Shown here: positions 1 to 64,000 of the stretch, one piece after another | How positions within the stretch are numbered: the stretch's first letter is position 1 | Layout: each line of letters begins with the position of its first letter | Assembly (NCBI GenBank): GCA_037893245.1 | Contig: JBAIAA010000778.1 | Span: 186,001-250,000, forward strand | Length of the DNA stretch: 64,000 bases | Direction of reading: 5' to 3' | DNA from: Crossaster papposus | Lineage: Eukaryota; Echinodermata; Asteroidea; Velatida; Solasteridae | Notes under the pieces: model-generated | The model's database searches: none | The model's input: the letters and a program-made list of their open reading frames with translations, nothing else | Told to the model about the DNA's origin: nothing | Made by a program: the position numbers and the translations under genes

Positions 1-1643
1 GGGAAAGAAGTGTGCATAAGAAATATGTAAAGGGAAAGAAGTGTGCATAAGAAATATGTAAAGGGAAAGAAGTGTGCATAAGAAATATGTAAAGGGAAAG
101 AAGTGTGCATAAGAAATATGTAAAGGGAAAGAAGTGTGCATAAGAAATATGTAAAGGGAAAGAAGTGTGCATAAGAAATATGTAAAGGGAAAGAAGTGTG
201 CATAAGAAATATGTAAAGGGAAAGAAGTGTGCATAAGAAATATGTAAAGGGAAAGAAGTGTGCATAAGAAATATGTAAAGGGAAAGAAGTGTGCATAAGA
301 AATATGTAAAGGGAAAGAAGTGTGCATAAGAAATATGTAAAGGGAAAGAAGTGTGCATAAGAAATATGTAAAGGGAAAGAAGTGTGCATAAGAAATATGT
401 AAAGGGAAAGAAGTGTGCATAAGAAATATGTAAAGGGAAAGAAGTGTGCATAAGAAATATGTAAAGGGAAAGAAGTGTGCATAAGAAATATGTAAAGGGA
501 AAGAAGTGTGCATAAGAAATATGTAAAGGGAAAGAAGTGTGCATAAGAAATATGTAAAGGGAAAGAAGTGTGCATAAGAAATATGTAAAGGGAAAGAAGT
601 GTGCATAAGAAATATGTAAAGGGAAAGAAGTGTGCCTAAGAAATATGTAAAGGGAAAGAAGTGTGCATAAGAAATATGTAAAGGGAAAGAAGTGTGCATA
701 AGAAATATGTAAAGGGAAAGAAGTGTGCATAATAAATATGTAAAGGGAAAGAAGTGTGCATAAGAAATATGTAAAGGGAAAGAAGTGTGCCTAAGAAATA
801 TGTAAAGGGAAAGAAGTGTTCATAAGAAATATGTAAAGGGAAAGAAGTGTGCATAAGAAATATGTAAAGGGAAAGAAGTGTGCATAAGAAATATGTAAAG
901 GGAAAGAAGTGTGCATAAGAAATATGTAAAGGGAAAGAAGTGTGCATAAGAAATATGTAAAGGGAAAGAAGTGTGCATAAGAAATATGTAAAGGGAAAGA
1001 AGTCTGCATAAGAAATATGTAAAGGGAAAGAAGTGTGCATAAGAAATATGTAAAGGGAAAGAAGTGTGCATAAGAAATATGTAAAGGGAAAGAAGTGTGC
1101 ATAAGAAATATGTAAAGGGAAAGAAGTGTGCATAATAAATATGTAAAGGGAAAGAAGTGTGCATAATAAATATGTAAAGGGAAAGAAGTGTGCATAATAA
1201 ATATGTAAAGGGAAAGAAGTGTGCATAAGAAATATGTAAAGGGAAAGAAGTGTGCATAAGAAATATGTAAAGGGAAAGAAGTGTGCATAAGAAATATGTA
1301 AAGGGAAAGAAGTGTGCATAAGAAATATGTAAAGGGAAAGAAGTGTGCATAAGAAATATGTAAAGGGAAAGAAGTGTGCATAAGAAATATGTAAAGGGAA
1401 AGAAGTGTGCATAAGAAATATGTAAAGGGAAAGAAGTGTGCATAAGAAATATGTAAAGGGAAAGAAGTGTGCATAAGAAATATGTAAAGGGAAAGAAGTG
1501 TGCATAAGAAATATGTAAAGGGAAAGAAGTGTGCATAAGAAATATGTAAAGGGAAAGAAGTGTGCATAAGAAATATGTAAAGGGAAAGAAGTGTGCATAA
1601 GAAATATGTAAAGGGAAAGAAGTGTGGGAAAGAAGTGTGCATA

Positions 1644-1752
1644 AGAAATAAACACATGATGTGGGAACAAGCCCTCGAATTAAATATGTAAAGGGAAAGA
1701 AGTGTGCATAAGAAATAAACACATGATGTAGGAACAAGCCCTCGAGTTAAAT
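1644..1752 (+). repeat. Pair of 67-bp variant satellite units
   Basis: Two consecutive units carry 36 extra bases between the AAGAAAT and ATATGTAAA parts of the 31-mer. The extra part contains AACACATGATGT, GGAACAAGCCCTCGA and a CTCGAG site (CTCGAA in the first copy). Unit length is 67 bp, measured between successive ATGTAAAGGG starts at 1686 and 1753. A partial duplication (GTGTGGGAAAGAAG, about 1622) precedes the pair. Confidence 0.9.
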
Positions 1753-4700
1753 ATGTAAAGGGAAAGAAGTGTGCATAAGAAATATGTAAAGGGAAAGAAG
1801 TGTGCATAAGAAATATGTAAAGGGAAAGAAGTGTGCATAAGAAATATGTAAAGGGAAAGAAGTGTGCATAAGAAATATGTAAAGGGAAAGAAGTGTGCAT
1901 AAGAAATATGTAAAGGGAAAGAAGTGTGCATAAGAAATATGTAAAGGGAAAGAAGTGTGCATAAGAAATATGTAAAGGGAAAGAAGTGTGCATAAGAAAT
2001 ATGTAAAGGGAAAGAAGTGTGCATAAGAAATATGTAAAGGGAAAGAAGTGTGCATAAGAAATATGTAAAGGGAAAGAAGTGTGCATAAGAAATATGTAAA
2101 GGGAAAGAAGTGTGCATAAGAAATATGTAAAGGGAAAGAAGTGTGCATAAGAAATATGTAAAGGGAAAGAAGTGTGCATAAGAAATATGTAAAGGGAAAG
2201 AAGTGTGCATAAGAAATATGTAAAGGGAAAGAAGTGTGCATAAGAAATATGTAAAGGGAAAGAAGTGTGCATAAGAAATATGTAAAGGGAAAGAAGTGTG
2301 CATAAGAAATATGTAAAGGGAAAGAAGTGTGCATAAGAAATATGTAAAGGGAAAGAAGTGTGCATAAGAAATATGTAAAGGGAAAGAAGTGTGCATAAGA
2401 AATATGTAAAGGGAAAGAAGTGTGCATAAGAAATATGTAAAGGGAAAGAAGTGTGCATAAGAAATATGTAAAGGGAAAGAAGTGTGCATAAGAAATATGT
2501 AAAGGGAAAGAAGTGTGCATAAGAAATATGTAAAGGGAAAGAAGTGTGCATAAGAAATATGTAAAGGGAAAGAAGTGTGCATAAGAAATATGTAAAGGGA
2601 AAGAAGTGTGCATAAGAAATCATGTAAAGGGAAAGAAGTGTGCATAAGAAATATGTAAAGGGAAAGAAGTGTGCATAAGAAATATGTAAAGGGAAAGAAG
2701 TGTGCATAAGAAATATGTAAAGGGAAAGAAGTGTGCATAAGAAATATGTAAAGGGAAAGAAGTGTGCATAAGAAATATGTAAAGGGAAAGAAGTGTGCAT
2801 AAGAAATATGTAAAGGGAAAGAAGTGTGCATAAGAAATATGTAAAGGGAAAGAAGTGTGCATAAGAAATATGTAAAGGGAAAGAAGTGTGCATAAGAAAT
2901 ATGTAAAGGGAAAGAAGTGTGCATAAGAAATATGTAAAGGGAAAGAAGTGTGCATAAGAAATATGTAAAGGGAAAGAAGTGTGCATAAGAAATATGTAAA
3001 GGGAAAGAAGTGTGCATAAGAAATATGTAAAGGGAAAGAAGTGTGCATAAGAAATATGTAAAGGGAAAGAAGTGTGCATAAGAAATATGTAAAGGGAAAG
3101 AAGTGTGCATAAGAAATATGTAAAGGGAAAGAAGTGTGCATAAGAAATATGTAAAGGGAAAGAAGTGTGCATAAGAAATATGTAAAGGGAAAGAAGTGCA
3201 TAAAGAAATATGTAAAGGGAAAGAAGTGTGCATAAGAAATATGTAAAGGGAAAGAAGTGTGCATAAGAAATATGTAAAGGGAAAGAAGTGTGCATAAGAA
3301 ATATGTAAAGGGAAAGAAGTGTGCATAAGAAATATGTAAAGGGAAAGAAGTGTGCATAAGAAATATGTAAAGGGAAAGAAGTGTGCATAAGAAATATGTA
3401 AAGGGAAAGAAGTGTGCATAAGAAATATGTAAAGGGAAAGAAGTGTGCATAAGAAATATGTAAAGGGAAAGAAGTGTGCATAAGAAATATGTAAAGGGAA
3501 AGAAGTGTGGCATAAGAAATATGTAAAGGGAAAGAAGTGTGCATAAGAAATATGTAAAGGGAAAGAAGTGTGCATAAGAAATATGTAAAGGGAAAGAAGT
3601 GTGCATAAGAAATATGTAAAGGGAAAGAAGTGTGCATAAGAAATATGTAAAGGGAAAGAAGTGTGCATAAGAAATATGTAAAGGGAAAGAAGTGTGCATA
3701 AGAAATATGTAAAGGGAAAGAAGTGTGCATAAGAAATATGTAAAGGGAAAGAAGTGTGCATAAGAAATATGTAAAGGGAAAGAAGTGTGCATAAGAAATA
3801 TGTAAAGGGAAAGAAGTGTGCATAAGAAATATGTAAAGGGAAAGAAGTGTGCATAAGAAATATGTAAAGGGAAAGAAGTGTGCATAAGAAATATGTAAAG
3901 GGAAAGAAGTGTGCATAAGAAATATGTAAAGGGAAAGAAGTGTGCATAAGAAATATGTAAAGGGAAAGAAGTGTGCATAAGAAATATGTAAAGGGAAAGA
4001 AGTGTGCATAAGAAATATGTAAAGGGAAAGAAGTGTGCATAAGAAATATGTAAAGGGAAAGAAGTGTGCATAAGAAATATGTAAAGGGAAAGAAGTGTGC
4101 ATAAGAAATATGTAAAGGGAAAGAAGTGTGCATAAGAAATATGTAAAGGGAAAGAAGTGTGCATAAGAAATATGTAAAGGGAAAGAAGTGTGCATAAGAA
4201 ATATGTAAAGGGAAAGAAGTGTGCATAAGAAATATGTAAAGGGAAAGAAGTGTGCATAAGAAATATGTAAAGGGAAAGAAGTGTGCATAAGAAATATGTA
4301 AAGGGAAAGAAGTGTGCATAAGAAATATGTAAAGGGAAAGAAGTGTGCATAAGAAATATGTAAAGGGAAAGAAGTGTGCATAAGAAATATGTAAAGGGAA
4401 AGAAGTGTGCATAAGAAATATGTAAAGGGAAAGAAGTGTGCATAAGAAATATGTAAAGCGAAAGAAGTGTGCATACGAAATATGTAAAGCGAAAGAAGTG
4501 TGCATACGAAATATGTAAAGGGAAAAAAGTGTGCATAAGAAATATGTAAAGGGAAAGAAGTGTGCATAAGAAATATGTAAAGGGAAAGAAGTGTGCATAA
4601 GAAATATGTAAAGGGAAAGAAGTGTGCATAAGAAATATGTAAAGGGAAAGAAGTGTGCATAAGAAATATGTAAAGGGAAAGAAGTGTGCATAAGAAATAT

Positions 4701-6150
4701 GTAAAGGGAAGGAAGTGTGCATAAAACATATGTAAAGGGAAAGAAGTGTGCATAAGAAATATGTAAAGGGAAAGAAGTGTGCATAAGAAATATGTAAAGG
4801 GAAAGAAGTGTGCATAAGAAATATGTAAAGGAAAAGAAGTGTGCATAAGAAATATGTAAAGGAAAGGAAGTGTGCATAAGAAATATGTAAAGGGAAAGAA
4901 GTGTGCATAAGAAATATGTAAAGGGAAAGAAGTGTGCATAAGAAATATGTAAAGGGAAAGAAGTGTGCATAAGAAATATGTAAAGGGAAAGAAGTGTGCA
5001 TAAGAAATATGTAAAGGGAAAGAAGTGTGCATAAGAAATATGTAAAGGGAAAGAAGTGTGCATAAGAAATATGTAAAGGGAAAGAAGTGTGCATAAGAAA
5101 TATGTAAAGGGAAAGAAGTGTGCATAAGAAATATGTAAAGGGAAAGAAGTGTGCATAAGAAATATGTAAAGGGAAAGAAGTGTGCATAAGAAATATGTAA
5201 AGGGAAAGAAGTGTGCATAAGAAATATGTAAAGGGAAAGAAGTGTGCATAAGAAATATGTAAAGGGAAAGAAGTGTGCATACGAAATATGTAAAGGGAAA
5301 GAAGTGTGCATAAGAAATATGTAAAGGGAAAGAAGTGTGCATAAGAAATATGTAAAGAGAAAGAAGTGTGCATAAGAAATATGTAAAGGGAAAGAAGTGT
5401 GCATAAGAAATATGTAAAGGGAAAGAAGTGTGCATAAGAAATATGTAAAGGGAAAGAAGTGTGCATAAGAAATATGTAAAGGGAAAGAAGTGTGCATAAG
5501 AAATATGTAAAGGGAAAGAAGTGTGCATAAGAAATATGTAAAGGGAAAGAAGTGTGCATAAGAAATATGTAAAGGGAAAGAAGTGTGCATAAGAAATATG
5601 TAAAGGGAAAGAAGTGTGCATAAGAAATATGTAAAGGGAAAGAAGTGTGCATAAGAAATATGTAAAGGGAAAGAAGTGTGCATAAGAAATATGTAAAGGG
5701 AAGGAGTGTGCATAAGAAATATGTAAAGGGAAAGAATTGTGCATAAGAAATATGTAAAGGGAAAGAAGTGTGCATAAGAAATATGTAAAGGGAAAGAAGT
5801 GTGCATAATAAATATGTAAAGGGAAAGAAGTGTGCATAAGAAATATGTAAAGGGAAAGAAGTGTGCATAAGAAATATGTAAAGGGAAAGAAGTGTGCATA
5901 AGAAATATGTAAAGGGAAAGAAGTGTGCATAAGAAATATGTAAAGGGAAAGAAATGTGCATAAGAAATATGTAAAGGGAAAGAAGTGTGCATAAGAAATA
6001 TGTAAAGGGAAAGAAGTGTGCATAAGAAATATGTAAAGGGAAAGAAGTGTGCATAAGAAATATGTAAAGGGAAAGAAGTGTGCATAAGAAATATGTAAAG
6101 GGAAAGAAGTGTGCATAAGAAATAAGTAAAGGGAAAGAAGTGTGCATAAG

Positions 6151-6256
6151 AAATAAACACATGATGTGGGAACAAGCCCTCGAGTTAAATATGTAAAGGG
6201 AAAGAAGTGTGCATAAGAAATAAACACATGATGTGGGAACAAGCCCTCGAGTTAAA
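6151..6256 (+). repeat. Pair of 67-bp variant satellite units
   Basis: A second tandem pair of the 67-bp variant (AACACATGATGTGGG...CCCTCGAGTT), about 1 kb before the left end of the inserted element. It has the same structure as the pairs near 1.65 kb and 29.5 kb. Confidence 0.9.
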
Positions 6257-7253
6257 TATGTAAAGGGAAAAAAGTGTGCATAAGAAATATGTAAAGGGAA
6301 AGAAGTGTGCATAAGAAATATGTAAAGGGAAAGAAGTGTGCATAAGAAATATGTAAAGGGAAAGAAGTGTGCATAAGAAATATGTAAAGGGAAAGAAGTG
6401 TGCATAAGAAATATGTAAAGGGAAAGAAGTGTGCATACGAAATATGTAAAGGGAAAGAAGTGTGCATAAGAAATATGTAAAGGGAAAGAAGTGTGCATAA
6501 GAAATATGTAAAGAGAAAGAAGTGTGCATAAGAAATATGTAAAGGGAAAGAAGTGTGCATAAGAAATATGTAAAGGGAAAGAAGTGTGCATAAGAAATAT
6601 GTAAAGGGAAAGAAGTGTGCATAAGAAATATGTAAAGGGAAAGAAGTGTGCATAAGAAATATGTAAAGGGAAAGAAGTGTGCATAAGAAATATGTAAAGG
6701 GAAAGAAGTGTACATAAGAAATATGTAAAGGGAAAGAAGTGTGCATAAGAAATATGTAAAGGGAAAGAAGTGTGCATAAGAAATATGTAAAGGGAAGGAA
6801 GTGTGCATAAGAAATATGTAAAGGGAAAGAAGTGTGCATAAGAAATATGTAAAGGGAAGGAAGTGTGCATAAGAAATATGTAAAGGGAAAGAAGTGTGCA
6901 TAAGAAATATGTAAAGGGAAAGAAGTGTGCATAAGAAATATGTAAAGGGAAAGAAGTGTGCATAAGAAATATGTAAAAGGAAAGAAGTGTGCATAAGAAA
7001 TATGTAAAGGGAAAGAAGTGTGCATAAGAAATATGTAAAGGGAAAGAAGTGTGCATAAGAAATATGTAAAGGGAAAGAAGTGTGCATAAGAAATATGTAA
7101 AGGGAAAGAAGTGTGCATAAGAAATATGTAAAGGGAAAGAAGTGTGCATAAGAAATATGTAAAGGGAAAGAAGTGTGCATAAGAAATATGTAAAGGGAAA
7201 GAAGTGTGCATAAGAAATATGTAAAGGGAAAGAAGTGTGCATACGAAATATGT

Positions 7254-7257
7254 AAAG
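7254..7257. other. Target-site duplication, left copy (AAAG)
   Basis: AAAG immediately precedes the left terminus and recurs at 29396-29399 immediately after the right terminus. Joining the left satellite through this AAAG to the bases after the right AAAG gives TGTAAAGGGAAAGAAG, exactly the satellite consensus. That fixes the duplication at 4 bp. Confidence 0.88.
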
Positions 7258-7291
7258 AACACCTTCACATTTAATTGCTAAATTTCACATT
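7258..7291 (+). repeat. Left terminal inverted repeat (34 bp)
   Basis: It begins AACACCTTCACATTTAA and is an exact reverse complement of 29362-29395. Similarity stops at 7292 (GCGGCT, against TCAACT in the right end read inward). Confidence 0.95.
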
Positions 7292-7804
7292 GCGGCTAAA
7301 TTTGGAGAATGAATGCTCTCGTTTTGTTGTTTTTCAATGAAACCTGAACTAAGTAAATAATTTAAGCTGTTATTTACAAGTTAATTTTTCTCTCATTGAA
7401 ATGATCAAAAGGGGTGCACCTTTTTTGCATTACCTTTGATACAACCAGTATTTTCATTATTTAGGTGCCATTTGTTTTAAAGATGTCTCCTATCCCCCCA
7501 AAGTATTTAGACATTTATATTTTCAGGCATCTTTTTTGCTTTGTGTGTGTGACTATTCAGAGACAATGAAAACAACGCTATGAAAGTGAACACACAAGAC
7601 ACACTAGGTCAGTTCTCCGAACAGTTTGGATCTAGTAGAACTTTATTGTACTTCTTGTATTCAACTGAACAACAGGTGTCGCAAAACAAAACTTCAAGCA
7701 CATCAAATACAAACTTGTGTACATTTTACTATCGATCGCTATACCGCAATACATTTTAACAAACGTTTACACAAGACATAATGGACGTTGGGCTAGCTGC
7801 TACG
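7292..7804. other. Left terminal spacer, no gene seen
   Basis: About 510 bases of unique AT-rich sequence between the terminal repeat and the subterminal array. I see no convincing coding frame, RNA gene or repeat in it. It is not similar to the right-hand spacer at 28768-29361. Confidence 0.7.
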
Positions 7805-8474
7805 ACTAGGGACAGACTTGTCTAGCCCAAGCAAATGGTCTAAACTTATACTCAAACTAGGGACAGACTTGTCTAGCTCAAGCAAATAGTCTACAGTTAT
7901 ACTAGGGACAGACTTGTCTAGCCCAAGCAAATGGTCTAAACTTATACTCAAACTAGGGACAGACTTGTCTAGCTCAAGCAAATAGTCTACAGTTATACTA
8001 GGGACAGACTTGTCTAGCCCAACCAAAATGGTCTACACTTATACTCAAACTAGGGACAGACTTGTCTAGCTCAAGCAAATAGTCTACAGTTATACTAGGG
8101 ACAGACTTGTCTAGCCCAACCAAAATGGTCTACACTTATACTCAAACTAGGGACAGACTTGTCTAGCTCAAGCAAATAGTCTACAGTTACACTTAAACTA
8201 AAGACAGACCTAGCCCAGGCAAATGTCTATTAAAACTAGGGACAGACTTGTCTAGCCAAGCAAATTGTCAACAATTTAATATATTCAAACCGGGGACAGA
8301 CTTGTCTAGCCCAAGCAAAATTAGACCATTAGACCATTAGACCATTTGACCATTTGACCAGTGATTAGACCATTTAATGGTCTACAATATTACACTTAAA
8401 CTATAGGAACTAGACTTGTCTACCCCAAGCAAATGGCCGTCTGTAATACTCAAACTAGGTACAGACTCGAGACT
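7805..8474 (-). repeat. Left subterminal array of the 51-bp repeat
   Basis: About 13 copies centred on GGGACAGACTTGTCTAGC, at about 7811, 7862, 7907, 7958, 8003, 8054, 8100, 8151, 8200, 8240, 8293, 8410 and 8458. The first eight alternate 51- and 45/46-base spacings, giving a dimer of about 96 bp; copies after 8200 are degenerate. The orientation is the reverse complement of the array at 25155-28767. A 10-mer expansion of the AGACCATT part lies at 8321-8386. Each unit contains AGAC and GTCT arms around a 2-base centre, a plausible protein-binding site (inference). Confidence 0.92.
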
Positions 8475-8737
8475 TGTACGGCCTTGCAATTGAATTGTTC
8501 GAGACTTGCACCGATGTACCATTGTTTATCAAGGCTTCATTCAAGAAGAAAAAACAAACGAGAAATTGTACTAGTATAGACGAATTGATAGAAAATGACT
8601 CGAGTGATTGGACCCCTGTTTTAATGGGGCCGCAATTCACTTCCGACTCACGGGCCTCATTTAATTAAATGATTGTAAAAAGGTCTATGCGGCCACGCGC
8701 TTTTCTTGCTCCGGCGCGTGCGGCGCGGACATGTTAA
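8475..8737. other. Methyltransferase 3' flank, no gene seen
   Basis: Short unique region between the left subterminal array and the methyltransferase stop codon. An ATTAAA, a variant polyadenylation hexamer on the minus strand, falls within the ATTTAATTAAATG stretch near 8660. A GC-rich patch lies at 8690-8730. A plus-strand frame of 64 codons is open here, but nothing supports it as a gene. Confidence 0.5.
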
Positions 8738-8868
8738 TTATTCCTCGGTTCCAGCATCTGCATACAGTACGGACGTCAGCCGACGCTCAATCCACCGACA
8801 TTGCCCTTCGTCCATCTCTACAGCAATGCAGTTGCGTCCTTGAAGAAGGGAAGCAGTAATTCCAGTTC
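8738..8868 (-). CDS. Methyltransferase gene exon 11, end of motif I and stop
   Basis: 43 codons after a CACACAG acceptor: GTGITASLLQGRNCIAVEMD, then GQCRWIERRL and a TAA at 8738-8740. Joined to exon 10 it completes DACSGSGTG, with the downstream acidic residue (VE) that contacts the SAM ribose in this fold. It is separated from exon 10 by a 2.2-kb intron full of repeats. Confidence 0.88.
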
Positions 8869-11800
8869 CTGTGTGGGAAATGGAAACAATAAAATATACA
8901 TGCTGAATATTAATTTTCCCTACTAAAAAAATCCGCCAATGGACTAGGAACGAGTTTAAGAAAAGCAGCCTCAACACTTTTGTTTTCATCAATTAGGCCT
9001 ACTTTTCCTCAAACCTTAGGTCCCTAGATAAAATGTGTATTAGGCTCTAATAGTATTTAATATGCAGGCCTACTTCATATTTTCAACTGACAGTTAAAAA
9101 ACCGAAGGCACGTTGACGTGACCTGCGCTAAAAGCGTGTTTGTAAGCAGCGCATCATATCCACGTTGCGCGCGATGAAAAAAAGATAATTTACCCCTTCA
9201 AACTTATGGTCGAGTCCTCACACGTCACATGCACATGACCCGTACATATAGGTCATACCAAAGACCAGAGCGCCTACGTACGTCGCTCTTCGATCTTTGG
9301 GTCATACTAAGGCCGTGTCCAAAACGGGCTTCTAGAGCTACGGCTACGTATATTGTCAGCCTGCTCACGTGTATTTGTAACGGGCGAACACCTAGACAAT
9401 AGCCATAGACAAGAGATTCGGACGCGGCCATATCTTGAGAACGTTGCGTTGGTATGGCTCCTAAGCCAAATAATTATGACTATAGACGTATGGGGATTAA
9501 ATAAAATTATCACTCAAGGGAACCAGACTAAATTGTGCCACATGGCTAGCTCATCGGCTAGCTGCATGCAGATGCTGATCATTCATACGTGTTGCATTGC
9601 ATCATGGAGCAATAAACTACTCCATGATTGCATTAACGTCACCGGTTGGTGAGTAAAAACTCAGATTTTAAAATGGTCATTCAGATGAGATGGTCTATAA
9701 ATTCTCTCTGTGATGTGAGTCTAAGAGCTGTAGAACAGCATTACGTGCTGTTTTAGGAGGAAATATTTGAGAAAGTGGAATTCCAAGTCCAAACAAAAGC
9801 CAAACCCTTGTCCGACTAGCTACATCGCTATTTTTTTACATTTGGACATGATCTGGCGATATTATATTAGGGTCCTATAGGACTTCCGTTGGATATCTTA
9901 TCCTTACATCTCAATCAAAATTAGTACATGTAAATGACACTTTTTCCAATTGTTTACCCAAAGAAACATCAGATTTAAAACGGCGAGGCAGCTAGCTTGC
10001 GGAATTAAGCTATAATTTTTTTATCAGAATCGTAAGTAAACCTGTCCTTAGTACCCCAATCTTATTCGTCGATGTGTACTTGTAATTCAGATGGCTTATC
10101 AAGTACTTTTGAGGCCGTTTTGAGGGTGAAATCTGATGTTTCTTTGGGTAAACAAATGAGAAAAAGTGTCATTTTGATGAAATGTAATTGTAAGATATCC
10201 AATGGAAGTCCCTATACACATAGATAGAACCCTATCGCCAGTTCATGTCCATGTTAAAAAAAAGCGATGTAGGGTCCTAGTTACTCGGACTAGTCAAACC
10301 TAGACCCACTGGCACTGCGGCTGGCTTGCCTGGGGCCCCTATCCTCTTTTTATAAATTTTGGATTTAGCTTGTACTAGTACTAGAGCCCCACGCAAAACA
10401 ATACCCAATTGATATGCAAAATCTGTTACATGCAGCTCAATAAGTCGCCAAAACCATGACAATACTTAACAAAATACCTCCAAATAAATTGCCTAAATCG
10501 CCTTCTATATGAATTATGATATCAATCATGTGTCCAACTCCAAAAGATCAACTTCCAGGGCTTTGGTGATAGTCACAAACAATTCCTGACCTAGAGTGCA
10601 ATTCATGGTAATTCTGACAAATATGGTGGCCCTGACGTGACATAATCGGTGGTGAATATTTGTTTGCGACGTTGTGAATTTATTCACGAATGGTTTTAAA
10701 TATTTTTTGAGGCGTTATAATTTTTCACGACTTGGCATAAATACATTTGTGAAAAAATTCACAATGCCACAAATATTTACGACCAGTCGTAAATATTCAC
10801 GACAATGCAACAAAATCACAACAGATTATGCCCCGCCAGGATGCACCAGGCCACCAGATTCGTCATAATTTGGTTTCATTTTTATTTAAGATGGCAAGCA
10901 GCAACACAACAGTGAACACTACTTTGAATACCGTCGTCAAATTTCCTGAATTTGCAAGTCAGAAAATGTTCGCGAGTATCACCGAAACCGAAGTCCTGGA
11001 AGTTGATCTTGTACACATATGGAAGGCGATCTACAGTGACTTGGAGGTATTTTGTTAAGTATTGCCAGCGTTTTGGCGACTTTTTTGAGGTCTTACCTGA
11101 ACCACTGCAGGCATCCAGAACCCACCCACCACCTTGACACATAGCTGCAATCAGGTCTTGGAGCAGCTGAAGGGGTTTTTGATGTTCGTTGATGATCTGG
11201 CCATCATCATCTCTCTCAAACTTAGTGGGCTTGATATCCTTGATATCGTTGAAGAGATTAGATGTTGGTTTATTGAGCTGGTCTTGCTGTACCCGGCCAC
11301 TTGCAGACCAGTACGCGCATACCAATGCCCCAACATCTTGACTGAGCGTGAGTTCATGGCTCACTGAACCTGAGATTATAACAGAAAGATGACAAATGCT
11401 GCAGTGGTCCAAAAAGGATGCAAATGTCAAGAAATTAAATATAAACATTATATAGCCCTACGTAGAACTACGTTTTGACAAAGCTTATACTAGGGCCATA
11501 GACACTATGAGCTCTTTAACAATAGAAAGGCTGTTTCACCTGTAAAATACTGTACAATTGTTCTGGAGATTTCACGTTAATTTAACGGTGAAACGGAATT
11601 TGCTACTGTTAAAAAGCTCGCAGTGAGAGCTATATCTAATTAACAATTTTACTACCAAATTATTAAGAAATATCTTACTTGGAAAGCAAAATGATTGCGC
11701 TAGATATACTATAACTGTTTTAAAAAAAACCAAAGAAATGACATAAGAACCACTGCCTGACGCTGATTGAAAACAAATGCCGTATTTATTGCTTTTCTCA

Positions 11801-14800
11801 GTATTCATGATTGTAAAACTTCGGACAGGTCAGTCAAACGATATTTTCTATAAAATACAACCCCCCAAATCCACTCATTCCTGATAACTCAAGCAAATAC
11901 TAATGGTGTATCCTACCTGTAAATTTTTTGTGATTTGACACAAAATTGCCTAACGCATACAGTAAGCCTACATGATATATCACTTTAACACTTTGTGAAA
12001 AGCATATGTTGGCTCAGACTTTTAAGTTTTGGGACTCTCATCATACACAGTACATTGTATGTATGTACAATGTATTTAGAGTCCAAACTGTTTAGAATAA
12101 TGTACATGCCTACCTCTTTTGTAAAATGCCTTTTCTACTTTGCAGAAAGTCTCTGCCAGAAGAACCTTGTAGATGTCTTGCTGGCTCTCGATACTACAGA
12201 TGCATACGAGGTTGTACTTGGTTAGTGTCGATGACAGTTGCATGTTGACAAACCTCAACATGACACAAAACTTCTGCAGGTCTGTCATTGTCCATCCCTT
12301 AAGTATATAAATATAAACAGATGTGTACAATTGAAGTTTGCAAAAATAATAATCACCTCGACCTCATGTTATTATCCATTGTTCCGCCATACCAAAACAT
12401 GCCAGGAAAACAGCTATTGATAAGTTGCTGATAACATTGTAATGACTAAATTCTAACCTCTGTGATGTCGATAACTGCCAAACGGAAACCAGTGAAGTTT
12501 TTGGCCTTCTGCTTTATTACAGTGTCATCAACTTTGAGGACATCCATGTTGATGATGTATCCCAATGCTGAGCCATTAGGGCCAACGAATGCCCCAGCTA
12601 CTTCCCCACTGCAGGCAGGATCTTCTGTGTCAGCAACAGCCTGCATTGCTGATTTGGCAAAAGCTACCAGGGAAGCGGGTCTATTGCCATGCTGGAAATT
12701 GCATGTCAAAAAAGCCAGAAGTCTCTCCCGTGTGGTGTGATTGGGGTACTTGGCCACTGCTTCCAGCCAGGACTTCAGATTTGCTTCTCGCAAGAATGCA
12801 GCTTGAATGAGCTGTAATGACATACAGGTAGTTATTTGATTTGATGTTTATTTTCTTAACGAATCTGTGCAAATAGTGTTATCTTCAAGTTAATTTAGAT
12901 CTTTGATCCTGATTGGTCAATCCATGGCAACAAACCGTACTACTTATGTATAACTATGTCGATTTTTAACGGCCCATACTGCACTCCACACATTGCACTA
13001 TTCAAAGATGGGTGGGCCATTCCGTATAATATGAACAGTTTGTGTACAACGTTCATGTTCCATCCTTACTCTGCGTCTAGTTTGCTTATAGACAAATGTG
13101 TTGCCCCATCCACATTAATTGAGCACAAACTGTACTGTGTCCCACGTGGTATGTGGTACACAGATGCACTGCATTATATTTATTGTGTGTTCCATAATTA
13201 TAAGCACAAGTAGGATAAGTAATATTGTCCCCTTAAAGGTAGTATACACTATTTGCAAACATAAAAAACAAACCCATTAATTTATTATAAATGAAATACT
13301 TTACTTGGCTTAAGTGAATAACAGTCTCAAGCATCCTGTGAAATCACGGCACTTGGTCTCATGTGGTTTTCAAGAAAAGAGACATTGTTTTATCAATTTT
13401 AAATGATTGCCGGTCGGCAATCGTTGTAAAACCTTACTAATTTTAAACACTACCCCTAATTTATTAAAAGTATCTAAAGAAAGTCAAGGAACCATAATGC
13501 AAGAACAGCACCATTTTCTTAGTTTGTCCTGCTTCGATGAACACAAAACTGTAAAGTTATCAATTTAATGGCTGCATTCGGACAGTAGATACATGTAGTA
13601 GAAATATAATATTGCACCTCGTGCAAAGAGTATCTTTTGCCTTTTCATAATTGAATTACCTGCAGCTTATGTGCAATCTTTGTTTCCTTCTTGAAACTCT
13701 TCAGATGTATCTCTCCACTCTCAAGTTCAGCAAGAACATCCGACTGAGATTTCTCGTCAAGGAGGACAAAGTGCCTGAAGGTGATCGGGCTGATACCTGC
13801 AGTACCACATTTTCTGTCATCCGAGCCAAGTTTCTGACCCTGGATCTCACCACGCCTGGCCAAGTCAAGAATGCGATCCAAGGTGCTTTACACGTCACCA
13901 GAGGTAGCAGCCAGTTGCAAAATGATGTTTGTGTCTAGTTTACTCTGAAACAAAACAGAATACATGTATAGCAAACTACATGTTTGAAACTTTAACATTT
14001 TGTTCTTCATGAGTAAAATTATATAAATCAATTTTTACAGTGAAATCACAGTAATTATGACACAAAAACAAATTTCTCAGCATTTTTCAATGTTTTAACC
14101 AGTTCGTGTCAGATGACGTAAACAAAATATTTCCAAGATTCAAAACTGACGACTGCTAAACACATTACAGGCTAAGCCGGAAATATCTGTCTGCAGCGAG
14201 CAAGGCCAGAAATACCTGTCAGCAGCAAGCAAGGCCGGAAATATTATGAGTGTGCTTGCCTGAACTTGTTTTGTGAAAAAGAATCCTACACCCGGTCAAT
14301 ACCAAAATAATCCTGAGGCGAACTGGTTAAACAAACTAGCAACCCTCTGGTTTACCTTTTCCTTTAAGATACCAGCACAAATCTTCTTCCAGTCACTGCC
14401 CTTGAAGTTTTTGCAGAAAGCTATCTGTTGTGATAAATTAAACCCTTTCAGTATTCATATGTGGAGGCGTGAATATGTAAACACTGGCAACCGTGGACTA
14501 GGTTAGGGCATAAACAAAGAGTCCACGATTGACTGATCAACCACGTTTGAAAAATCGTGTACAAAACATATGGGAGGCCATCCAAAAGTACAAACAAAAA
14601 AGGGACAATAGGGGGTCCATGATTGCTGGTGTTTACACACACATCAATCACTCAATCTCTGAAAAATTCACTCTAAAAGGTCTAAAAAGTACAAATGACA
14701 TTGATATTATATTGTTTGTTTTTGTTATTTATTATATTTTTATTCTACCTTGTCCTTTAGATCCATGGGCTTATGAAAGTTGTGGGTACGATTGTGTCGA

Positions 14801-15785
14801 TGTGACAGCCACATAATCTGTTCGTGAGTCATTTCTGCATAGACAACACACCACCGGCTTTCATGGAAGAGAGTTGGATCCTCCAGTTTCAGCTCTTTTG
14901 AAGCTGCAATAAGGTGCTGTCCACCAAGAACAGTGTACCTGTAGTCTTTCACCTGAAACAAACAGTACAATATGTTGCTGTAGCACTGGTGTTAAACACA
15001 TTTGATTGGCTCCAAGTCCTCCAACCCATCAATTTTCCTGAAATGAGGCTTTCTGACGTCACGCTTTGTTTACATGTGTGCTTTTCTTTGACTCTCATAG
15101 GAAAGTGTACATGTAAAAAGTTTTCATTTCGGCTTATCATGCAATTCTGAATTTTAACTTTAACTCATTTTAGAAAATGTACCTAATTTGTACTATCAAG
15201 AATATCATAAGCATGTTTTGTTTTAGTACGTGTTCATTCTATGCTGTGAATCTGACTATGAATTTCTCAGTTTAGTATTAACAAATTTACCTTTTGACTA
15301 TCAAATTCAGACAGAGAGATCCCTTCGGCATAGGCGCATACTGGTTGGTAGCACTCGTCTGAAAACTTCCTTAGCTCTGTCTTCAGGGCCTCAACGAAGT
15401 GCACGTCAATAGGACGAATTTGTTGGCCAATTTGTAGGCTTTCAATGTTAATCTTGAAGTGGCCTTTAAAAACAAAAAATTAAGTAAAGCAATCAGCATT
15501 GGAATTGTCACAGAGTGAAATTATAGACAATGATGTGGGGGGGGGGGGACTGACATAAAGTGGATATTTCCTTGTTTTGTGTCATAAGGTTTTAAAGCAT
15601 ATGCAGTATCAAGAAGTTTCTTTACTTGGGTCGTGATTTTTACAATTGACATAAACAAAAATGACTCGACTCTAAAGTACAATTGTGTTTCACCAAAAAT
15701 TGATTATATACCCAGCACAATATGAGACTGAGGGACTCTCCCCCTAGTCCCCCATACCTATACACTCTCTAGACTATTGTTACAA

Positions 15786-15820
<35 letters not shown>

Positions 15821-17146
15821 GGAATTCCTGAGAAACCAAAACATTCCACAAGCACAATGACCACCACAAAGAAGGGGGGGGGGGAGATATCCCTCTGTCT
15901 CATACCATGCTTCATATGCAGGATTAGGCCAAGGTGTTGAATTAAATTGAATTTAATATGTTCACATTTACCAAGGCAGCTCTTTTGCACTTCATGCTCA
16001 TAATCCGGTTCAGTCGTCATTGCTTTCCTTCGCTTTCTGACTGGCTGGCTAGTTGTCAAATCGTCAGATAGACTGTAAAGGGTAAAGGAATGGGTTAAAT
16101 ATAGCTCAAAGAGAAAAAGGTTTGTTACACATGTATTTGGATAACACTGCCATTTGTGAAGGACACTATATTTATTTGCAAAGGCGTATTTTCTAGCTGA
16201 AGCCCAAAGCATTTTCCCTCAAGTTACCTTTGGCTGTTTGAAGCTTGGGTTGGGCTATCAGCTTCACTCTCACTGATGCATCTTTCCCCGTCGGAATCCT
16301 CAGATTCATCTGGGTCTGTAGAGTCCCTACTACTGGCAAGCATGTCCTTAAACTTGCCGACAAATGCAGCAGCTGTGGTGTGTTTCTGGAAAACTTTGCT
16401 CAAGGGAGTTTGATTCCACTCAAATTGGTGGCGGGAGAGTACTTGAGGCTTGTCATCAGGTCCACTAAATTTGAACTACAAATAAATGTTTACTGGTTTA
16501 GAATATTAAATTATGTTTAGGCTATCCTCCATTAGGATATAAAACTATAGGTCCTATAGGGGCCTACAATTGTATGCCCTAGCTGATTATTAAGTTTTAC
16601 ATGTGGTATTTTAAAAGTAAGTAGGCATCATCAATTATGCCTACTTTTTCCCCAAAACCGGCTTAGGTCCCTAATTAAAATGTGTACATGTTTTAGGCCC
16701 TAATAATAGTAATATATATTTAATATATAGGCCTGCTGATTAAAGGCCTGCAGCGCTACAGTAGCCTACTATTAAGTTCAGTGAATGAATGATGACTATT
16801 GTTTGAAATAGCATAGGCATTTGCATTTACATAAATTTATATAATTTTGGCCAGCAAAGGAATGTAACTTTAATTTTGATGTTAACAAACAGTTTGGGCC
16901 TACGACTTAAAATTTAAAAAAAGGAAAGCTTACCAGTACAGGTTCTACCATCCGTTTATTTTGTGGGAGTTTGCTAACAGAGATGGTGGTCACAGAAGTA
17001 ACAAAGCCAACTTCACGAGAGACTTTCCTGTGAACACCAGTGCCATACTGCCTCAGGGGACTGCCGCATCTCCCACTAGAGTCACTAATGTGAATATATA
17101 TTCCATCATCCTCTTTAACCAGCCACCAAAATTTACCCTTGGTCAT
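8738..17146 (-). CDS. ParB-like / beta-class DNA methyltransferase fusion, 11 exons
   Basis: Eleven exons join through GT...AG introns in one consistent phase and encode about 744 codons. Order: residues 1-71 with no recognised fold; an acidic Ser/Asp-rich linker and a basic patch (VRKRRK, about 173-178) that could be a nuclear signal. Then a ParB-like N-terminal domain (about 188-313) with GHFKINIESLQIGQQIRP and VLGGQHLIAA, and a ParB-like helical region (337-431). Last, a methyltransferase domain (432-744) ending in motif I, DACSGSGTGITA, with GRNCIAVE and ERRL. Motif I near the C-terminus is the beta-class order of N4-cytosine/N6-adenine enzymes. Known ParB-methylase fusions are bacterial or phage, so the origin is probably transferred (inference). 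Lesions: codon 355 is TAA (13888-13890), and a [DNS]PP[YFW] motif is not found; DITE stands near its expected place. The start Met at 17146 follows an in-frame TAA. It is divergent from the putative transposase gene. Confidence 0.82.
8993..9078. repeat. Dispersed repeat, copy A (intron 10)
   Basis: GGCCTACTTTTCCTCAAACC, TTAGGTCCCTAGATAAAATG and TTTAATATGCAGGCCTAC recur in slightly longer form at 16630-16740. Both copies are plus-oriented and lie in the first and last introns of the methyltransferase gene. Probably a small dispersed repeat family. Confidence 0.7.
9225..9660. other. Intron 10 segment with small hairpins
   Basis: Contains short inverted repeats: GGTCATACCAAAGACC against TCTTTGGGTCATAC (about 9251 and 9294), AGAGCG/CGCTCT around CTACGTACG (9277), and GGAGCAATAAACTACTCC (9605-9622). 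Open frames on both strands are present but overlap one another and have no recognisable content. I see no gene here. Confidence 0.45.
9801..10303. mobile_element. Palindromic MITE-like element with arms near 185 bp (intron 10)
   Basis: Left arm 9801-9985 and right arm 10111-10303 are imperfect inverted copies. Shared blocks include TACATCGCT plus a T-run, CTGGCGAT, GGATATCTTA, TGACACTTTTTC, GTTTACCCAAAGAAACATCA and AAAACGGC. A loop of about 125 bp separates the arms. No coding capacity is seen. The structure fits a non-autonomous foldback element that landed in intron 10. Confidence 0.8.
10640..10815. repeat. AT-rich inverted repeat cluster (intron 10)
   Basis: GTGAATATTTGTTTGCGACG and TTGTGAATTTATTCACGA near 10650-10690 recur inverted near 10755-10810 (TCACAATGCCACAAATATTT, ACGACCAGTCGTAAATATTC). 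Short TATTCACGAC words are spread between. Likely another small palindromic repeat; ends not defined. Confidence 0.5.
11097..11369 (-). CDS. Methyltransferase gene exon 10, first half of motif I
   Basis: 91 codons from ATCTCAG to a GTAAGA donor. It begins GSVSHELTLSQDVGALVCAY and ends LIAAMCQGGGWVLDACSGSG. The final G is split across the intron and is completed by exon 11. D696-A-C-S-G-S-G is the S-adenosylmethionine-binding motif I. Confidence 0.85.
12114..12297 (-). CDS. Methyltransferase gene exon 9
   Basis: It encodes GWTMTDLQKFCVMLRFVNMQ, then YNLVCICSIESQQDIYKVLL. This resembles the helix-strand-helix that follows motif IV in beta-class methyltransferases (W...el...L, then a strand ending CS..Q). 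The donor used is AAAGAG|GTAGGC (phase 1), which fits exon 10. An upstream donor at 12138 would break the frame. Confidence 0.68.
12458..12811 (-). CDS. Methyltransferase gene exon 8
   Basis: 118 codons from an ATTACAG acceptor to a GTTAGA donor, phase 0 at both ends. It begins LIQAAFLREANLKSWLEAVA and ends FTGFRLAVIDITE. The closing strand FRLAVID resembles the beta-4 strand that normally runs into the catalytic DPPY motif, but the residues here are DITE. Confidence 0.75.
13233..13430. repeat. Partial TTAA-type MITE-like repeat (intron 7)
   Basis: It starts CTTAAAGGTAGTATACACTA and contains a perfect short palindrome, GATTGCCGGTCGGCAATC, near 13407. From memory, TTAAAGG...ACACTATT ends are common on MITEs of some echinoderm genomes. 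A matching right end is not visible, so this is a fragment or a chance resemblance. Confidence 0.35.
13660..13944 (-). CDS. Methyltransferase gene exon 7, contains in-frame TAA
   Basis: 95 codons from GTTTCAG to GTAATT. After 18 readable codons (SKLDTNIILQLAATSGDV) there is a TAA at 13888-13890. The frame then resumes as STLDRILDLARRGEIQG and reaches the ParB-like stretch FRHFVLLDEKSQSDVLAEL, ELESGEIHLKSFKKE. The coding signal on both sides argues for a nonsense mutation or a base error rather than a true exon end. Confidence 0.7.
14171..14250 (+). repeat. Three-copy 29-bp tandem repeat (intron 6)
   Basis: GCCGGAAATAT / GCCAGAAATAC / GCCGGAAATAT recur at 14176, 14205 and 14234, each followed by a CTGTC(T/A)GCAGC-type segment in the first two copies. 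Minor local duplication. Confidence 0.75.
14356..14424 (-). CDS. Methyltransferase gene exon 6
   Basis: 23 codons (IAFCKNFKGSDWKK...KEK) between a CAACAG acceptor and a GTAAAC donor, phase 0 at both ends. It is probably part of the helical segment linking the ParB-like core to the next exon. Confidence 0.7.
14749..14952 (-). CDS. Methyltransferase gene exon 5, ParB-like GGQH motif
   Basis: 68 codons, with VKDYRYTVLGGQHLIAASKE. G255-G256-Q257-H258 sits where ParB/sulfiredoxin-fold proteins have their G-x-(R/H)R loop. It is followed by MTHEQIMWLSHRHNRTHNFH, which corresponds to the ParB L..EN..R helix with HN in place of EN. The acceptor TTTCAG and the GTAGAA donor keep phase 0. Confidence 0.8.
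15291..15463 (-). CDS. Methyltransferase gene exon 4, start of ParB-like domain
   Basis: It encodes GHFKINIESLQIGQQIRP, then IDVHFVEALKTELRKFSDE. This has the shape of the ParB N-terminal domain: a first beta strand, then a residue choice ahead of the hV..L..s helix. It closes at CAAAAG|GTAAAT in phase 0. Confidence 0.78.
15535..15549 (+). repeat. Poly-G run
   Basis: Uninterrupted G run inside intron 4 of the methyltransferase gene; a second run of about 10 G lies near 15877. Such runs are prone to sequencing error. Confidence 0.85.
15788..15816. repeat. (TA)n microsatellite
   Basis: TA dinucleotide repeat in intron 3 of the methyltransferase gene. Confidence 0.9.
15972..16072 (-). CDS. Methyltransferase gene exon 3
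   Basis: A 101-base exon from a TTTACAG acceptor to a GTAAAT donor. It encodes LSDDLTTSQPVRKRRKAM and continues to KSCLG. The VRKRRK patch is a plausible nuclear localisation signal (inference). Confidence 0.75.
16228..16475 (-). CDS. Methyltransferase gene exon 2
   Basis: 82.7 codons from a TTGTAG acceptor to a GTAACT donor (phase 2). It begins FKFSGPDDKPQVLSRHQFEW. The second half is an acidic, Ser-rich linker (DSTDPDESEDSDGE). The reading continues in frame with exons 1 and 3. Confidence 0.75.
16630..16740. repeat. Dispersed repeat, copy B (intron 1)
   Basis: Longer relative of 8993-9078: GCCTACTTTTTCCCCAAAAC, TTAGGTCCCTAATTAAAATG, TTTAATATATAGGCCTGC. It has the same orientation as copy A, about 7.6 kb away. 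Confidence 0.7.
16934..17146 (-). CDS. Methyltransferase gene exon 1
   Basis: 71 codons starting MTKGKFWWLVKEDDG and ending MVEPVL at a GTAAGC donor, phase 0. An in-frame TAA lies two codons before the ATG, which supports this start. No domain is recognised. The KFWWLV and HISDSS segments would fit a small beta-rich N-terminal module. Confidence 0.75.
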
Positions 17147-18117
17147 TATTTAATGATGTTATAAAATGCCTCAAGGTTGGGAAAAGTACACAAGCTAGGC
17201 CTATCCGTAGAGCTAGCTGCAGTGTTCTGCATTAATATGCATACTAGTACTACTACATGTACTACTACTAGTGCTGCCTGGTTGTGTTATAAAAATAGAT
17301 AGGGGTGCAAATTTGCCCTCTTTTCAATATCCCGCCAATTTTGACAACTTGGACGATGCTGGAACCGGGGAGGAGGGATTCGGTATGACTTTTGCAGAAC
17401 ATAATATTTGTATTTCTTTACTTTACAATGAACGCCTTTAATAGCGATTCTGTTGTAATCATTTTTGCTCTCTATCTTATTTACTTCTTTGAAACAACAA
17501 TCGGACTATTTCCATCGTTTTTATTTCGCAAGATGTTCCTGTGTTAATTACCGCCCTGTTGGAAAAATGGTTTGGTCCACCGGCCTTGTTTTGTTTTGTT
17601 TTCTTCAGAGTTGCAAACTGGTATCCAGCGGTCCAGACAATGTTATTGTAACACTCCAATATAGAAACCAGTTAAATGTAATCTACGTACGCACGCACGC
17701 ACGCACTTACTTACAACTAACTTACATACGAACATGACGTACGGCTGGCTGGGCTACTGCGCCGGGCGGCCCGTATACATTTGCTAGCGTTCGCTATATT
17801 CAACTTTCCCCGGCGTGTGGATGGTTTAGGGCTAACGTTATAGTTGTATTTGTGGGGTTCAAGACCCTGACAAAGTGTCCATTTCAACTGAACCAGATGA
17901 CTCTTTTTGTTTGATCCTCTTTGTTTTCGTAAAACGTAAACATACGGTATACCGCGAGCAGTGACTGTAGCCTAGCTAGGCTATGCCTAACTTACTGTCA
18001 CTTTGTCAGTGTCAGTCACTGTTTCCAATTTCATGATGATGTTGAGCCTGAGGCAGCTGTTTTTGTAACTTCCGACCATAGGAGTGAAGCTCAACGCTAA
18101 TGTTAGTATGATTCACG
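17147..18117. promoter_or_regulatory. Shared intergenic region between the divergent genes
   Basis: About 970 bp separate the two start codons, so this region probably holds both promoters (inference). It includes a TATAAAAATAG box-like word at 17288 on the plus strand, a short (ACGC)n run near 17688-17706, and a GC-rich patch at 17758-17775. A decayed copy of the downstream first exon (17841-18100) is also present. No other gene is evident. Confidence 0.5.
17841..18100 (+). pseudogene. Decayed duplicate of transposase-gene exon 1 start
   Basis: It aligns with 18129-18350. TTGTGGGGTTCAAGACCCTG matches TTGTGGGGTTCAAGACTCTG, GTCCATTTCAACTGAAC matches GTCAATTTCAACTGAAC, and TCATGATGATGTTGAGCCTG matches TCATGATGATGTTGAGCCCG. 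The spacing differs by about 43 bp between the two ends. The copy has no intact frame or start, so it reads as a relic of a local tandem duplication of the first exon. Confidence 0.8.
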
Positions 18118-18764
18118 ATGAGTGTATATAGTTTTATTTGTGGGGTTCAAGACTCTGAAAAAGTGTCAATTTCAACTGAACAAGATCATGAAGATGACTT
18201 TTTTTATTTGGATGATGACCCAAGCTCGTACTTAAGCCATACTGCAAGCAGTGTATGCCCAACTGTAGGTTCTCATGATGATGTTGAGCCCGATGCAGCT
18301 GCTTTTGTTACCTCCAACCATGGTTGTCAAGTGAAGCCCGACTCTATCATTAGGAATTTCCAATTACCAATCGACAACAAAGTTGAAATTAGCTTTAAGG
18401 TTTACTCACAGTCGTGTTGTAATAGCGACTGTGTAGTTGACTTTTCTCCTAACGAAATATGGTGTCTGCACACATCTTTCAATGAGAAAACAGAATCTCA
18501 ACAGAAACGGTACTTGGTACAGTGTTGGAGAAACAGGCCTTCAGAGACAGCACCTAAACGCCCAAGAAAAAGATCATACAGTGACGATGGGGATCATGAG
18601 ACAGACTGCAAGCCTGGGTTTGTTTTGAATGGCAGATGTGTGTGTGACTCAGCATTTTGCAAGCTGCAAGGGCTGAGCCAATTTAAGTTCAAGTCTGCAA
18701 AAAGGGCATTCGATAAAGGCCTCATCATCTCCACCCATGGTAACACAGGAAAGACTGCACTAAG
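18118..18764 (+). CDS. Transposase-like gene exon 1
   Basis: 215.7 codons starting MSVYSFICGVQDSEKVSIST. A short acidic stretch (EDDFFYLDDD) is followed by a basic patch, then CKPGFVLNGRCVCDSAFC and HGNTGKTALR. The donor is CTAAG|GTAAGA, phase 2. The first 225 bases have a decayed copy just upstream. Confidence 0.88.
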
Positions 18765-21700
18765 GTAAGATAGAGCCTCAGAGGCCTAAAATAGTTTTCA
18801 GTTTACTTTTGGGGTTATCGAGTTTAAGACAGAATGATTGCCATACAAATTTAAATAAATCAATTTATTTGCAGCAGCACATAGTATACGTCATACGGCT
18901 AGGCTTAGGCTATAGCTTGAGATTTCCAGCTCTAAAATAGCTCATGAAAGGGTCAAAACTATTGTGCACTTCCCTCGAAAAACAAACGGACCGTTGTTGA
19001 ATGTTTGTTACTGTGGTACCACTTCTCACCGGTACGGCGGGTCTGAAGGTGCACCAGACATTCAACAGCCACTTGGCAAAACAACAGTGAAAGTGTTATA
19101 TAGCAAATTCTTAATTATTCAATTTGTAATCTAGAATGCTTTCTCTTTTGCAGAAATAAAACATCACAGTGCTTAGCATGGCTGCGTTTCTTCTTGGAGC
19201 GTGTTGGTGACTACATGCCCCACAAAAATAAGGTCTACCTTCCACCATCATGCAATTACACTACAGTGTATGGGAGAATGAGTAAAGAGCTAAAGGATCG
19301 GAACATGGAAGTAATTTCTTATGGACACTTCCTCAGGATTTGGCATGCAGAACTGTCAGAGTTTGTGGTTGGAAAAGTAAGTTTTTCTGTTGACAGTTGA
19401 ACCCTGATATACATGTAGTGTTACTGTAACATCCTGCTTAAGTCTTTGAGTGTTTTTCTTTGTTTTTCATTACTGATAATACAAGGTACCTTAAACAAGG
19501 TAATTTATAAAGTCCCACTCACCTTTTTAAGTCCTAATCACCTTGATAAGTAAAATGGTTAGTACTAAAATTGCATAAATAGGCACCATCGACCATTATA
19601 GTTTTTAAATTATTTTAATTTTGTAACATACTACAGCAGTATATATTCCAAAAACTTGGGACTCCCATTACTGTTTATTGATAGCCCCAAAACATGCAAC
19701 ACAATAAAATAGACTGGCACATGAAACAATCCGTATCAGACCTTTGAAGAGATCAGTCTGGTCAAATAGATGGACAATTGAAGGACACACATGAGTCTAG
19801 TCAAGATTGGTCTTTAAAATAAAACCATGTGCCATGGTGTGGCTTTACTCTTGAAGCAAAATGTTGAAGAAAACTAAATTAAAAACAAAATTTTGTTAAA
19901 ACTTAATTTTAATAATTGATATGAGACTTTAGACTTGGCCTAGCTCATGAAACATTTTGAGAATTTTATCAGCTAAAAAGTGAGTAAAGTTGGCCTGAAC
20001 TTTGTTTGCATGATTTTCAGCACTCCATATTGCACAGACCACCAGCAATTTTCTTGATAATATGACAGTTATTAATAATGTCCACATCCCCAGGTCAGCT
20101 CTTTTACAAAGTGCAGCATCTGTACAACTCTAAAAGAAGACAGGCAAACATCCACAACTAAAAGTGAACGGGCTGCTGTGCAGGAGTTGCATGATTTGCA
20201 TATCAAGCATGTGGAGTAAGTACTGTATAGTATCCCAGGTTAGAAACAAAATAGAGAAACAATATATTTCGTTCCTATTCAAAATGTTGGGTTTTTTTTT
20301 CTATTTTTTTCATTGTATTTCGCCACCGTGAAAAATAAGGCACAACAAATAAAGGAAACAAATTGCTTTTTTTTTTAATAGAGGTAAAATAGGTTTCAAT
20401 TTTTTTTTAATAGGATGCTATTTTCAAAACAGTCTTTGAATTTTTGAAAAATGTCTAATTCAGAGAAAATAGAAACACCCAAAAGTACATTAAGAAAGTG
20501 TGGCTTTTCAAAATAGTAAAATTGCAGCATCCAAAAATAGAAAAATAAAATAGTGTATCGCAGTCCATTTAGTCCTCGGAATAGGAAAACAATATATTTG
20601 CTTACTATTTTCTGAGCGAAGATTGCATAACAATGTTTTAAATAGACATCAAAAGATGGGGTTTTTATTAGAAGATAAAAAAGAAATCAGAAAGTGAAAA
20701 CAATGCATCATGTAGCGTACATAGAAATACATGTAACAGCATTATATATTTATAAAAAACATCAGCCTTTGGCAAAGACTAAATTATTATACATGCCTGC
20801 AAGGTTATTTGTTCAAATTAGTCTCCAAAAACAATGCCTTATTTTTTTCCAAGGTTGTCTCGTAGACATTACCATGACAGCAGAGAACGGGCAAGGGCAG
20901 ATCCGTCTCTTGAAAATACTATCATCATAGACGGAATGGACCAATCAAAGACAAACATGCCGAGCTTGCTAGTGGAAGACAAAACAACAAAGGGCAAAGC
21001 GCGTCTCCGAACACATCTTACAGGTATAATTTTGTTGGGAAAGAATTATATACCTGGACTTGACAACCTGTGCACAAACCGTATGAGACTGTTGTAAACA
21101 TTGGGGTATATCCTACACAGGGAACACTTAATTTGCCCATTATTTCATTTTTTTGGACTAATCACTAATCTTATGTTTAGGCCTGAATAAATAAATTCTT
21201 GATTCTGTATAAAAAAAAGGTACCGGGTAGCTATTTTTCTCAATTTTATGTAGCTACAAATGTCCTCTTGAGCCATTATGACTATTTCTGTTTTAACTGA
21301 TGGTGGTGGCCTGTGTCACATACATTTAACTGTTCATTATATTTACCTTCTTATACAGGTGTCCTCTTTCACACCGACACTCCTGGAGGAATGATACCCT
21401 ATGTGTTTACAGACATTCTTAATGTACCCCACGATAGCAACCTGACTCTGAATGTTCTTCTCCAAATCATTGCAGAGAATGGAGACAGACGATCGAGGGC
21501 AAAAACTAAATGTTCAGGTACTGTAGTCAGTTAATTTTGAATAATTATTCATTATTATATAGCAAAAACATTCTTCTTGTACCTACTGTTTTTGTATCAC
21601 TCATTAATTTGTCTTGAAAAAGATACTGCCAGAATCCCAAATTCTAGGCCCTATTTGTGTTTTTTAATGAATTTGACATTAATACACAGTATATGTGGCC

Positions 21701-24117
21701 TATACATGTAGGCGAATTATTAAACTTACAACGTCATACTTGCTATTGTATGACAGGCCGTTTTCCCATTTGACTTACCTTGACATGACTTTGTTTTACC
21801 TAGATTTATTGTCCTAATAGCTGGCAGGAATGTCGCACATGGCTGGCGCTGATAATTTTCTGCGACTGAGCGGAAACTTTCTGCGGCCACTTTCGGCTTG
21901 GTAGTTTTATATAACCTTTACGTTAAGTCAATTAAATAGTAGGTATTTTGTGTACTTGCAGATGGACAATTGCTACCGAGAAAACAAGAATAAATTCATC
22001 TTAGCAGTTGGTGTCCTCTTGGTAGAATTTGGGATATACAACCAGGTACTGTAGGTGTTGCTTGAGTGAAGTTGTAGTACTGATAGTTTTGTTACATTAA
22101 AAAGTTTGTAAGAGATTATCACCATGTGTGAAGACGATTGGTGATAAAAGACAACAACATTTACTCGCTAGCCTTTTCGCCTCAAAATTGTTTTACGTTC
22201 ACCTACTGTAGACTGGCACCTTGTCGCACAGATAAAATGCATCTTTTTAAAAGTGCCTTTTGTTATTACAATACAACCACGCAAAGTTTAAAATCGTTTC
22301 AATACTATATAGTGTTATTCATTATATATTGTAAAACAGTACACTCTCATTTAATAATTTTAGAGGCGTCCTAAAATTGATGAAATGCCAAAAAGGGTTC
22401 TTCCAAGCCTGGAAAAGATTGACCCCAATCTTCAAAACAACTTGAAGGCATTTGGGAGAAGGCTGCCTGACCATGCCCACAACTGGTGGAAGCACTTCTT
22501 CACTCAGATGGACAAATACACAACAGTAAGTCAATCCCGTTATTATGATGTCATGTGCTAGTAGCTCAGGAGCTCACTAATCAAAAATGTGGTTGGTCGC
22601 TATTAAACAAGTATGTCTAAAACCTGCTCATATGGGCCTGAACATTGTTAATGGACTTGCTGCTACTTGTCAACCGGCCAACTATATTTGTACAAAACCA
22701 ATGAGAGCCGTCGGAAAAAGTACAAACAAAGAAAATCATCGAGAGGAACAAAAGAAACTCCTCGATTTACACCATAAACAAACGTGAGTGCACGTGTTTA
22801 TGTTAATAAGGCTTTTTTACCAGCATATACTGAATCCATCAGAATCTTTCATTTTTTTCCCTGGTGTTATTTTTTATTCAGCCATCCGATGAAACATCAG
22901 GTACTTGGCTGCTGCAGACCCTGATCAATTTACCAAACCAACCAAGACCACTGCCAGATCTTAGCCACCTTGAAGGCACTAGTGATGCCATTCGGCAGGA
23001 CTGCCCTGAGGTTAGTTAGCATTAACGACACACTTGTTTGGCTTTTTATTTTGAAACCTTTGCATATGTTAAACATTTATATTTTACCCCCATATTTTGT
23101 TTTTGAGATATCATACGTAACTCAATAATTAGTGAATAACAGTGCGAGGACCCGGTCATTACTGCGTGATAATGACCGGGTTGGGGAATGACCGCTGGTA
23201 ATGGACCGAGCCTAACACCCCGCACTGTTATTCCATTTAATAAATACCTTTAATATATACCAACATTTCCAGTGTTTTGTGTTCATGCATCAGGGCCTAA
23301 ATTTCAGCTATATGCATGGTACCCTGTCTCTTCAATATGTGTTTTTATTATTACCCATACTTTGAGACCAGACTAGCTGACTACTGATGCCCACTGTGCA
23401 TAGCAAAGCGTTAGCGTTAACAGACGAAACGCGCATTTTTTTAAAAGCCGCGCGTATAGATACAAATGTTTTACGTGTACATTCATAGTTACCGTAGGAC
23501 TTTTGCATTCGGCCAATCATTGACTTAAATGATGCTTGATTAATGCTGGTTCAGGGGACATTTATTCGCTTTTTCTTAAAAGCCAGGCAATTACTACAAA
23601 ATAATGCCCTCCATATATGTGATAGTCTCGACCAATCAGAAGCCATCAACTCTCCTAGGTATTTATTAATACAAATTAAATATACAGTTTACCCAATCCT
23701 ACTGATGAATTAATTGTTCACATTTTGTATCTCTTCTTCTAGATAATTGTTGGACCTCCAGCAAAGAAGACCATCTTAGGAAATCAAGACTATGCCTCTA
23801 TCACTGTTGGCATGCTGGTAGCTGTTTTTGTGGCTGATATTTCCCATCATCCTCAGATTGGTAGAGTTGAAGCAAGAGAGGATCACTGGATGAATGTCCA
23901 TTGGTTTTCTGGCCAGTGGACTTCATCCTGGAAACCTTGCTTTCATGGTGCCGGTAAACACAGAAAGCCTGCTACAGAATGGCTAGATGAAAAATGTGCC
24001 CTTCTTTGGGACTTTCAACTCACAACAAAAAATGCAGCTTTGACAAAAATGGTTCAAACTGACTTGCGAAACAGGTATGCAGAGTGCCAAAGTGCAGTCC
24101 TCGAAAACGATACGTAA
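18118..24117 (+). CDS. Putative transposase (D...DN RNase-H-like family), 9 exons
   Basis: Nine exons encode about 690 residues. An acidic N-terminus and basic patch (PKRPRKRS, about 144-151) are followed by a Cys-rich segment (CKPGFVLNGRCVCDSAFC) and an HGNTGK motif. Next come CSIC (297-300), IIIDGMDQSKTNMP (D357, D360) and YLQMDNCYRENKNKF (DN near 442). The C-terminus, IGRVEAREDHWMNVHWFSG then SSWKPC, resembles a chromo-like barrel. I recall the same order (CxxC, hhhDgmDQsK, LQxDN..ENKN, then GHTHxDhD) in a large uncharacterised metazoan family, annotated DUF7869 in recent Pfam. It looks like a DDE-type integrase fold, so transposase is the natural role inside this element (inference). Oddities: exons 5 and 6 do not join in frame, and no GHTHxDhD equivalent is found between exons 6 and 7. 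The start is the first Met after an in-frame TGA. Confidence 0.78.
19154..19376 (+). CDS. Transposase-like gene exon 2
   Basis: From TTTTGCAG to GGAAAA|GTAAGT. It encodes NKTSQCLAWLRFFLERVGDY and continues KVYLPPSCNYTTVYGRMSKE to HFLRIWHAELSEFVVGK. The phase agrees with both neighbours. The W....LsEf segment leads into the CxxC exon. Confidence 0.88.
20094..20215 (+). CDS. Transposase-like gene exon 3, CxxC motif
   Basis: From CCCCAG to GTGGA|GTAAGT. It encodes VSSFTKCSICTTLKEDRQTS and then a helical ERAAVQELHDLHIKHV. The FxKCxxC plus charged helix arrangement is typical of the family I compare it with. Confidence 0.88.
20854..21023 (+). CDS. Transposase-like gene exon 4, first acidic motif
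   Basis: From TTTCCAAG to CTTACAG|GTATAA. It encodes ELSRRHYHDSRERARADPS, then IIIDGMDQSKTNMPSLLVED. The hydrophobic strand ending in D357-G-M-D360 is the expected first catalytic strand of an RNase-H-like fold. Confidence 0.9.
21359..21517 (+). CDS. Transposase-like gene exon 5
   Basis: From CTTATACAG to AATGTTCAG|GTACTG. It encodes GVLFHTDTPGGMIPYVFTDI, then HDSNLTLNVLLQIIAENGD. The segment is family-like right up to the DN strand. The donor leaves phase 1, which no acceptor in front of exon 6 can take up in the right frame; a GTAGTC donor at 21524 would give phase 0. Confidence 0.8.
21943..22045 (+). CDS. Transposase-like gene exon 6, DN motif
   Basis: It encodes YFVYLQMDNCYRENKNKFIL and continues AVGVLLVEFGIYNQ to a CCAG|GTACTG donor. 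The frame is open back through YLQ, which the family normally has before DN, so I start it at the TAGTAG acceptor. The TTGCAG acceptor at 21962 would start directly at MDN. The 5' boundary is uncertain. Confidence 0.72.
22364..22525 (+). CDS. Transposase-like gene exon 7
   Basis: 54 codons from TTTTAG to ACAACA|GTAAGT. It encodes RRPKIDEMPKRVLPSLEKID, then GRRLPDHAHNWWKHFFTQMD. Phase 0 at both ends. The exon that should precede it with the third acidic motif is not found. Confidence 0.82.
22882..23010 (+). CDS. Transposase-like gene exon 8
   Basis: 43 codons from TTATTCAG to CCTGAG|GTTAGT. It encodes PSDETSGTWLLQTLINLPNQ, then PRPLPDLSHLEGTSD. A proline-rich linker between the catalytic core and the C-terminal domain; phase 0 at both ends. 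Confidence 0.82.
23135..23234. repeat. Hairpin-forming repeat (intron 8)
   Basis: Outer arms GAATAACAGTGCG and CGCACTGTTATTCC enclose an inner palindrome ACCCGGTCATTAC / ATAATGACCGGGT. Its left arm resembles 24218-24245 (ATTACAGTGTGATGACCCGG), suggesting one repeat family. Confidence 0.75.
23626..23670 (+). repeat. Dispersed 43-bp motif, copy 1
   Basis: CTCGACCAATCAGAAGCCAT and CTAGGTATTTATTAATA recur at 24811-24853, and more degenerately at 24738-24783. All copies share orientation. Confidence 0.75.
23743..24117 (+). CDS. Transposase-like gene exon 9, chromo-like C-terminus and stop
   Basis: 124 codons plus TAA, from CTTCTAG. It encodes IIVGPPAKKTILGNQDYASI, then IGRVEAREDHWMNVHWFSG, SSWKPC, and a closing helical region WDFQLTTKNAALTKMVQTDL. 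The V...D..hhVHWF.G...W.P pattern is that of a small chromo/SH3-like barrel, which in related proteins precedes a conserved F.LT..kL helix. Confidence 0.88.
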   Translation: MIVGPPAKKTILGNQDYASITVGMLVAVFVADISHHPQIGRVEAREDHWMNVHWFSGQWTSSWKPCFHGAGKHRKPATEWLDEKCALLWDFQLTTKNAALTKMVQTDLRNRYAECQSAVLENDT

Positions 24118-24156
24118 CAAGTTTTATCACTGTGTTTCAGTTTAATATACAAATAT

Positions 24157-24205
24157 TGACTGCTTCGAGTGGTATAGTTTTACTATACCACGTGATAAGC
24201 AGTCA
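24157..24205. repeat. 49-bp palindrome downstream of the transposase stop
   Basis: TGACTGCTTCGAGTGGTATAG pairs with CTATACCACGTGATAAGCAGTCA read inverted, around a TTTTA centre; a few mismatches. It lies 40 bases after the stop and could act in 3' processing or be a small foldback repeat. Confidence 0.8.
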
Positions 24206-24246
24206 TTATTTATGTAATTACAGTGTGATGACCCGGTTATTACTAA

Positions 24247-24374
24247 GGGAATAAATGTGTGTTCGGGAGGTTTTAATCACTCTGTTTAATACCGCTTGGA
24301 GTCTATGTGCTGATAATTACCCGAGCCGATAATTACCAGAGTGATTAATACCGACCGAACACACATTTATTCCC
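24247..24374. repeat. Inverted repeat with 20-bp perfect arms
   Basis: GGGAATAAATGTGTGTTCGG at 24247-24266 is the exact reverse complement of 24355-24374. An inner pair, TAATCACTCTG / CAGAGTGATTA, extends the foldback. MITE-like, with no coding sequence. Confidence 0.85.
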
Positions 24375-25154
24375 ATTCAAAAATACCTTTTTTGTAAAAT
24401 TCAGCCAAAAAAGCCCCGAAAAAAATTGTCGCAAGTAAATTTCGGTGTTTCCCAAATGACATGTTTCCGCCTCTGTCGCTCTACACAGTACTTGCAATAA
24501 AGCGTATTTACTAGGAACCAGACCATTACTGCCATTGGCAACCTCGTTCCCAGGGTGTCGAGTTGTACGCGCCCAACACCATGCGTTTTACTATTGGAGA
24601 TGATGTACGGTTGGAAATAAAGTGAGCCCTGGGGACGGGTATAATGCGACATCGCGTGACGTATTTTGTTGCCAGCTGGTTTTAAACACTTCCAGCCATG
24701 TCTTTATCGTCCGTTTAATACCAGCCACGTGACGGGCTCTCGACCAATAGGAATGCCTAAACTGTCCCAGGTATTTATGAATACATAATAATCCACTCCA
24801 CGTGATCAAATCTCGACCAATCAGAAGCCAGCAACTCTTCTAGGTATTTATTAATTGTTTTATAACACCTCTCCCACAGATTCTGCACAATTTATGCTAA
24901 ATCTAAAAGTAATGACACTCAAATTCATTGATCAAATTAAACCGTAGTAAAATTTAATTAAAAAATCTCTATGGAAACAAATGTTTTAGGGCATAAAATA
25001 TTTGCACATTGTCAGTTCGCATATTTTCCTGGTGTATTAGGTAAAGTGTCCTGCAGGTTCTTATATGAGATGAGGATTCTCCATGAGAAACCTGACCCTC
25101 TTGTGTCGGGTGCAATGAGTGTTCCGCTGGTTCTTGATGAGATGGGGATTCTGC

Positions 25155-28100
25155 CCCTAGTTTGAGTATAATTGCAGACCATTTGCTTGGCTAGACAAGT
25201 CTGTCCCTAGTTTGAGTATAATTGCAGACCATTTGCTTGGGCTAGACAAGTCTGTCCCTAGTTTGAGTATAATTGCAGACCATTTGCTTGGGCTAGACAA
25301 GTCTGTCCCTAGTTTGAGTATAATTGCAGACCATTTGCTTGGGCTAGACAAGTCTGTCCCTAGTTTGAGTATAATTGCAGACCATTTGCTTGGGCTAGAC
25401 AAGTCTGTCCCTAGTTTGAGTATAATTGTAGACCATTTTGCTTGGGCTAGACAAGTCTGTCCCTAGTTTGAGTTTAATTGTAGACCATTTGCTTGGCTAG
25501 ACAAGTCTGTCCCTAGTTTGAGTATAATTGCAGACCATTTGCTTGGGCTAGACAAGTCTGTCCCTAGTTTGAGTATACTTGCAGACCATTTGCTTGGGCT
25601 AGACAAGTCTGTCCCTAGTTTGAGTTTAATTGTAGACCATTTGCTTGGCTAGACAAGTCTGTCCCTAGTTTGAGTATAATTGCAGACCATTTGCTTGGGC
25701 TAGACAAGTCTGTCCCTAGTTTGAGTATAATTGCAGACCATTTGCTTGGGCTAGACAAGTCTGTCCCTAGTTTGAGTATAATTGCATTTTATTTGCTTGG
25801 GCTAGACAAGTCTGTCCCTAGTTTGAGTATAATTGCAGACCATTTGCTTGGGCTAGACAAGTCTGTCCCTAGTTTGAGTATAATTGTAGACCATTTGCTT
25901 GGCTAGACAAGTCTGTCCCTAGTTTGAGTATAATTGCAGACCATTTGCTTGGGCTAGATAAGTCTGTCCCTAGTTTGAGTATAATTGCAGACCATTTGCT
26001 TGGGCTAGACAAGTCTGTCCCTAGTTTGAGTTTAATTGTAGACCATTTGCTTGGCTAGACAAGTCTGTCCCTAGTTTGAGTATAATTGCAGACCATTTGC
26101 TTGGGCTAGACAAGTCTGTCCCTAGTTTGAGTATAATTGCAGACCATTTGCTTGGGCTAGACAAGTCTGTCCCTAGTTTGAGTATAATTGCAGACCATTT
26201 GCTTGGGCTAGACAAGTCTGTCCCTAGTTTGAGTATAATTGCAGACCATTTGCTTGGGCTAGACAAGTCTGTCCCTAGTTTGAGTTTAATTGTAGACCAT
26301 TTGCTTGGCTAGACAAGTCTGTCCCTAGTTTGAGTATAATTGCAGACCATTTGCTTGGGCTAGACAAGTCTGTCCCTAGTTTGAGTATAATTGCAGACCA
26401 TTTGCTTGGGCTAGACAAGTCTGTCCCTAGTTTGAGTATAATTGCAGACCATTTGCTTGGGCTAGACAAGTCTGTCCCTAGTTTGAGTTTAATTGTAGAC
26501 CATTTGCTTGGCTAGACAAGTCTGTCCCTAGTTTGAGTATAATTGCAGACCATTTGCTTGGGCTAGACAAGTCTGTCCCTAGTTTGAGTATAATTGCAGA
26601 CCATTTGCTTGGGCTAGACAAGTCTGTCCCTAGTTTGAGTATAATTGCATTTTATTTGCTTGGGCTAGACAAGTCTGTCCCTAGTTTGAGTATAATTGCA
26701 GACCATTTGCTTGGGCTAGACAAGTCTGTCCCTAGTTTGAGTATAATTGTAGACCATTTGCTTGGCTAGACAAGTCTGTCCCTAGTTTGAGTATAATTGT
26801 AGACCATTTTGCTTGGGCTAGACAAGTCTGTCCCTAGTTTGAGTATAATTGCAGACCATTTTGCTTGGGCTAGACAAGTCTGTCCCTAGTTTGAGTTTAA
26901 TTGTAGACCATTTGCTTGGCTAGACAAGTCTGTCCCTAGTTTGAGTATAATTGCAGACCATTTGCTTGGGCTAGACAAGTCTGTCCCTAGTTTGAGTATA
27001 ATTGTAGACCATTTGCTTGGGCTAGACAAGTCTGTCCCTAGTTTGAGTATAATTGCAGACCATTTGCTTGGGCTAGACAAGTCTGTCCCTAGTTTGAGTA
27101 TAATTGCAGACCATTTGCTTGGGCTAGACAAGTCTGTCCCTAGTTTGAGTTTAATTGTAGACCATTTGCTTGGCTAGACAAGTCTGTCCCTAGTTTGAGT
27201 ATAATTGCAGACCATTTGCTTGGGCTAGACAAGTCTGTCCCTAGTTTGAGTATAATTGCAGACCATTTGCTTGGGCTAGACAAGTCTGTCCCTAGTTTGA
27301 GTATAATTGCAGACCATTTGCTTGGGCTAGACAAGTCTGTCCCTAGTTTGAGTTTAATTGTAGACCATTTGCTTGGCTAGACAAGTCTGTCCCTAGTTTG
27401 AGTATAATTGCAGACCATTTGCTTGGGCTAGACAAGTCTGTCCCTAGTTTGAGTATAATTGCAGACCATTTGCTTGGGCTAGACAAGTCTGTCCCTAGTT
27501 TGAGTATAATTGCATTTTATTTGCTTGGGCTAGACAAGTCTGTCCCTAGTTTGAGTATAATTGCAGACCATTTGCTTGGGCTAGACAAGTCTGTCCCTAG
27601 TTTGAGTATAATTGTAGACCATTTGCTTGGCTAGACAAGTCTGTCCCTAGTTTGAGTATAATTGTAGACCATTTTGCTTGGGCTAGACAAGTCTGTCCCT
27701 AGTTTGAGTATAATTGCAGACCATTTTGCTTGGGCTAGACAAGTCTGTCCCTAGTTTGAGTTTAATTGTAGACCATTTGCTTGGCTAGACAAGTCTGTCC
27801 CTAGTTTGAGTATAATTGCAGACCATTTGCTTGGGCTAGACAAGTCTGTCCCTAGTTTGAGTATAATTGTAGACCATTTGCTTGGGCTAGACAAGTCTGT
27901 CCCTAGTTTGAGTATAATTGCAGACCATTTGCTTGGGCTAGACAAGTCTGTCCCTAGTTTGAGTATAATTGCAGACCATTTGCTTGGGCTAGACAAGTCT
28001 GTCCCTAGTTTGAGTATAATTGCATTTTATTTGCTTGGGCTAGACAAGTCTGTCCCTAGTTTGAGTATAATTGCAGACCATTTGCTTGGGCTAGACAAGT

Positions 28101-28767
28101 CTGTCCCTAGTTTGAGTTTAATTGTAGACCATTTGCTTGGGCTAGACAAGTCTGTCCCTAGTTTGAGTATAATTGCAGACCATTTTGCTTGGGCTAGACA
28201 AGTCTGTCCCTAGTTTGAGTATAATTGTAGACCATTTGCTTGGGCTAGACAAGTCTGTCCCTAGTTTGAGTATAATTGTAGACCATTTGCTTGGGCTAGA
28301 CAAGTCTGTCCCTAGTTTGAGTATAATTGTAGACCATTTGCTTGGGCTAGACAAGTCTGTCCCTAGTTTGAGTATAATTGTAGACCATTTGCTTGGGCTA
28401 GACAAGTCTGTCCCTAGTTTGAGTATAATTGTAGACCATTTTGCTTGGGCTAGACAAGTCTGTCCCTAGTTTGAGTATAATTGCAGACCATTTGCTTGGG
28501 CTAGACAAGTCTGTCCCTAGTTTGAGTATAATTGCATTTTATTTGCTTGGGCTAGACAAGTCTGTCCCTAGTTTGAGTATAATTGCAGACCATTTGCTTG
28601 GGCTAGACAAGTCTGTCCCTAGTTTGAGTTTAATTGTAGACCATTTTGCTTGGGCTAGACAAGTCTGTCCCTAGTTTGAGTATAATTGCAGACCATTTGC
28701 TTGGGCTAGACAAGTCTGTCCCTAGTTTGAGTATAATTGTAGACCATTTGCTTGGGCTAGACAAGTC
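25155..28767 (+). repeat. Right subterminal array of the 51-bp repeat
   Basis: About 70 tandem units of 51 bp with cores TAGTTTGAGTATAATTG, CAGACCATTTGCTTGGG and CTAGACAAGTCTGTCCC, inverted relative to 7805-8474. Variants include a 50-bp unit with one G fewer (CTTGGCTAG), TTTAATTGTAG units, CATTTTATTTGC units and CCATTTTGC units. The array decays at its right edge (GTCGTTTCTTAGTTTGAATA). Open frames on both strands arise because 51 is divisible by three and the unit lacks stops. A role as transposase-binding sites is inferred from position and orientation. Confidence 0.95.
26076..27805 (+). repeat. 865-bp higher-order repeat within the 51-bp array
   Basis: The order of variant units repeats with a period near 865 bp (17 units). 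Blocks starting at 26076 and 26941 match in sequence of variants, and 27806 begins a third, partial block. CATTTTATTTGC marker units fall near 25786, 26649 and 27512. This shows block duplication rather than single-unit growth. Confidence 0.8.
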
Positions 28768-29361
28768 GTTTCTTAGTTTGAATACACTCGACGATTTAAA
28801 GATATATTTCATTTCGATGATGCTGTCATTTCTTTGTTGTCCAAGTTAGTTGGCGAGTGACACTTTTTGTTGCAACTGCTTTGTATTTTACTGTATTTGT
28901 GTTAACTATTCTGAAAGAAATGCATGTTTTAACAATTAGTTTAAACATGAGAATCTTTTTGACAAAGGATGCCTTTAAACCGATTAGTTTATCGGAAGGA
29001 GATAACAAAAGAGAAAATGCAACTTAAACCAATAAAAGAAATCAGTTTCAATCAATGATAAATAGTTTGTCTGTCTCATTAATAAAAGTTTGCTTTCATT
29101 CTGAAGAAAGTAGTCCTAATCTTTTTGATAGCTTAAAAAACGAGTTTGCTCGATATCTAAATGAAAATAATTTGGGATTGAGACTGTCGGCATCGTAAAG
29201 TTTATTATGATTTAAATTCAGTTTGATAAAAAGGTGCTGTATATTCATAACTTTATTTTCAGTAAAGCACAATATTGAGAATATGGTGCTTCACTTTTAT
29301 ATATTCTTGTAAAATTTCCTTAAAATCAACAATTTCATGCTCTAATTACTACAAAAGTTGA
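28768..29361. other. Right terminal spacer, no gene seen
   Basis: About 590 bases of unique, very AT-rich sequence between the right array and the terminal repeat. No convincing coding frame, RNA gene or repeat. It is not similar to the left spacer. Confidence 0.65.
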
Positions 29362-29395
29362 AATGTGAAATTTAGCAATTAAATGTGAAGGTGTT
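29362..29395 (-). repeat. Right terminal inverted repeat (34 bp)
   Basis: Exact reverse complement of 7258-7291, ending GTGAAGGTGTT. The next bases are AAAG, the target duplication, and then satellite. Confidence 0.95.
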
Positions 29396-29399
29396 AAAG
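29396..29399. other. Target-site duplication, right copy (AAAG)
   Basis: Second copy of AAAG, followed directly by GGGAAAGAAG-type satellite in the phase expected if one array was split. Confidence 0.88.
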
Positions 29400-29511
29400 G
29401 GAAAGAAGTGTGCATAAGAAATATGTAAAGGGAAAGAAGTGTGCATAAGAAATATGTAAAGGGAAAGAAGTGTGCATAAGAAATATGTAAAGGGAAAGAA
29501 GTGTGCATAAG

Positions 29512-29616
29512 AAATAAACACATGATGTGGGAACAAGCCCTCGAGTTAAATATGTAAAGGGAAAGAAGTGTGCATAAGAAATAAACACATGATGTGGGAA
29601 CAAGCCCTCGAGTTAA
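29512..29616 (+). repeat. Pair of 67-bp variant satellite units beside the element
   Basis: Two intact tandem 67-bp units (AACACATGATGTGGG, CCCTCGAGTT) about 115 bases right of the insertion, matching the pairs at 1.65 and 6.15 kb. Confidence 0.9.
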
Positions 29617-32600
29617 ATATGTAAAGGGAAAAAAGTGTGCATAAGAAATATGTAAAGGGAAAGAAGTGTGCATAAGAAATATGTAAAGGGAAAGAAGTGT
29701 GCATAAGAAATATGTAAAGGGAAAGAAGTGTGCATAAGAAATATGTAAAGGGAAAGAAGTGTGCATAAGAAATATGTAAAGGGAAAGAAGTGTGCATAAG
29801 AAATATGTAAAGGGAAAGAAGTGTGCATACGAAATATGTAAAGGGAAAGAAGTGTGCATAAGAAATATGTAAAGGGAAAGAAGTGTGCATAAGAAATATG
29901 TAAAGGGAAAGAAGTGTGCATAAGAAATATGTAAAAGGAAAGAATGTGCATACGAAATATGTAAAGGGAAAGAAGTGTGCATAAGAAATATGTAAAGGGA
30001 AAGAAGTGTGCATAAGAAATATGTAAAGGGAAAGAAGTGTGCATACGAAATATGTAAAGGGAAAGAAGTGTGCATAAGAAATATGTAAAGGGAAAGAAGT
30101 GTGCATAAGAAATATGTAAAGGGAAAGAAGTGTGCATAAGAAATATGTAAAGGGAAAGAAGTGTGCATAAGAAATATGTAAAGGGAAAGAAGTGTGCAAA
30201 GGGAAAGAAGTGTGCATAAGAAATATGTAAAGGGAAAGAAGTGTGCATAAGAAATATGTAAAGGGAAAGAAGTGTGCATAAGAAATATGTAAAGGGAAAG
30301 AAGTGTGCATAAGAAATATGTAAAGGGAAAGAAGTGTGCATAAGAAATATGTAAAGGGAAAGAAGTGTGCATAAGAAATATGTAAAGGGAAAGAAGTGTG
30401 CATAAGAAATATGTAAAGGGAAAGAAGTGTGCATAAGAAATATGTAAAGGGAAAGAAGTGTGCATAAGAAATATGTAAAGGGAAAGAAGTGTGCATAAGA
30501 AATATGTAAAGGGAAAGAAGTGTGCATAAGAAATATGTAAAGGGAAAGAAGTGTGCATAAGAAATATGTAAAGGGAAAGAAGTGTGCATAAGAAATATGT
30601 AAAGGGAAAGAAGTGTGCATAAGAAATATGTAAAGGGAAAGAAGTGTGCATAAGAAATATGTAAAGGGAAAGAAGTGTGCATAAGAAATATGTAAAGGGA
30701 AAGAAGTGTGCATAAGAAATATGTAAAGGGAAAGAAGTGTGCATAAGAAATATGTAAAGGGAAAGAAGTGTGCATAAGAAATATGTAAAGGGAAAGAAGT
30801 GTGCATAAGAAATATGTAAAGGGAAAGAAGTGTGCATAAGAAATATGTAAAGGGAAAGAAGTGTGCATAAGAAATATGTAAAGGGAAAGAAGTGTGCATA
30901 AGAAATATGTAAAGGGAAAGAAGTGTGCATAAGAAATATGTAAAGGGAAAGAAGTGTGCATAAGAAATATGTAAAGGGAAAGAAGTGTGCATAAGAAATA
31001 TGTAAAGGGAAAGAAGTGTGCATAAGAAATATGTAAAGGGAAAGAAGTGTGCATAAGAAATATGTAAAGGGAAAGAAGTGTGCATAAGAAATATGTAAAG
31101 GGAAAGAAGTGTGCATAAGAAATATGTAAAGGGAAAGAAGTGTGCATAAGAAATATGTAAAGGGAAAGAAGTGTGCATAAGAAATATGTAAAGGGAAAGA
31201 AGTGTGCATAAGAAATATGTAAAGGGAAAGAAGTGTGCATAAGAAATATGTAAAGGGAAAGAAGTGTGCATAAGAAATATGTAAAGGGAAAGAAGTGTGC
31301 ATAAGAAATATGTAAAGGGAAAGAAGTGTGCATAAGAAATATGTAAAGGGAAAGAAGTGTGCATAAGAAATATGTAAAGGGAAAGAAGTGTGCATAAGAA
31401 ATATGTAAAGGGAAAGAAGTGTGCATAAGAAATATGTAAAGGGAAAGAAGTGTGCATAAGAAATATGTAAAGGGAAAGAAGTGTGCATAAGAAATATGTA
31501 AAGGGAAAGAAGTGTGCATAAGAAATATGTAAAGGGAAAGAAGTGTGCATAAGAAATATGTAAAGGGAAAGAAGTGTGCATAAGAAATATGTAAAGGGAA
31601 AGAAGTGTGCATAAGAAATATGTAAAGGGAAAGAAGTGTGCATAAGAAATATGTAAAGGGAAAGAAGTGTGCATAAGAAATATGTAAAGGGAAAGAAGTG
31701 TGCATAAGAAATATGTAAAGGGAAAGAAGTGTGCATAAGAAATATGTAAAGGGAAAGAAGTGTGCATAAGAAATATGTAAAGGGAAAGAAGTGTGCATAA
31801 GAAATATGTAAAGGGAAAGAAGTGTGCATAAGAAATATGTAAAGGGAAAGAAGTGTGCATAAGAAATATGTAAAGGGAAAGAAGTGTGCATAAGAAATAT
31901 GTAAAGGGAAAGAAGTGTGCATAAGAAATATGTAAAGGGAAAGAAGTGTGCATAAGAAATATGTAAAGGGAAAGAAGTGTGCATAAGAAATATGTAAAGG
32001 GAAAGAAGTGTGCATAAGAAATATGTAAAGGGAAAGAAGTGTGCATAAGAAATATGTAAAGGGAAAGAAGTGTGCATAAGAAATATGTAAAGGGAAAGAA
32101 GTGTGCATAAGAAATATGTAAAGGGAAAGAAGTGTGCATAAGAAATATGTAAAGGGAAAGAAGTGTGCATAAGAAATATGTAAAGGGAAAGAAGTGTGCA
32201 TAAGAAATATGTAAAGGGAAAGAAGTGTGCATAAGAAATATGTAAAGGGAAAGAAGTGTGCATAAGAAATATGTAAAGGGAAAGAAGTGTGCATAAGAAA
32301 TATGTAAAGGGAAAGAAGTGTGCATAAGAAATATGTAAAGGGAAAGAAGTGTGCATAAGAAATATGTAAAGGGAAAGAAGTGTGCATAAGAAATATGTAA
32401 AGGGAAAGAAGTGTGCATAAGAAATATGTAAAGGGAAAGAAGTGTGCATAAGAAATATGTAAAGGGAAAGAAGTGTGCATAAGAAATATGTAAAGGGAAA
32501 GAAGTGTGCATAAGAAATATGTAAAGGGAAAGAAGTGTGCATAAGAAATATGTAAAGGGAAAGAAGTGTGCATAAGAAATATGTAAAGGGAAAGAAGTGT

Positions 32601-35600
32601 GCATAAGAAATATGTAAAGGGAAAGAAGTGTGCATAAGAAATATGTAAAGGGAAAGAAGTGTGCATAAGAAATATGTAAAGGGAAAGAAGTGTGCATAAG
32701 AAATATGTAAAGGGAAAGAAGTGTGCATAAGAAATATGTAAAGGGAAAGAAGTGTGCATAAGAAATATGTAAAGGGAAAGAAGTGTGCATAAGAAATATG
32801 TAAAGGGAAAGAAGTGTGCATAAGAAATATGTAAAGGGAAAGAAGTGTGCATAAGAAATATGTAAAGGGAAAGAAGTGTGCATAAGAAATATGTAAAGGG
32901 AAAGAAGTGTGCATAAGAAATATGTAAAGGGAAAGAAGTGTGCATAAGAAATATGTAAAGGGAAAGAAGTGTGCATAAGAAATATGTAAAGGGAAAGAAG
33001 TGTGCATAAGAAATATGTAAAGGGAAAGAAGTGTGCATAAGAAATATGTAAAGGGAAAGAAGTGTGCATAAGAAATATGTAAAGGGAAAGAAGTGTGCAT
33101 AAGAAATATGTAAAGGGAAAGAAGTGTGCATAAGAAATATGTAAAGGGAAAGAAGTGTGCATAAGAAATATGTAAAGGGAAAGAAGTGTGCATAAGAAAT
33201 ATGTAAAGGGAAAGAAGTGTGCATAAGAAATATGTAAAGGGAAAGAAGTGTGCATAAGAAATATGTAAAGGGAAAGAAGTGTGCATAAGAAATATGTAAA
33301 GGGAAAGAAGTGTGCATAAGAAATATGTAAAGGGAAAGAAGTGTGCATAAGAAATATGTAAAGGGAAAGAAGTGTGCATAAGAAATATGTAAAGGGAAAG
33401 AAGTGTGCATAAGAAATATGTAAAGGGAAAGAAGTGTGCATAAGAAATATGTAAAGGGAAAGAAGTGTGCATAAGAAATATGTAAAGGGAAAGAAGTGTG
33501 CATAAGAAATATGTAAAGGGAAAGAAGTGTGCATAAGAAATATGTAAAGGGAAAGAAGTGTGCATAAGAAATATGTAAAGGGAAAGAAGTGTGCATAAGA
33601 AATATGTAAAGGGAAAGAAGTGTGCATAAGAAATATGTAAAGGGAAAGAAGTGTGCATAAGAAATATGTAAAGGGAAAGAAGTGTGCATAAGAAATATGT
33701 AAAGGGAAAGAAGTGTGCATAAGAAATATGTAAAGGGAAAGAAGTGTGCATAAGAAATATGTAAAGGGAAAGAAGTGTGCATAAGAAATATGTAAAGGGA
33801 AAGAAGTGTGCATAAGAAATATGTAAAGGGAAAGAAGTGTGCATAAGAAATATGTAAAGGGAAAGAAGTGTGCATAAGAAATATGTAAAGGGAAAGAAGT
33901 GTGCATAAGAAATATGTAAAGGGAAAGAAGTGTGCATAAGAAATATGTAAAGGGAAAGAAGTGTGCATAAGAAATATGTAAAGGGAAAGAAGTGTGCATA
34001 AGAAATATGTAAAGGGAAAGAAGTGTGCATAAGAAATATGTAAAGGGAAAGAAGTGTGCATAAGAAATATGTAAAGGGAAAGAAGTGTGCATAAGAAATA
34101 TGTAAAGGGAAAGAAGTGTGCATAAGAAATATGTAAAGGGAAAGAAGTGTGCATAAGAAATATGTAAAGGGAAAGAAGTGTGCATAAGAAATATGTAAAG
34201 GGAAAGAAGTGTGCATAAGAAATATGTAAAGGGAAAGAAGTGTGCATAAGAAATATGTAAAGGGAAAGAAGTGTGCATAAGAAATATGTAAAGGGAAAGA
34301 AGTGTGCATAAGAAATATGTAAAGGGAAAGAAGTGTGCATAAGAAATATGTAAAGGGAAAGAAGTGTGCATAAGAAATATGTAAAGGGAAAGAAGTGTGC
34401 ATAAGAAATATGTAAAGGGAAAGAAGTGTGCATAAGAAATATGTAAAGGGAAAGAAGTGTGCATAAGAAATATGTAAAGGGAAAGAAGTGTGCATAAGAA
34501 ATATGTAAAGGGAAAGAAGTGTGCATAAGAAATATGTAAAGGGAAAGAAGTGTGCATAAGAAATATGTAAAGGGAAAGAAGTGTGCATAAGAAATATGTA
34601 AAGGGAAAGAAGTGTGCATAAGAAATATGTAAAGGGAAAGAAGTGTGCATAAGAAATATGTAAAGGGAAAGAAGTGTGCATAAGAAATATGTAAAGGGAA
34701 AGAAGTGTGCATAAGAAATATGTAAAGGGAAAGAAGTGTGCATAAGAAATATGTAAAGGGAAAGAAGTGTGCATAAGAAATATGTAAAGGGAAAGAAGTG
34801 TGCATAAGAAATATGTAAAGGGAAAGAAGTGTGCATAAGAAATATGTAAAGGGAAAGAAGTGTGCATAAGAAATATGTAAAGGGAAAGAAGTGTGCATAA
34901 GAAATATGTAAAGGGAAAGAAGTGTGCATAAGAAATATGTAAAGGGAAAGAAGTGTGCATAAGAAATATGTAAAGGGAAAGAAGTGTGCATAAGAAATAT
35001 GTAAAGGGAAAGAAGTGTGCATAAGAAATATGTAAAGGGAAAGAAGTGTGCATAAGAAATATGTAAAGGGAAAGAAGTGTGCATAAGAAATATGTAAAGG
35101 GAAAGAAGTGTGCATAAGAAATATGTAAAGGGAAAGAAGTGTGCATAAGAAATATGTAAAGGGAAAGAAGTGTGCATAAGAAATATGTAAAGGGAAAGAA
35201 GTGTGCATAAGAAATATGTAAAGGGAAAGAAGTGTGCATAAGAAATATGTAAAGGGAAAGAAGTGTGCATAAGAAATATGTAAAGGGAAAGAAGTGTGCA
35301 TAAGAAATATGTAAAGGGAAAGAAGTGTGCATAAGAAATATGTAAAGGGAAAGAAGTGTGCATAAGAAATATGTAAAGGGAAAGAAGTGTGCATAAGAAA
35401 TATGTAAAGGGAAAGAAGTGTGCATAAGAAATATGTAAAGGGAAAGAAGTGTGCATAAGAAATATGTAAAGGGAAAGAAGTGTGCATAAGAAATATGTAA
35501 AGGGAAAGAAGTGTGCATAAGAAATATGTAAAGGGAAAGAAGTGTGCATAAGAAATATGTAAAGGGAAAGAAGTGTGCATAAGAAATATGTAAAGGGAAA

Positions 35601-38600
35601 GAAGTGTGCATAAGAAATATGTAAAGGGAAAGAAGTGTGCATAAGAAATATGTAAAGGGAAAGAAGTGTGCATAAGAAATATGTAAAGGGAAAGAAGTGT
35701 GCATAAGAAATATGTAAAGGGAAAGAAGTGTGCATAAGAAATATGTAAAGGGAAAGAAGTGTGCATAAGAAATATGTAAAGGGAAAGAAGTGTGCATAAG
35801 AAATATGTAAAGGGAAAGAAGTGTGCATAAGAAATATGTAAAGGGAAAGAAGTGTGCATAAGAAATATGTAAAGGGAAAGAAGTGTGCATAAGAAATATG
35901 TAAAGGGAAAGAAGTGTGCATAAGAAATATGTAAAGGGAAAGAAGTGTGCATAAGAAATATGTAAAGGGAAAGAAGTGTGCATAAGAAATATGTAAAGGG
36001 AAAGAAGTGTGCATAAGAAATATGTAAAGGGAAAGAAGTGTGCATAAGAAATATGTAAAGGGAAAGAAGTGAGGGAAAGAAGTGTGCATAAGAAATATGT
36101 AAAGGGAAAGAAGTGTGCATAAGAAATATGTAAAGGGAAAGAAGTGTGCATAAGAAATATGTAAAGGGAAAGAAGTGTGCATAAGAAATATGTAAAGGGA
36201 AAGAAGTGTGCATAAGAAATATGTAAAGGGAAAGAAGTGTGCATAAGAAATATGTAAAGGGAAAGAAGTGTGCATAAGAAATATGTAAAGGGAAAGAAGT
36301 GTGCATAAGAAATATGTAAAGGGAAAGAAGTGTGCATAAGAAATATGTAAAGGGAAAGAAGTGTGCATAAGAAATATGTAAAGGGAAAGAAGTGTGCATA
36401 AGAAATATGTAAAGGGAAAGAAGTGTGCATAAGAAATATGTAAAGGGAAAGAAGTGTGCATAAGAAATATGTAAAGGGAAAGAAGTGTGCATAAGAAATA
36501 TGTAAAGGGAAAGAAGTGTGCATAAGAAATATGTAAAGGGAAAGAAGTGTGCATAAGAAATATGTAAAGGGAAAGAAGTGTGCATAAGAAATATGTAAAG
36601 GGAAAGAAGTGTGCATAAGAAATATGTAAAGGGAAAGAAGTGTGCATAAGAAATATGTAAAGGGAAAGAAGTGTGCATAAGAAATATGTAAAGGGAAAGA
36701 AGTGTGCATAAGAAATATGTAAAGGGAAAGAAGTGTGCATAAGAAATATGTAAAGGGAAAGAAGTGTGCATAAGAAATATGTAAAGGGAAAGAAGTGTGC
36801 ATAAGAAATATGTAAAGGGAAAGAAGTGTGCATAAGAAATATGTAAAGGGAAAGAAGTGTGCATAAGAAATATGTAAAGGGAAAGAAGTGTGCATAAGAA
36901 ATATGTAAAGGGAAAGAAGTGTGCATAAGAAATATGTAAAGGGAAAGAAGTGTGCATAAGAAATATGTAAAGGGAAAGAAGTGTGCATAAGAAATATGTA
37001 AAGGGAAAGAAGTGTGCATAAGAAATATGTAAAGGGAAAGAAGTGTGCATAAGAAATATGTAAAGGGAAAGAAGTGTGCATAAGAAATATGTAAAGGGAA
37101 AGAAGTGTGCATAAGAAATATGTAAAGGGAAAGAAGTGTGCATAAGAAATATGTAAAGGGAAAGAAGTGTGCATAAGAAATATGTAAAGGGAAAGAAGTG
37201 TGCATAAGAAATATGTAAAGGGAAAGAAGTGTGCATAAGAAATATGTAAAGGGAAAGAAGTGTGCATAAGAAATATGTAAAGGGAAAGAAGTGTGCATAA
37301 GAAATATGTAAAGGGAAAGAAGTGTGCATAAGAAATATGTAAAGGGAAAGAAGTGTGCATAAGAAATATGTAAAGGGAAAGAAGTGTGCATAAGAAATAT
37401 GTAAAGGGAAAGAAGTGTGCATAAGAAATATGTAAAGGGAAAGAAGTGTGCATAAGAAATATGTAAAGGGAAAGAAGTGTGCATAAGAAATATGTAAAGG
37501 GAAAGAAGTGTGCATAAGAAATATGTAAAGGGAAAGAAGTGTGCATAAGAAATATGTAAAGGGAAAGAAGTGTGCATAAGAAATATGTAAAGGGAAAGAA
37601 GTGTGCATAAGAAATATGTAAAGGGAAAGAAGTGTGCATAAGAAATATGTAAAGGGAAAGAAGTGTGCATAAGAAATATGTAAAGGGAAAGAAGTGTGCA
37701 TAAGAAATATGTAAAGGGAAAGAAGTGTGCATAAGAAATATGTAAAGGGAAAGAAGTGTGCATAAGAAATATGTAAAGGGAAAGAAGTGTGCATAAGAAA
37801 TATGTAAAGGGAAAGAAGTGTGCATAAGAAATATGTAAAGGGAAAGAAGTGTGCATAAGAAATATGTAAAGGGAAAGAAGTGTGCATAAGAAATATGTAA
37901 AGGGAAAGAAGTGTGCATAAGAAATATGTAAAGGGAAAGAAGTGTGCATAAGAAATATGTAAAGGGAAAGAAGTGTGCATAAGAAATATGTAAAGGGAAA
38001 GAAGTGTGCATAAGAAATATGTAAAGGGAAAGAAGTGTGCATAAGAAATATGTAAAGGGAAAGAAGTGTGCATAAGAAATATGTAAAGGGAAAGAAGTGT
38101 GCATAAGAAATATGTAAAGGGAAAGAAGTGTGCATAAGAAATATGTAAAGGGAAAGAAGTGTGCATAAGAAATATGTAAAGGGAAAGAAGTGTGCATAAG
38201 AAATATGTAAAGGGAAAGAAGTGTGCATAAGAAATATGTAAAGGGAAAGAAGTGTGCATAAGAAATATGTAAAGGGAAAGAAGTGTGCATAAGAAATATG
38301 TAAAGGGAAAGAAGTGTGCATAAGAAATATGTAAAGGGAAAGAAGTGTGCATAAGAAATATGTAAAGGGAAAGAAGTGTGCATAAGAAATATGTAAAGGG
38401 AAAGAAGTGTGCATAAGAAATATGTAAAGGGAAAGAAGTGTGCATAAGAAATATGTAAAGGGAAAGAAGTGTGCATAAGAAATATGTAAAGGGAAAGAAG
38501 TGTGCATAAGAAATATGTAAAGGGAAAGAAGTGTGCATAAGAAATATGTAAAGGGAAAGAAGTGTGCATAAGAAATATGTAAAGGGAAAGAAGTGTGCAT

Positions 38601-40184
38601 AAGAAATATGTAAAGGGAAAGAAGTGTGCATAAGAAATATGTAAAGGGAAAGAAGTGTGCATAAGAAATATGTAAAGGGAAAGAAGTGTGCATAAGAAAT
38701 ATGTAAAGGGAAAGAAGTGTGCATAAGAAATATGTAAAGGGAAAGAAGTGTGCATAAGAAATATGTAAAGGGAAAGAAGTGTGCATAAGAAATATGTAAA
38801 GGGAAAGAAGTGTGCATAAGAAATATGTAAAGGGAAAGAAGTGTGCATAAGAAATATGTAAAGGGAAAGAAGTGTGCATAAGAAATATGTAAAGGGAAAG
38901 AAGTGTGCATAAGAAATATGTAAAGGGAAAGAAGTGTGCATAAGAAATATGTAAAGGGAAAGAAGTGTGCATAAGAAATATGTAAAGGGAAAGAAGTGTG
39001 CATAAGAAATATGTAAAGGGAAAGAAGTGTGCATAAGAAATATGTAAAGGGAAAGAAGTGTGCATAAGAAATATGTAAAGGGAAAGAAGTGTGCATAAGA
39101 AATATGTAAAGGGAAAGAAGTGTGCATAAGAAATATGTAAAGGGAAAGAAGTGTGCATAAGAAATATGTAAAGGGAAAGAAGTGTGCATAAGAAATATGT
39201 AAAGGGAAAGAAGTGTGCATAAGAAATATGTAAAGGGAAAGAAGTGTGCATAAGAAATATGTAAAGGGAAAGAAGTGTGCATAAGAAATATGTAAAGGGA
39301 AAGAAGTGTGCATAAGAAATATGTAAAGGGAAAGAAGTGTGCATAAGAAATATGTAAAGGGAAAGAAGTGTGCATAAGAAATATGTAAAGGGAAAGAAGT
39401 GTGCATAAGAAATATGTAAAGGGAAAGAAGTGTGCATAAGAAATATGTAAAGGGAAAGAAGTGTGCATAAGAAATATGTAAAGGGAAAGAAGTGTGCATA
39501 AGAAATATGTAAAGGGAAAGAAGTGTGCATAAGAAATATGTAAAGGGAAAGAAGTGTGCATAAGAAATATGTAAAGGGAAAGAAGTGTGCATAAGAAATA
39601 TGTAAAGGGAAAGAAGTGTGCATAAGAAATATGTAAAGGGAAAGAAGTGTGCATAAGAAATATGTAAAGGGAAAGAAGTGTGCATAAGAAATATGTAAAG
39701 GGAAAGAAGTGTGCATAAGAAATATGTAAAGGGAAAGAAGTGTGCATAAGAAATATGTAAAGGGAAAGAAGTGTGCATAAGAAATATGTAAAGGGAAAGA
39801 AGTGTGCATAAGAAATATGTAAAGGGAAAGAAGTGTGCATAAGAAATATGTAAAGGGAAAGAAGTGTGCATAAGAAATATGTAAAGGGAAAGAAGTGTGC
39901 ATAAGAAATATGTAAAGGGAAAGAAGTGTGCATAAGAAATATGTAAAGGGAAAGAAGTGTGCATAAGAAATATGTAAAGGGAAAGAAGTGTGCATAAGAA
40001 ATATGTAAAGGGAAAGAAGTGTGCATAAGAAATATGTAAAGGGAAAGAAGTGTGCATAAGAAATATGTAAAGGGAAAGAAGTGTGCATAAGAAATATGTA
40101 AAGGGAAAGAAGTGTGCATAAGAAATATGTAAAGGGAAAGAAGTGTGCATAAGAAATATGTAAAGGGAAAGAAGTGTGCATAAG

Positions 40185-40218
40185 AAATAAAGAAAGAAGT
40201 GAAGCCTGAGATAAATAT
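40185..40218 (+). repeat. Degenerate 67-bp-type unit
   Basis: AAAGAAAGAAGTGAAGCCTG followed by AGATAAATATG interrupts the uniform array where a 67-bp unit would fit. It keeps only scraps of the extra segment. Confidence 0.6.
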
Positions 40219-42036
40219 GTAAAGGGAAAGAAGTGTGCATAAGAAATATGTAAAGGGAAAGAAGTGTGCATAAGAAATATGTAAAGGGAAAGAAGTGTGC
40301 ATAAGAAATATGTAAAGGGAAAGAAGTGTGCATAAGAAATATGTAAAGGGAAAGAAGTGTGCATAAGAAATATGTAAAGGGAAAGAAGTGTGCATAAGAA
40401 ATATGTAAAGGGAAAGAAGTGTGCATAAGAAATATGTAAAGGGAAAGAAGTGTGCATAAGAAATATGTAAAGGGAAAGAAGTGTGCATAAGAAATATGTA
40501 AAGGGAAAGAAGTGTGCATAAGAAATATGTAAAGGGAAAGAAGTGTGCATAAGAAATATGTAAAGGGAAAGAAGTGTGCATAAGAAATATGTAAAGGGAA
40601 AGAAGTGTGCATAAGAAATATGTAAAGGGAAAGAAGTGTGCATAAGAAATATGTAAAGGGAAAGAAGTGTGCATAAGAAATATGTAAAGGGAAAGAAGTG
40701 TGCATAAGAAATATGTAAAGGGAAAGAAGTGTGCATAAGAAATATGTAAAGGGAAAGAAGTGTGCATAAGAAATATGTAAAGGGAAAGAAGTGTGCATAA
40801 GAAATATGTAAAGGGAAAGAAGTGTGCATAAGAAATATGTAAAGGGAAAGAAGTGTGCATAAGAAATATGTAAAGGGAAAGAAGTGTGCATAAGAAATAT
40901 GTAAAGGGAAAGAAGTGTGCATAAGAAATATGTAAAGGGAAAGAAGTGTGCATAAGAAATATGTAAAGGGAAAGAAGTGTGCATAAGAAATATGTAAAGG
41001 GAAAGAAGTGTGCATAAGAAATATGTAAAGGGAAAGAAGTGTGCATAAGAAATATGTAAAGGGAAAGAAGTGTGCATAAGAAATATGTAAAGGGAAAGAA
41101 GTGTGCATAAGAAATATGTAAAGGGAAAGAAGTGTGCATAAGAAATATGTAAAGGGAAAGAAGTGTGCATAAGAAATATGTAAAGGGAAAGAAGTGTGCA
41201 TAAGAAATATGTAAAGGGAAAGAAGTGTGCATAAGAAATATGTAAAGGGAAAGAAGTGTGCATAAGAAATATGTAAAGGGAAAGAAGTGTGCATAAGAAA
41301 TATGTAAAGGGAAAGAAGTGTGCATAAGAAATATGTAAAGGGAAAGAAGTGTGCATAAGAAATATGTAAAGGGAAAGAAGTGTGCATAAGAAATATGTAA
41401 AGGGAAAGAAGTGTGCATAAGAAATATGTAAAGGGAAAGAAGTGTGCATAAGAAATATGTAAAGGGAAAGAAGTGTGCATAAGAAATATGTAAAGGGAAA
41501 GAAGTGTGCATAAGAAATATGTAAAGGGAAAGAAGTGTGCATAAGAAATATGTAAAGGGAAAGAAGTGTGCATAAGAAATATGTAAAGGGAAAGAAGTGT
41601 GCATAAGAAATATGTAAAGGGAAAGAAGTGTGCATAAGAAATATGTAAAGGGAAAGAAGTGTGCATAAGAAATATGTAAAGGGAAAGAAGTGTGCATAAG
41701 AAATATGTAAAGGGAAAGAAGTGTGCATAAGAAATATGTAAAGGGAAAGAAGTGTGCATAAGAAATATGTAAAGGGAAAGAAGTGTGCATAAGAAATATG
41801 TAAAGGGAAAGAAGTGTGCATAAGAAATATGTAAAGGGAAAGAAGTGTGCATAAGAAATATGTAAAGGGAAAGAAGTGTGCATAAGAAATATGTAAAGGG
41901 AAAGAAGTGTGCATAAGAAATATGTAAAGGGAAAGAAGTGTGCATAAGAAATATGTAAAGGGAAAGAAGTGTGCATAAGAAATATGTAAAGGGAAAGAAG
42001 TGTGCATAAGAAATATGTAAAGGGAAAGAAGTGTGC

Positions 42037-42196
42037 ATAAGAATAAACATGAAGGGGAACGAAGCCTCGAGATAAATATGTAAAGGGAAAGAAGTGTGCA
42101 TAAGAAATATGTAAAGGGAAAGAAGTGTGCATAAGAAATATGTAAAGGGAAAGAAGTGTGCATAAGAAAAAAAGATGAGGAAAGCTGAGTAATATG
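42037..42196 (+). repeat. Two corrupted 67-bp-type units
   Basis: ATAAACATGAAGGGGAACGA with GCCTCGAGATAAATATG (42043-42078), and AAAAAGATGAGGAAAGCTGA (42167-42190), look like 67-bp units with many deletions. They mark the start of the indel-rich zone. Confidence 0.6.
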
Positions 42197-44127
42197 TAAA
42201 GGGAAAGAAGTGTGCATAAGAAATATGTAAAGGGAAAGAAGTGTGCATAAGAAATATGTAAGGGAAAGAAGTGTGCATAAGAAATATGTAAAGGAAGAAG
42301 TGTGCATAAGAAATATGTAAAGGGAAAGAAGTGTGCATAAGAAATATGTAAAGGGAAAGAAGTGTGCATAAGAAATATGTAAAGGGAAAGAAGTGTGCAT
42401 AAGAAATATGTAAAGGGAAAGAAGTGTGCATAAGAAATATGTAAAGGGAAAGAAGTGTGCATAAGAAATATGTAAAGGGAAAGAAGTGTGCATAAGAAAT
42501 ATGTAAAGGGAAAGAAGTGTGCATAAGAAATATGTAAAGGGAAAGAAGTGTGCATAAGAAATATGTAAAGGGAAAGAAGTGTGCATAAGAAATATGAAAG
42601 AAAAGTGCTAAAATATGTAAAGGGAAAGAAGTGTGCATAAGAAATATGTAAGGAAAGAAGTGTGCATAAGAAATATGTAAAGGGAAAGAAGTGTGCATAA
42701 GAAATATGTAAAGGGAAAGAAGTGTGCATAAGAAATATGTAAAGGGAAAGAAGTGTGCATAAGAAATATGTAAAGGGAAAGAAGTGTGCATAAGAAATAT
42801 GTAAAGGGAAAGAAGTGTGCATAAGAAATATGTAAAGGGAAAGAAGTGTGCATAAGAAATATGTAAAGGGAAAGAAGTGTGCATAAGAAATATGTAAAGG
42901 GAAAGAAGTGTGCATAAGAAATATGTAAAGGGAAAGAAGTGTGCATAAGAAATATGTAAAGGGAAAGAAGTGTGCATAAGAATATGTAAAGGGAAAGAAG
43001 TGTGCATAAGAAATATGTAAAGGGAAAGAAGTGTGCATAAGAAATATGTAAAGGGAAAGAAGTGTGCATAAGAAATATGTAAAGGGAAAGAAGTGTGCAT
43101 AAGAAATATGTAAAGGGAAAGAAGTGTGCATAAGAAATATGTAAAGGGAAAGAAGTGTGCATAAGAAATATGTAAAGGGAAAGAAGTGTGCATAAGAAAT
43201 ATGTAAAGGGAAAGAAGTGTGCATAAGAAATATGTAAAGGGAAAGAAGTGTGCATAAGAAATATGTAAAGGGAAAGAAGTGTGCATAAGAAATATGTAAA
43301 GGGAAAGAAGTGTGCATAAGAAATATGTAAAGGGAAAGAAGTGTGCATAAGAAATATGTAAAGGGAAAGAAGTGTGCATAAGAAATATGTAAAGGGAAAG
43401 AAGTGTGCATAAGAAATATGTAAAGGGAAAGAAGTGTGCATAAGAAATATGTAAAGGGAAAGAAGTGTGCATAAGAAATATGTAAAGGGAAAGAAGTGTG
43501 CATAAGAAATATGTAAAGGGAAAGAAGTGTGCATAAGAAATATGTAAAGGGAAAGAAGTGTGCATAAGAAATATGTAAAGGGAAAGAAGTGTGCATAAGA
43601 CAATATGTAAAGGGAAAGAAGTGTGCATAAGAAATATGTAAAGGGAAAGAAGTGTGCATAAGAAATATGTAAAGGGAAAGAAGTGTGCATAAGAAATATG
43701 TAAAGGGAAAGAAGTGTGCATAAGAAATATGTAAAGGGAAAGAAGTGTGCATAAGAAATATGTAAAGGGAAAGAAGTGTGCATAAGAAATATGTAAAGGG
43801 AAAGAAGTGTGCATAAGAAATATGTAAAGGGAAAGAAGTGTGCATAAGAAATATGTAAAGGGAAAGAAGTGTGCATAAGAAATATGTAAGGGAAAGAAGT
43901 GTGCATAAGAAATATGTAAAGGGAAAGAAGTGTGCATAAGAAATATGTAAAGGGAAAGAAGTGTGCATAAGAAATATGTAAAGGGAAAGAAGTGTGCATA
44001 AGAAATATGTAAGGGAAAGAAGTGTGCATAAGAAATATGTAAAGGGAAAGAAGTGTGCATAAGAAATATGTAAAGGGAAAGAAGTGTGCATAAGAAATAT
44101 GTAAAGGGAAAGAAGTGTGCATAAGAA

Positions 44128-44287
44128 ATAAGAAAGTAGGGAACAAGCTGAGCATAAATATGTAAAGGGAAAGAAGTGTGCATAAGAAATATGTAAAGGG
44201 AAAGAAGTGTGCATAAGAAATATGTAAAGGGAAAGAAGTGTGCATAAGAAATAAACACATGAAGTGGAAACAAGCCCTCGAGTTAAA
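44128..44287 (+). repeat. One corrupted and one near-intact 67-bp unit
   Basis: AGAAAGTAGGGAACAAGCTG (44130-44149) is a shortened form. 44252-44286 (AACACATGAAGTGGAAACAA, then GCCCTCGAGTT) is nearly intact. Confidence 0.7.
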
Positions 44288-46712
44288 TATGTAAAGGGAA
44301 AGAAGTGTGCATAAGAATATGTAAAGGGAAAGAAGTGTGCATAAGAAATATGTAAAGGGAAAGAAGTGTGCATAAGAATATGTAAAGGAAAGAAGTGTGC
44401 ATAAGAAATATGTAAAGGGAAAGAAGTGTGCATAAGAAATATGTAAAGGGAAAGAAGTGTGCATAAGAAATATGTAAAGGGAAAGAAGTGTGCATAAGAA
44501 ATATGTAAAGGGAAAGAAGTGTGCATAAGAAATATGTAAAGGGAAAGAAGTGTGCATAAGAAATATGTAAAGGGAAAGAAGTGTGCATAAGAAATATGTA
44601 AAGGGAAAGAAGTGTGCATAAGAAATATGTAAAGGGAAAGAAGTGTGCATAAGAAATATGTAAAGGGAAAGAAGTGTGCATAAGAAATATGTAAGGGAAA
44701 GAAGTGTGCATAAGAAATATGTAAAGGGAAAGAAGTGTGCATAAGAAATATGTAAAGGGAAAGAAGTGTGCATAAGAAATATGTAAAGGGAAAGAAGTGT
44801 GCATAAGAAATATGTAAAGGGAAAGAAGTGTGCATAAGAAATATGTAAAGGGAAAGAAGTGTGCATAAGAAATATGTAAAGGGAAAGAAGTGTGCATAAG
44901 AAATATGTAAAGGGAAAGAAGTGTGCATAAGAAATATGTAAAGGGAAAGAAGTGTGCATAAGAAATATGTAAAGGGAAAGAAGTGTGCATAAGAAATATG
45001 TAAAGGGAAAGAAGTGTGCATAAGAAATATGTAAAGGGAAAGAAGTGTGCATAAGAAATATGTAAAGGGAAAGAAGTGTGCATAAGAAATATGTAAAGGG
45101 AAAGAAGTGTGCATAAGAAATATGTAAAGGGAAAGAAGTGTGCATAAGAAATATGTAAGGAAGAAGTGCTAAGAAATATGTAAAGGGAAAGAAGTGTGCA
45201 TAAGAAATATGTAAAGGGAAAGAAGTGTGCATAAGAAATATGTAAAGGGAAAGAAGTGTGCATAAGAAATATGTAAAGGGAAAGAAGTGTGCATAAGAAT
45301 ATGTAAAGGGAAAGAAGTGTGCATAAGAAATATGTAAAGGGAAAGAAGTGTGCATAAGAAATATGTAAAGGGAAAGAAGTGTGCATAAGAAATATGTAAA
45401 GGGAAAGAAGTGTGCATAAGAAAATATGTAAAGGGAAAGAAGTGTGCATAAGAAATATGTAAAGGGAAAGAAGTGTGCATAAGAAATATGTAAAGGGAAA
45501 GAAGTGTGCATAAGAAATATGTAAAGGGAAAGAAGTGTGCATAAGAAATATGTAAAGGGAAAGAAGTGTGCATAAGAAATATGTAAAGGGAAAGAAGTGT
45601 GCATAAGAAATATGTAAAGGGAAAGAAGTGTGCATAAGAAATATGTAAAGGGAAAGAAGTGTGCATAAGAAATATGTAAAGGGAAAGAAGTGTGCATAAG
45701 AAATATGTAAAGGGAAAGAAGTGTGCATAAGAAATATGTAAAGGGAAAGAAGTGTGCATAAGAAATATGTAAAGGAAAGAAGTGTGCATAAGAAATATGT
45801 AAAGGGAAAGAAGTGTGCATAAGAAATATGTAAAGGGAAAGAAGTGTGCATAAGAAATATGTAAAGGGAAAGAAGTGTGCATAAGAAATATGTAAAGGGA
45901 AAGAAGTGTGCATAAGAAATATGTAAAGGGAAAGAAGTGTGCATAAGAAATATGTAAAGGGAAAGAAGTGTGCATAAGAAATATGTAAAGGGAAAGAAGT
46001 GTGCATAAGAATATGTAAAGGGAAAGAAGTGTGCATAAGAAATATGTAAAGGGAAAGAAGTGTGCATAAGAAATATGTAAAGGAAAGAAGTGTGCATAAG
46101 AAATATGTAAAGGAAAGAAGTGTGCATAAGAAATATGTAAAGGGAAAGAAGTGTGCATAAGAAATATGTAAAGGGAAAGAAGTGTGCATAAGAAATATGT
46201 AAAGGGAAAGAAGTGTGCATAAGAAATATGTAAAGGGAAAGAAGTGTGCATAAGAAATATGTAAAGGGAAAGAAGTGTGCATAAGAAATATGTAAAGGGA
46301 AAGAAGTGTGCATAAGAAATATGTAAAGGGAAAGAAGTGTGCATAAGAAATATGTAAAGGGAAAGAAGTGTGCATAAGAAATATGTAAAGGGAAAGAAGT
46401 GTGCATAAGAAATATGTAAAGGGAAAGAAGTGTGCATAAGAAATATGTAAAGGGAAAGAAGTGTGCATAAGAAATATGTAAAGGGAAAGAAGTGTGCATA
46501 AGAAATATGTAAAGGGAAAGAAGTGTGCATAAGAAATATGTAAAGGAAAGAAGTGTGCATAAGAAATATGTAAAGGGAAAGAAGTGTGCATAAGAAATAT
46601 GTAAGGAAAGAAGTGTGCTAAGAAATATGTAAAGGGAAAGAAGTGTGCATAAGAAATATGTAAAGGGAAAGAAGTGTGCATAAGAAATATGTAAAGGGAA
46701 AGAAGTGTGCAT

Positions 46713-46752
46713 AAGAATAAACACATGATGAGGGAACAAGCCTCGAGTAAAT
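46713..46752 (+). repeat. 67-bp variant unit with deletions
   Basis: AAACACATGATGAGGGAACA followed by AGCCTCGAGTAAATATG, lacking a few bases relative to intact copies. Confidence 0.75.
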
Positions 46753-49700
46753 ATGTAAAGGGAAAGAAGTGTGCATAAGAAATATGTAAAGGGAAAGAAG
46801 TGTGCATAAGAATATGTAAAGGGAAAGAAGTGTGCATAGAAAACATGATAAGGGAAAGAAGTGCCTAAGAAATATGTAAAGGGAAAGAAGTGTGCATAAG
46901 AAATATGTAAAGGGAAAGAAGTGTGCATAAGAAATATGTAAAGGGAAAGAAGTGTGCATAAGAAATATGTAAAGGGAAAGAAGTGTGCATAAGAAATATG
47001 TAAAGGGAAAGAAGTGTGCATAAGAAATATGTAAAGGGAAAGAAGTGTGCATAAGAAATATGTAAAGGGAAAGAAGTGTGCATAAGAAATATGTAAAGGG
47101 AAAGAAGTGTGCATAAGAAATATGTAAAGGGAAGAAGTGTGCATAAGAAATATGTAAAGGGAAAGAAGTGTGCATAAGAAATATGTAAAGGGAAAGAAGT
47201 GTGCATAAGAATATGTAAAGGGAAAGAAGTGTGCATAAGAAATATGTAAAGGGAAAGAAGTGTGCATAAGAAATAAGTAAAGAAGAAGAAGCTGCATAAG
47301 AAATATGTAAAGGGAAAGAAGTGTGCATAAGAAATATGTAAAGGGAAAGAAGTGTGCATAAGAAATATGTAAAGGGAAAGAAGTGTGCATAAGAAATATG
47401 TAAAGGGAAAGAAGTGTGCATAAGAAATATGTAAAGGGAAAGAAGTGTGCATAAGAAATATGTAAAGGGAAAGAAGTGTGCATAAGAAATATGTAAAGGG
47501 AAAGAAGTGTGCATAAGAAATATGTAAAGGGAAAGAAGTGTGCATAAGAAATATGTAAAGGGAAAGAAGTGTGCATAAGAAATATGTAAAGGGAAAGAAG
47601 TGTGCATAAGAAATATGTAAAGGGAAAGAAGTGTGCATAAGAAATATGTAAAGGGAAAGAAGTGTGCATAAGAAATATGTAAAGGAAAGAAGTGTGCATA
47701 AGAAATATGTAAGGGAAAGAAGTGTGCATAAGAAATATGTAAAGGGAAAGAAGTGTGCATAAGAAATATGTAAAGGGAAAGAAGTGTGCATAAGAAATAT
47801 GTAAAGGGAAAGAAGTGTGCATAAGAAATATGTAAAGGGAAAGAAGTGTGCATAAGAAATATGTAAAGGGAAAGAAGTGTGCATAAGAAATATGTAAAGG
47901 GAAAGAAGTGTGCATAAGAAATATGTAAAGGGAAAGAAGTGTGCATAAGAAATATGTAAAGGGAAAGAAGTGTGCATAAGAAATATGTAAAGGGAAAGAA
48001 GTGTGCATAAGAAATATGTAAAGGGAAAGAAGTGTGCATAAGAAATATGTAAAGGGAAAGAAGTGTGCATAAGAAATATGTAAAGGGAAAGAAGTGTGCA
48101 TAAGAAATATGTAAAGGGAAAGAAGTGTGCATAAGAAATATGTAAAGGGAAAGAAGTGTGCATAAGAAATATGTAAAGGGAAAGAAGTGTGCATAAGAAA
48201 TATGTAAAGGGAAAGAAGTGTGCATAAGAAATATGTAAAGGGAAAGAAGTGTGCATAAGAAATATGTAAAGGGAAAGAAGTGTGCATAAGAAATATGTAA
48301 AGGGAAAGAAGTGTGCATAAGAAATATGTAAAGGGAAAGAAGTGTGCATAAGAAATATGTAAAGGGAAAGAAGTGTGCATAAGAAATATGTAAAGGGAAA
48401 GAAGTGTGCATAAGAAATATGTAAAGGGAAAGAAGTGTGCATAAGAAATATGTAAAGGGAAAGAAGTGTGCATAAGAAATATGTAAAGGGAAAGAAGTGT
48501 GCATAAGAAATATGTAAAGGGAAAGAAGTGTGCATAAGAAATATGTAAAGGGAAAGAAGTGTGCATAAGAAATATGTAAAGGGAAAGAAGTGTGCATAAG
48601 AAATATGTAAAGGGAAAGAAGTGTGCATAAGAAATATGTAAAGGGAAAGAAGTGTGCATAAGAAATATGTAAAGGGAAAGAAGTGTGCATAAGAAATATG
48701 TAAAGGGAAAGAAGTGTGCATAAGAAATATGTAAAGGGAAAGAAGTGTGCATAAGAAATATGTAAAGGGAAAGAAGTGTGCATAAGAAATATGTAAAGGG
48801 AAAGAAGTGTGCATAAGAAATATGTAAAGGGAAAGAAGTGTGCATAAGAAATATGTAAAGGGAAAGAAGTGTGCATAAGAAATATGTAAAGGGAAAGAAG
48901 TGTGCATAAGAAATATGTAAAGGGAAAGAAGTGTGCATAAGAAATATGTAAAGGGAAAGAAGTGTGCATAAGAAATATGTAAAGGGAAAGAAGTGTGCAT
49001 AAGAAATATGTAAAGGGAAAGAAGTGTGCATAAGAAATATGTAAAGGGAAAGAAGTGTGCATAAGAAATATGTAAAGGGAAAGAAGTGTGCATAAGAAAT
49101 ATGTAAAGGGAAAGAAGTGTGCATAAGAAATATGTAAAGGGAAAGAAGTGTGCATAAGAAATATGTAAAGGGAAAGAAGTGTGCATAAGAAATATGTAAA
49201 GGGAAAGAAGTGTGCATAAGAAATATGTAAAGGGAAAGAAGTGTGCATAAGAAATATGTAAAGGGAAAGAAGTGTGCATAAGAAATATGTAAAGGGAAAG
49301 AAGTGTGCATAAGAAATATGTAAAGGGAAAGAAGTGTGCATAAGAAATATGTAAAGGGAAAGAAGTGTGCATAAGAAATATGTAAAGGGAAAGAAGTGTG
49401 CATAAGAAATATGTAAAGGGAAAGAAGTGTGCATAAGAAATATGTAAAGGGAAAGAAGTGTGCATAAGAAATATGTAAAGGGAAAGAAGTGTGCATAAGA
49501 AATATGTAAAGGGAAAGAAGTGTGCATAAGAAATATGTAAAGGGAAAGAAGTGTGCATAAGAAATATGTAAAGGGAAAGAAGTGTGCATAAGAAATATGT
49601 AAAGGGAAAGAAGTGTGCATAAGAAATATGTAAAGGGAAAGAAGTGTGCATAAGAAATATGTAAAGGGAAAGAAGTGTGCATAAGAAATATGTAAAGGGA

Positions 49701-52700
49701 AAGAAGTGTGCATAAGAAATATGTAAAGGGAAAGAAGTGTGCATAAGAAATATGTAAAGGGAAAGAAGTGTGCATAAGAAATATGTAAAGGGAAAGAAGT
49801 GTGCATAAGAAATATGTAAAGGGAAAGAAGTGTGCATAAGAAATATGTAAAGGGAAAGAAGTGTGCATAAGAAATATGTAAAGGGAAAGAAGTGTGCATA
49901 AGAAATATGTAAAGGGAAAGAAGTGTGCATAAGAAATATGTAAAGGGAAAGAAGTGTGCATAAGAAATATGTAAAGGGAAAGAAGTGTGCATAAGAAATA
50001 TGTAAAGGGAAAGAAGTGTGCATAAGAAATATGTAAAGGGAAAGAAGTGTGCATAAGAAATATGTAAAGGGAAAGAAGTGTGCATAAGAAATATGTAAAG
50101 GGAAAGAAGTGTGCATAAGAAATATGTAAAGGGAAAGAAGTGTGCATAAGAAATATGTAAAGGGAAAGAAGTGTGCATAAGAAATATGTAAAGGGAAAGA
50201 AGTGTGCATAAGAAATATGTAAAGGGAAAGAAGTGTGCATAAGAAATATGTAAAGGGAAAGAAGTGTGCATAAGAAATATGTAAAGGGAAAGAAGTGTGC
50301 ATAAGAAATATGTAAAGGGAAAGAAGTGTGCATAAGAAATATGTAAAGGGAAAGAAGTGTGCATAAGAAATATGTAAAGGGAAAGAAGTGTGCATAAGAA
50401 ATATGTAAAGGGAAAGAAGTGTGCATAAGAAATATGTAAAGGGAAAGAAGTGTGCATAAGAAATATGTAAAGGGAAAGAAGTGTGCATAAGAAATATGTA
50501 AAGGGAAAGAAGTGTGCATAAGAAATATGTAAAGGGAAAGAAGTGTGCATAAGAAATATGTAAAGGGAAAGAAGTGTGCATAAGAAATATGTAAAGGGAA
50601 AGAAGTGTGCATAAGAAATATGTAAAGGGAAAGAAGTGTGCATAAGAAATATGTAAAGGGAAAGAAGTGTGCATAAGAAATATGTAAAGGGAAAGAAGTG
50701 TGCATAAGAAATATGTAAAGGGAAAGAAGTGTGCATAAGAAATATGTAAAGGGAAAGAAGTGTGCATAAGAAATATGTAAAGGGAAAGAAGTGTGCATAA
50801 GAAATATGTAAAGGGAAAGAAGTGTGCATAAGAAATATGTAAAGGGAAAGAAGTGTGCATAAGAAATATGTAAAGGGAAAGAAGTGTGCATAAGAAATAT
50901 GTAAAGGGAAAGAAGTGTGCATAAGAAATATGTAAAGGGAAAGAAGTGTGCATAAGAAATATGTAAAGGGAAAGAAGTGTGCATAAGAAATATGTAAAGG
51001 GAAAGAAGTGTGCATAAGAAATATGTAAAGGGAAAGAAGTGTGCATAAGAAATATGTAAAGGGAAAGAAGTGTGCATAAGAAATATGTAAAGGGAAAGAA
51101 GTGTGCATAAGAAATATGTAAAGGGAAAGAAGTGTGCATAAGAAATATGTAAAGGGAAAGAAGTGTGCATAAGAAATATGTAAAGGGAAAGAAGTGTGCA
51201 TAAGAAATATGTAAAGGGAAAGAAGTGTGCATAAGAAATATGTAAAGGGAAAGAAGTGTGCATAAGAAATATGTAAAGGGAAAGAAGTGTGCATAAGAAA
51301 TATGTAAAGGGAAAGAAGTGTGCATAAGAAATATGTAAAGGGAAAGAAGTGTGCATAAGAAATATGTAAAGGGAAAGAAGTGTGCATAAGAAATATGTAA
51401 AGGGAAAGAAGTGTGCATAAGAAATATGTAAAGGGAAAGAAGTGTGCATAAGAAATATGTAAAGGGAAAGAAGTGTGCATAAGAAATATGTAAAGGGAAA
51501 GAAGTGTGCATAAGAAATATGTAAAGGGAAAGAAGTGTGCATAAGAAATATGTAAAGGGAAAGAAGTGTGCATAAGAAATATGTAAAGGGAAAGAAGTGT
51601 GCATAAGAAATATGTAAAGGGAAAGAAGTGTGCATAAGAAATATGTAAAGGGAAAGAAGTGTGCATAAGAAATATGTAAAGGGAAAGAAGTGTGCATAAG
51701 AAATATGTAAAGGGAAAGAAGTGTGCATAAGAAATATGTAAAGGGAAAGAAGTGTGCATAAGAAATATGTAAAGGGAAAGAAGTGTGCATAAGAAATATG
51801 TAAAGGGAAAGAAGTGTGCATAAGAAATATGTAAAGGGAAAGAAGTGTGCATAAGAAATATGTAAAGGGAAAGAAGTGTGCATAAGAAATATGTAAAGGG
51901 AAAGAAGTGTGCATAAGAAATATGTAAAGGGAAAGAAGTGTGCATAAGAAATATGTAAAGGGAAAGAAGTGTGCATAAGAAATATGTAAAGGGAAAGAAG
52001 TGTGCATAAGAAATATGTAAAGGGAAAGAAGTGTGCATAAGAAATATGTAAAGGGAAAGAAGTGTGCATAAGAAATAAGAATGAAGGGAAGAGTGCATAA
52101 GTAAATATGTAAAGGGAAAGAAGTGTGCATAAGAAATATGTAAAGGGAAAGAAGTGTGCATAAGAAATATGTAAAGGGAAAGAAGTGTGCATAAGAAATA
52201 TGTAAAGGGAAAGAAGTGTGCATAAGAAATATGTAAAGGGAAAGAAGTGTGCATAAGAAATATGTAAAGGGAAAGAAGTGTGCATAAGAAATATGTAAAG
52301 GGAAAGAAGTGTGCATAAGAAATATGTAAAGGGAAAGAAGTGTGCATAAGAAATATGTAAAGGGAAAGAAGTGTGCATAAGAAATATGTAAAGGGAAAGA
52401 AGTGTGCATAAGAAATATGTAAAGGGAAAGAAGTGTGCATAAGAAATATGTAAAGGGAAAGAAGTGTGCATAAGAAATATGTAAAGGGAAAGAAGTGTGC
52501 ATAAGAAATATGTAAAGGGAAAGAAGTGTGCATAAGAAATATGTAAAGGGAAAGAAGTGTGCATAAGAAATATGTAAAGGGAAAGAAGTGTGCATAAGAA
52601 ATATGTAAAGGGAAAGAAGTGTGCATAAGAAATATGTAAAGGGAAAGAAGTGTGCATAAGAAATATGTAAAGGGAAAGAAGTGTGCATAAGAAATATGTA

Positions 52701-53063
52701 AAGGGAAAGAAGTGTGCATAAGAAATATGTAAAGGGAAAGAAGTGTGCATAAGAAATATGTAAAGGGAAAGAAGTGTGCATAAGAAATATGTAAAGGGAA
52801 AGAAGTGTGCATAAGAAATATGTAAAGGGAAAGAAGTGTGCATAAGAAATATGTAAAGGGAAAGAAGTGTGCATAAGAAATATGTAAAGGGAAAGAAGTG
52901 TGCATAAGAAATATGTAAAGGGAAAGAAGTGTGCATAAGAAATATGTAAAGGGAAAGAAGTGTGCATAAGAAATATGTAAAGGGAAAGAAGTGTGCATAA
53001 GAAATATGTAAAGGGAAAGAAGTGTGCATAAGAAATATGTAAAGGGAAAGAAGTGTGCATAAG

Positions 53064-53100
53064 AAATAAATGATGTGGAACAAGCCCTCGAGTAAATATG
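53064..53100 (+). repeat. 67-bp variant unit, shortened
   Basis: AAATGATGTGGAACAAGCCC, then TCGAGTAAATATG, lacks the ACAC part of the extra segment. Related fragments lie at 52076-52108, 57655-57680 and 58236-58256. Confidence 0.7.
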
Positions 53101-56100
53101 TAAAGGGAAAGAAGTGTGCATAAGAAATATGTAAAGGGAAAGAAGTGTGCATAAGAAATATGTAAAGGGAAAGAAGTGTGCATAAGAAATATGTAAAGGG
53201 AAAGAAGTGTGCATAAGAAATATGTAAAGGGAAAGAAGTGTGCATAAGAAATATGTAAAGGGAAAGAAGTGTGCATAAGAAATATGTAAAGGGAAAGAAG
53301 TGTGCATAAGAAATATGTAAAGGGAAAGAAGTGTGCATAAGAAATATGTAAAGGGAAAGAAGTGTGCATAAGAAATATGTAAAGGGAAAGAAGTGTGCAT
53401 AAGAAATATGTAAAGGGAAAGAAGTGTGCATAAGAAATATGTAAAGGGAAAGAAGTGTGCATAAGAAATATGTAAAGGGAAAGAAGTGTGCATAAGAAAT
53501 ATGTAAAGGGAAAGAAGTGTGCATAAGAAATATGTAAAGGGAAAGAAGTGTGCATAAGAAATATGTAAAGGGAAAGAAGTGTGCATAAGAAATATGTAAA
53601 GGGAAAGAAGTGTGAATAAGAAATATGTAAAGGGAAAGAAGTGTGCATAAGAAATATGTAAAGGGAAAGAAGTGTGCATAAGAAATATGTAAAGGGAAAG
53701 AAGTGTGCATAAGAAATATGTAAAGGGAAAGAAGTGTGCATAAGAAATATGTAAAGGGAAAGAAGTGTGCATAAGAAATATGTAAAGGGAAAGAAGTGTG
53801 CATAAGAAATATGTAAAGGGAAAGAAGTGTGCATAAGAAATATGTAAAGGGAAAGAAGTGTGCATAAGAAATATGTAAAGGGAAAGAAGTGTGCATAAGA
53901 AATATGTAAAGGGAAAGAAGTGTGCATAAGAAATATGTAAAGGGAAAGAAGTGTGCATAAGAAATATGTAAAGGGAAAGAAGTGTGCATAAGAAATATGT
54001 AAAGGGAAAGAAGTGTGCATAAGAAATATGTAAAGGGAAAGAAGTGTGCATAAGAAATATGTAAAGGGAAAGAAGTGTGCATAAGAAATATGTAAAGGGA
54101 AAGAAGTGTGCATAAGAAATATGTAAAGGGAAAGAAGTGTGCATAAGAAATATGTAAAGGGAAAGAAGTGTGCATAAGAAATATGTAAAGGGAAAGAAGT
54201 GTGCATAAGAAATATGTAAAGGGAAAGAAGTGTGCATAAGAAATATGTAAAGGGAAAGAAGTGTGCATAAGAAATATGTAAAGGGAAAGAAGTGTGCATA
54301 AGAAATATGTAAAGGGAAAGAAGTGTGCATAAGAAATATGTAAAGGGAAAGAAGTGTGCATAAGAAATATGTAAAGGGAAAGAAGTGTGCATAAGAAATA
54401 TGTAAAGGGAAAGAAGTGTGCATAAGAAATATGTAAAGGGAAAGAAGTGTGCATAAGAAATATGTAGGGAAAGAAGTGTGCATAAGAAATATGTAAAGGG
54501 AAAGAAGTGTGCATAAGAAATATGTAAAGGGAAAGAAGTGTGCATAAGAAATATGTAAAGGGAAAGAAGTGTGCATAAGAAATATGTAAAGGGAAAGAAG
54601 TGTGCATAAGAAATATGTAAAGGGAAAGAAGTGTGCATAAGAAATATGTAAAGGGAAAGAAGTGTGCATAAGAAATATGTAAAGGGAAAGAAGTGTGCAT
54701 AAGAAATATGTAAAGGGAAAGAAGTGTGCATAAGAAATATGTAAAGGGAAAGAAGTGTGCATAAGAAATATGTAAAGGGAAAGAAGTGTGCATAAGAAAT
54801 ATGTAAAGGGAAAGAAGTGTGCATAAGAAATATGTAAAGGGAAAGAAGTGTGCATAAGAAATATGTAAAGGGAAAGAAGTGTGCATAAGAAATATGTAAA
54901 GGGAAAGAAGTGTGCATAAGAAATATGTAAAGGGAAAGAAGTGTGCATAAGAAATATGTAAAGGGAAAGAAGTGTGCATAAGAAATATGTAAAGGGAAAG
55001 AAGTGTGCATAAGAAATATGTAAAGGGAAAGAAGTGTGCATAAGAAATATGTAAAGGGAAAGAAGTGTGCATAAGAAATATGTAAAGGGAAAGAAGTGTG
55101 CATAAGAAATATGTAAAGGGAAAGAAGTGTGCATAAGAAATATGTAAAGGGAAAGAAGTGTGCATAAGAAATATGTAAAGGGAAAGAAGTGTGCATAAGA
55201 AATATGTAAAGGGAAAGAAGTGTGCATAAGAAATATGTAAAGGGAAAGAAGTGTGCATAAGAAATATGTAAAGGGAAAGAAGTGTGCATAAGAAATATGT
55301 AAAGGGAAAGAAGTGTGCATAAGAAATATGTAAAGGGAAAGAAGTGTGCATAAGAAATATGTAAAGGGAAAGAAGTGTGCATAAGAAATATGTAAAGGGA
55401 AAGAAGTGTGCATAAGAAATATGTAAAGGGAAAGAAGTGTGCATAAGAAATATGTAAAGGGAAAGAAGTGTGCATAAGAAATATGTAAAGGGAAAGAAGT
55501 GTGCATAAGAAATATGTAAAGGGAAAGAAGTGTGCATAAGAAATATGTAAAGGGAAAGAAGTGTGCATAAGAAATATGTAAAGGGAAAGAAGTGTGCATA
55601 AGAAATATGTAAAGGGAAAGAAGTGTGCATAAGAAATATGTAAAGGGAAAGAAGTGTGCATAAGAAATATGTAAAGGGAAAGAAGTGTGCATAAGAAATA
55701 TGTAAAGGGAAAGAAGTGTGCATAAGAAATATGTAAAGGGAAAGAAGTGTGCATAAGAAATATGTAAAGGGAAAGAAGTGTGCATAAGAAATATGTAAAG
55801 GGAAAGAAGTGTGCATAAGAAATATGTAAAGGGAAAGAAGTGTGCATAAGAAATATGTAAAGGGAAAGAAGTGTGCATAAGAAATATGTAAAGGGAAAGA
55901 AGTGTGCATAAGAAATATGTAAAGGGAAAGAAGTGTGCATAAGAAATATGTAAAGGGAAAGAAGTGTGCATAAGAAATATGTAAAGGGAAAGAAGTGTGC
56001 ATAAGAAATATGTAAAGGGAAAGAAGTGTGCATAAGAAATATGTAAAGGGAAAGAAGTGTGCATAAGAAATATGTAAAGGGAAAGAAGTGTGCATAAGAA

Positions 56101-59100
56101 ATATGTAAAGGGAAAGAAGTGTGCATAAGAAATATGTAAAGGGAAAGAAGTGTGCATAAGAAATATGTAAAGGGAAAGAAGTGTGCATAAGAAATATGTA
56201 AAGGGAAAGAAGTGTGCATAAGAAATATGTAAAGGGAAAGAAGTGTGCATAAGAAATATGTAAAGGGAAAGAAGTGTGCATAAGAAATATGTAAAGGGAA
56301 AGAAGTGTGCATAAGAAATATGTAAAGGGAAAGAAGTGTGCATAAGAAATATGTAAAGGGAAAGAAGTGTGCATAAGAAATATGTAAAGGGAAAGAAGTG
56401 TGCATAAGAAATATGTAAAGGGAAAGAAGTGTGCATAAGAAATATGTAAAGGGAAAGAAGTGTGCATAAGAAATATGTAAAGGGAAAGAAGTGTGCATAA
56501 GAAATATGTAAAGGGAAAGAAGTGTGCATAAGAAATATGTAAAGGGAAAGAAGTGTGCATAAGAAATATGTAAAGGGAAAGAAGTGTGCATAAGAAATAT
56601 GTAAAGGGAAAGAAGTGTGCATAAGAAATATGTAAAGGGAAAGAAGTGTGCATAAGAAATATGTAAAGGGAAAGAAGTGTGCATAAGAAATATGTAAAGG
56701 GAAAGAAGTGTGCATAAGAAATATGTAAAGGGAAAGAAGTGTGCATAAGAAATATGTAAAGGGAAAGAAGTGTGCATAAGAAATATGTAAAGGGAAAGAA
56801 GTGTGCATAAGAAATATGTAAAGGGAAAGAAGTGTGCATAAGAAATATGTAAAGGGAAAGAAGTGTGCATAAGAAATATGTAAAGGGAAAGAAGTGTGCA
56901 TAAGAAATATGTAAAGGGAAAGAAGTGTGCATAAGAAATATGTAAAGGGAAAGAAGTGTGCATAAGAAATATGTAAAGGGAAAGAAGTGTGCATAAGAAA
57001 TATGTAAAGGGAAAGAAGTGTGCATAAGAAATATGTAAAGGGAAAGAAGTGTGCATAAGAAATATGTAAAGGGAAAGAAGTGTGCATAAGAAATATGTAA
57101 AGGGAAAGAAGTGTGCATAAGAAATATGTAAAGGGAAAGAAGTGTGCATAAGAAATATGTAAAGGGAAAGAAGTGTGCATAAGAAATATGTAAAGGGAAA
57201 GAAGTGTGCATAAGAAATATGTAAAGGGAAAGAAGTGTGCATAAGAAATATGTAAAGGGAAAGAAGTGTGCATAAGAAATATGTAAAGGGAAAGAAGTGT
57301 GCATAAGAAATATGTAAAGGGAAAGAAGTGTGCATAAGAAATATGTAAAGGGAAAGAAGTGTGCATAAGAAATATGTAAAGGGAAAGAAGTGTGCATAAG
57401 AAATATGTAAAGGGAAAGAAGTGTGCATAAGAAATATGTAAAGGGAAAGAAGTGTGCATAAGAAATATGTAAAGGGAAAGAAGTGTGCATAAGAAATATG
57501 TAAAGGGAAAGAAGTGTGCATAAGAAATATGTAAAGGGAAAGAAGTGTGCATAAGAAATATGTAAAGGGAAAGAAGTGTGCATAAGAAATATGTAAAGGG
57601 AAAGAAGTGTGCATAAGAAATATGTAAAGGGAAAGAAGTGTGCATAAGAAATATGATGATGGGAAAGCCTCGAGTAAATATGTAAAGGGAAAGAAGTGTG
57701 CATAAGAAATATGTAAAGGGAAAGAAGTGTGCATAAGAAATATGTAAAGGGAAAGAAGTGTGCATAAGAAATATGTAAAGGGAAAGAAGTGTGCATAAGA
57801 AATATGTAAAGGGAAAGAAGTGTGCATAAGAAATATGTAAAGGGAAAGAAGTGTGCATAAGAAATATGTAAAGGGAAAGAAGTGTGCATAAGAAATATGT
57901 AAAGGGAAAGAAGTGTGCATAAGAAATATGTAAAGGGAAAGAAGTGTGCATAAGAAATATGTAAAGGGAAAGAAGTGTGCATAAGAAATATGTAAAGGGA
58001 AAGAAGTGTGCATAAGAAATATGTAAAGGGAAAGAAGTGTGCATAAGAAATATGTAAAGGGAAAGAAGTGTGCATAAGAAATATGTAAAGGGAAAGAAGT
58101 GTGCATAAGAAATATGTAAAGGGAAAGAAGTGTGCATAAGAAATATGTAAAGGGAAAGAAGTGTGCATAAGAAATATGTAAAGGGAAAGAAGTGTGCATA
58201 AGAAATATGTAAAGGGAAAGAAGTGTGCATAAGAAATAAAGATGAATGAGGAAAGAAGTGTGCATAAGAAATATGTAAAGGGAAAGAAGTGTGCATAAGA
58301 AATATGTAAAGGGAAAGAAGTGTGCATAAGAAATATGTAAAGGGAAAGAAGTGTGCATAAGAAATATGTAAAGGGAAAGAAGTGTGCATAAGAAATATGT
58401 AAAGGGAAAGAAGTGTGCATAAGAAATATGTAAAGGGAAAGAAGTGTGCATAAGAAATATGTAAAGGGAAAGAAGTGTGCATAAGAAATATGTAAAGGGA
58501 AAGAAGTGTGCATAAGAAATATGTAAAGGGAAAGAAGTGTGCATAAGAAATATGTAAAGGGAAAGAAGTGTGCATAAGAAATATGTAAAGGGAAAGAAGT
58601 GTGCATAAGAAATATGTAAAGGGAAAGAAGTGTGCATAAGAAATATGTAAAGGGAAAGAAGTGTGCATAAGAAATATGTAAAGGGAAAGAAGTGTGCATA
58701 AGAAATATGTAAAGGGAAAGAAGTGTGCATAAGAAATATGTAAAGGGAAAGAAGTGTGCATAAGAAATATGTAAAGGGAAAGAAGTGTGCATAAGAAATA
58801 TGTAAAGGGAAAGAAGTGTGCATAAGAAATATGTAAAGGGAAAGAAGTGTGCATAAGAAATATGTAAAGGGAAAGAAGTGTGCATAAGAAATATGTAAAG
58901 GGAAAGAAGTGTGCATAAGAAATATGTAAAGGGAAAGAAGTGTGCATAAGAAATATGTAAAGGGAAAGAAGTGTGCATAAGAAATATGTAAAGGGAAAGA
59001 AGTGTGCATAAGAAATATGTAAAGGGAAAGAAGTGTGCATAAGAAATATGTAAAGGGAAAGAAGTGTGCATAAGAAATATGTAAAGGGAAAGAAGTGTGC

Positions 59101-61861
59101 ATAAGAAATATGTAAAGGGAAAGAAGTGTGCATAAGAAATATGTAAAGGGAAAGAAGTGTGCATAAGAAATATGTAAAGGGAAAGAAGTGTGCATAAGAA
59201 ATATGTAAAGGGAAAGAAGTGTGCATAAGAAATATGTAAAGGGAAAGAAGTGTGCATAAGAAATATGTAAAGGGAAAGAAGTGTGCATAAGAAATATGTA
59301 AAGGGAAAGAAGTGTGCATAAGAAATATGTAAAGGGAAAGAAGTGTGCATAAGAAATATGTAAAGGGAAAGAAGTGTGCATAAGAAATATGTAAAGGGAA
59401 AGAAGTGTGCATAAGAAATATGTAAAGGGAAAGAAGTGTGCATAAGAAATATGTAAAGGGAAAGAAGTGTGCATAAGAAATATGTAAAGGGAAAGAAGTG
59501 TGCATAAGAAATATGTAAAGGGAAAGAAGTGTGCATAAGAAATATGTAAAGGGAAAGAAGTGTGCATAAGAAATATGTAAAGGGAAAGAAGTGTGCATAA
59601 GAAATATGTAAAGGGAAAGAAGTGTGCATAAGAAATATGTAAAGGGAAAGAAGTGTGCATAAGAAATATGTAAAGGGAAAGAAGTGTGCATAAGAAATAT
59701 GTAAAGGGAAAGAAGTGTGCATAAGAAATATGTAAAGGGAAAGAAGTGTGCATAAGAAATATGTAAAGGGAAAGAAGTGTGCATAAGAAATATGTAAAGG
59801 GAAAGAAGTGTGCATAAGAAATATGTAAAGGGAAAGAAGTGTGCATAAGAAATATGTAAAGGGAAAGAAGTGTGCATAAGAAATATGTAAAGGGAAAGAA
59901 GTGTGCATAAGAAATATGTAAAGGGAAAGAAGTGTGCATAAGAAATATGTAAAGGGAAAGAAGTGTGCATAAGAAATATGTAAAGGGAAAGAAGTGTGCA
60001 TAAGAAATATGTAAAGGGAAAGAAGTGTGCATAAGAAATATGTAAAGGGAAAGAAGTGTGCATAAGAAATATGTAAAGGGAAAGAAGTGTGCATAAGAAA
60101 TATGTAAAGGGAAAGAAGTGTGCATAAGAAATATGTAAAGGGAAAGAAGTGTGCATAAGAAATATGTAAAGGGAAAGAAGTGTGCATAAGAAATATGTAA
60201 AGGGAAAGAAGTGTGCATAAGAAATATGTAAAGGGAAAGAAGTGTGCATAAGAAATATGTAAAGGGAAAGAAGTGTGCATAAGAAATATGTAAAGGGAAA
60301 GAAGTGTGCATAAGAAATATGTAAAGGGAAAGAAGTGTGCATAAGAAATATGTAAAGGGAAAGAAGTGTGCATAAGAAATATGTAAAGGGAAAGAAGTGT
60401 GCATAAGAAATATGTAAAGGGAAAGAAGTGTGCATAAGAAATATGTAAAGGGAAAGAAGTGTGCATAAGAAATATGTAAAGGGAAAGAAGTGTGCATAAG
60501 AAATATGTAAAGGGAAAGCGAGTATAAGAAATATGTAAAGGGAAAGAAGTGTGCATAAGAAATATGTAAAGGGAAAGAAGTGTGCATAAGAAATATGTAA
60601 AGGGAAAGAAGTGTGCATAAGAAATATGTAAAGGGAAAGAAGTGTGCATAAGAAATATGTAAAGGGAAAGAAGTGTGCATAAGAAATATGTAAAGGGAAA
60701 GAAGTGTGCATAAGAAATATGTAAAGGGAAAGAAGTGTGCATAAGAAATATGTAAAGGGAAAGAAGTGTGCATAAGAAATATGTAAAGGGAAAGAAGTGT
60801 GCATAAGAAATATGTAAAGGGAAAGAAGTGTGCATAAGAAATATGTAAAGGGAAAGAAGTGTGCATAAGAAATATGTAAAGGGAAAGAAGTGTGCATAAG
60901 AAATATGTAAAGGGAAAGAAGTGTGCATAAGAAATATGTAAAGGGAAAGAAGTGTGCATAAGAAATATGTAAAGGGAAAGAAGTGTGCATAAGAAATATG
61001 TAAAGGGAAAGAAGTGTGCATAAGAAATATGTAAAGGGAAAGAAGTGTGCATAAGAAATATGTAAAGGGAAAGAAGTGTGCATAAGAAATATGTAAAGGG
61101 AAAGAAGTGTGCATAAGAAATATGTAAAGGGAAAGAAGTGTGCATAAGAAATATGTAAAGGGAAAGAAGTGTGCATAAGAAATATGTAAAGGGAAAGAAG
61201 TGTGCATAAGAAATATGTAAAGGGAAAGAAGTGTGCATAAGAAATATGTAAATGGAAAGAAGTGTGCATAAGAAATATGTAAAGGGAAAGAAGTATGCAT
61301 AAGAAATATGTAAAGGGAAAGAAGTGTGCATAAGAAATATGTAAAGGGAAAGAAGTGTGCATAAGAAATATGTAAAGGGAAAGAAGTGTGCATAAGAAAT
61401 ATGTAAAGGGAAAGAAGTGTGCATAAGAAATATGTAAAGGGAAAGAAGTGTGCATAAGAAATATGTAAAGGGAAAGAAGTGTGCATAAGAAATATGTAAA
61501 GGGAAAGAAGTGTGCATAAGAAATATGTAAAGGGAAAGAAGTGTGCATAAGAAATATGTAAAGGGAAAGAAGTGTGCATAGGAAATATGTAAAGGGAAAG
61601 AAGTGTGCATAAGAAATATGTAAAGGGAAAGAAGTGTGCATAAGAAATATGTAAAGGGAAAGAAGTGTGCATAAGAAATATGTAAAGGGAAAGAAGTGTG
61701 CATAAGAAATATGTAAAGGGAAAGAAGTGTGCATAAGAAATATGTAAAGGGAAAGAAGTGTGCATAAGAAATATGTAAAGGGAAAGAAGTGTGCATAAGA
61801 AATATGTAAAGGGAAAGAAGTGTGCATAAGAAATATGTAAAGGGAAAGAAGTGTGCATAAG

Positions 61862-61901
61862 AAATAAACACATGATGTCGGGACAAGCCCTCGAGTTAAA
61901 T
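61862..61901 (+). repeat. 67-bp variant unit, intact
   Basis: AAACACATGATGTCGGGACA, then AGCCCTCGAGTTAAATATG. The TCGGGAC spelling is shared with the copy at 63486. Confidence 0.85.
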
Positions 61902-63138
61902 ATGTAAAGGGAAAGAAGTGTGCATAAGAAATATGTAAAGGGAAAGAAGTGTGCATAAGAAATATGTAAAGGGAAAGAAGTGTGCATAAGAAATATGTAA
62001 AGGGAAAGAAGTGTGCATAAGAAATATGTAAAGGGAAAGAAGTGTGCATAAGAAATATGTAAAGGGAAAGAAGTGTGCATAAGAAATATGTAAAGGGAAA
62101 GAAGTGTGAATAAGAAATATGTAAAGGGAAAGAAGTGTGCATAAGAAATATGTAAAGGGAAAGAAGTGTGCATAAGAAATATGTAAAGGGAAAGAAGTGT
62201 GCATAAGAAATATGTAAAGGGAAAGAAGTGTGCATAAGAAATATGTAAAGGGAAAGAAGTGTGCATAAGAAATATGTAAAGGGAAAGAAGTGTGCATAAG
62301 AAATATGTAAAGGGAAAGAAGTGTGCATAAGAAATATGTAAAGGGAAAGAAGTGTGCATAAGAAATATGTAAAGGGAAAGAAGTGTGCATAAGAAATATG
62401 TAAAGGGAAAGAAGTGTGCATAAGAAATATGTAAAGGGAAAGAAGTGTGCATAAGAAATATGTAAAGGGAAAGAAGTGTGCATAAGAAATATGTAAAGGG
62501 AAAGAAGTGTGCATAAGAAATATGTAAAGGGAAAGAAGTGTGCATAAGAAATATGTAAAGGGAAAGAAGTGTGCATAAGAAATATGTAAAGGGAAAGAAG
62601 TGTGCATAAGAAATATGTAAAGGGAAAGAAATGTGCATAAGAAATATGTAAAGGGAAAGAAGTGTGCATAAGAAATATGTAAAGGGAAAGAAGTGTGCAT
62701 AAGAAATATGTAAAGGGAAAGAAGTGTGCATAAGAAATATGTAAAGGGAAAGAAGTGTGCATAAGAAATATGTAAAGGGAAAGAAGTGTGCATAAGGAAT
62801 ATGTAAAGGGAAAGAAGTGTGCATAAGAAATATGTAAAGGGAAAGAAGTGTGCATAAGAAATATGTAAAGGGAAAGAAGTGTGCATAAGAAATATGTAAA
62901 GGGAAAGAAGTGTGCATAAGAAATATGTAAAGGGAAAGAAGTGTGCATAAGAAATATGTAAAGGGAAAGAAGTGTGCATAAGAAATACGTAAAGGGAAAG
63001 AAGTGTGCATAAGAAATATGTAAAGGGAAAGAAGTGTGCATAAGAAATATGTAAAGGGAAAGAAGTGTGCATAAGAAATATGTAAAGGGAAAGAAGTGTG
63101 CATAAGAAATATGTAAATGGAAAGAAGTGTGCATAAGA

Positions 63139-63525
63139 AATAAACACATGATGTGGGAACAAGCCCTCGAGTTAAATATGTAAAGGGAAAGAAGTGTGCA
63201 TAAGAAATATGTAAAGGGAAAGAAGTGTGCATAAGAAATATGTAAAGGGAAAGAAGTGTGCATAAGAAATATGTAAAGGGAAAGAAGTGTGCATAAGAAA
63301 TATGTAAAGGGAAAGAAGTGTGCATAAGAAATATGTAAAGGGAAAGAAGTGTGCATAAGAAATATGTAAAGGGAAAGAAGTGTGCATAAGAAATATGTAA
63401 AGGGAAGGAAGTGTGCATAAGAAATATGTAAAGGGAAAGAAGTGTGCATAAGAAATATGTAAAGGGAAAGAAGTGTGCATAAGAAATAAACACATGATGT
63501 CGGGACAAGCCCTCGAGTTAAATAT
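63139..63525 (+). repeat. Two intact 67-bp variant units near the right edge
   Basis: Copies at 63139-63177 (GATGTGGGAACAAGCC) and 63486-63525 (GATGTCGGGACAAGCC), separated by 31-bp units. Unlike the left-hand sites they are not adjacent. Confidence 0.85.
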
Positions 63526-64000
63526 GTAAAGGGAAAGAAGTGTGCATAAGAAATATGTAAAGGGAAAGAAGTGTGCATAAGAAATATGTAAAGGGAAAGA
63601 AGTGTGCATAAGAAATATGTAAAGGGAAAGAAGTGTGCATAAGAAATATGTAAAGGGAAAGAAGTGTGCATAAGAAATATGTAAAGGGAAAGAAGTGTGC
63701 ATAAGAAATATGTAAAGGGAAAGAAGTGTGCATAAGAAATATGTAAAGGGAAAGAAGTGTGCATAAGAAATATGTAAAGGGAAAGAAGTGTGCATAAGAA
63801 ATATGTAAAGGGGAAGAAGTGTGCATAAGAAATATGTAAAGGGAAAGAAGTGTGCATAAGAAATATGTAAAGGGAAAGAAGTGTGCATAAGAAATATGTA
63901 AAGGGAAAGAAGTGTGCATAAGAAATATGTAAAGGGAAAGAAGTGTGCATAAGAAATATGTAAAGGGAAAGCAGTGTGCATAAGAAATATGTAAAGGGAA

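What the first reader, a model, noticed from the sequence alone, without database searches (positions are those of the whole stretch)
7258..29395. Giant DNA transposon with inverted subterminal arrays and a DNA methyltransferase cargo
The insertion has 34-bp perfect terminal inverted repeats, a 4-bp AAAG duplication, mirrored 51-bp tandem arrays at both ends, and two divergent intron-containing genes. One gene is transposase-like; the other is a ParB-like/DNA methyltransferase fusion. I do not know a described animal element with this combination. A self-encoded methyltransferase could mark the element's own DNA, protect it, or modulate transposition (inference).
Basis: partly seen in the sequence, partly recalled or inferred. 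Interest (0 to 1): 0.93.

Follow-up and report, generated by a model that had tools for sequence, protein, structure and literature searches.

The report
Giant sea-star jumping gene, methyltransferase-like passenger
A 22-kb jumping gene, apparently from a sea star, carries next to its transposase a second, evolutionarily preserved protein that looks like a bacterial DNA methyltransferase but has lost the usual catalytic signature; similar passengers are in print from giant jumping genes of algae.

Summary
Window 7258-29395 is a 22,138-bp DNA transposon with perfect 34-bp TIRs, a 4-bp TSD (AAAG), mirrored ~51-bp iteron arrays and two divergent multi-exon genes. It is a real family: 7 of 10 distinct two-ended loci examined have matching 4-bp TSDs. 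One insertion's empty site is present at 100% identity over 440/440 bp. Gene B is a DUF7869 protein whose modelled core resembles DDE integrases and transposases; its best hit is a Patiria miniata protein (98%). Gene A is an old, stable component: 16 loci, dN/dS about 0.09-0.18 between subfamilies.

(1) The window copy is probably dead: gene A has an in-frame stop; gene B loses frame and lacks its GHTHEDVD exon. (2) Gene A keeps the AdoMet-binding half of an N4/N6 amino-methyltransferase, but in every subfamily read motif IV is D-[FI]-[PT]-[EM], not DPPY, so 'marks its own DNA' is unproven. (3) The ParB label has only weak support. (4) The idea is not new: a 21.5-kb Ectocarpus Sola1 transposon carries a ParB-like/MTase gene opposite its transposase. 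This is an animal variant of that kind.

The parts
7254..7257 (.). 4-bp target site duplication AAAG, left
7258..7291 (+). 34-bp terminal inverted repeat, left
7805..8319 (+). left subterminal iteron array, ~51-bp unit, 10.6 copies; core GGGACAGACTTGTCTAG 10 forward, 0 reverse
8738..17146 (-). gene A (11 exons: 17146-16934, 16475-16228, 16072-15972, 15463-15291, 14952-14749, 14424-14356, 13944-13660, 12811-12458, 12297-12114, 11369-11097, 8868-8738); accessory protein with N4/N6-methyltransferase-like C-terminus
8738..12811 (-). methyltransferase-like region of gene A (exons A8-A11); motif I DACSGSGTG at the A10/A11 junction; altered motif IV (DITE-GW) at the A8/A9 junction
13888..13890 (-). 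in-frame stop codon in exon A7 of this copy; absent from the 11 other loci in which A7 was compared (the identical C1077 copy not counted)
14356..15463 (-). ParB-like region of gene A (exons A4-A6, invariant VLGGxHL), label weakly supported
18118..24117 (+). gene B (exons read: 18118-18764, 19154-19376, 20094-20215, 20854-21023, 21359-21517, 21962-22045, 22364-22525, 22882-23010, 23743-24117); DUF7869 transposase-like gene; frame lost after exon 5 in this model, and the GHTHEDVD exon and the one after it (present in C553) have no match in the element
25150..28781 (-). right subterminal iteron array, 71.3 copies of 51 bp, inverted relative to the left array (70 reverse, 0 forward cores)
29362..29395 (-). 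34-bp terminal inverted repeat, right
29396..29399 (.). 4-bp target site duplication AAAG, right

Best explanation
A giant cut-and-paste DNA transposon family of a sea-star-like genome, with 4-bp TSDs and a Sola-like layout. Gene B encodes the DDE-type transposase that acts on the 34-bp TIRs. Gene A encodes an element-borne accessory protein that binds DNA, most likely at the mirrored ~51-bp iteron arrays (through its ParB-like or other N-terminal part), and carries an AdoMet-binding amino-methyltransferase fold. Its altered motif IV makes ordinary N6A/N4C methylation doubtful, so I favour a structural or regulatory role: pairing or protecting the ends, or countering silencing, as VANC proteins do on VANDAL tandem repeats. 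The window copy is an inactivated member that keeps TIRs and arrays and could still be moved in trans. Shown: insertion with TSDs across the family, gene linkage at several loci, purifying selection, loss of the canonical motif, damage in this copy. Inferred: iteron binding, the role of the AdoMet pocket, anti-silencing, mobilisation in trans.
Against: Iteron binding by gene A is untested. No Pfam ParB match in any of 6 members, and the only PHROG hit named ParB-like has E 0.011 in 1 of 6. Foldseek gave no PDB match at E <= 0.001. 3 of 10 two-ended loci (C691, C251, C833) have no matching TSD. Exon A2 in C537 lacks an AG acceptor where the window has one, so no fully intact gene A was shown. 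C890 has both ends, a TSD and a DUF7869 exon but no A8 match, so gene A may be dispensable in cis. dN/dS window-C693 is 0.65: recently relaxed. The distant dS values are near saturation.
Confidence: 0.6

Rival explanations
1. Gene A is an active N6A or N4C methyltransferase with an unusual motif IV (D-F-P-E/M-x-W) that marks the element's own DNA, as proposed for the algal ParB-MTases.
For: The AdoMet motif DACSG[ST]GTG and the C-terminal half are conserved in 6 of 6 aligned subfamily sequences. First D invariant, P present in 4 of 6, and a W two residues on invariant. The algal proteins are interpreted this way in PMC12477816.
Against: No [DNS]PP[YFW] in gene A exons of the window, C537 or C553 (its hits lie elsewhere). 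The aromatic fourth residue is replaced by E or M in 6 of 6 aligned copies.
Confidence: 0.25
2. Gene A is a captured host or bacterial gene carried as inert cargo.
For: The MTase part matches bacterial and phage enzymes. No relative was found in two protein searches.
Against: Present in subfamilies only 57-60% identical, under purifying selection, and opposite a DUF7869 gene at the loci where both were seen.
Confidence: 0.08
3. The element is an assembly chimera or a one-off insertion rather than a mobile family.
For: The window copy sits in a satellite array, and the one full-length identical copy found (C1077) has the same left flank (2,003 of 2,003 bp).
Against: Other copies at unrelated flanks with their own TSDs, and an empty site.
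Confidence: 0.02

Closest known systems
Sola1-1_Ec32 giant transposon of Ectocarpus (Dinatale et al. 2025, PMC12477816; abstract, passages and part of the reference list seen)
   Same: 21.5 kb; transposase plus, on the opposite strand, a protein with ParB-like and N4/N6 DNA methyltransferase domains. [quoted passage not shown] 2011 and Petroll et al. 2025, which I did not see).
   Different: Brown alga, not animal; 1104-aa protein against about 744 aa here. Its catalytic motif, arrays and TSDs were not available to me; no sequence comparison was possible.
Sola superfamily (Sola2 passages in Bao and Jurka 2013, PMC3627910)
   Same: 4-bp TSDs; TIR-bounded DNA transposon; passenger proteins (Fanzor) known.
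   Different: Sola2 TIRs are 12-21 bp in the passages seen. Curated bivalve Sola1 averages 5,445 bp (PMC10294476, passages). Homology of DUF7869 to Sola transposases was not tested.
VANDAL elements with VANC (PMC5735166, passages)
   Same: Transposon-encoded anti-silencing protein whose DNA targets often form tandem repeats in the element.
   Different: Plant element; VANC is unrelated to methyltransferases as far as I recall; its role is tested, this one's is not.
[quoted passage not shown]
   Same: DNA transposon carrying a methyltransferase gene.
   Different: Virus-borne, mariner transposase, other methyltransferase families, with an endonuclease.
Retrotransposons with cytosine DNMTs (PMC5890265, search listing with start of abstract only)
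   Same: Eukaryotic transposon encoding its own DNA-methyltransferase-family protein.
   Different: Retrotransposons and C5-cytosine enzymes of dinoflagellates and charophytes.

Membership tests
DDE/RNase H-like DNA transposon | Terminal inverted repeats and a fixed-length TSD in several independent insertions | tested here: met
   TIR pattern 20 matches against 0 control; 4-bp TSD in 7 of 10 distinct two-ended loci examined; empty site
DDE/RNase H-like DNA transposon | Transposase with RNase H-like core and acidic triad | tested here: met
Sola superfamily (Sola1/Sola2) | 4-bp TSD | tested here: met
   the rule for Sola2 taken from PMC3627910 passages
Sola superfamily (Sola1/Sola2) | Transposase homologous to Sola transposases | not testable with these tools
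   No Repbase/Dfam; no paper in the library names DUF7869
ParB-MTase accessory proteins of giant algal transposons | Encoded opposite the transposase inside the element | tested here: met
   Window; opposite-strand DUF7869 exon at 6 further loci in a truncated list; not examined at the rest
ParB-MTase accessory proteins of giant algal transposons | N4/N6 DNA methyltransferase domain | tested here: met
   PF01555 43.1 bits against cut-off 26.7, C-terminal half only, 5 of 6 members; PHROGs 6 of 6
ParB-MTase accessory proteins of giant algal transposons | ParB-like domain | tested here: inconclusive
   No Pfam ParB hit in 6 of 6; PHROG ParB-like E 0.011 in 1 of 6; invariant VLGGxHL resembles the ParB box (recalled)
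Catalytically canonical amino-methyltransferase (N6A/N4C) | AdoMet motif I | tested here: met
   DACSG[ST]GTG in 6 of 6 aligned sequences
Catalytically canonical amino-methyltransferase (N6A/N4C) | Motif IV [DNS]PP[YFW] | tested here: not met
   DITE, DFPE or DFPM in 6 of 6 aligned copies; no match in gene A exons of 3 copies scanned. The placing of motif IV rests on a by-eye alignment to a phage enzyme.

The most novel reading that the evidence does not exclude
An animal transposon family has kept under selection a repurposed, non-canonical methyltransferase fused to a ParB-like module that loads onto mirrored, almost CpG-free iteron arrays. It would be a partition-like or VANC-like complex that clusters the two ends or holds off silencing, without ordinary base methylation.
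Probability: 0.3. Interest if true: 0.85.

Novelty: new variant of a known kind. Interest (0 to 1): 0.62.

Why it matters
It extends transposon-borne methyltransferase-family accessory proteins, in print from algal giant transposons, to an animal. It adds three testable features: long-term selection on the accessory gene, loss of the canonical catalytic signature across the subfamilies read, and mirrored subterminal iteron arrays that are a ready candidate binding site. If gene A binds the iterons, the system is a handle on how animal transposons counter silencing or synapse ends more than 20 kb apart. If instead it methylates, it would be a concrete source of the disputed 6mA/4mC in animal DNA.

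Tried and rejected
Relatives of gene A among 5.8 billion proteins: none, with one spliced sequence (7,996 candidates scored) and with a six-sequence alignment (7,995). The method needs shared 5-residue words and similar length, so absence is not shown. Viral contigs: 32 pattern matches, 0 confirmed. ParB by tblastn: phages 1 hit at E 7, in no plausible ParB frame of an unannotated record; plasmids none. PDB profile for A4-A6: best matches apolipoprotein at E 0.14 and above. Gene B's first part gave TIR_3 and Tudor_Coilin matches below the Pfam cut-offs: ignored. Not run because the search machine was busy: a PF01555 scan of the whole genome (six attempts: 117, 119, 121, 127, 130, 131), a gene B linkage scan (six: 115, 118, 123, 126, 129, 132) and the C553 empty site (one: 113). 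Ten paper searches turned up no animal ParB-MTase transposon in the lists shown; most subscription journals are outside that library.

Full report
WHAT IS THERE. The window is G000:C778:186001-250000 of a 1.02-Gb, 1,841-contig assembly. Outside 7258-29395 it is covered by a 31-bp satellite. The insertion is 22,138 bp long, with 34-bp perfect TIRs and an AAAG duplication. Joining the two flanks with one AAAG gives 160 bp of satellite in register with one mismatch, so the insertion point is exact. Subterminal arrays of a ~51-bp unit (10.6 and 71.3 copies) face each other. The core GGGACAGACTTGTCTAG, up to 2 mismatches, is found 10 times forward on the left, 70 times reverse on the right and not at all in the 16.7-kb middle. 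CpG observed/expected is 0.05 and 0.006 in the arrays against 0.61 in the body; since the arrays repeat one CpG-free unit, this is one fact, not many.

IT IS A MOBILE FAMILY. The 34-bp end has 20 genomic matches at up to 3 mismatches, the reversed control 0; a 20-bp core at up to 2 mismatches has 52 against 3. I examined 10 distinct loci with two facing ends. Seven have matching 4-bp duplications: window AAAG, C967 AGTT, C537 AGCA, C553 ATAT, C890 ATAT, C90 ATCT, C214 CTTG. Three do not: C691 and C251 and C833; whether their ends belong to one insertion is not shown. Sizes of the seven run from 595 bp (C214) and 1,098 bp (C90) to 29,051 bp (C553). An eleventh place, C1077, is identical to the window copy over 22,138 bp with the same 2,003-bp left flank and 803 bp of right flank before divergence. 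I count it as the same insertion (haplotype or duplication). The joined C537 flanks match two places on contig C552 at 440/440, 100%, and 38 further scored places at 92-96%; these are empty sites in a repeated host segment. C537 and C553 are two insertions at different sites whose gene A has no synonymous difference in 738 codons, a sign of recent transposition. The 8,047-bp C967 copy keeps TIRs and both arrays but, of the 20 exons searched, only A11 of gene A, as expected of a deletion derivative if ends and arrays are what is needed in cis.

GENE A. Eleven exons with GT-AG introns encode about 744 residues. Exons A8-A11 carry the C-terminal half of Pfam N6_N4_Mtase (43.1 bits, cut-off 26.7; 5 of 6 subfamily members). 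6 of 6 match a PHROG DNA methyltransferase, and PADLOC lists type II methyltransferases. hhalign gives 95.8% probability to one phage adenine methyltransferase over motif I and its neighbours. Exon A8 has 17 matches at 16 loci, 57-100% identical, with stops at 2 loci. dN/dS is 0.18 (window against C537, 740 codons, dS 0.60), 0.09 (window-C691, 384 codons, dS 2.5), 0.14 (C537-C691, 385 codons, dS 1.7) and 0.13 (C889-C1581, 348 codons, dS 2.1). The last three are near saturation, and other distant pairs were saturated and gave no ratio. Window-C693 gives 0.65, fitting recent decay. In a truncated list a DUF7869 exon lies on the opposite strand 10-17 kb from A8 at 6 loci: C537, C553, C599, C691, C854, C299. 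With the window and C1077, that is 8 of 16 loci shown; the rest were not examined. C890 has ends, a TSD and a DUF7869 exon but no A8 match.

THE CATALYTIC MOTIF. The position that should read [DNS]PP[YFW] reads DITE-GW in the window and C537 groups, DFPE-GW in C691, DFPE-SW or -NW in C192, C1581 and C889, and DFPM-DW in C854 and C463; in C299 the frame is broken there. A related phage enzyme reads DIPY there; that placement is by eye, as MAFFT put its gap elsewhere. Motif I and the conserved lysine and acidic residues remain. So the AdoMet pocket looks preserved while the usual catalytic tetrapeptide is absent. The window copy also has an in-frame stop in exon A7, absent from the 11 other loci in which A7 was compared, the identical C1077 copy left out. 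In C537 the A2 acceptor is not AG, so I show no copy as wholly intact.

PARB. Only weak support: no Pfam ParB match in 6 members; DUF6551 at E 0.0027 and a PHROG named ParB-like at E 0.011, each in one member, beside unrelated families of similar E-value. The invariant VLGGxHL resembles the ParB box (recalled). The label gains weight mainly from the algal architecture.

WHAT IS KNOWN. In Dinatale et al. 2025 (PMC12477816; abstract, passages and part of the reference list seen) the 21.5-kb Sola1-1_Ec32 carries, opposite its transposase, a 1104-aa ParB-like/N4-N6 methyltransferase. [quoted passage not shown] Its references 50 and 51 I saw only as listed. Methyltransferases in virus-borne mariners and 4-bp TSDs of Sola2 are in Bao and Jurka 2013 (PMC3627910, passages). 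VANC proteins, whose targets often form tandem repeats, are in PMC5735166 (passages). Ten paper searches gave no animal case in the lists shown. Placement in Sola is consistent with the TSD but the transposase was not compared, so I do not file it as a Sola1.

JUDGEMENT. The element and the family are certain. A stable accessory role for gene A is very likely. The mechanism (iteron-binding, AdoMet-dependent or AdoMet-sensing cofactor rather than an ordinary methylase) is my best guess at about 0.6, with the active-enzyme rival at 0.25.

Noticed in passing
window 1-7257 and 29396-64000: About 42 kb of a 31-bp satellite (GGGAAAGAAGTGTGCATAAGAAATATGTAAA), interrupted in places by a 36-bp block containing AACACATGATGTGGGAACAAGCCCTCGAGTT.
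   Followed up: no
L018 and L019 (C537 copy, element positions about 17882-23986): A large inverted pair of 80/160-bp tandem arrays (unit with TTTTCTCCGAGTGCCAACAGTGAAGTC) inside the C537 element; no such array was reported in the window copy.
   Followed up: no
G000 C537:672448, C553:1837289, C400:503416, C599:1411026: A TIR-like 20-mer (AACACCTTCACATTTAATCG, one mismatch) near gene A; in C537 it falls in the intron between exons A4 and A5.
   Followed up: no
G000, many contigs (e.g. C890:832480, C151:204444, C119:1863688): DUF7869 has at least 177 matches in this genome, many on contigs without a gene A match: probably other DUF7869 transposon families.
   Followed up: no
G000 C90:2160965-2162062 and C214:282390-282984: Short, MITE-like elements (1,098 and 595 bp) with the same ends and matching 4-bp TSDs.
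   Followed up: partly
L023, C833:201330-203952: A 2,623-bp element with related ends and no 4-bp TSD, but flanks that are nearly inverted repeats of each other (CAATGTTACGTA / TACGTTACATTG).
   Followed up: no
G000 C537 and C552: A host segment with at least 40 copies (92-100% identical to the joined flanks) on two contigs, which holds the C537 insertion and its empty sites.
   Followed up: no
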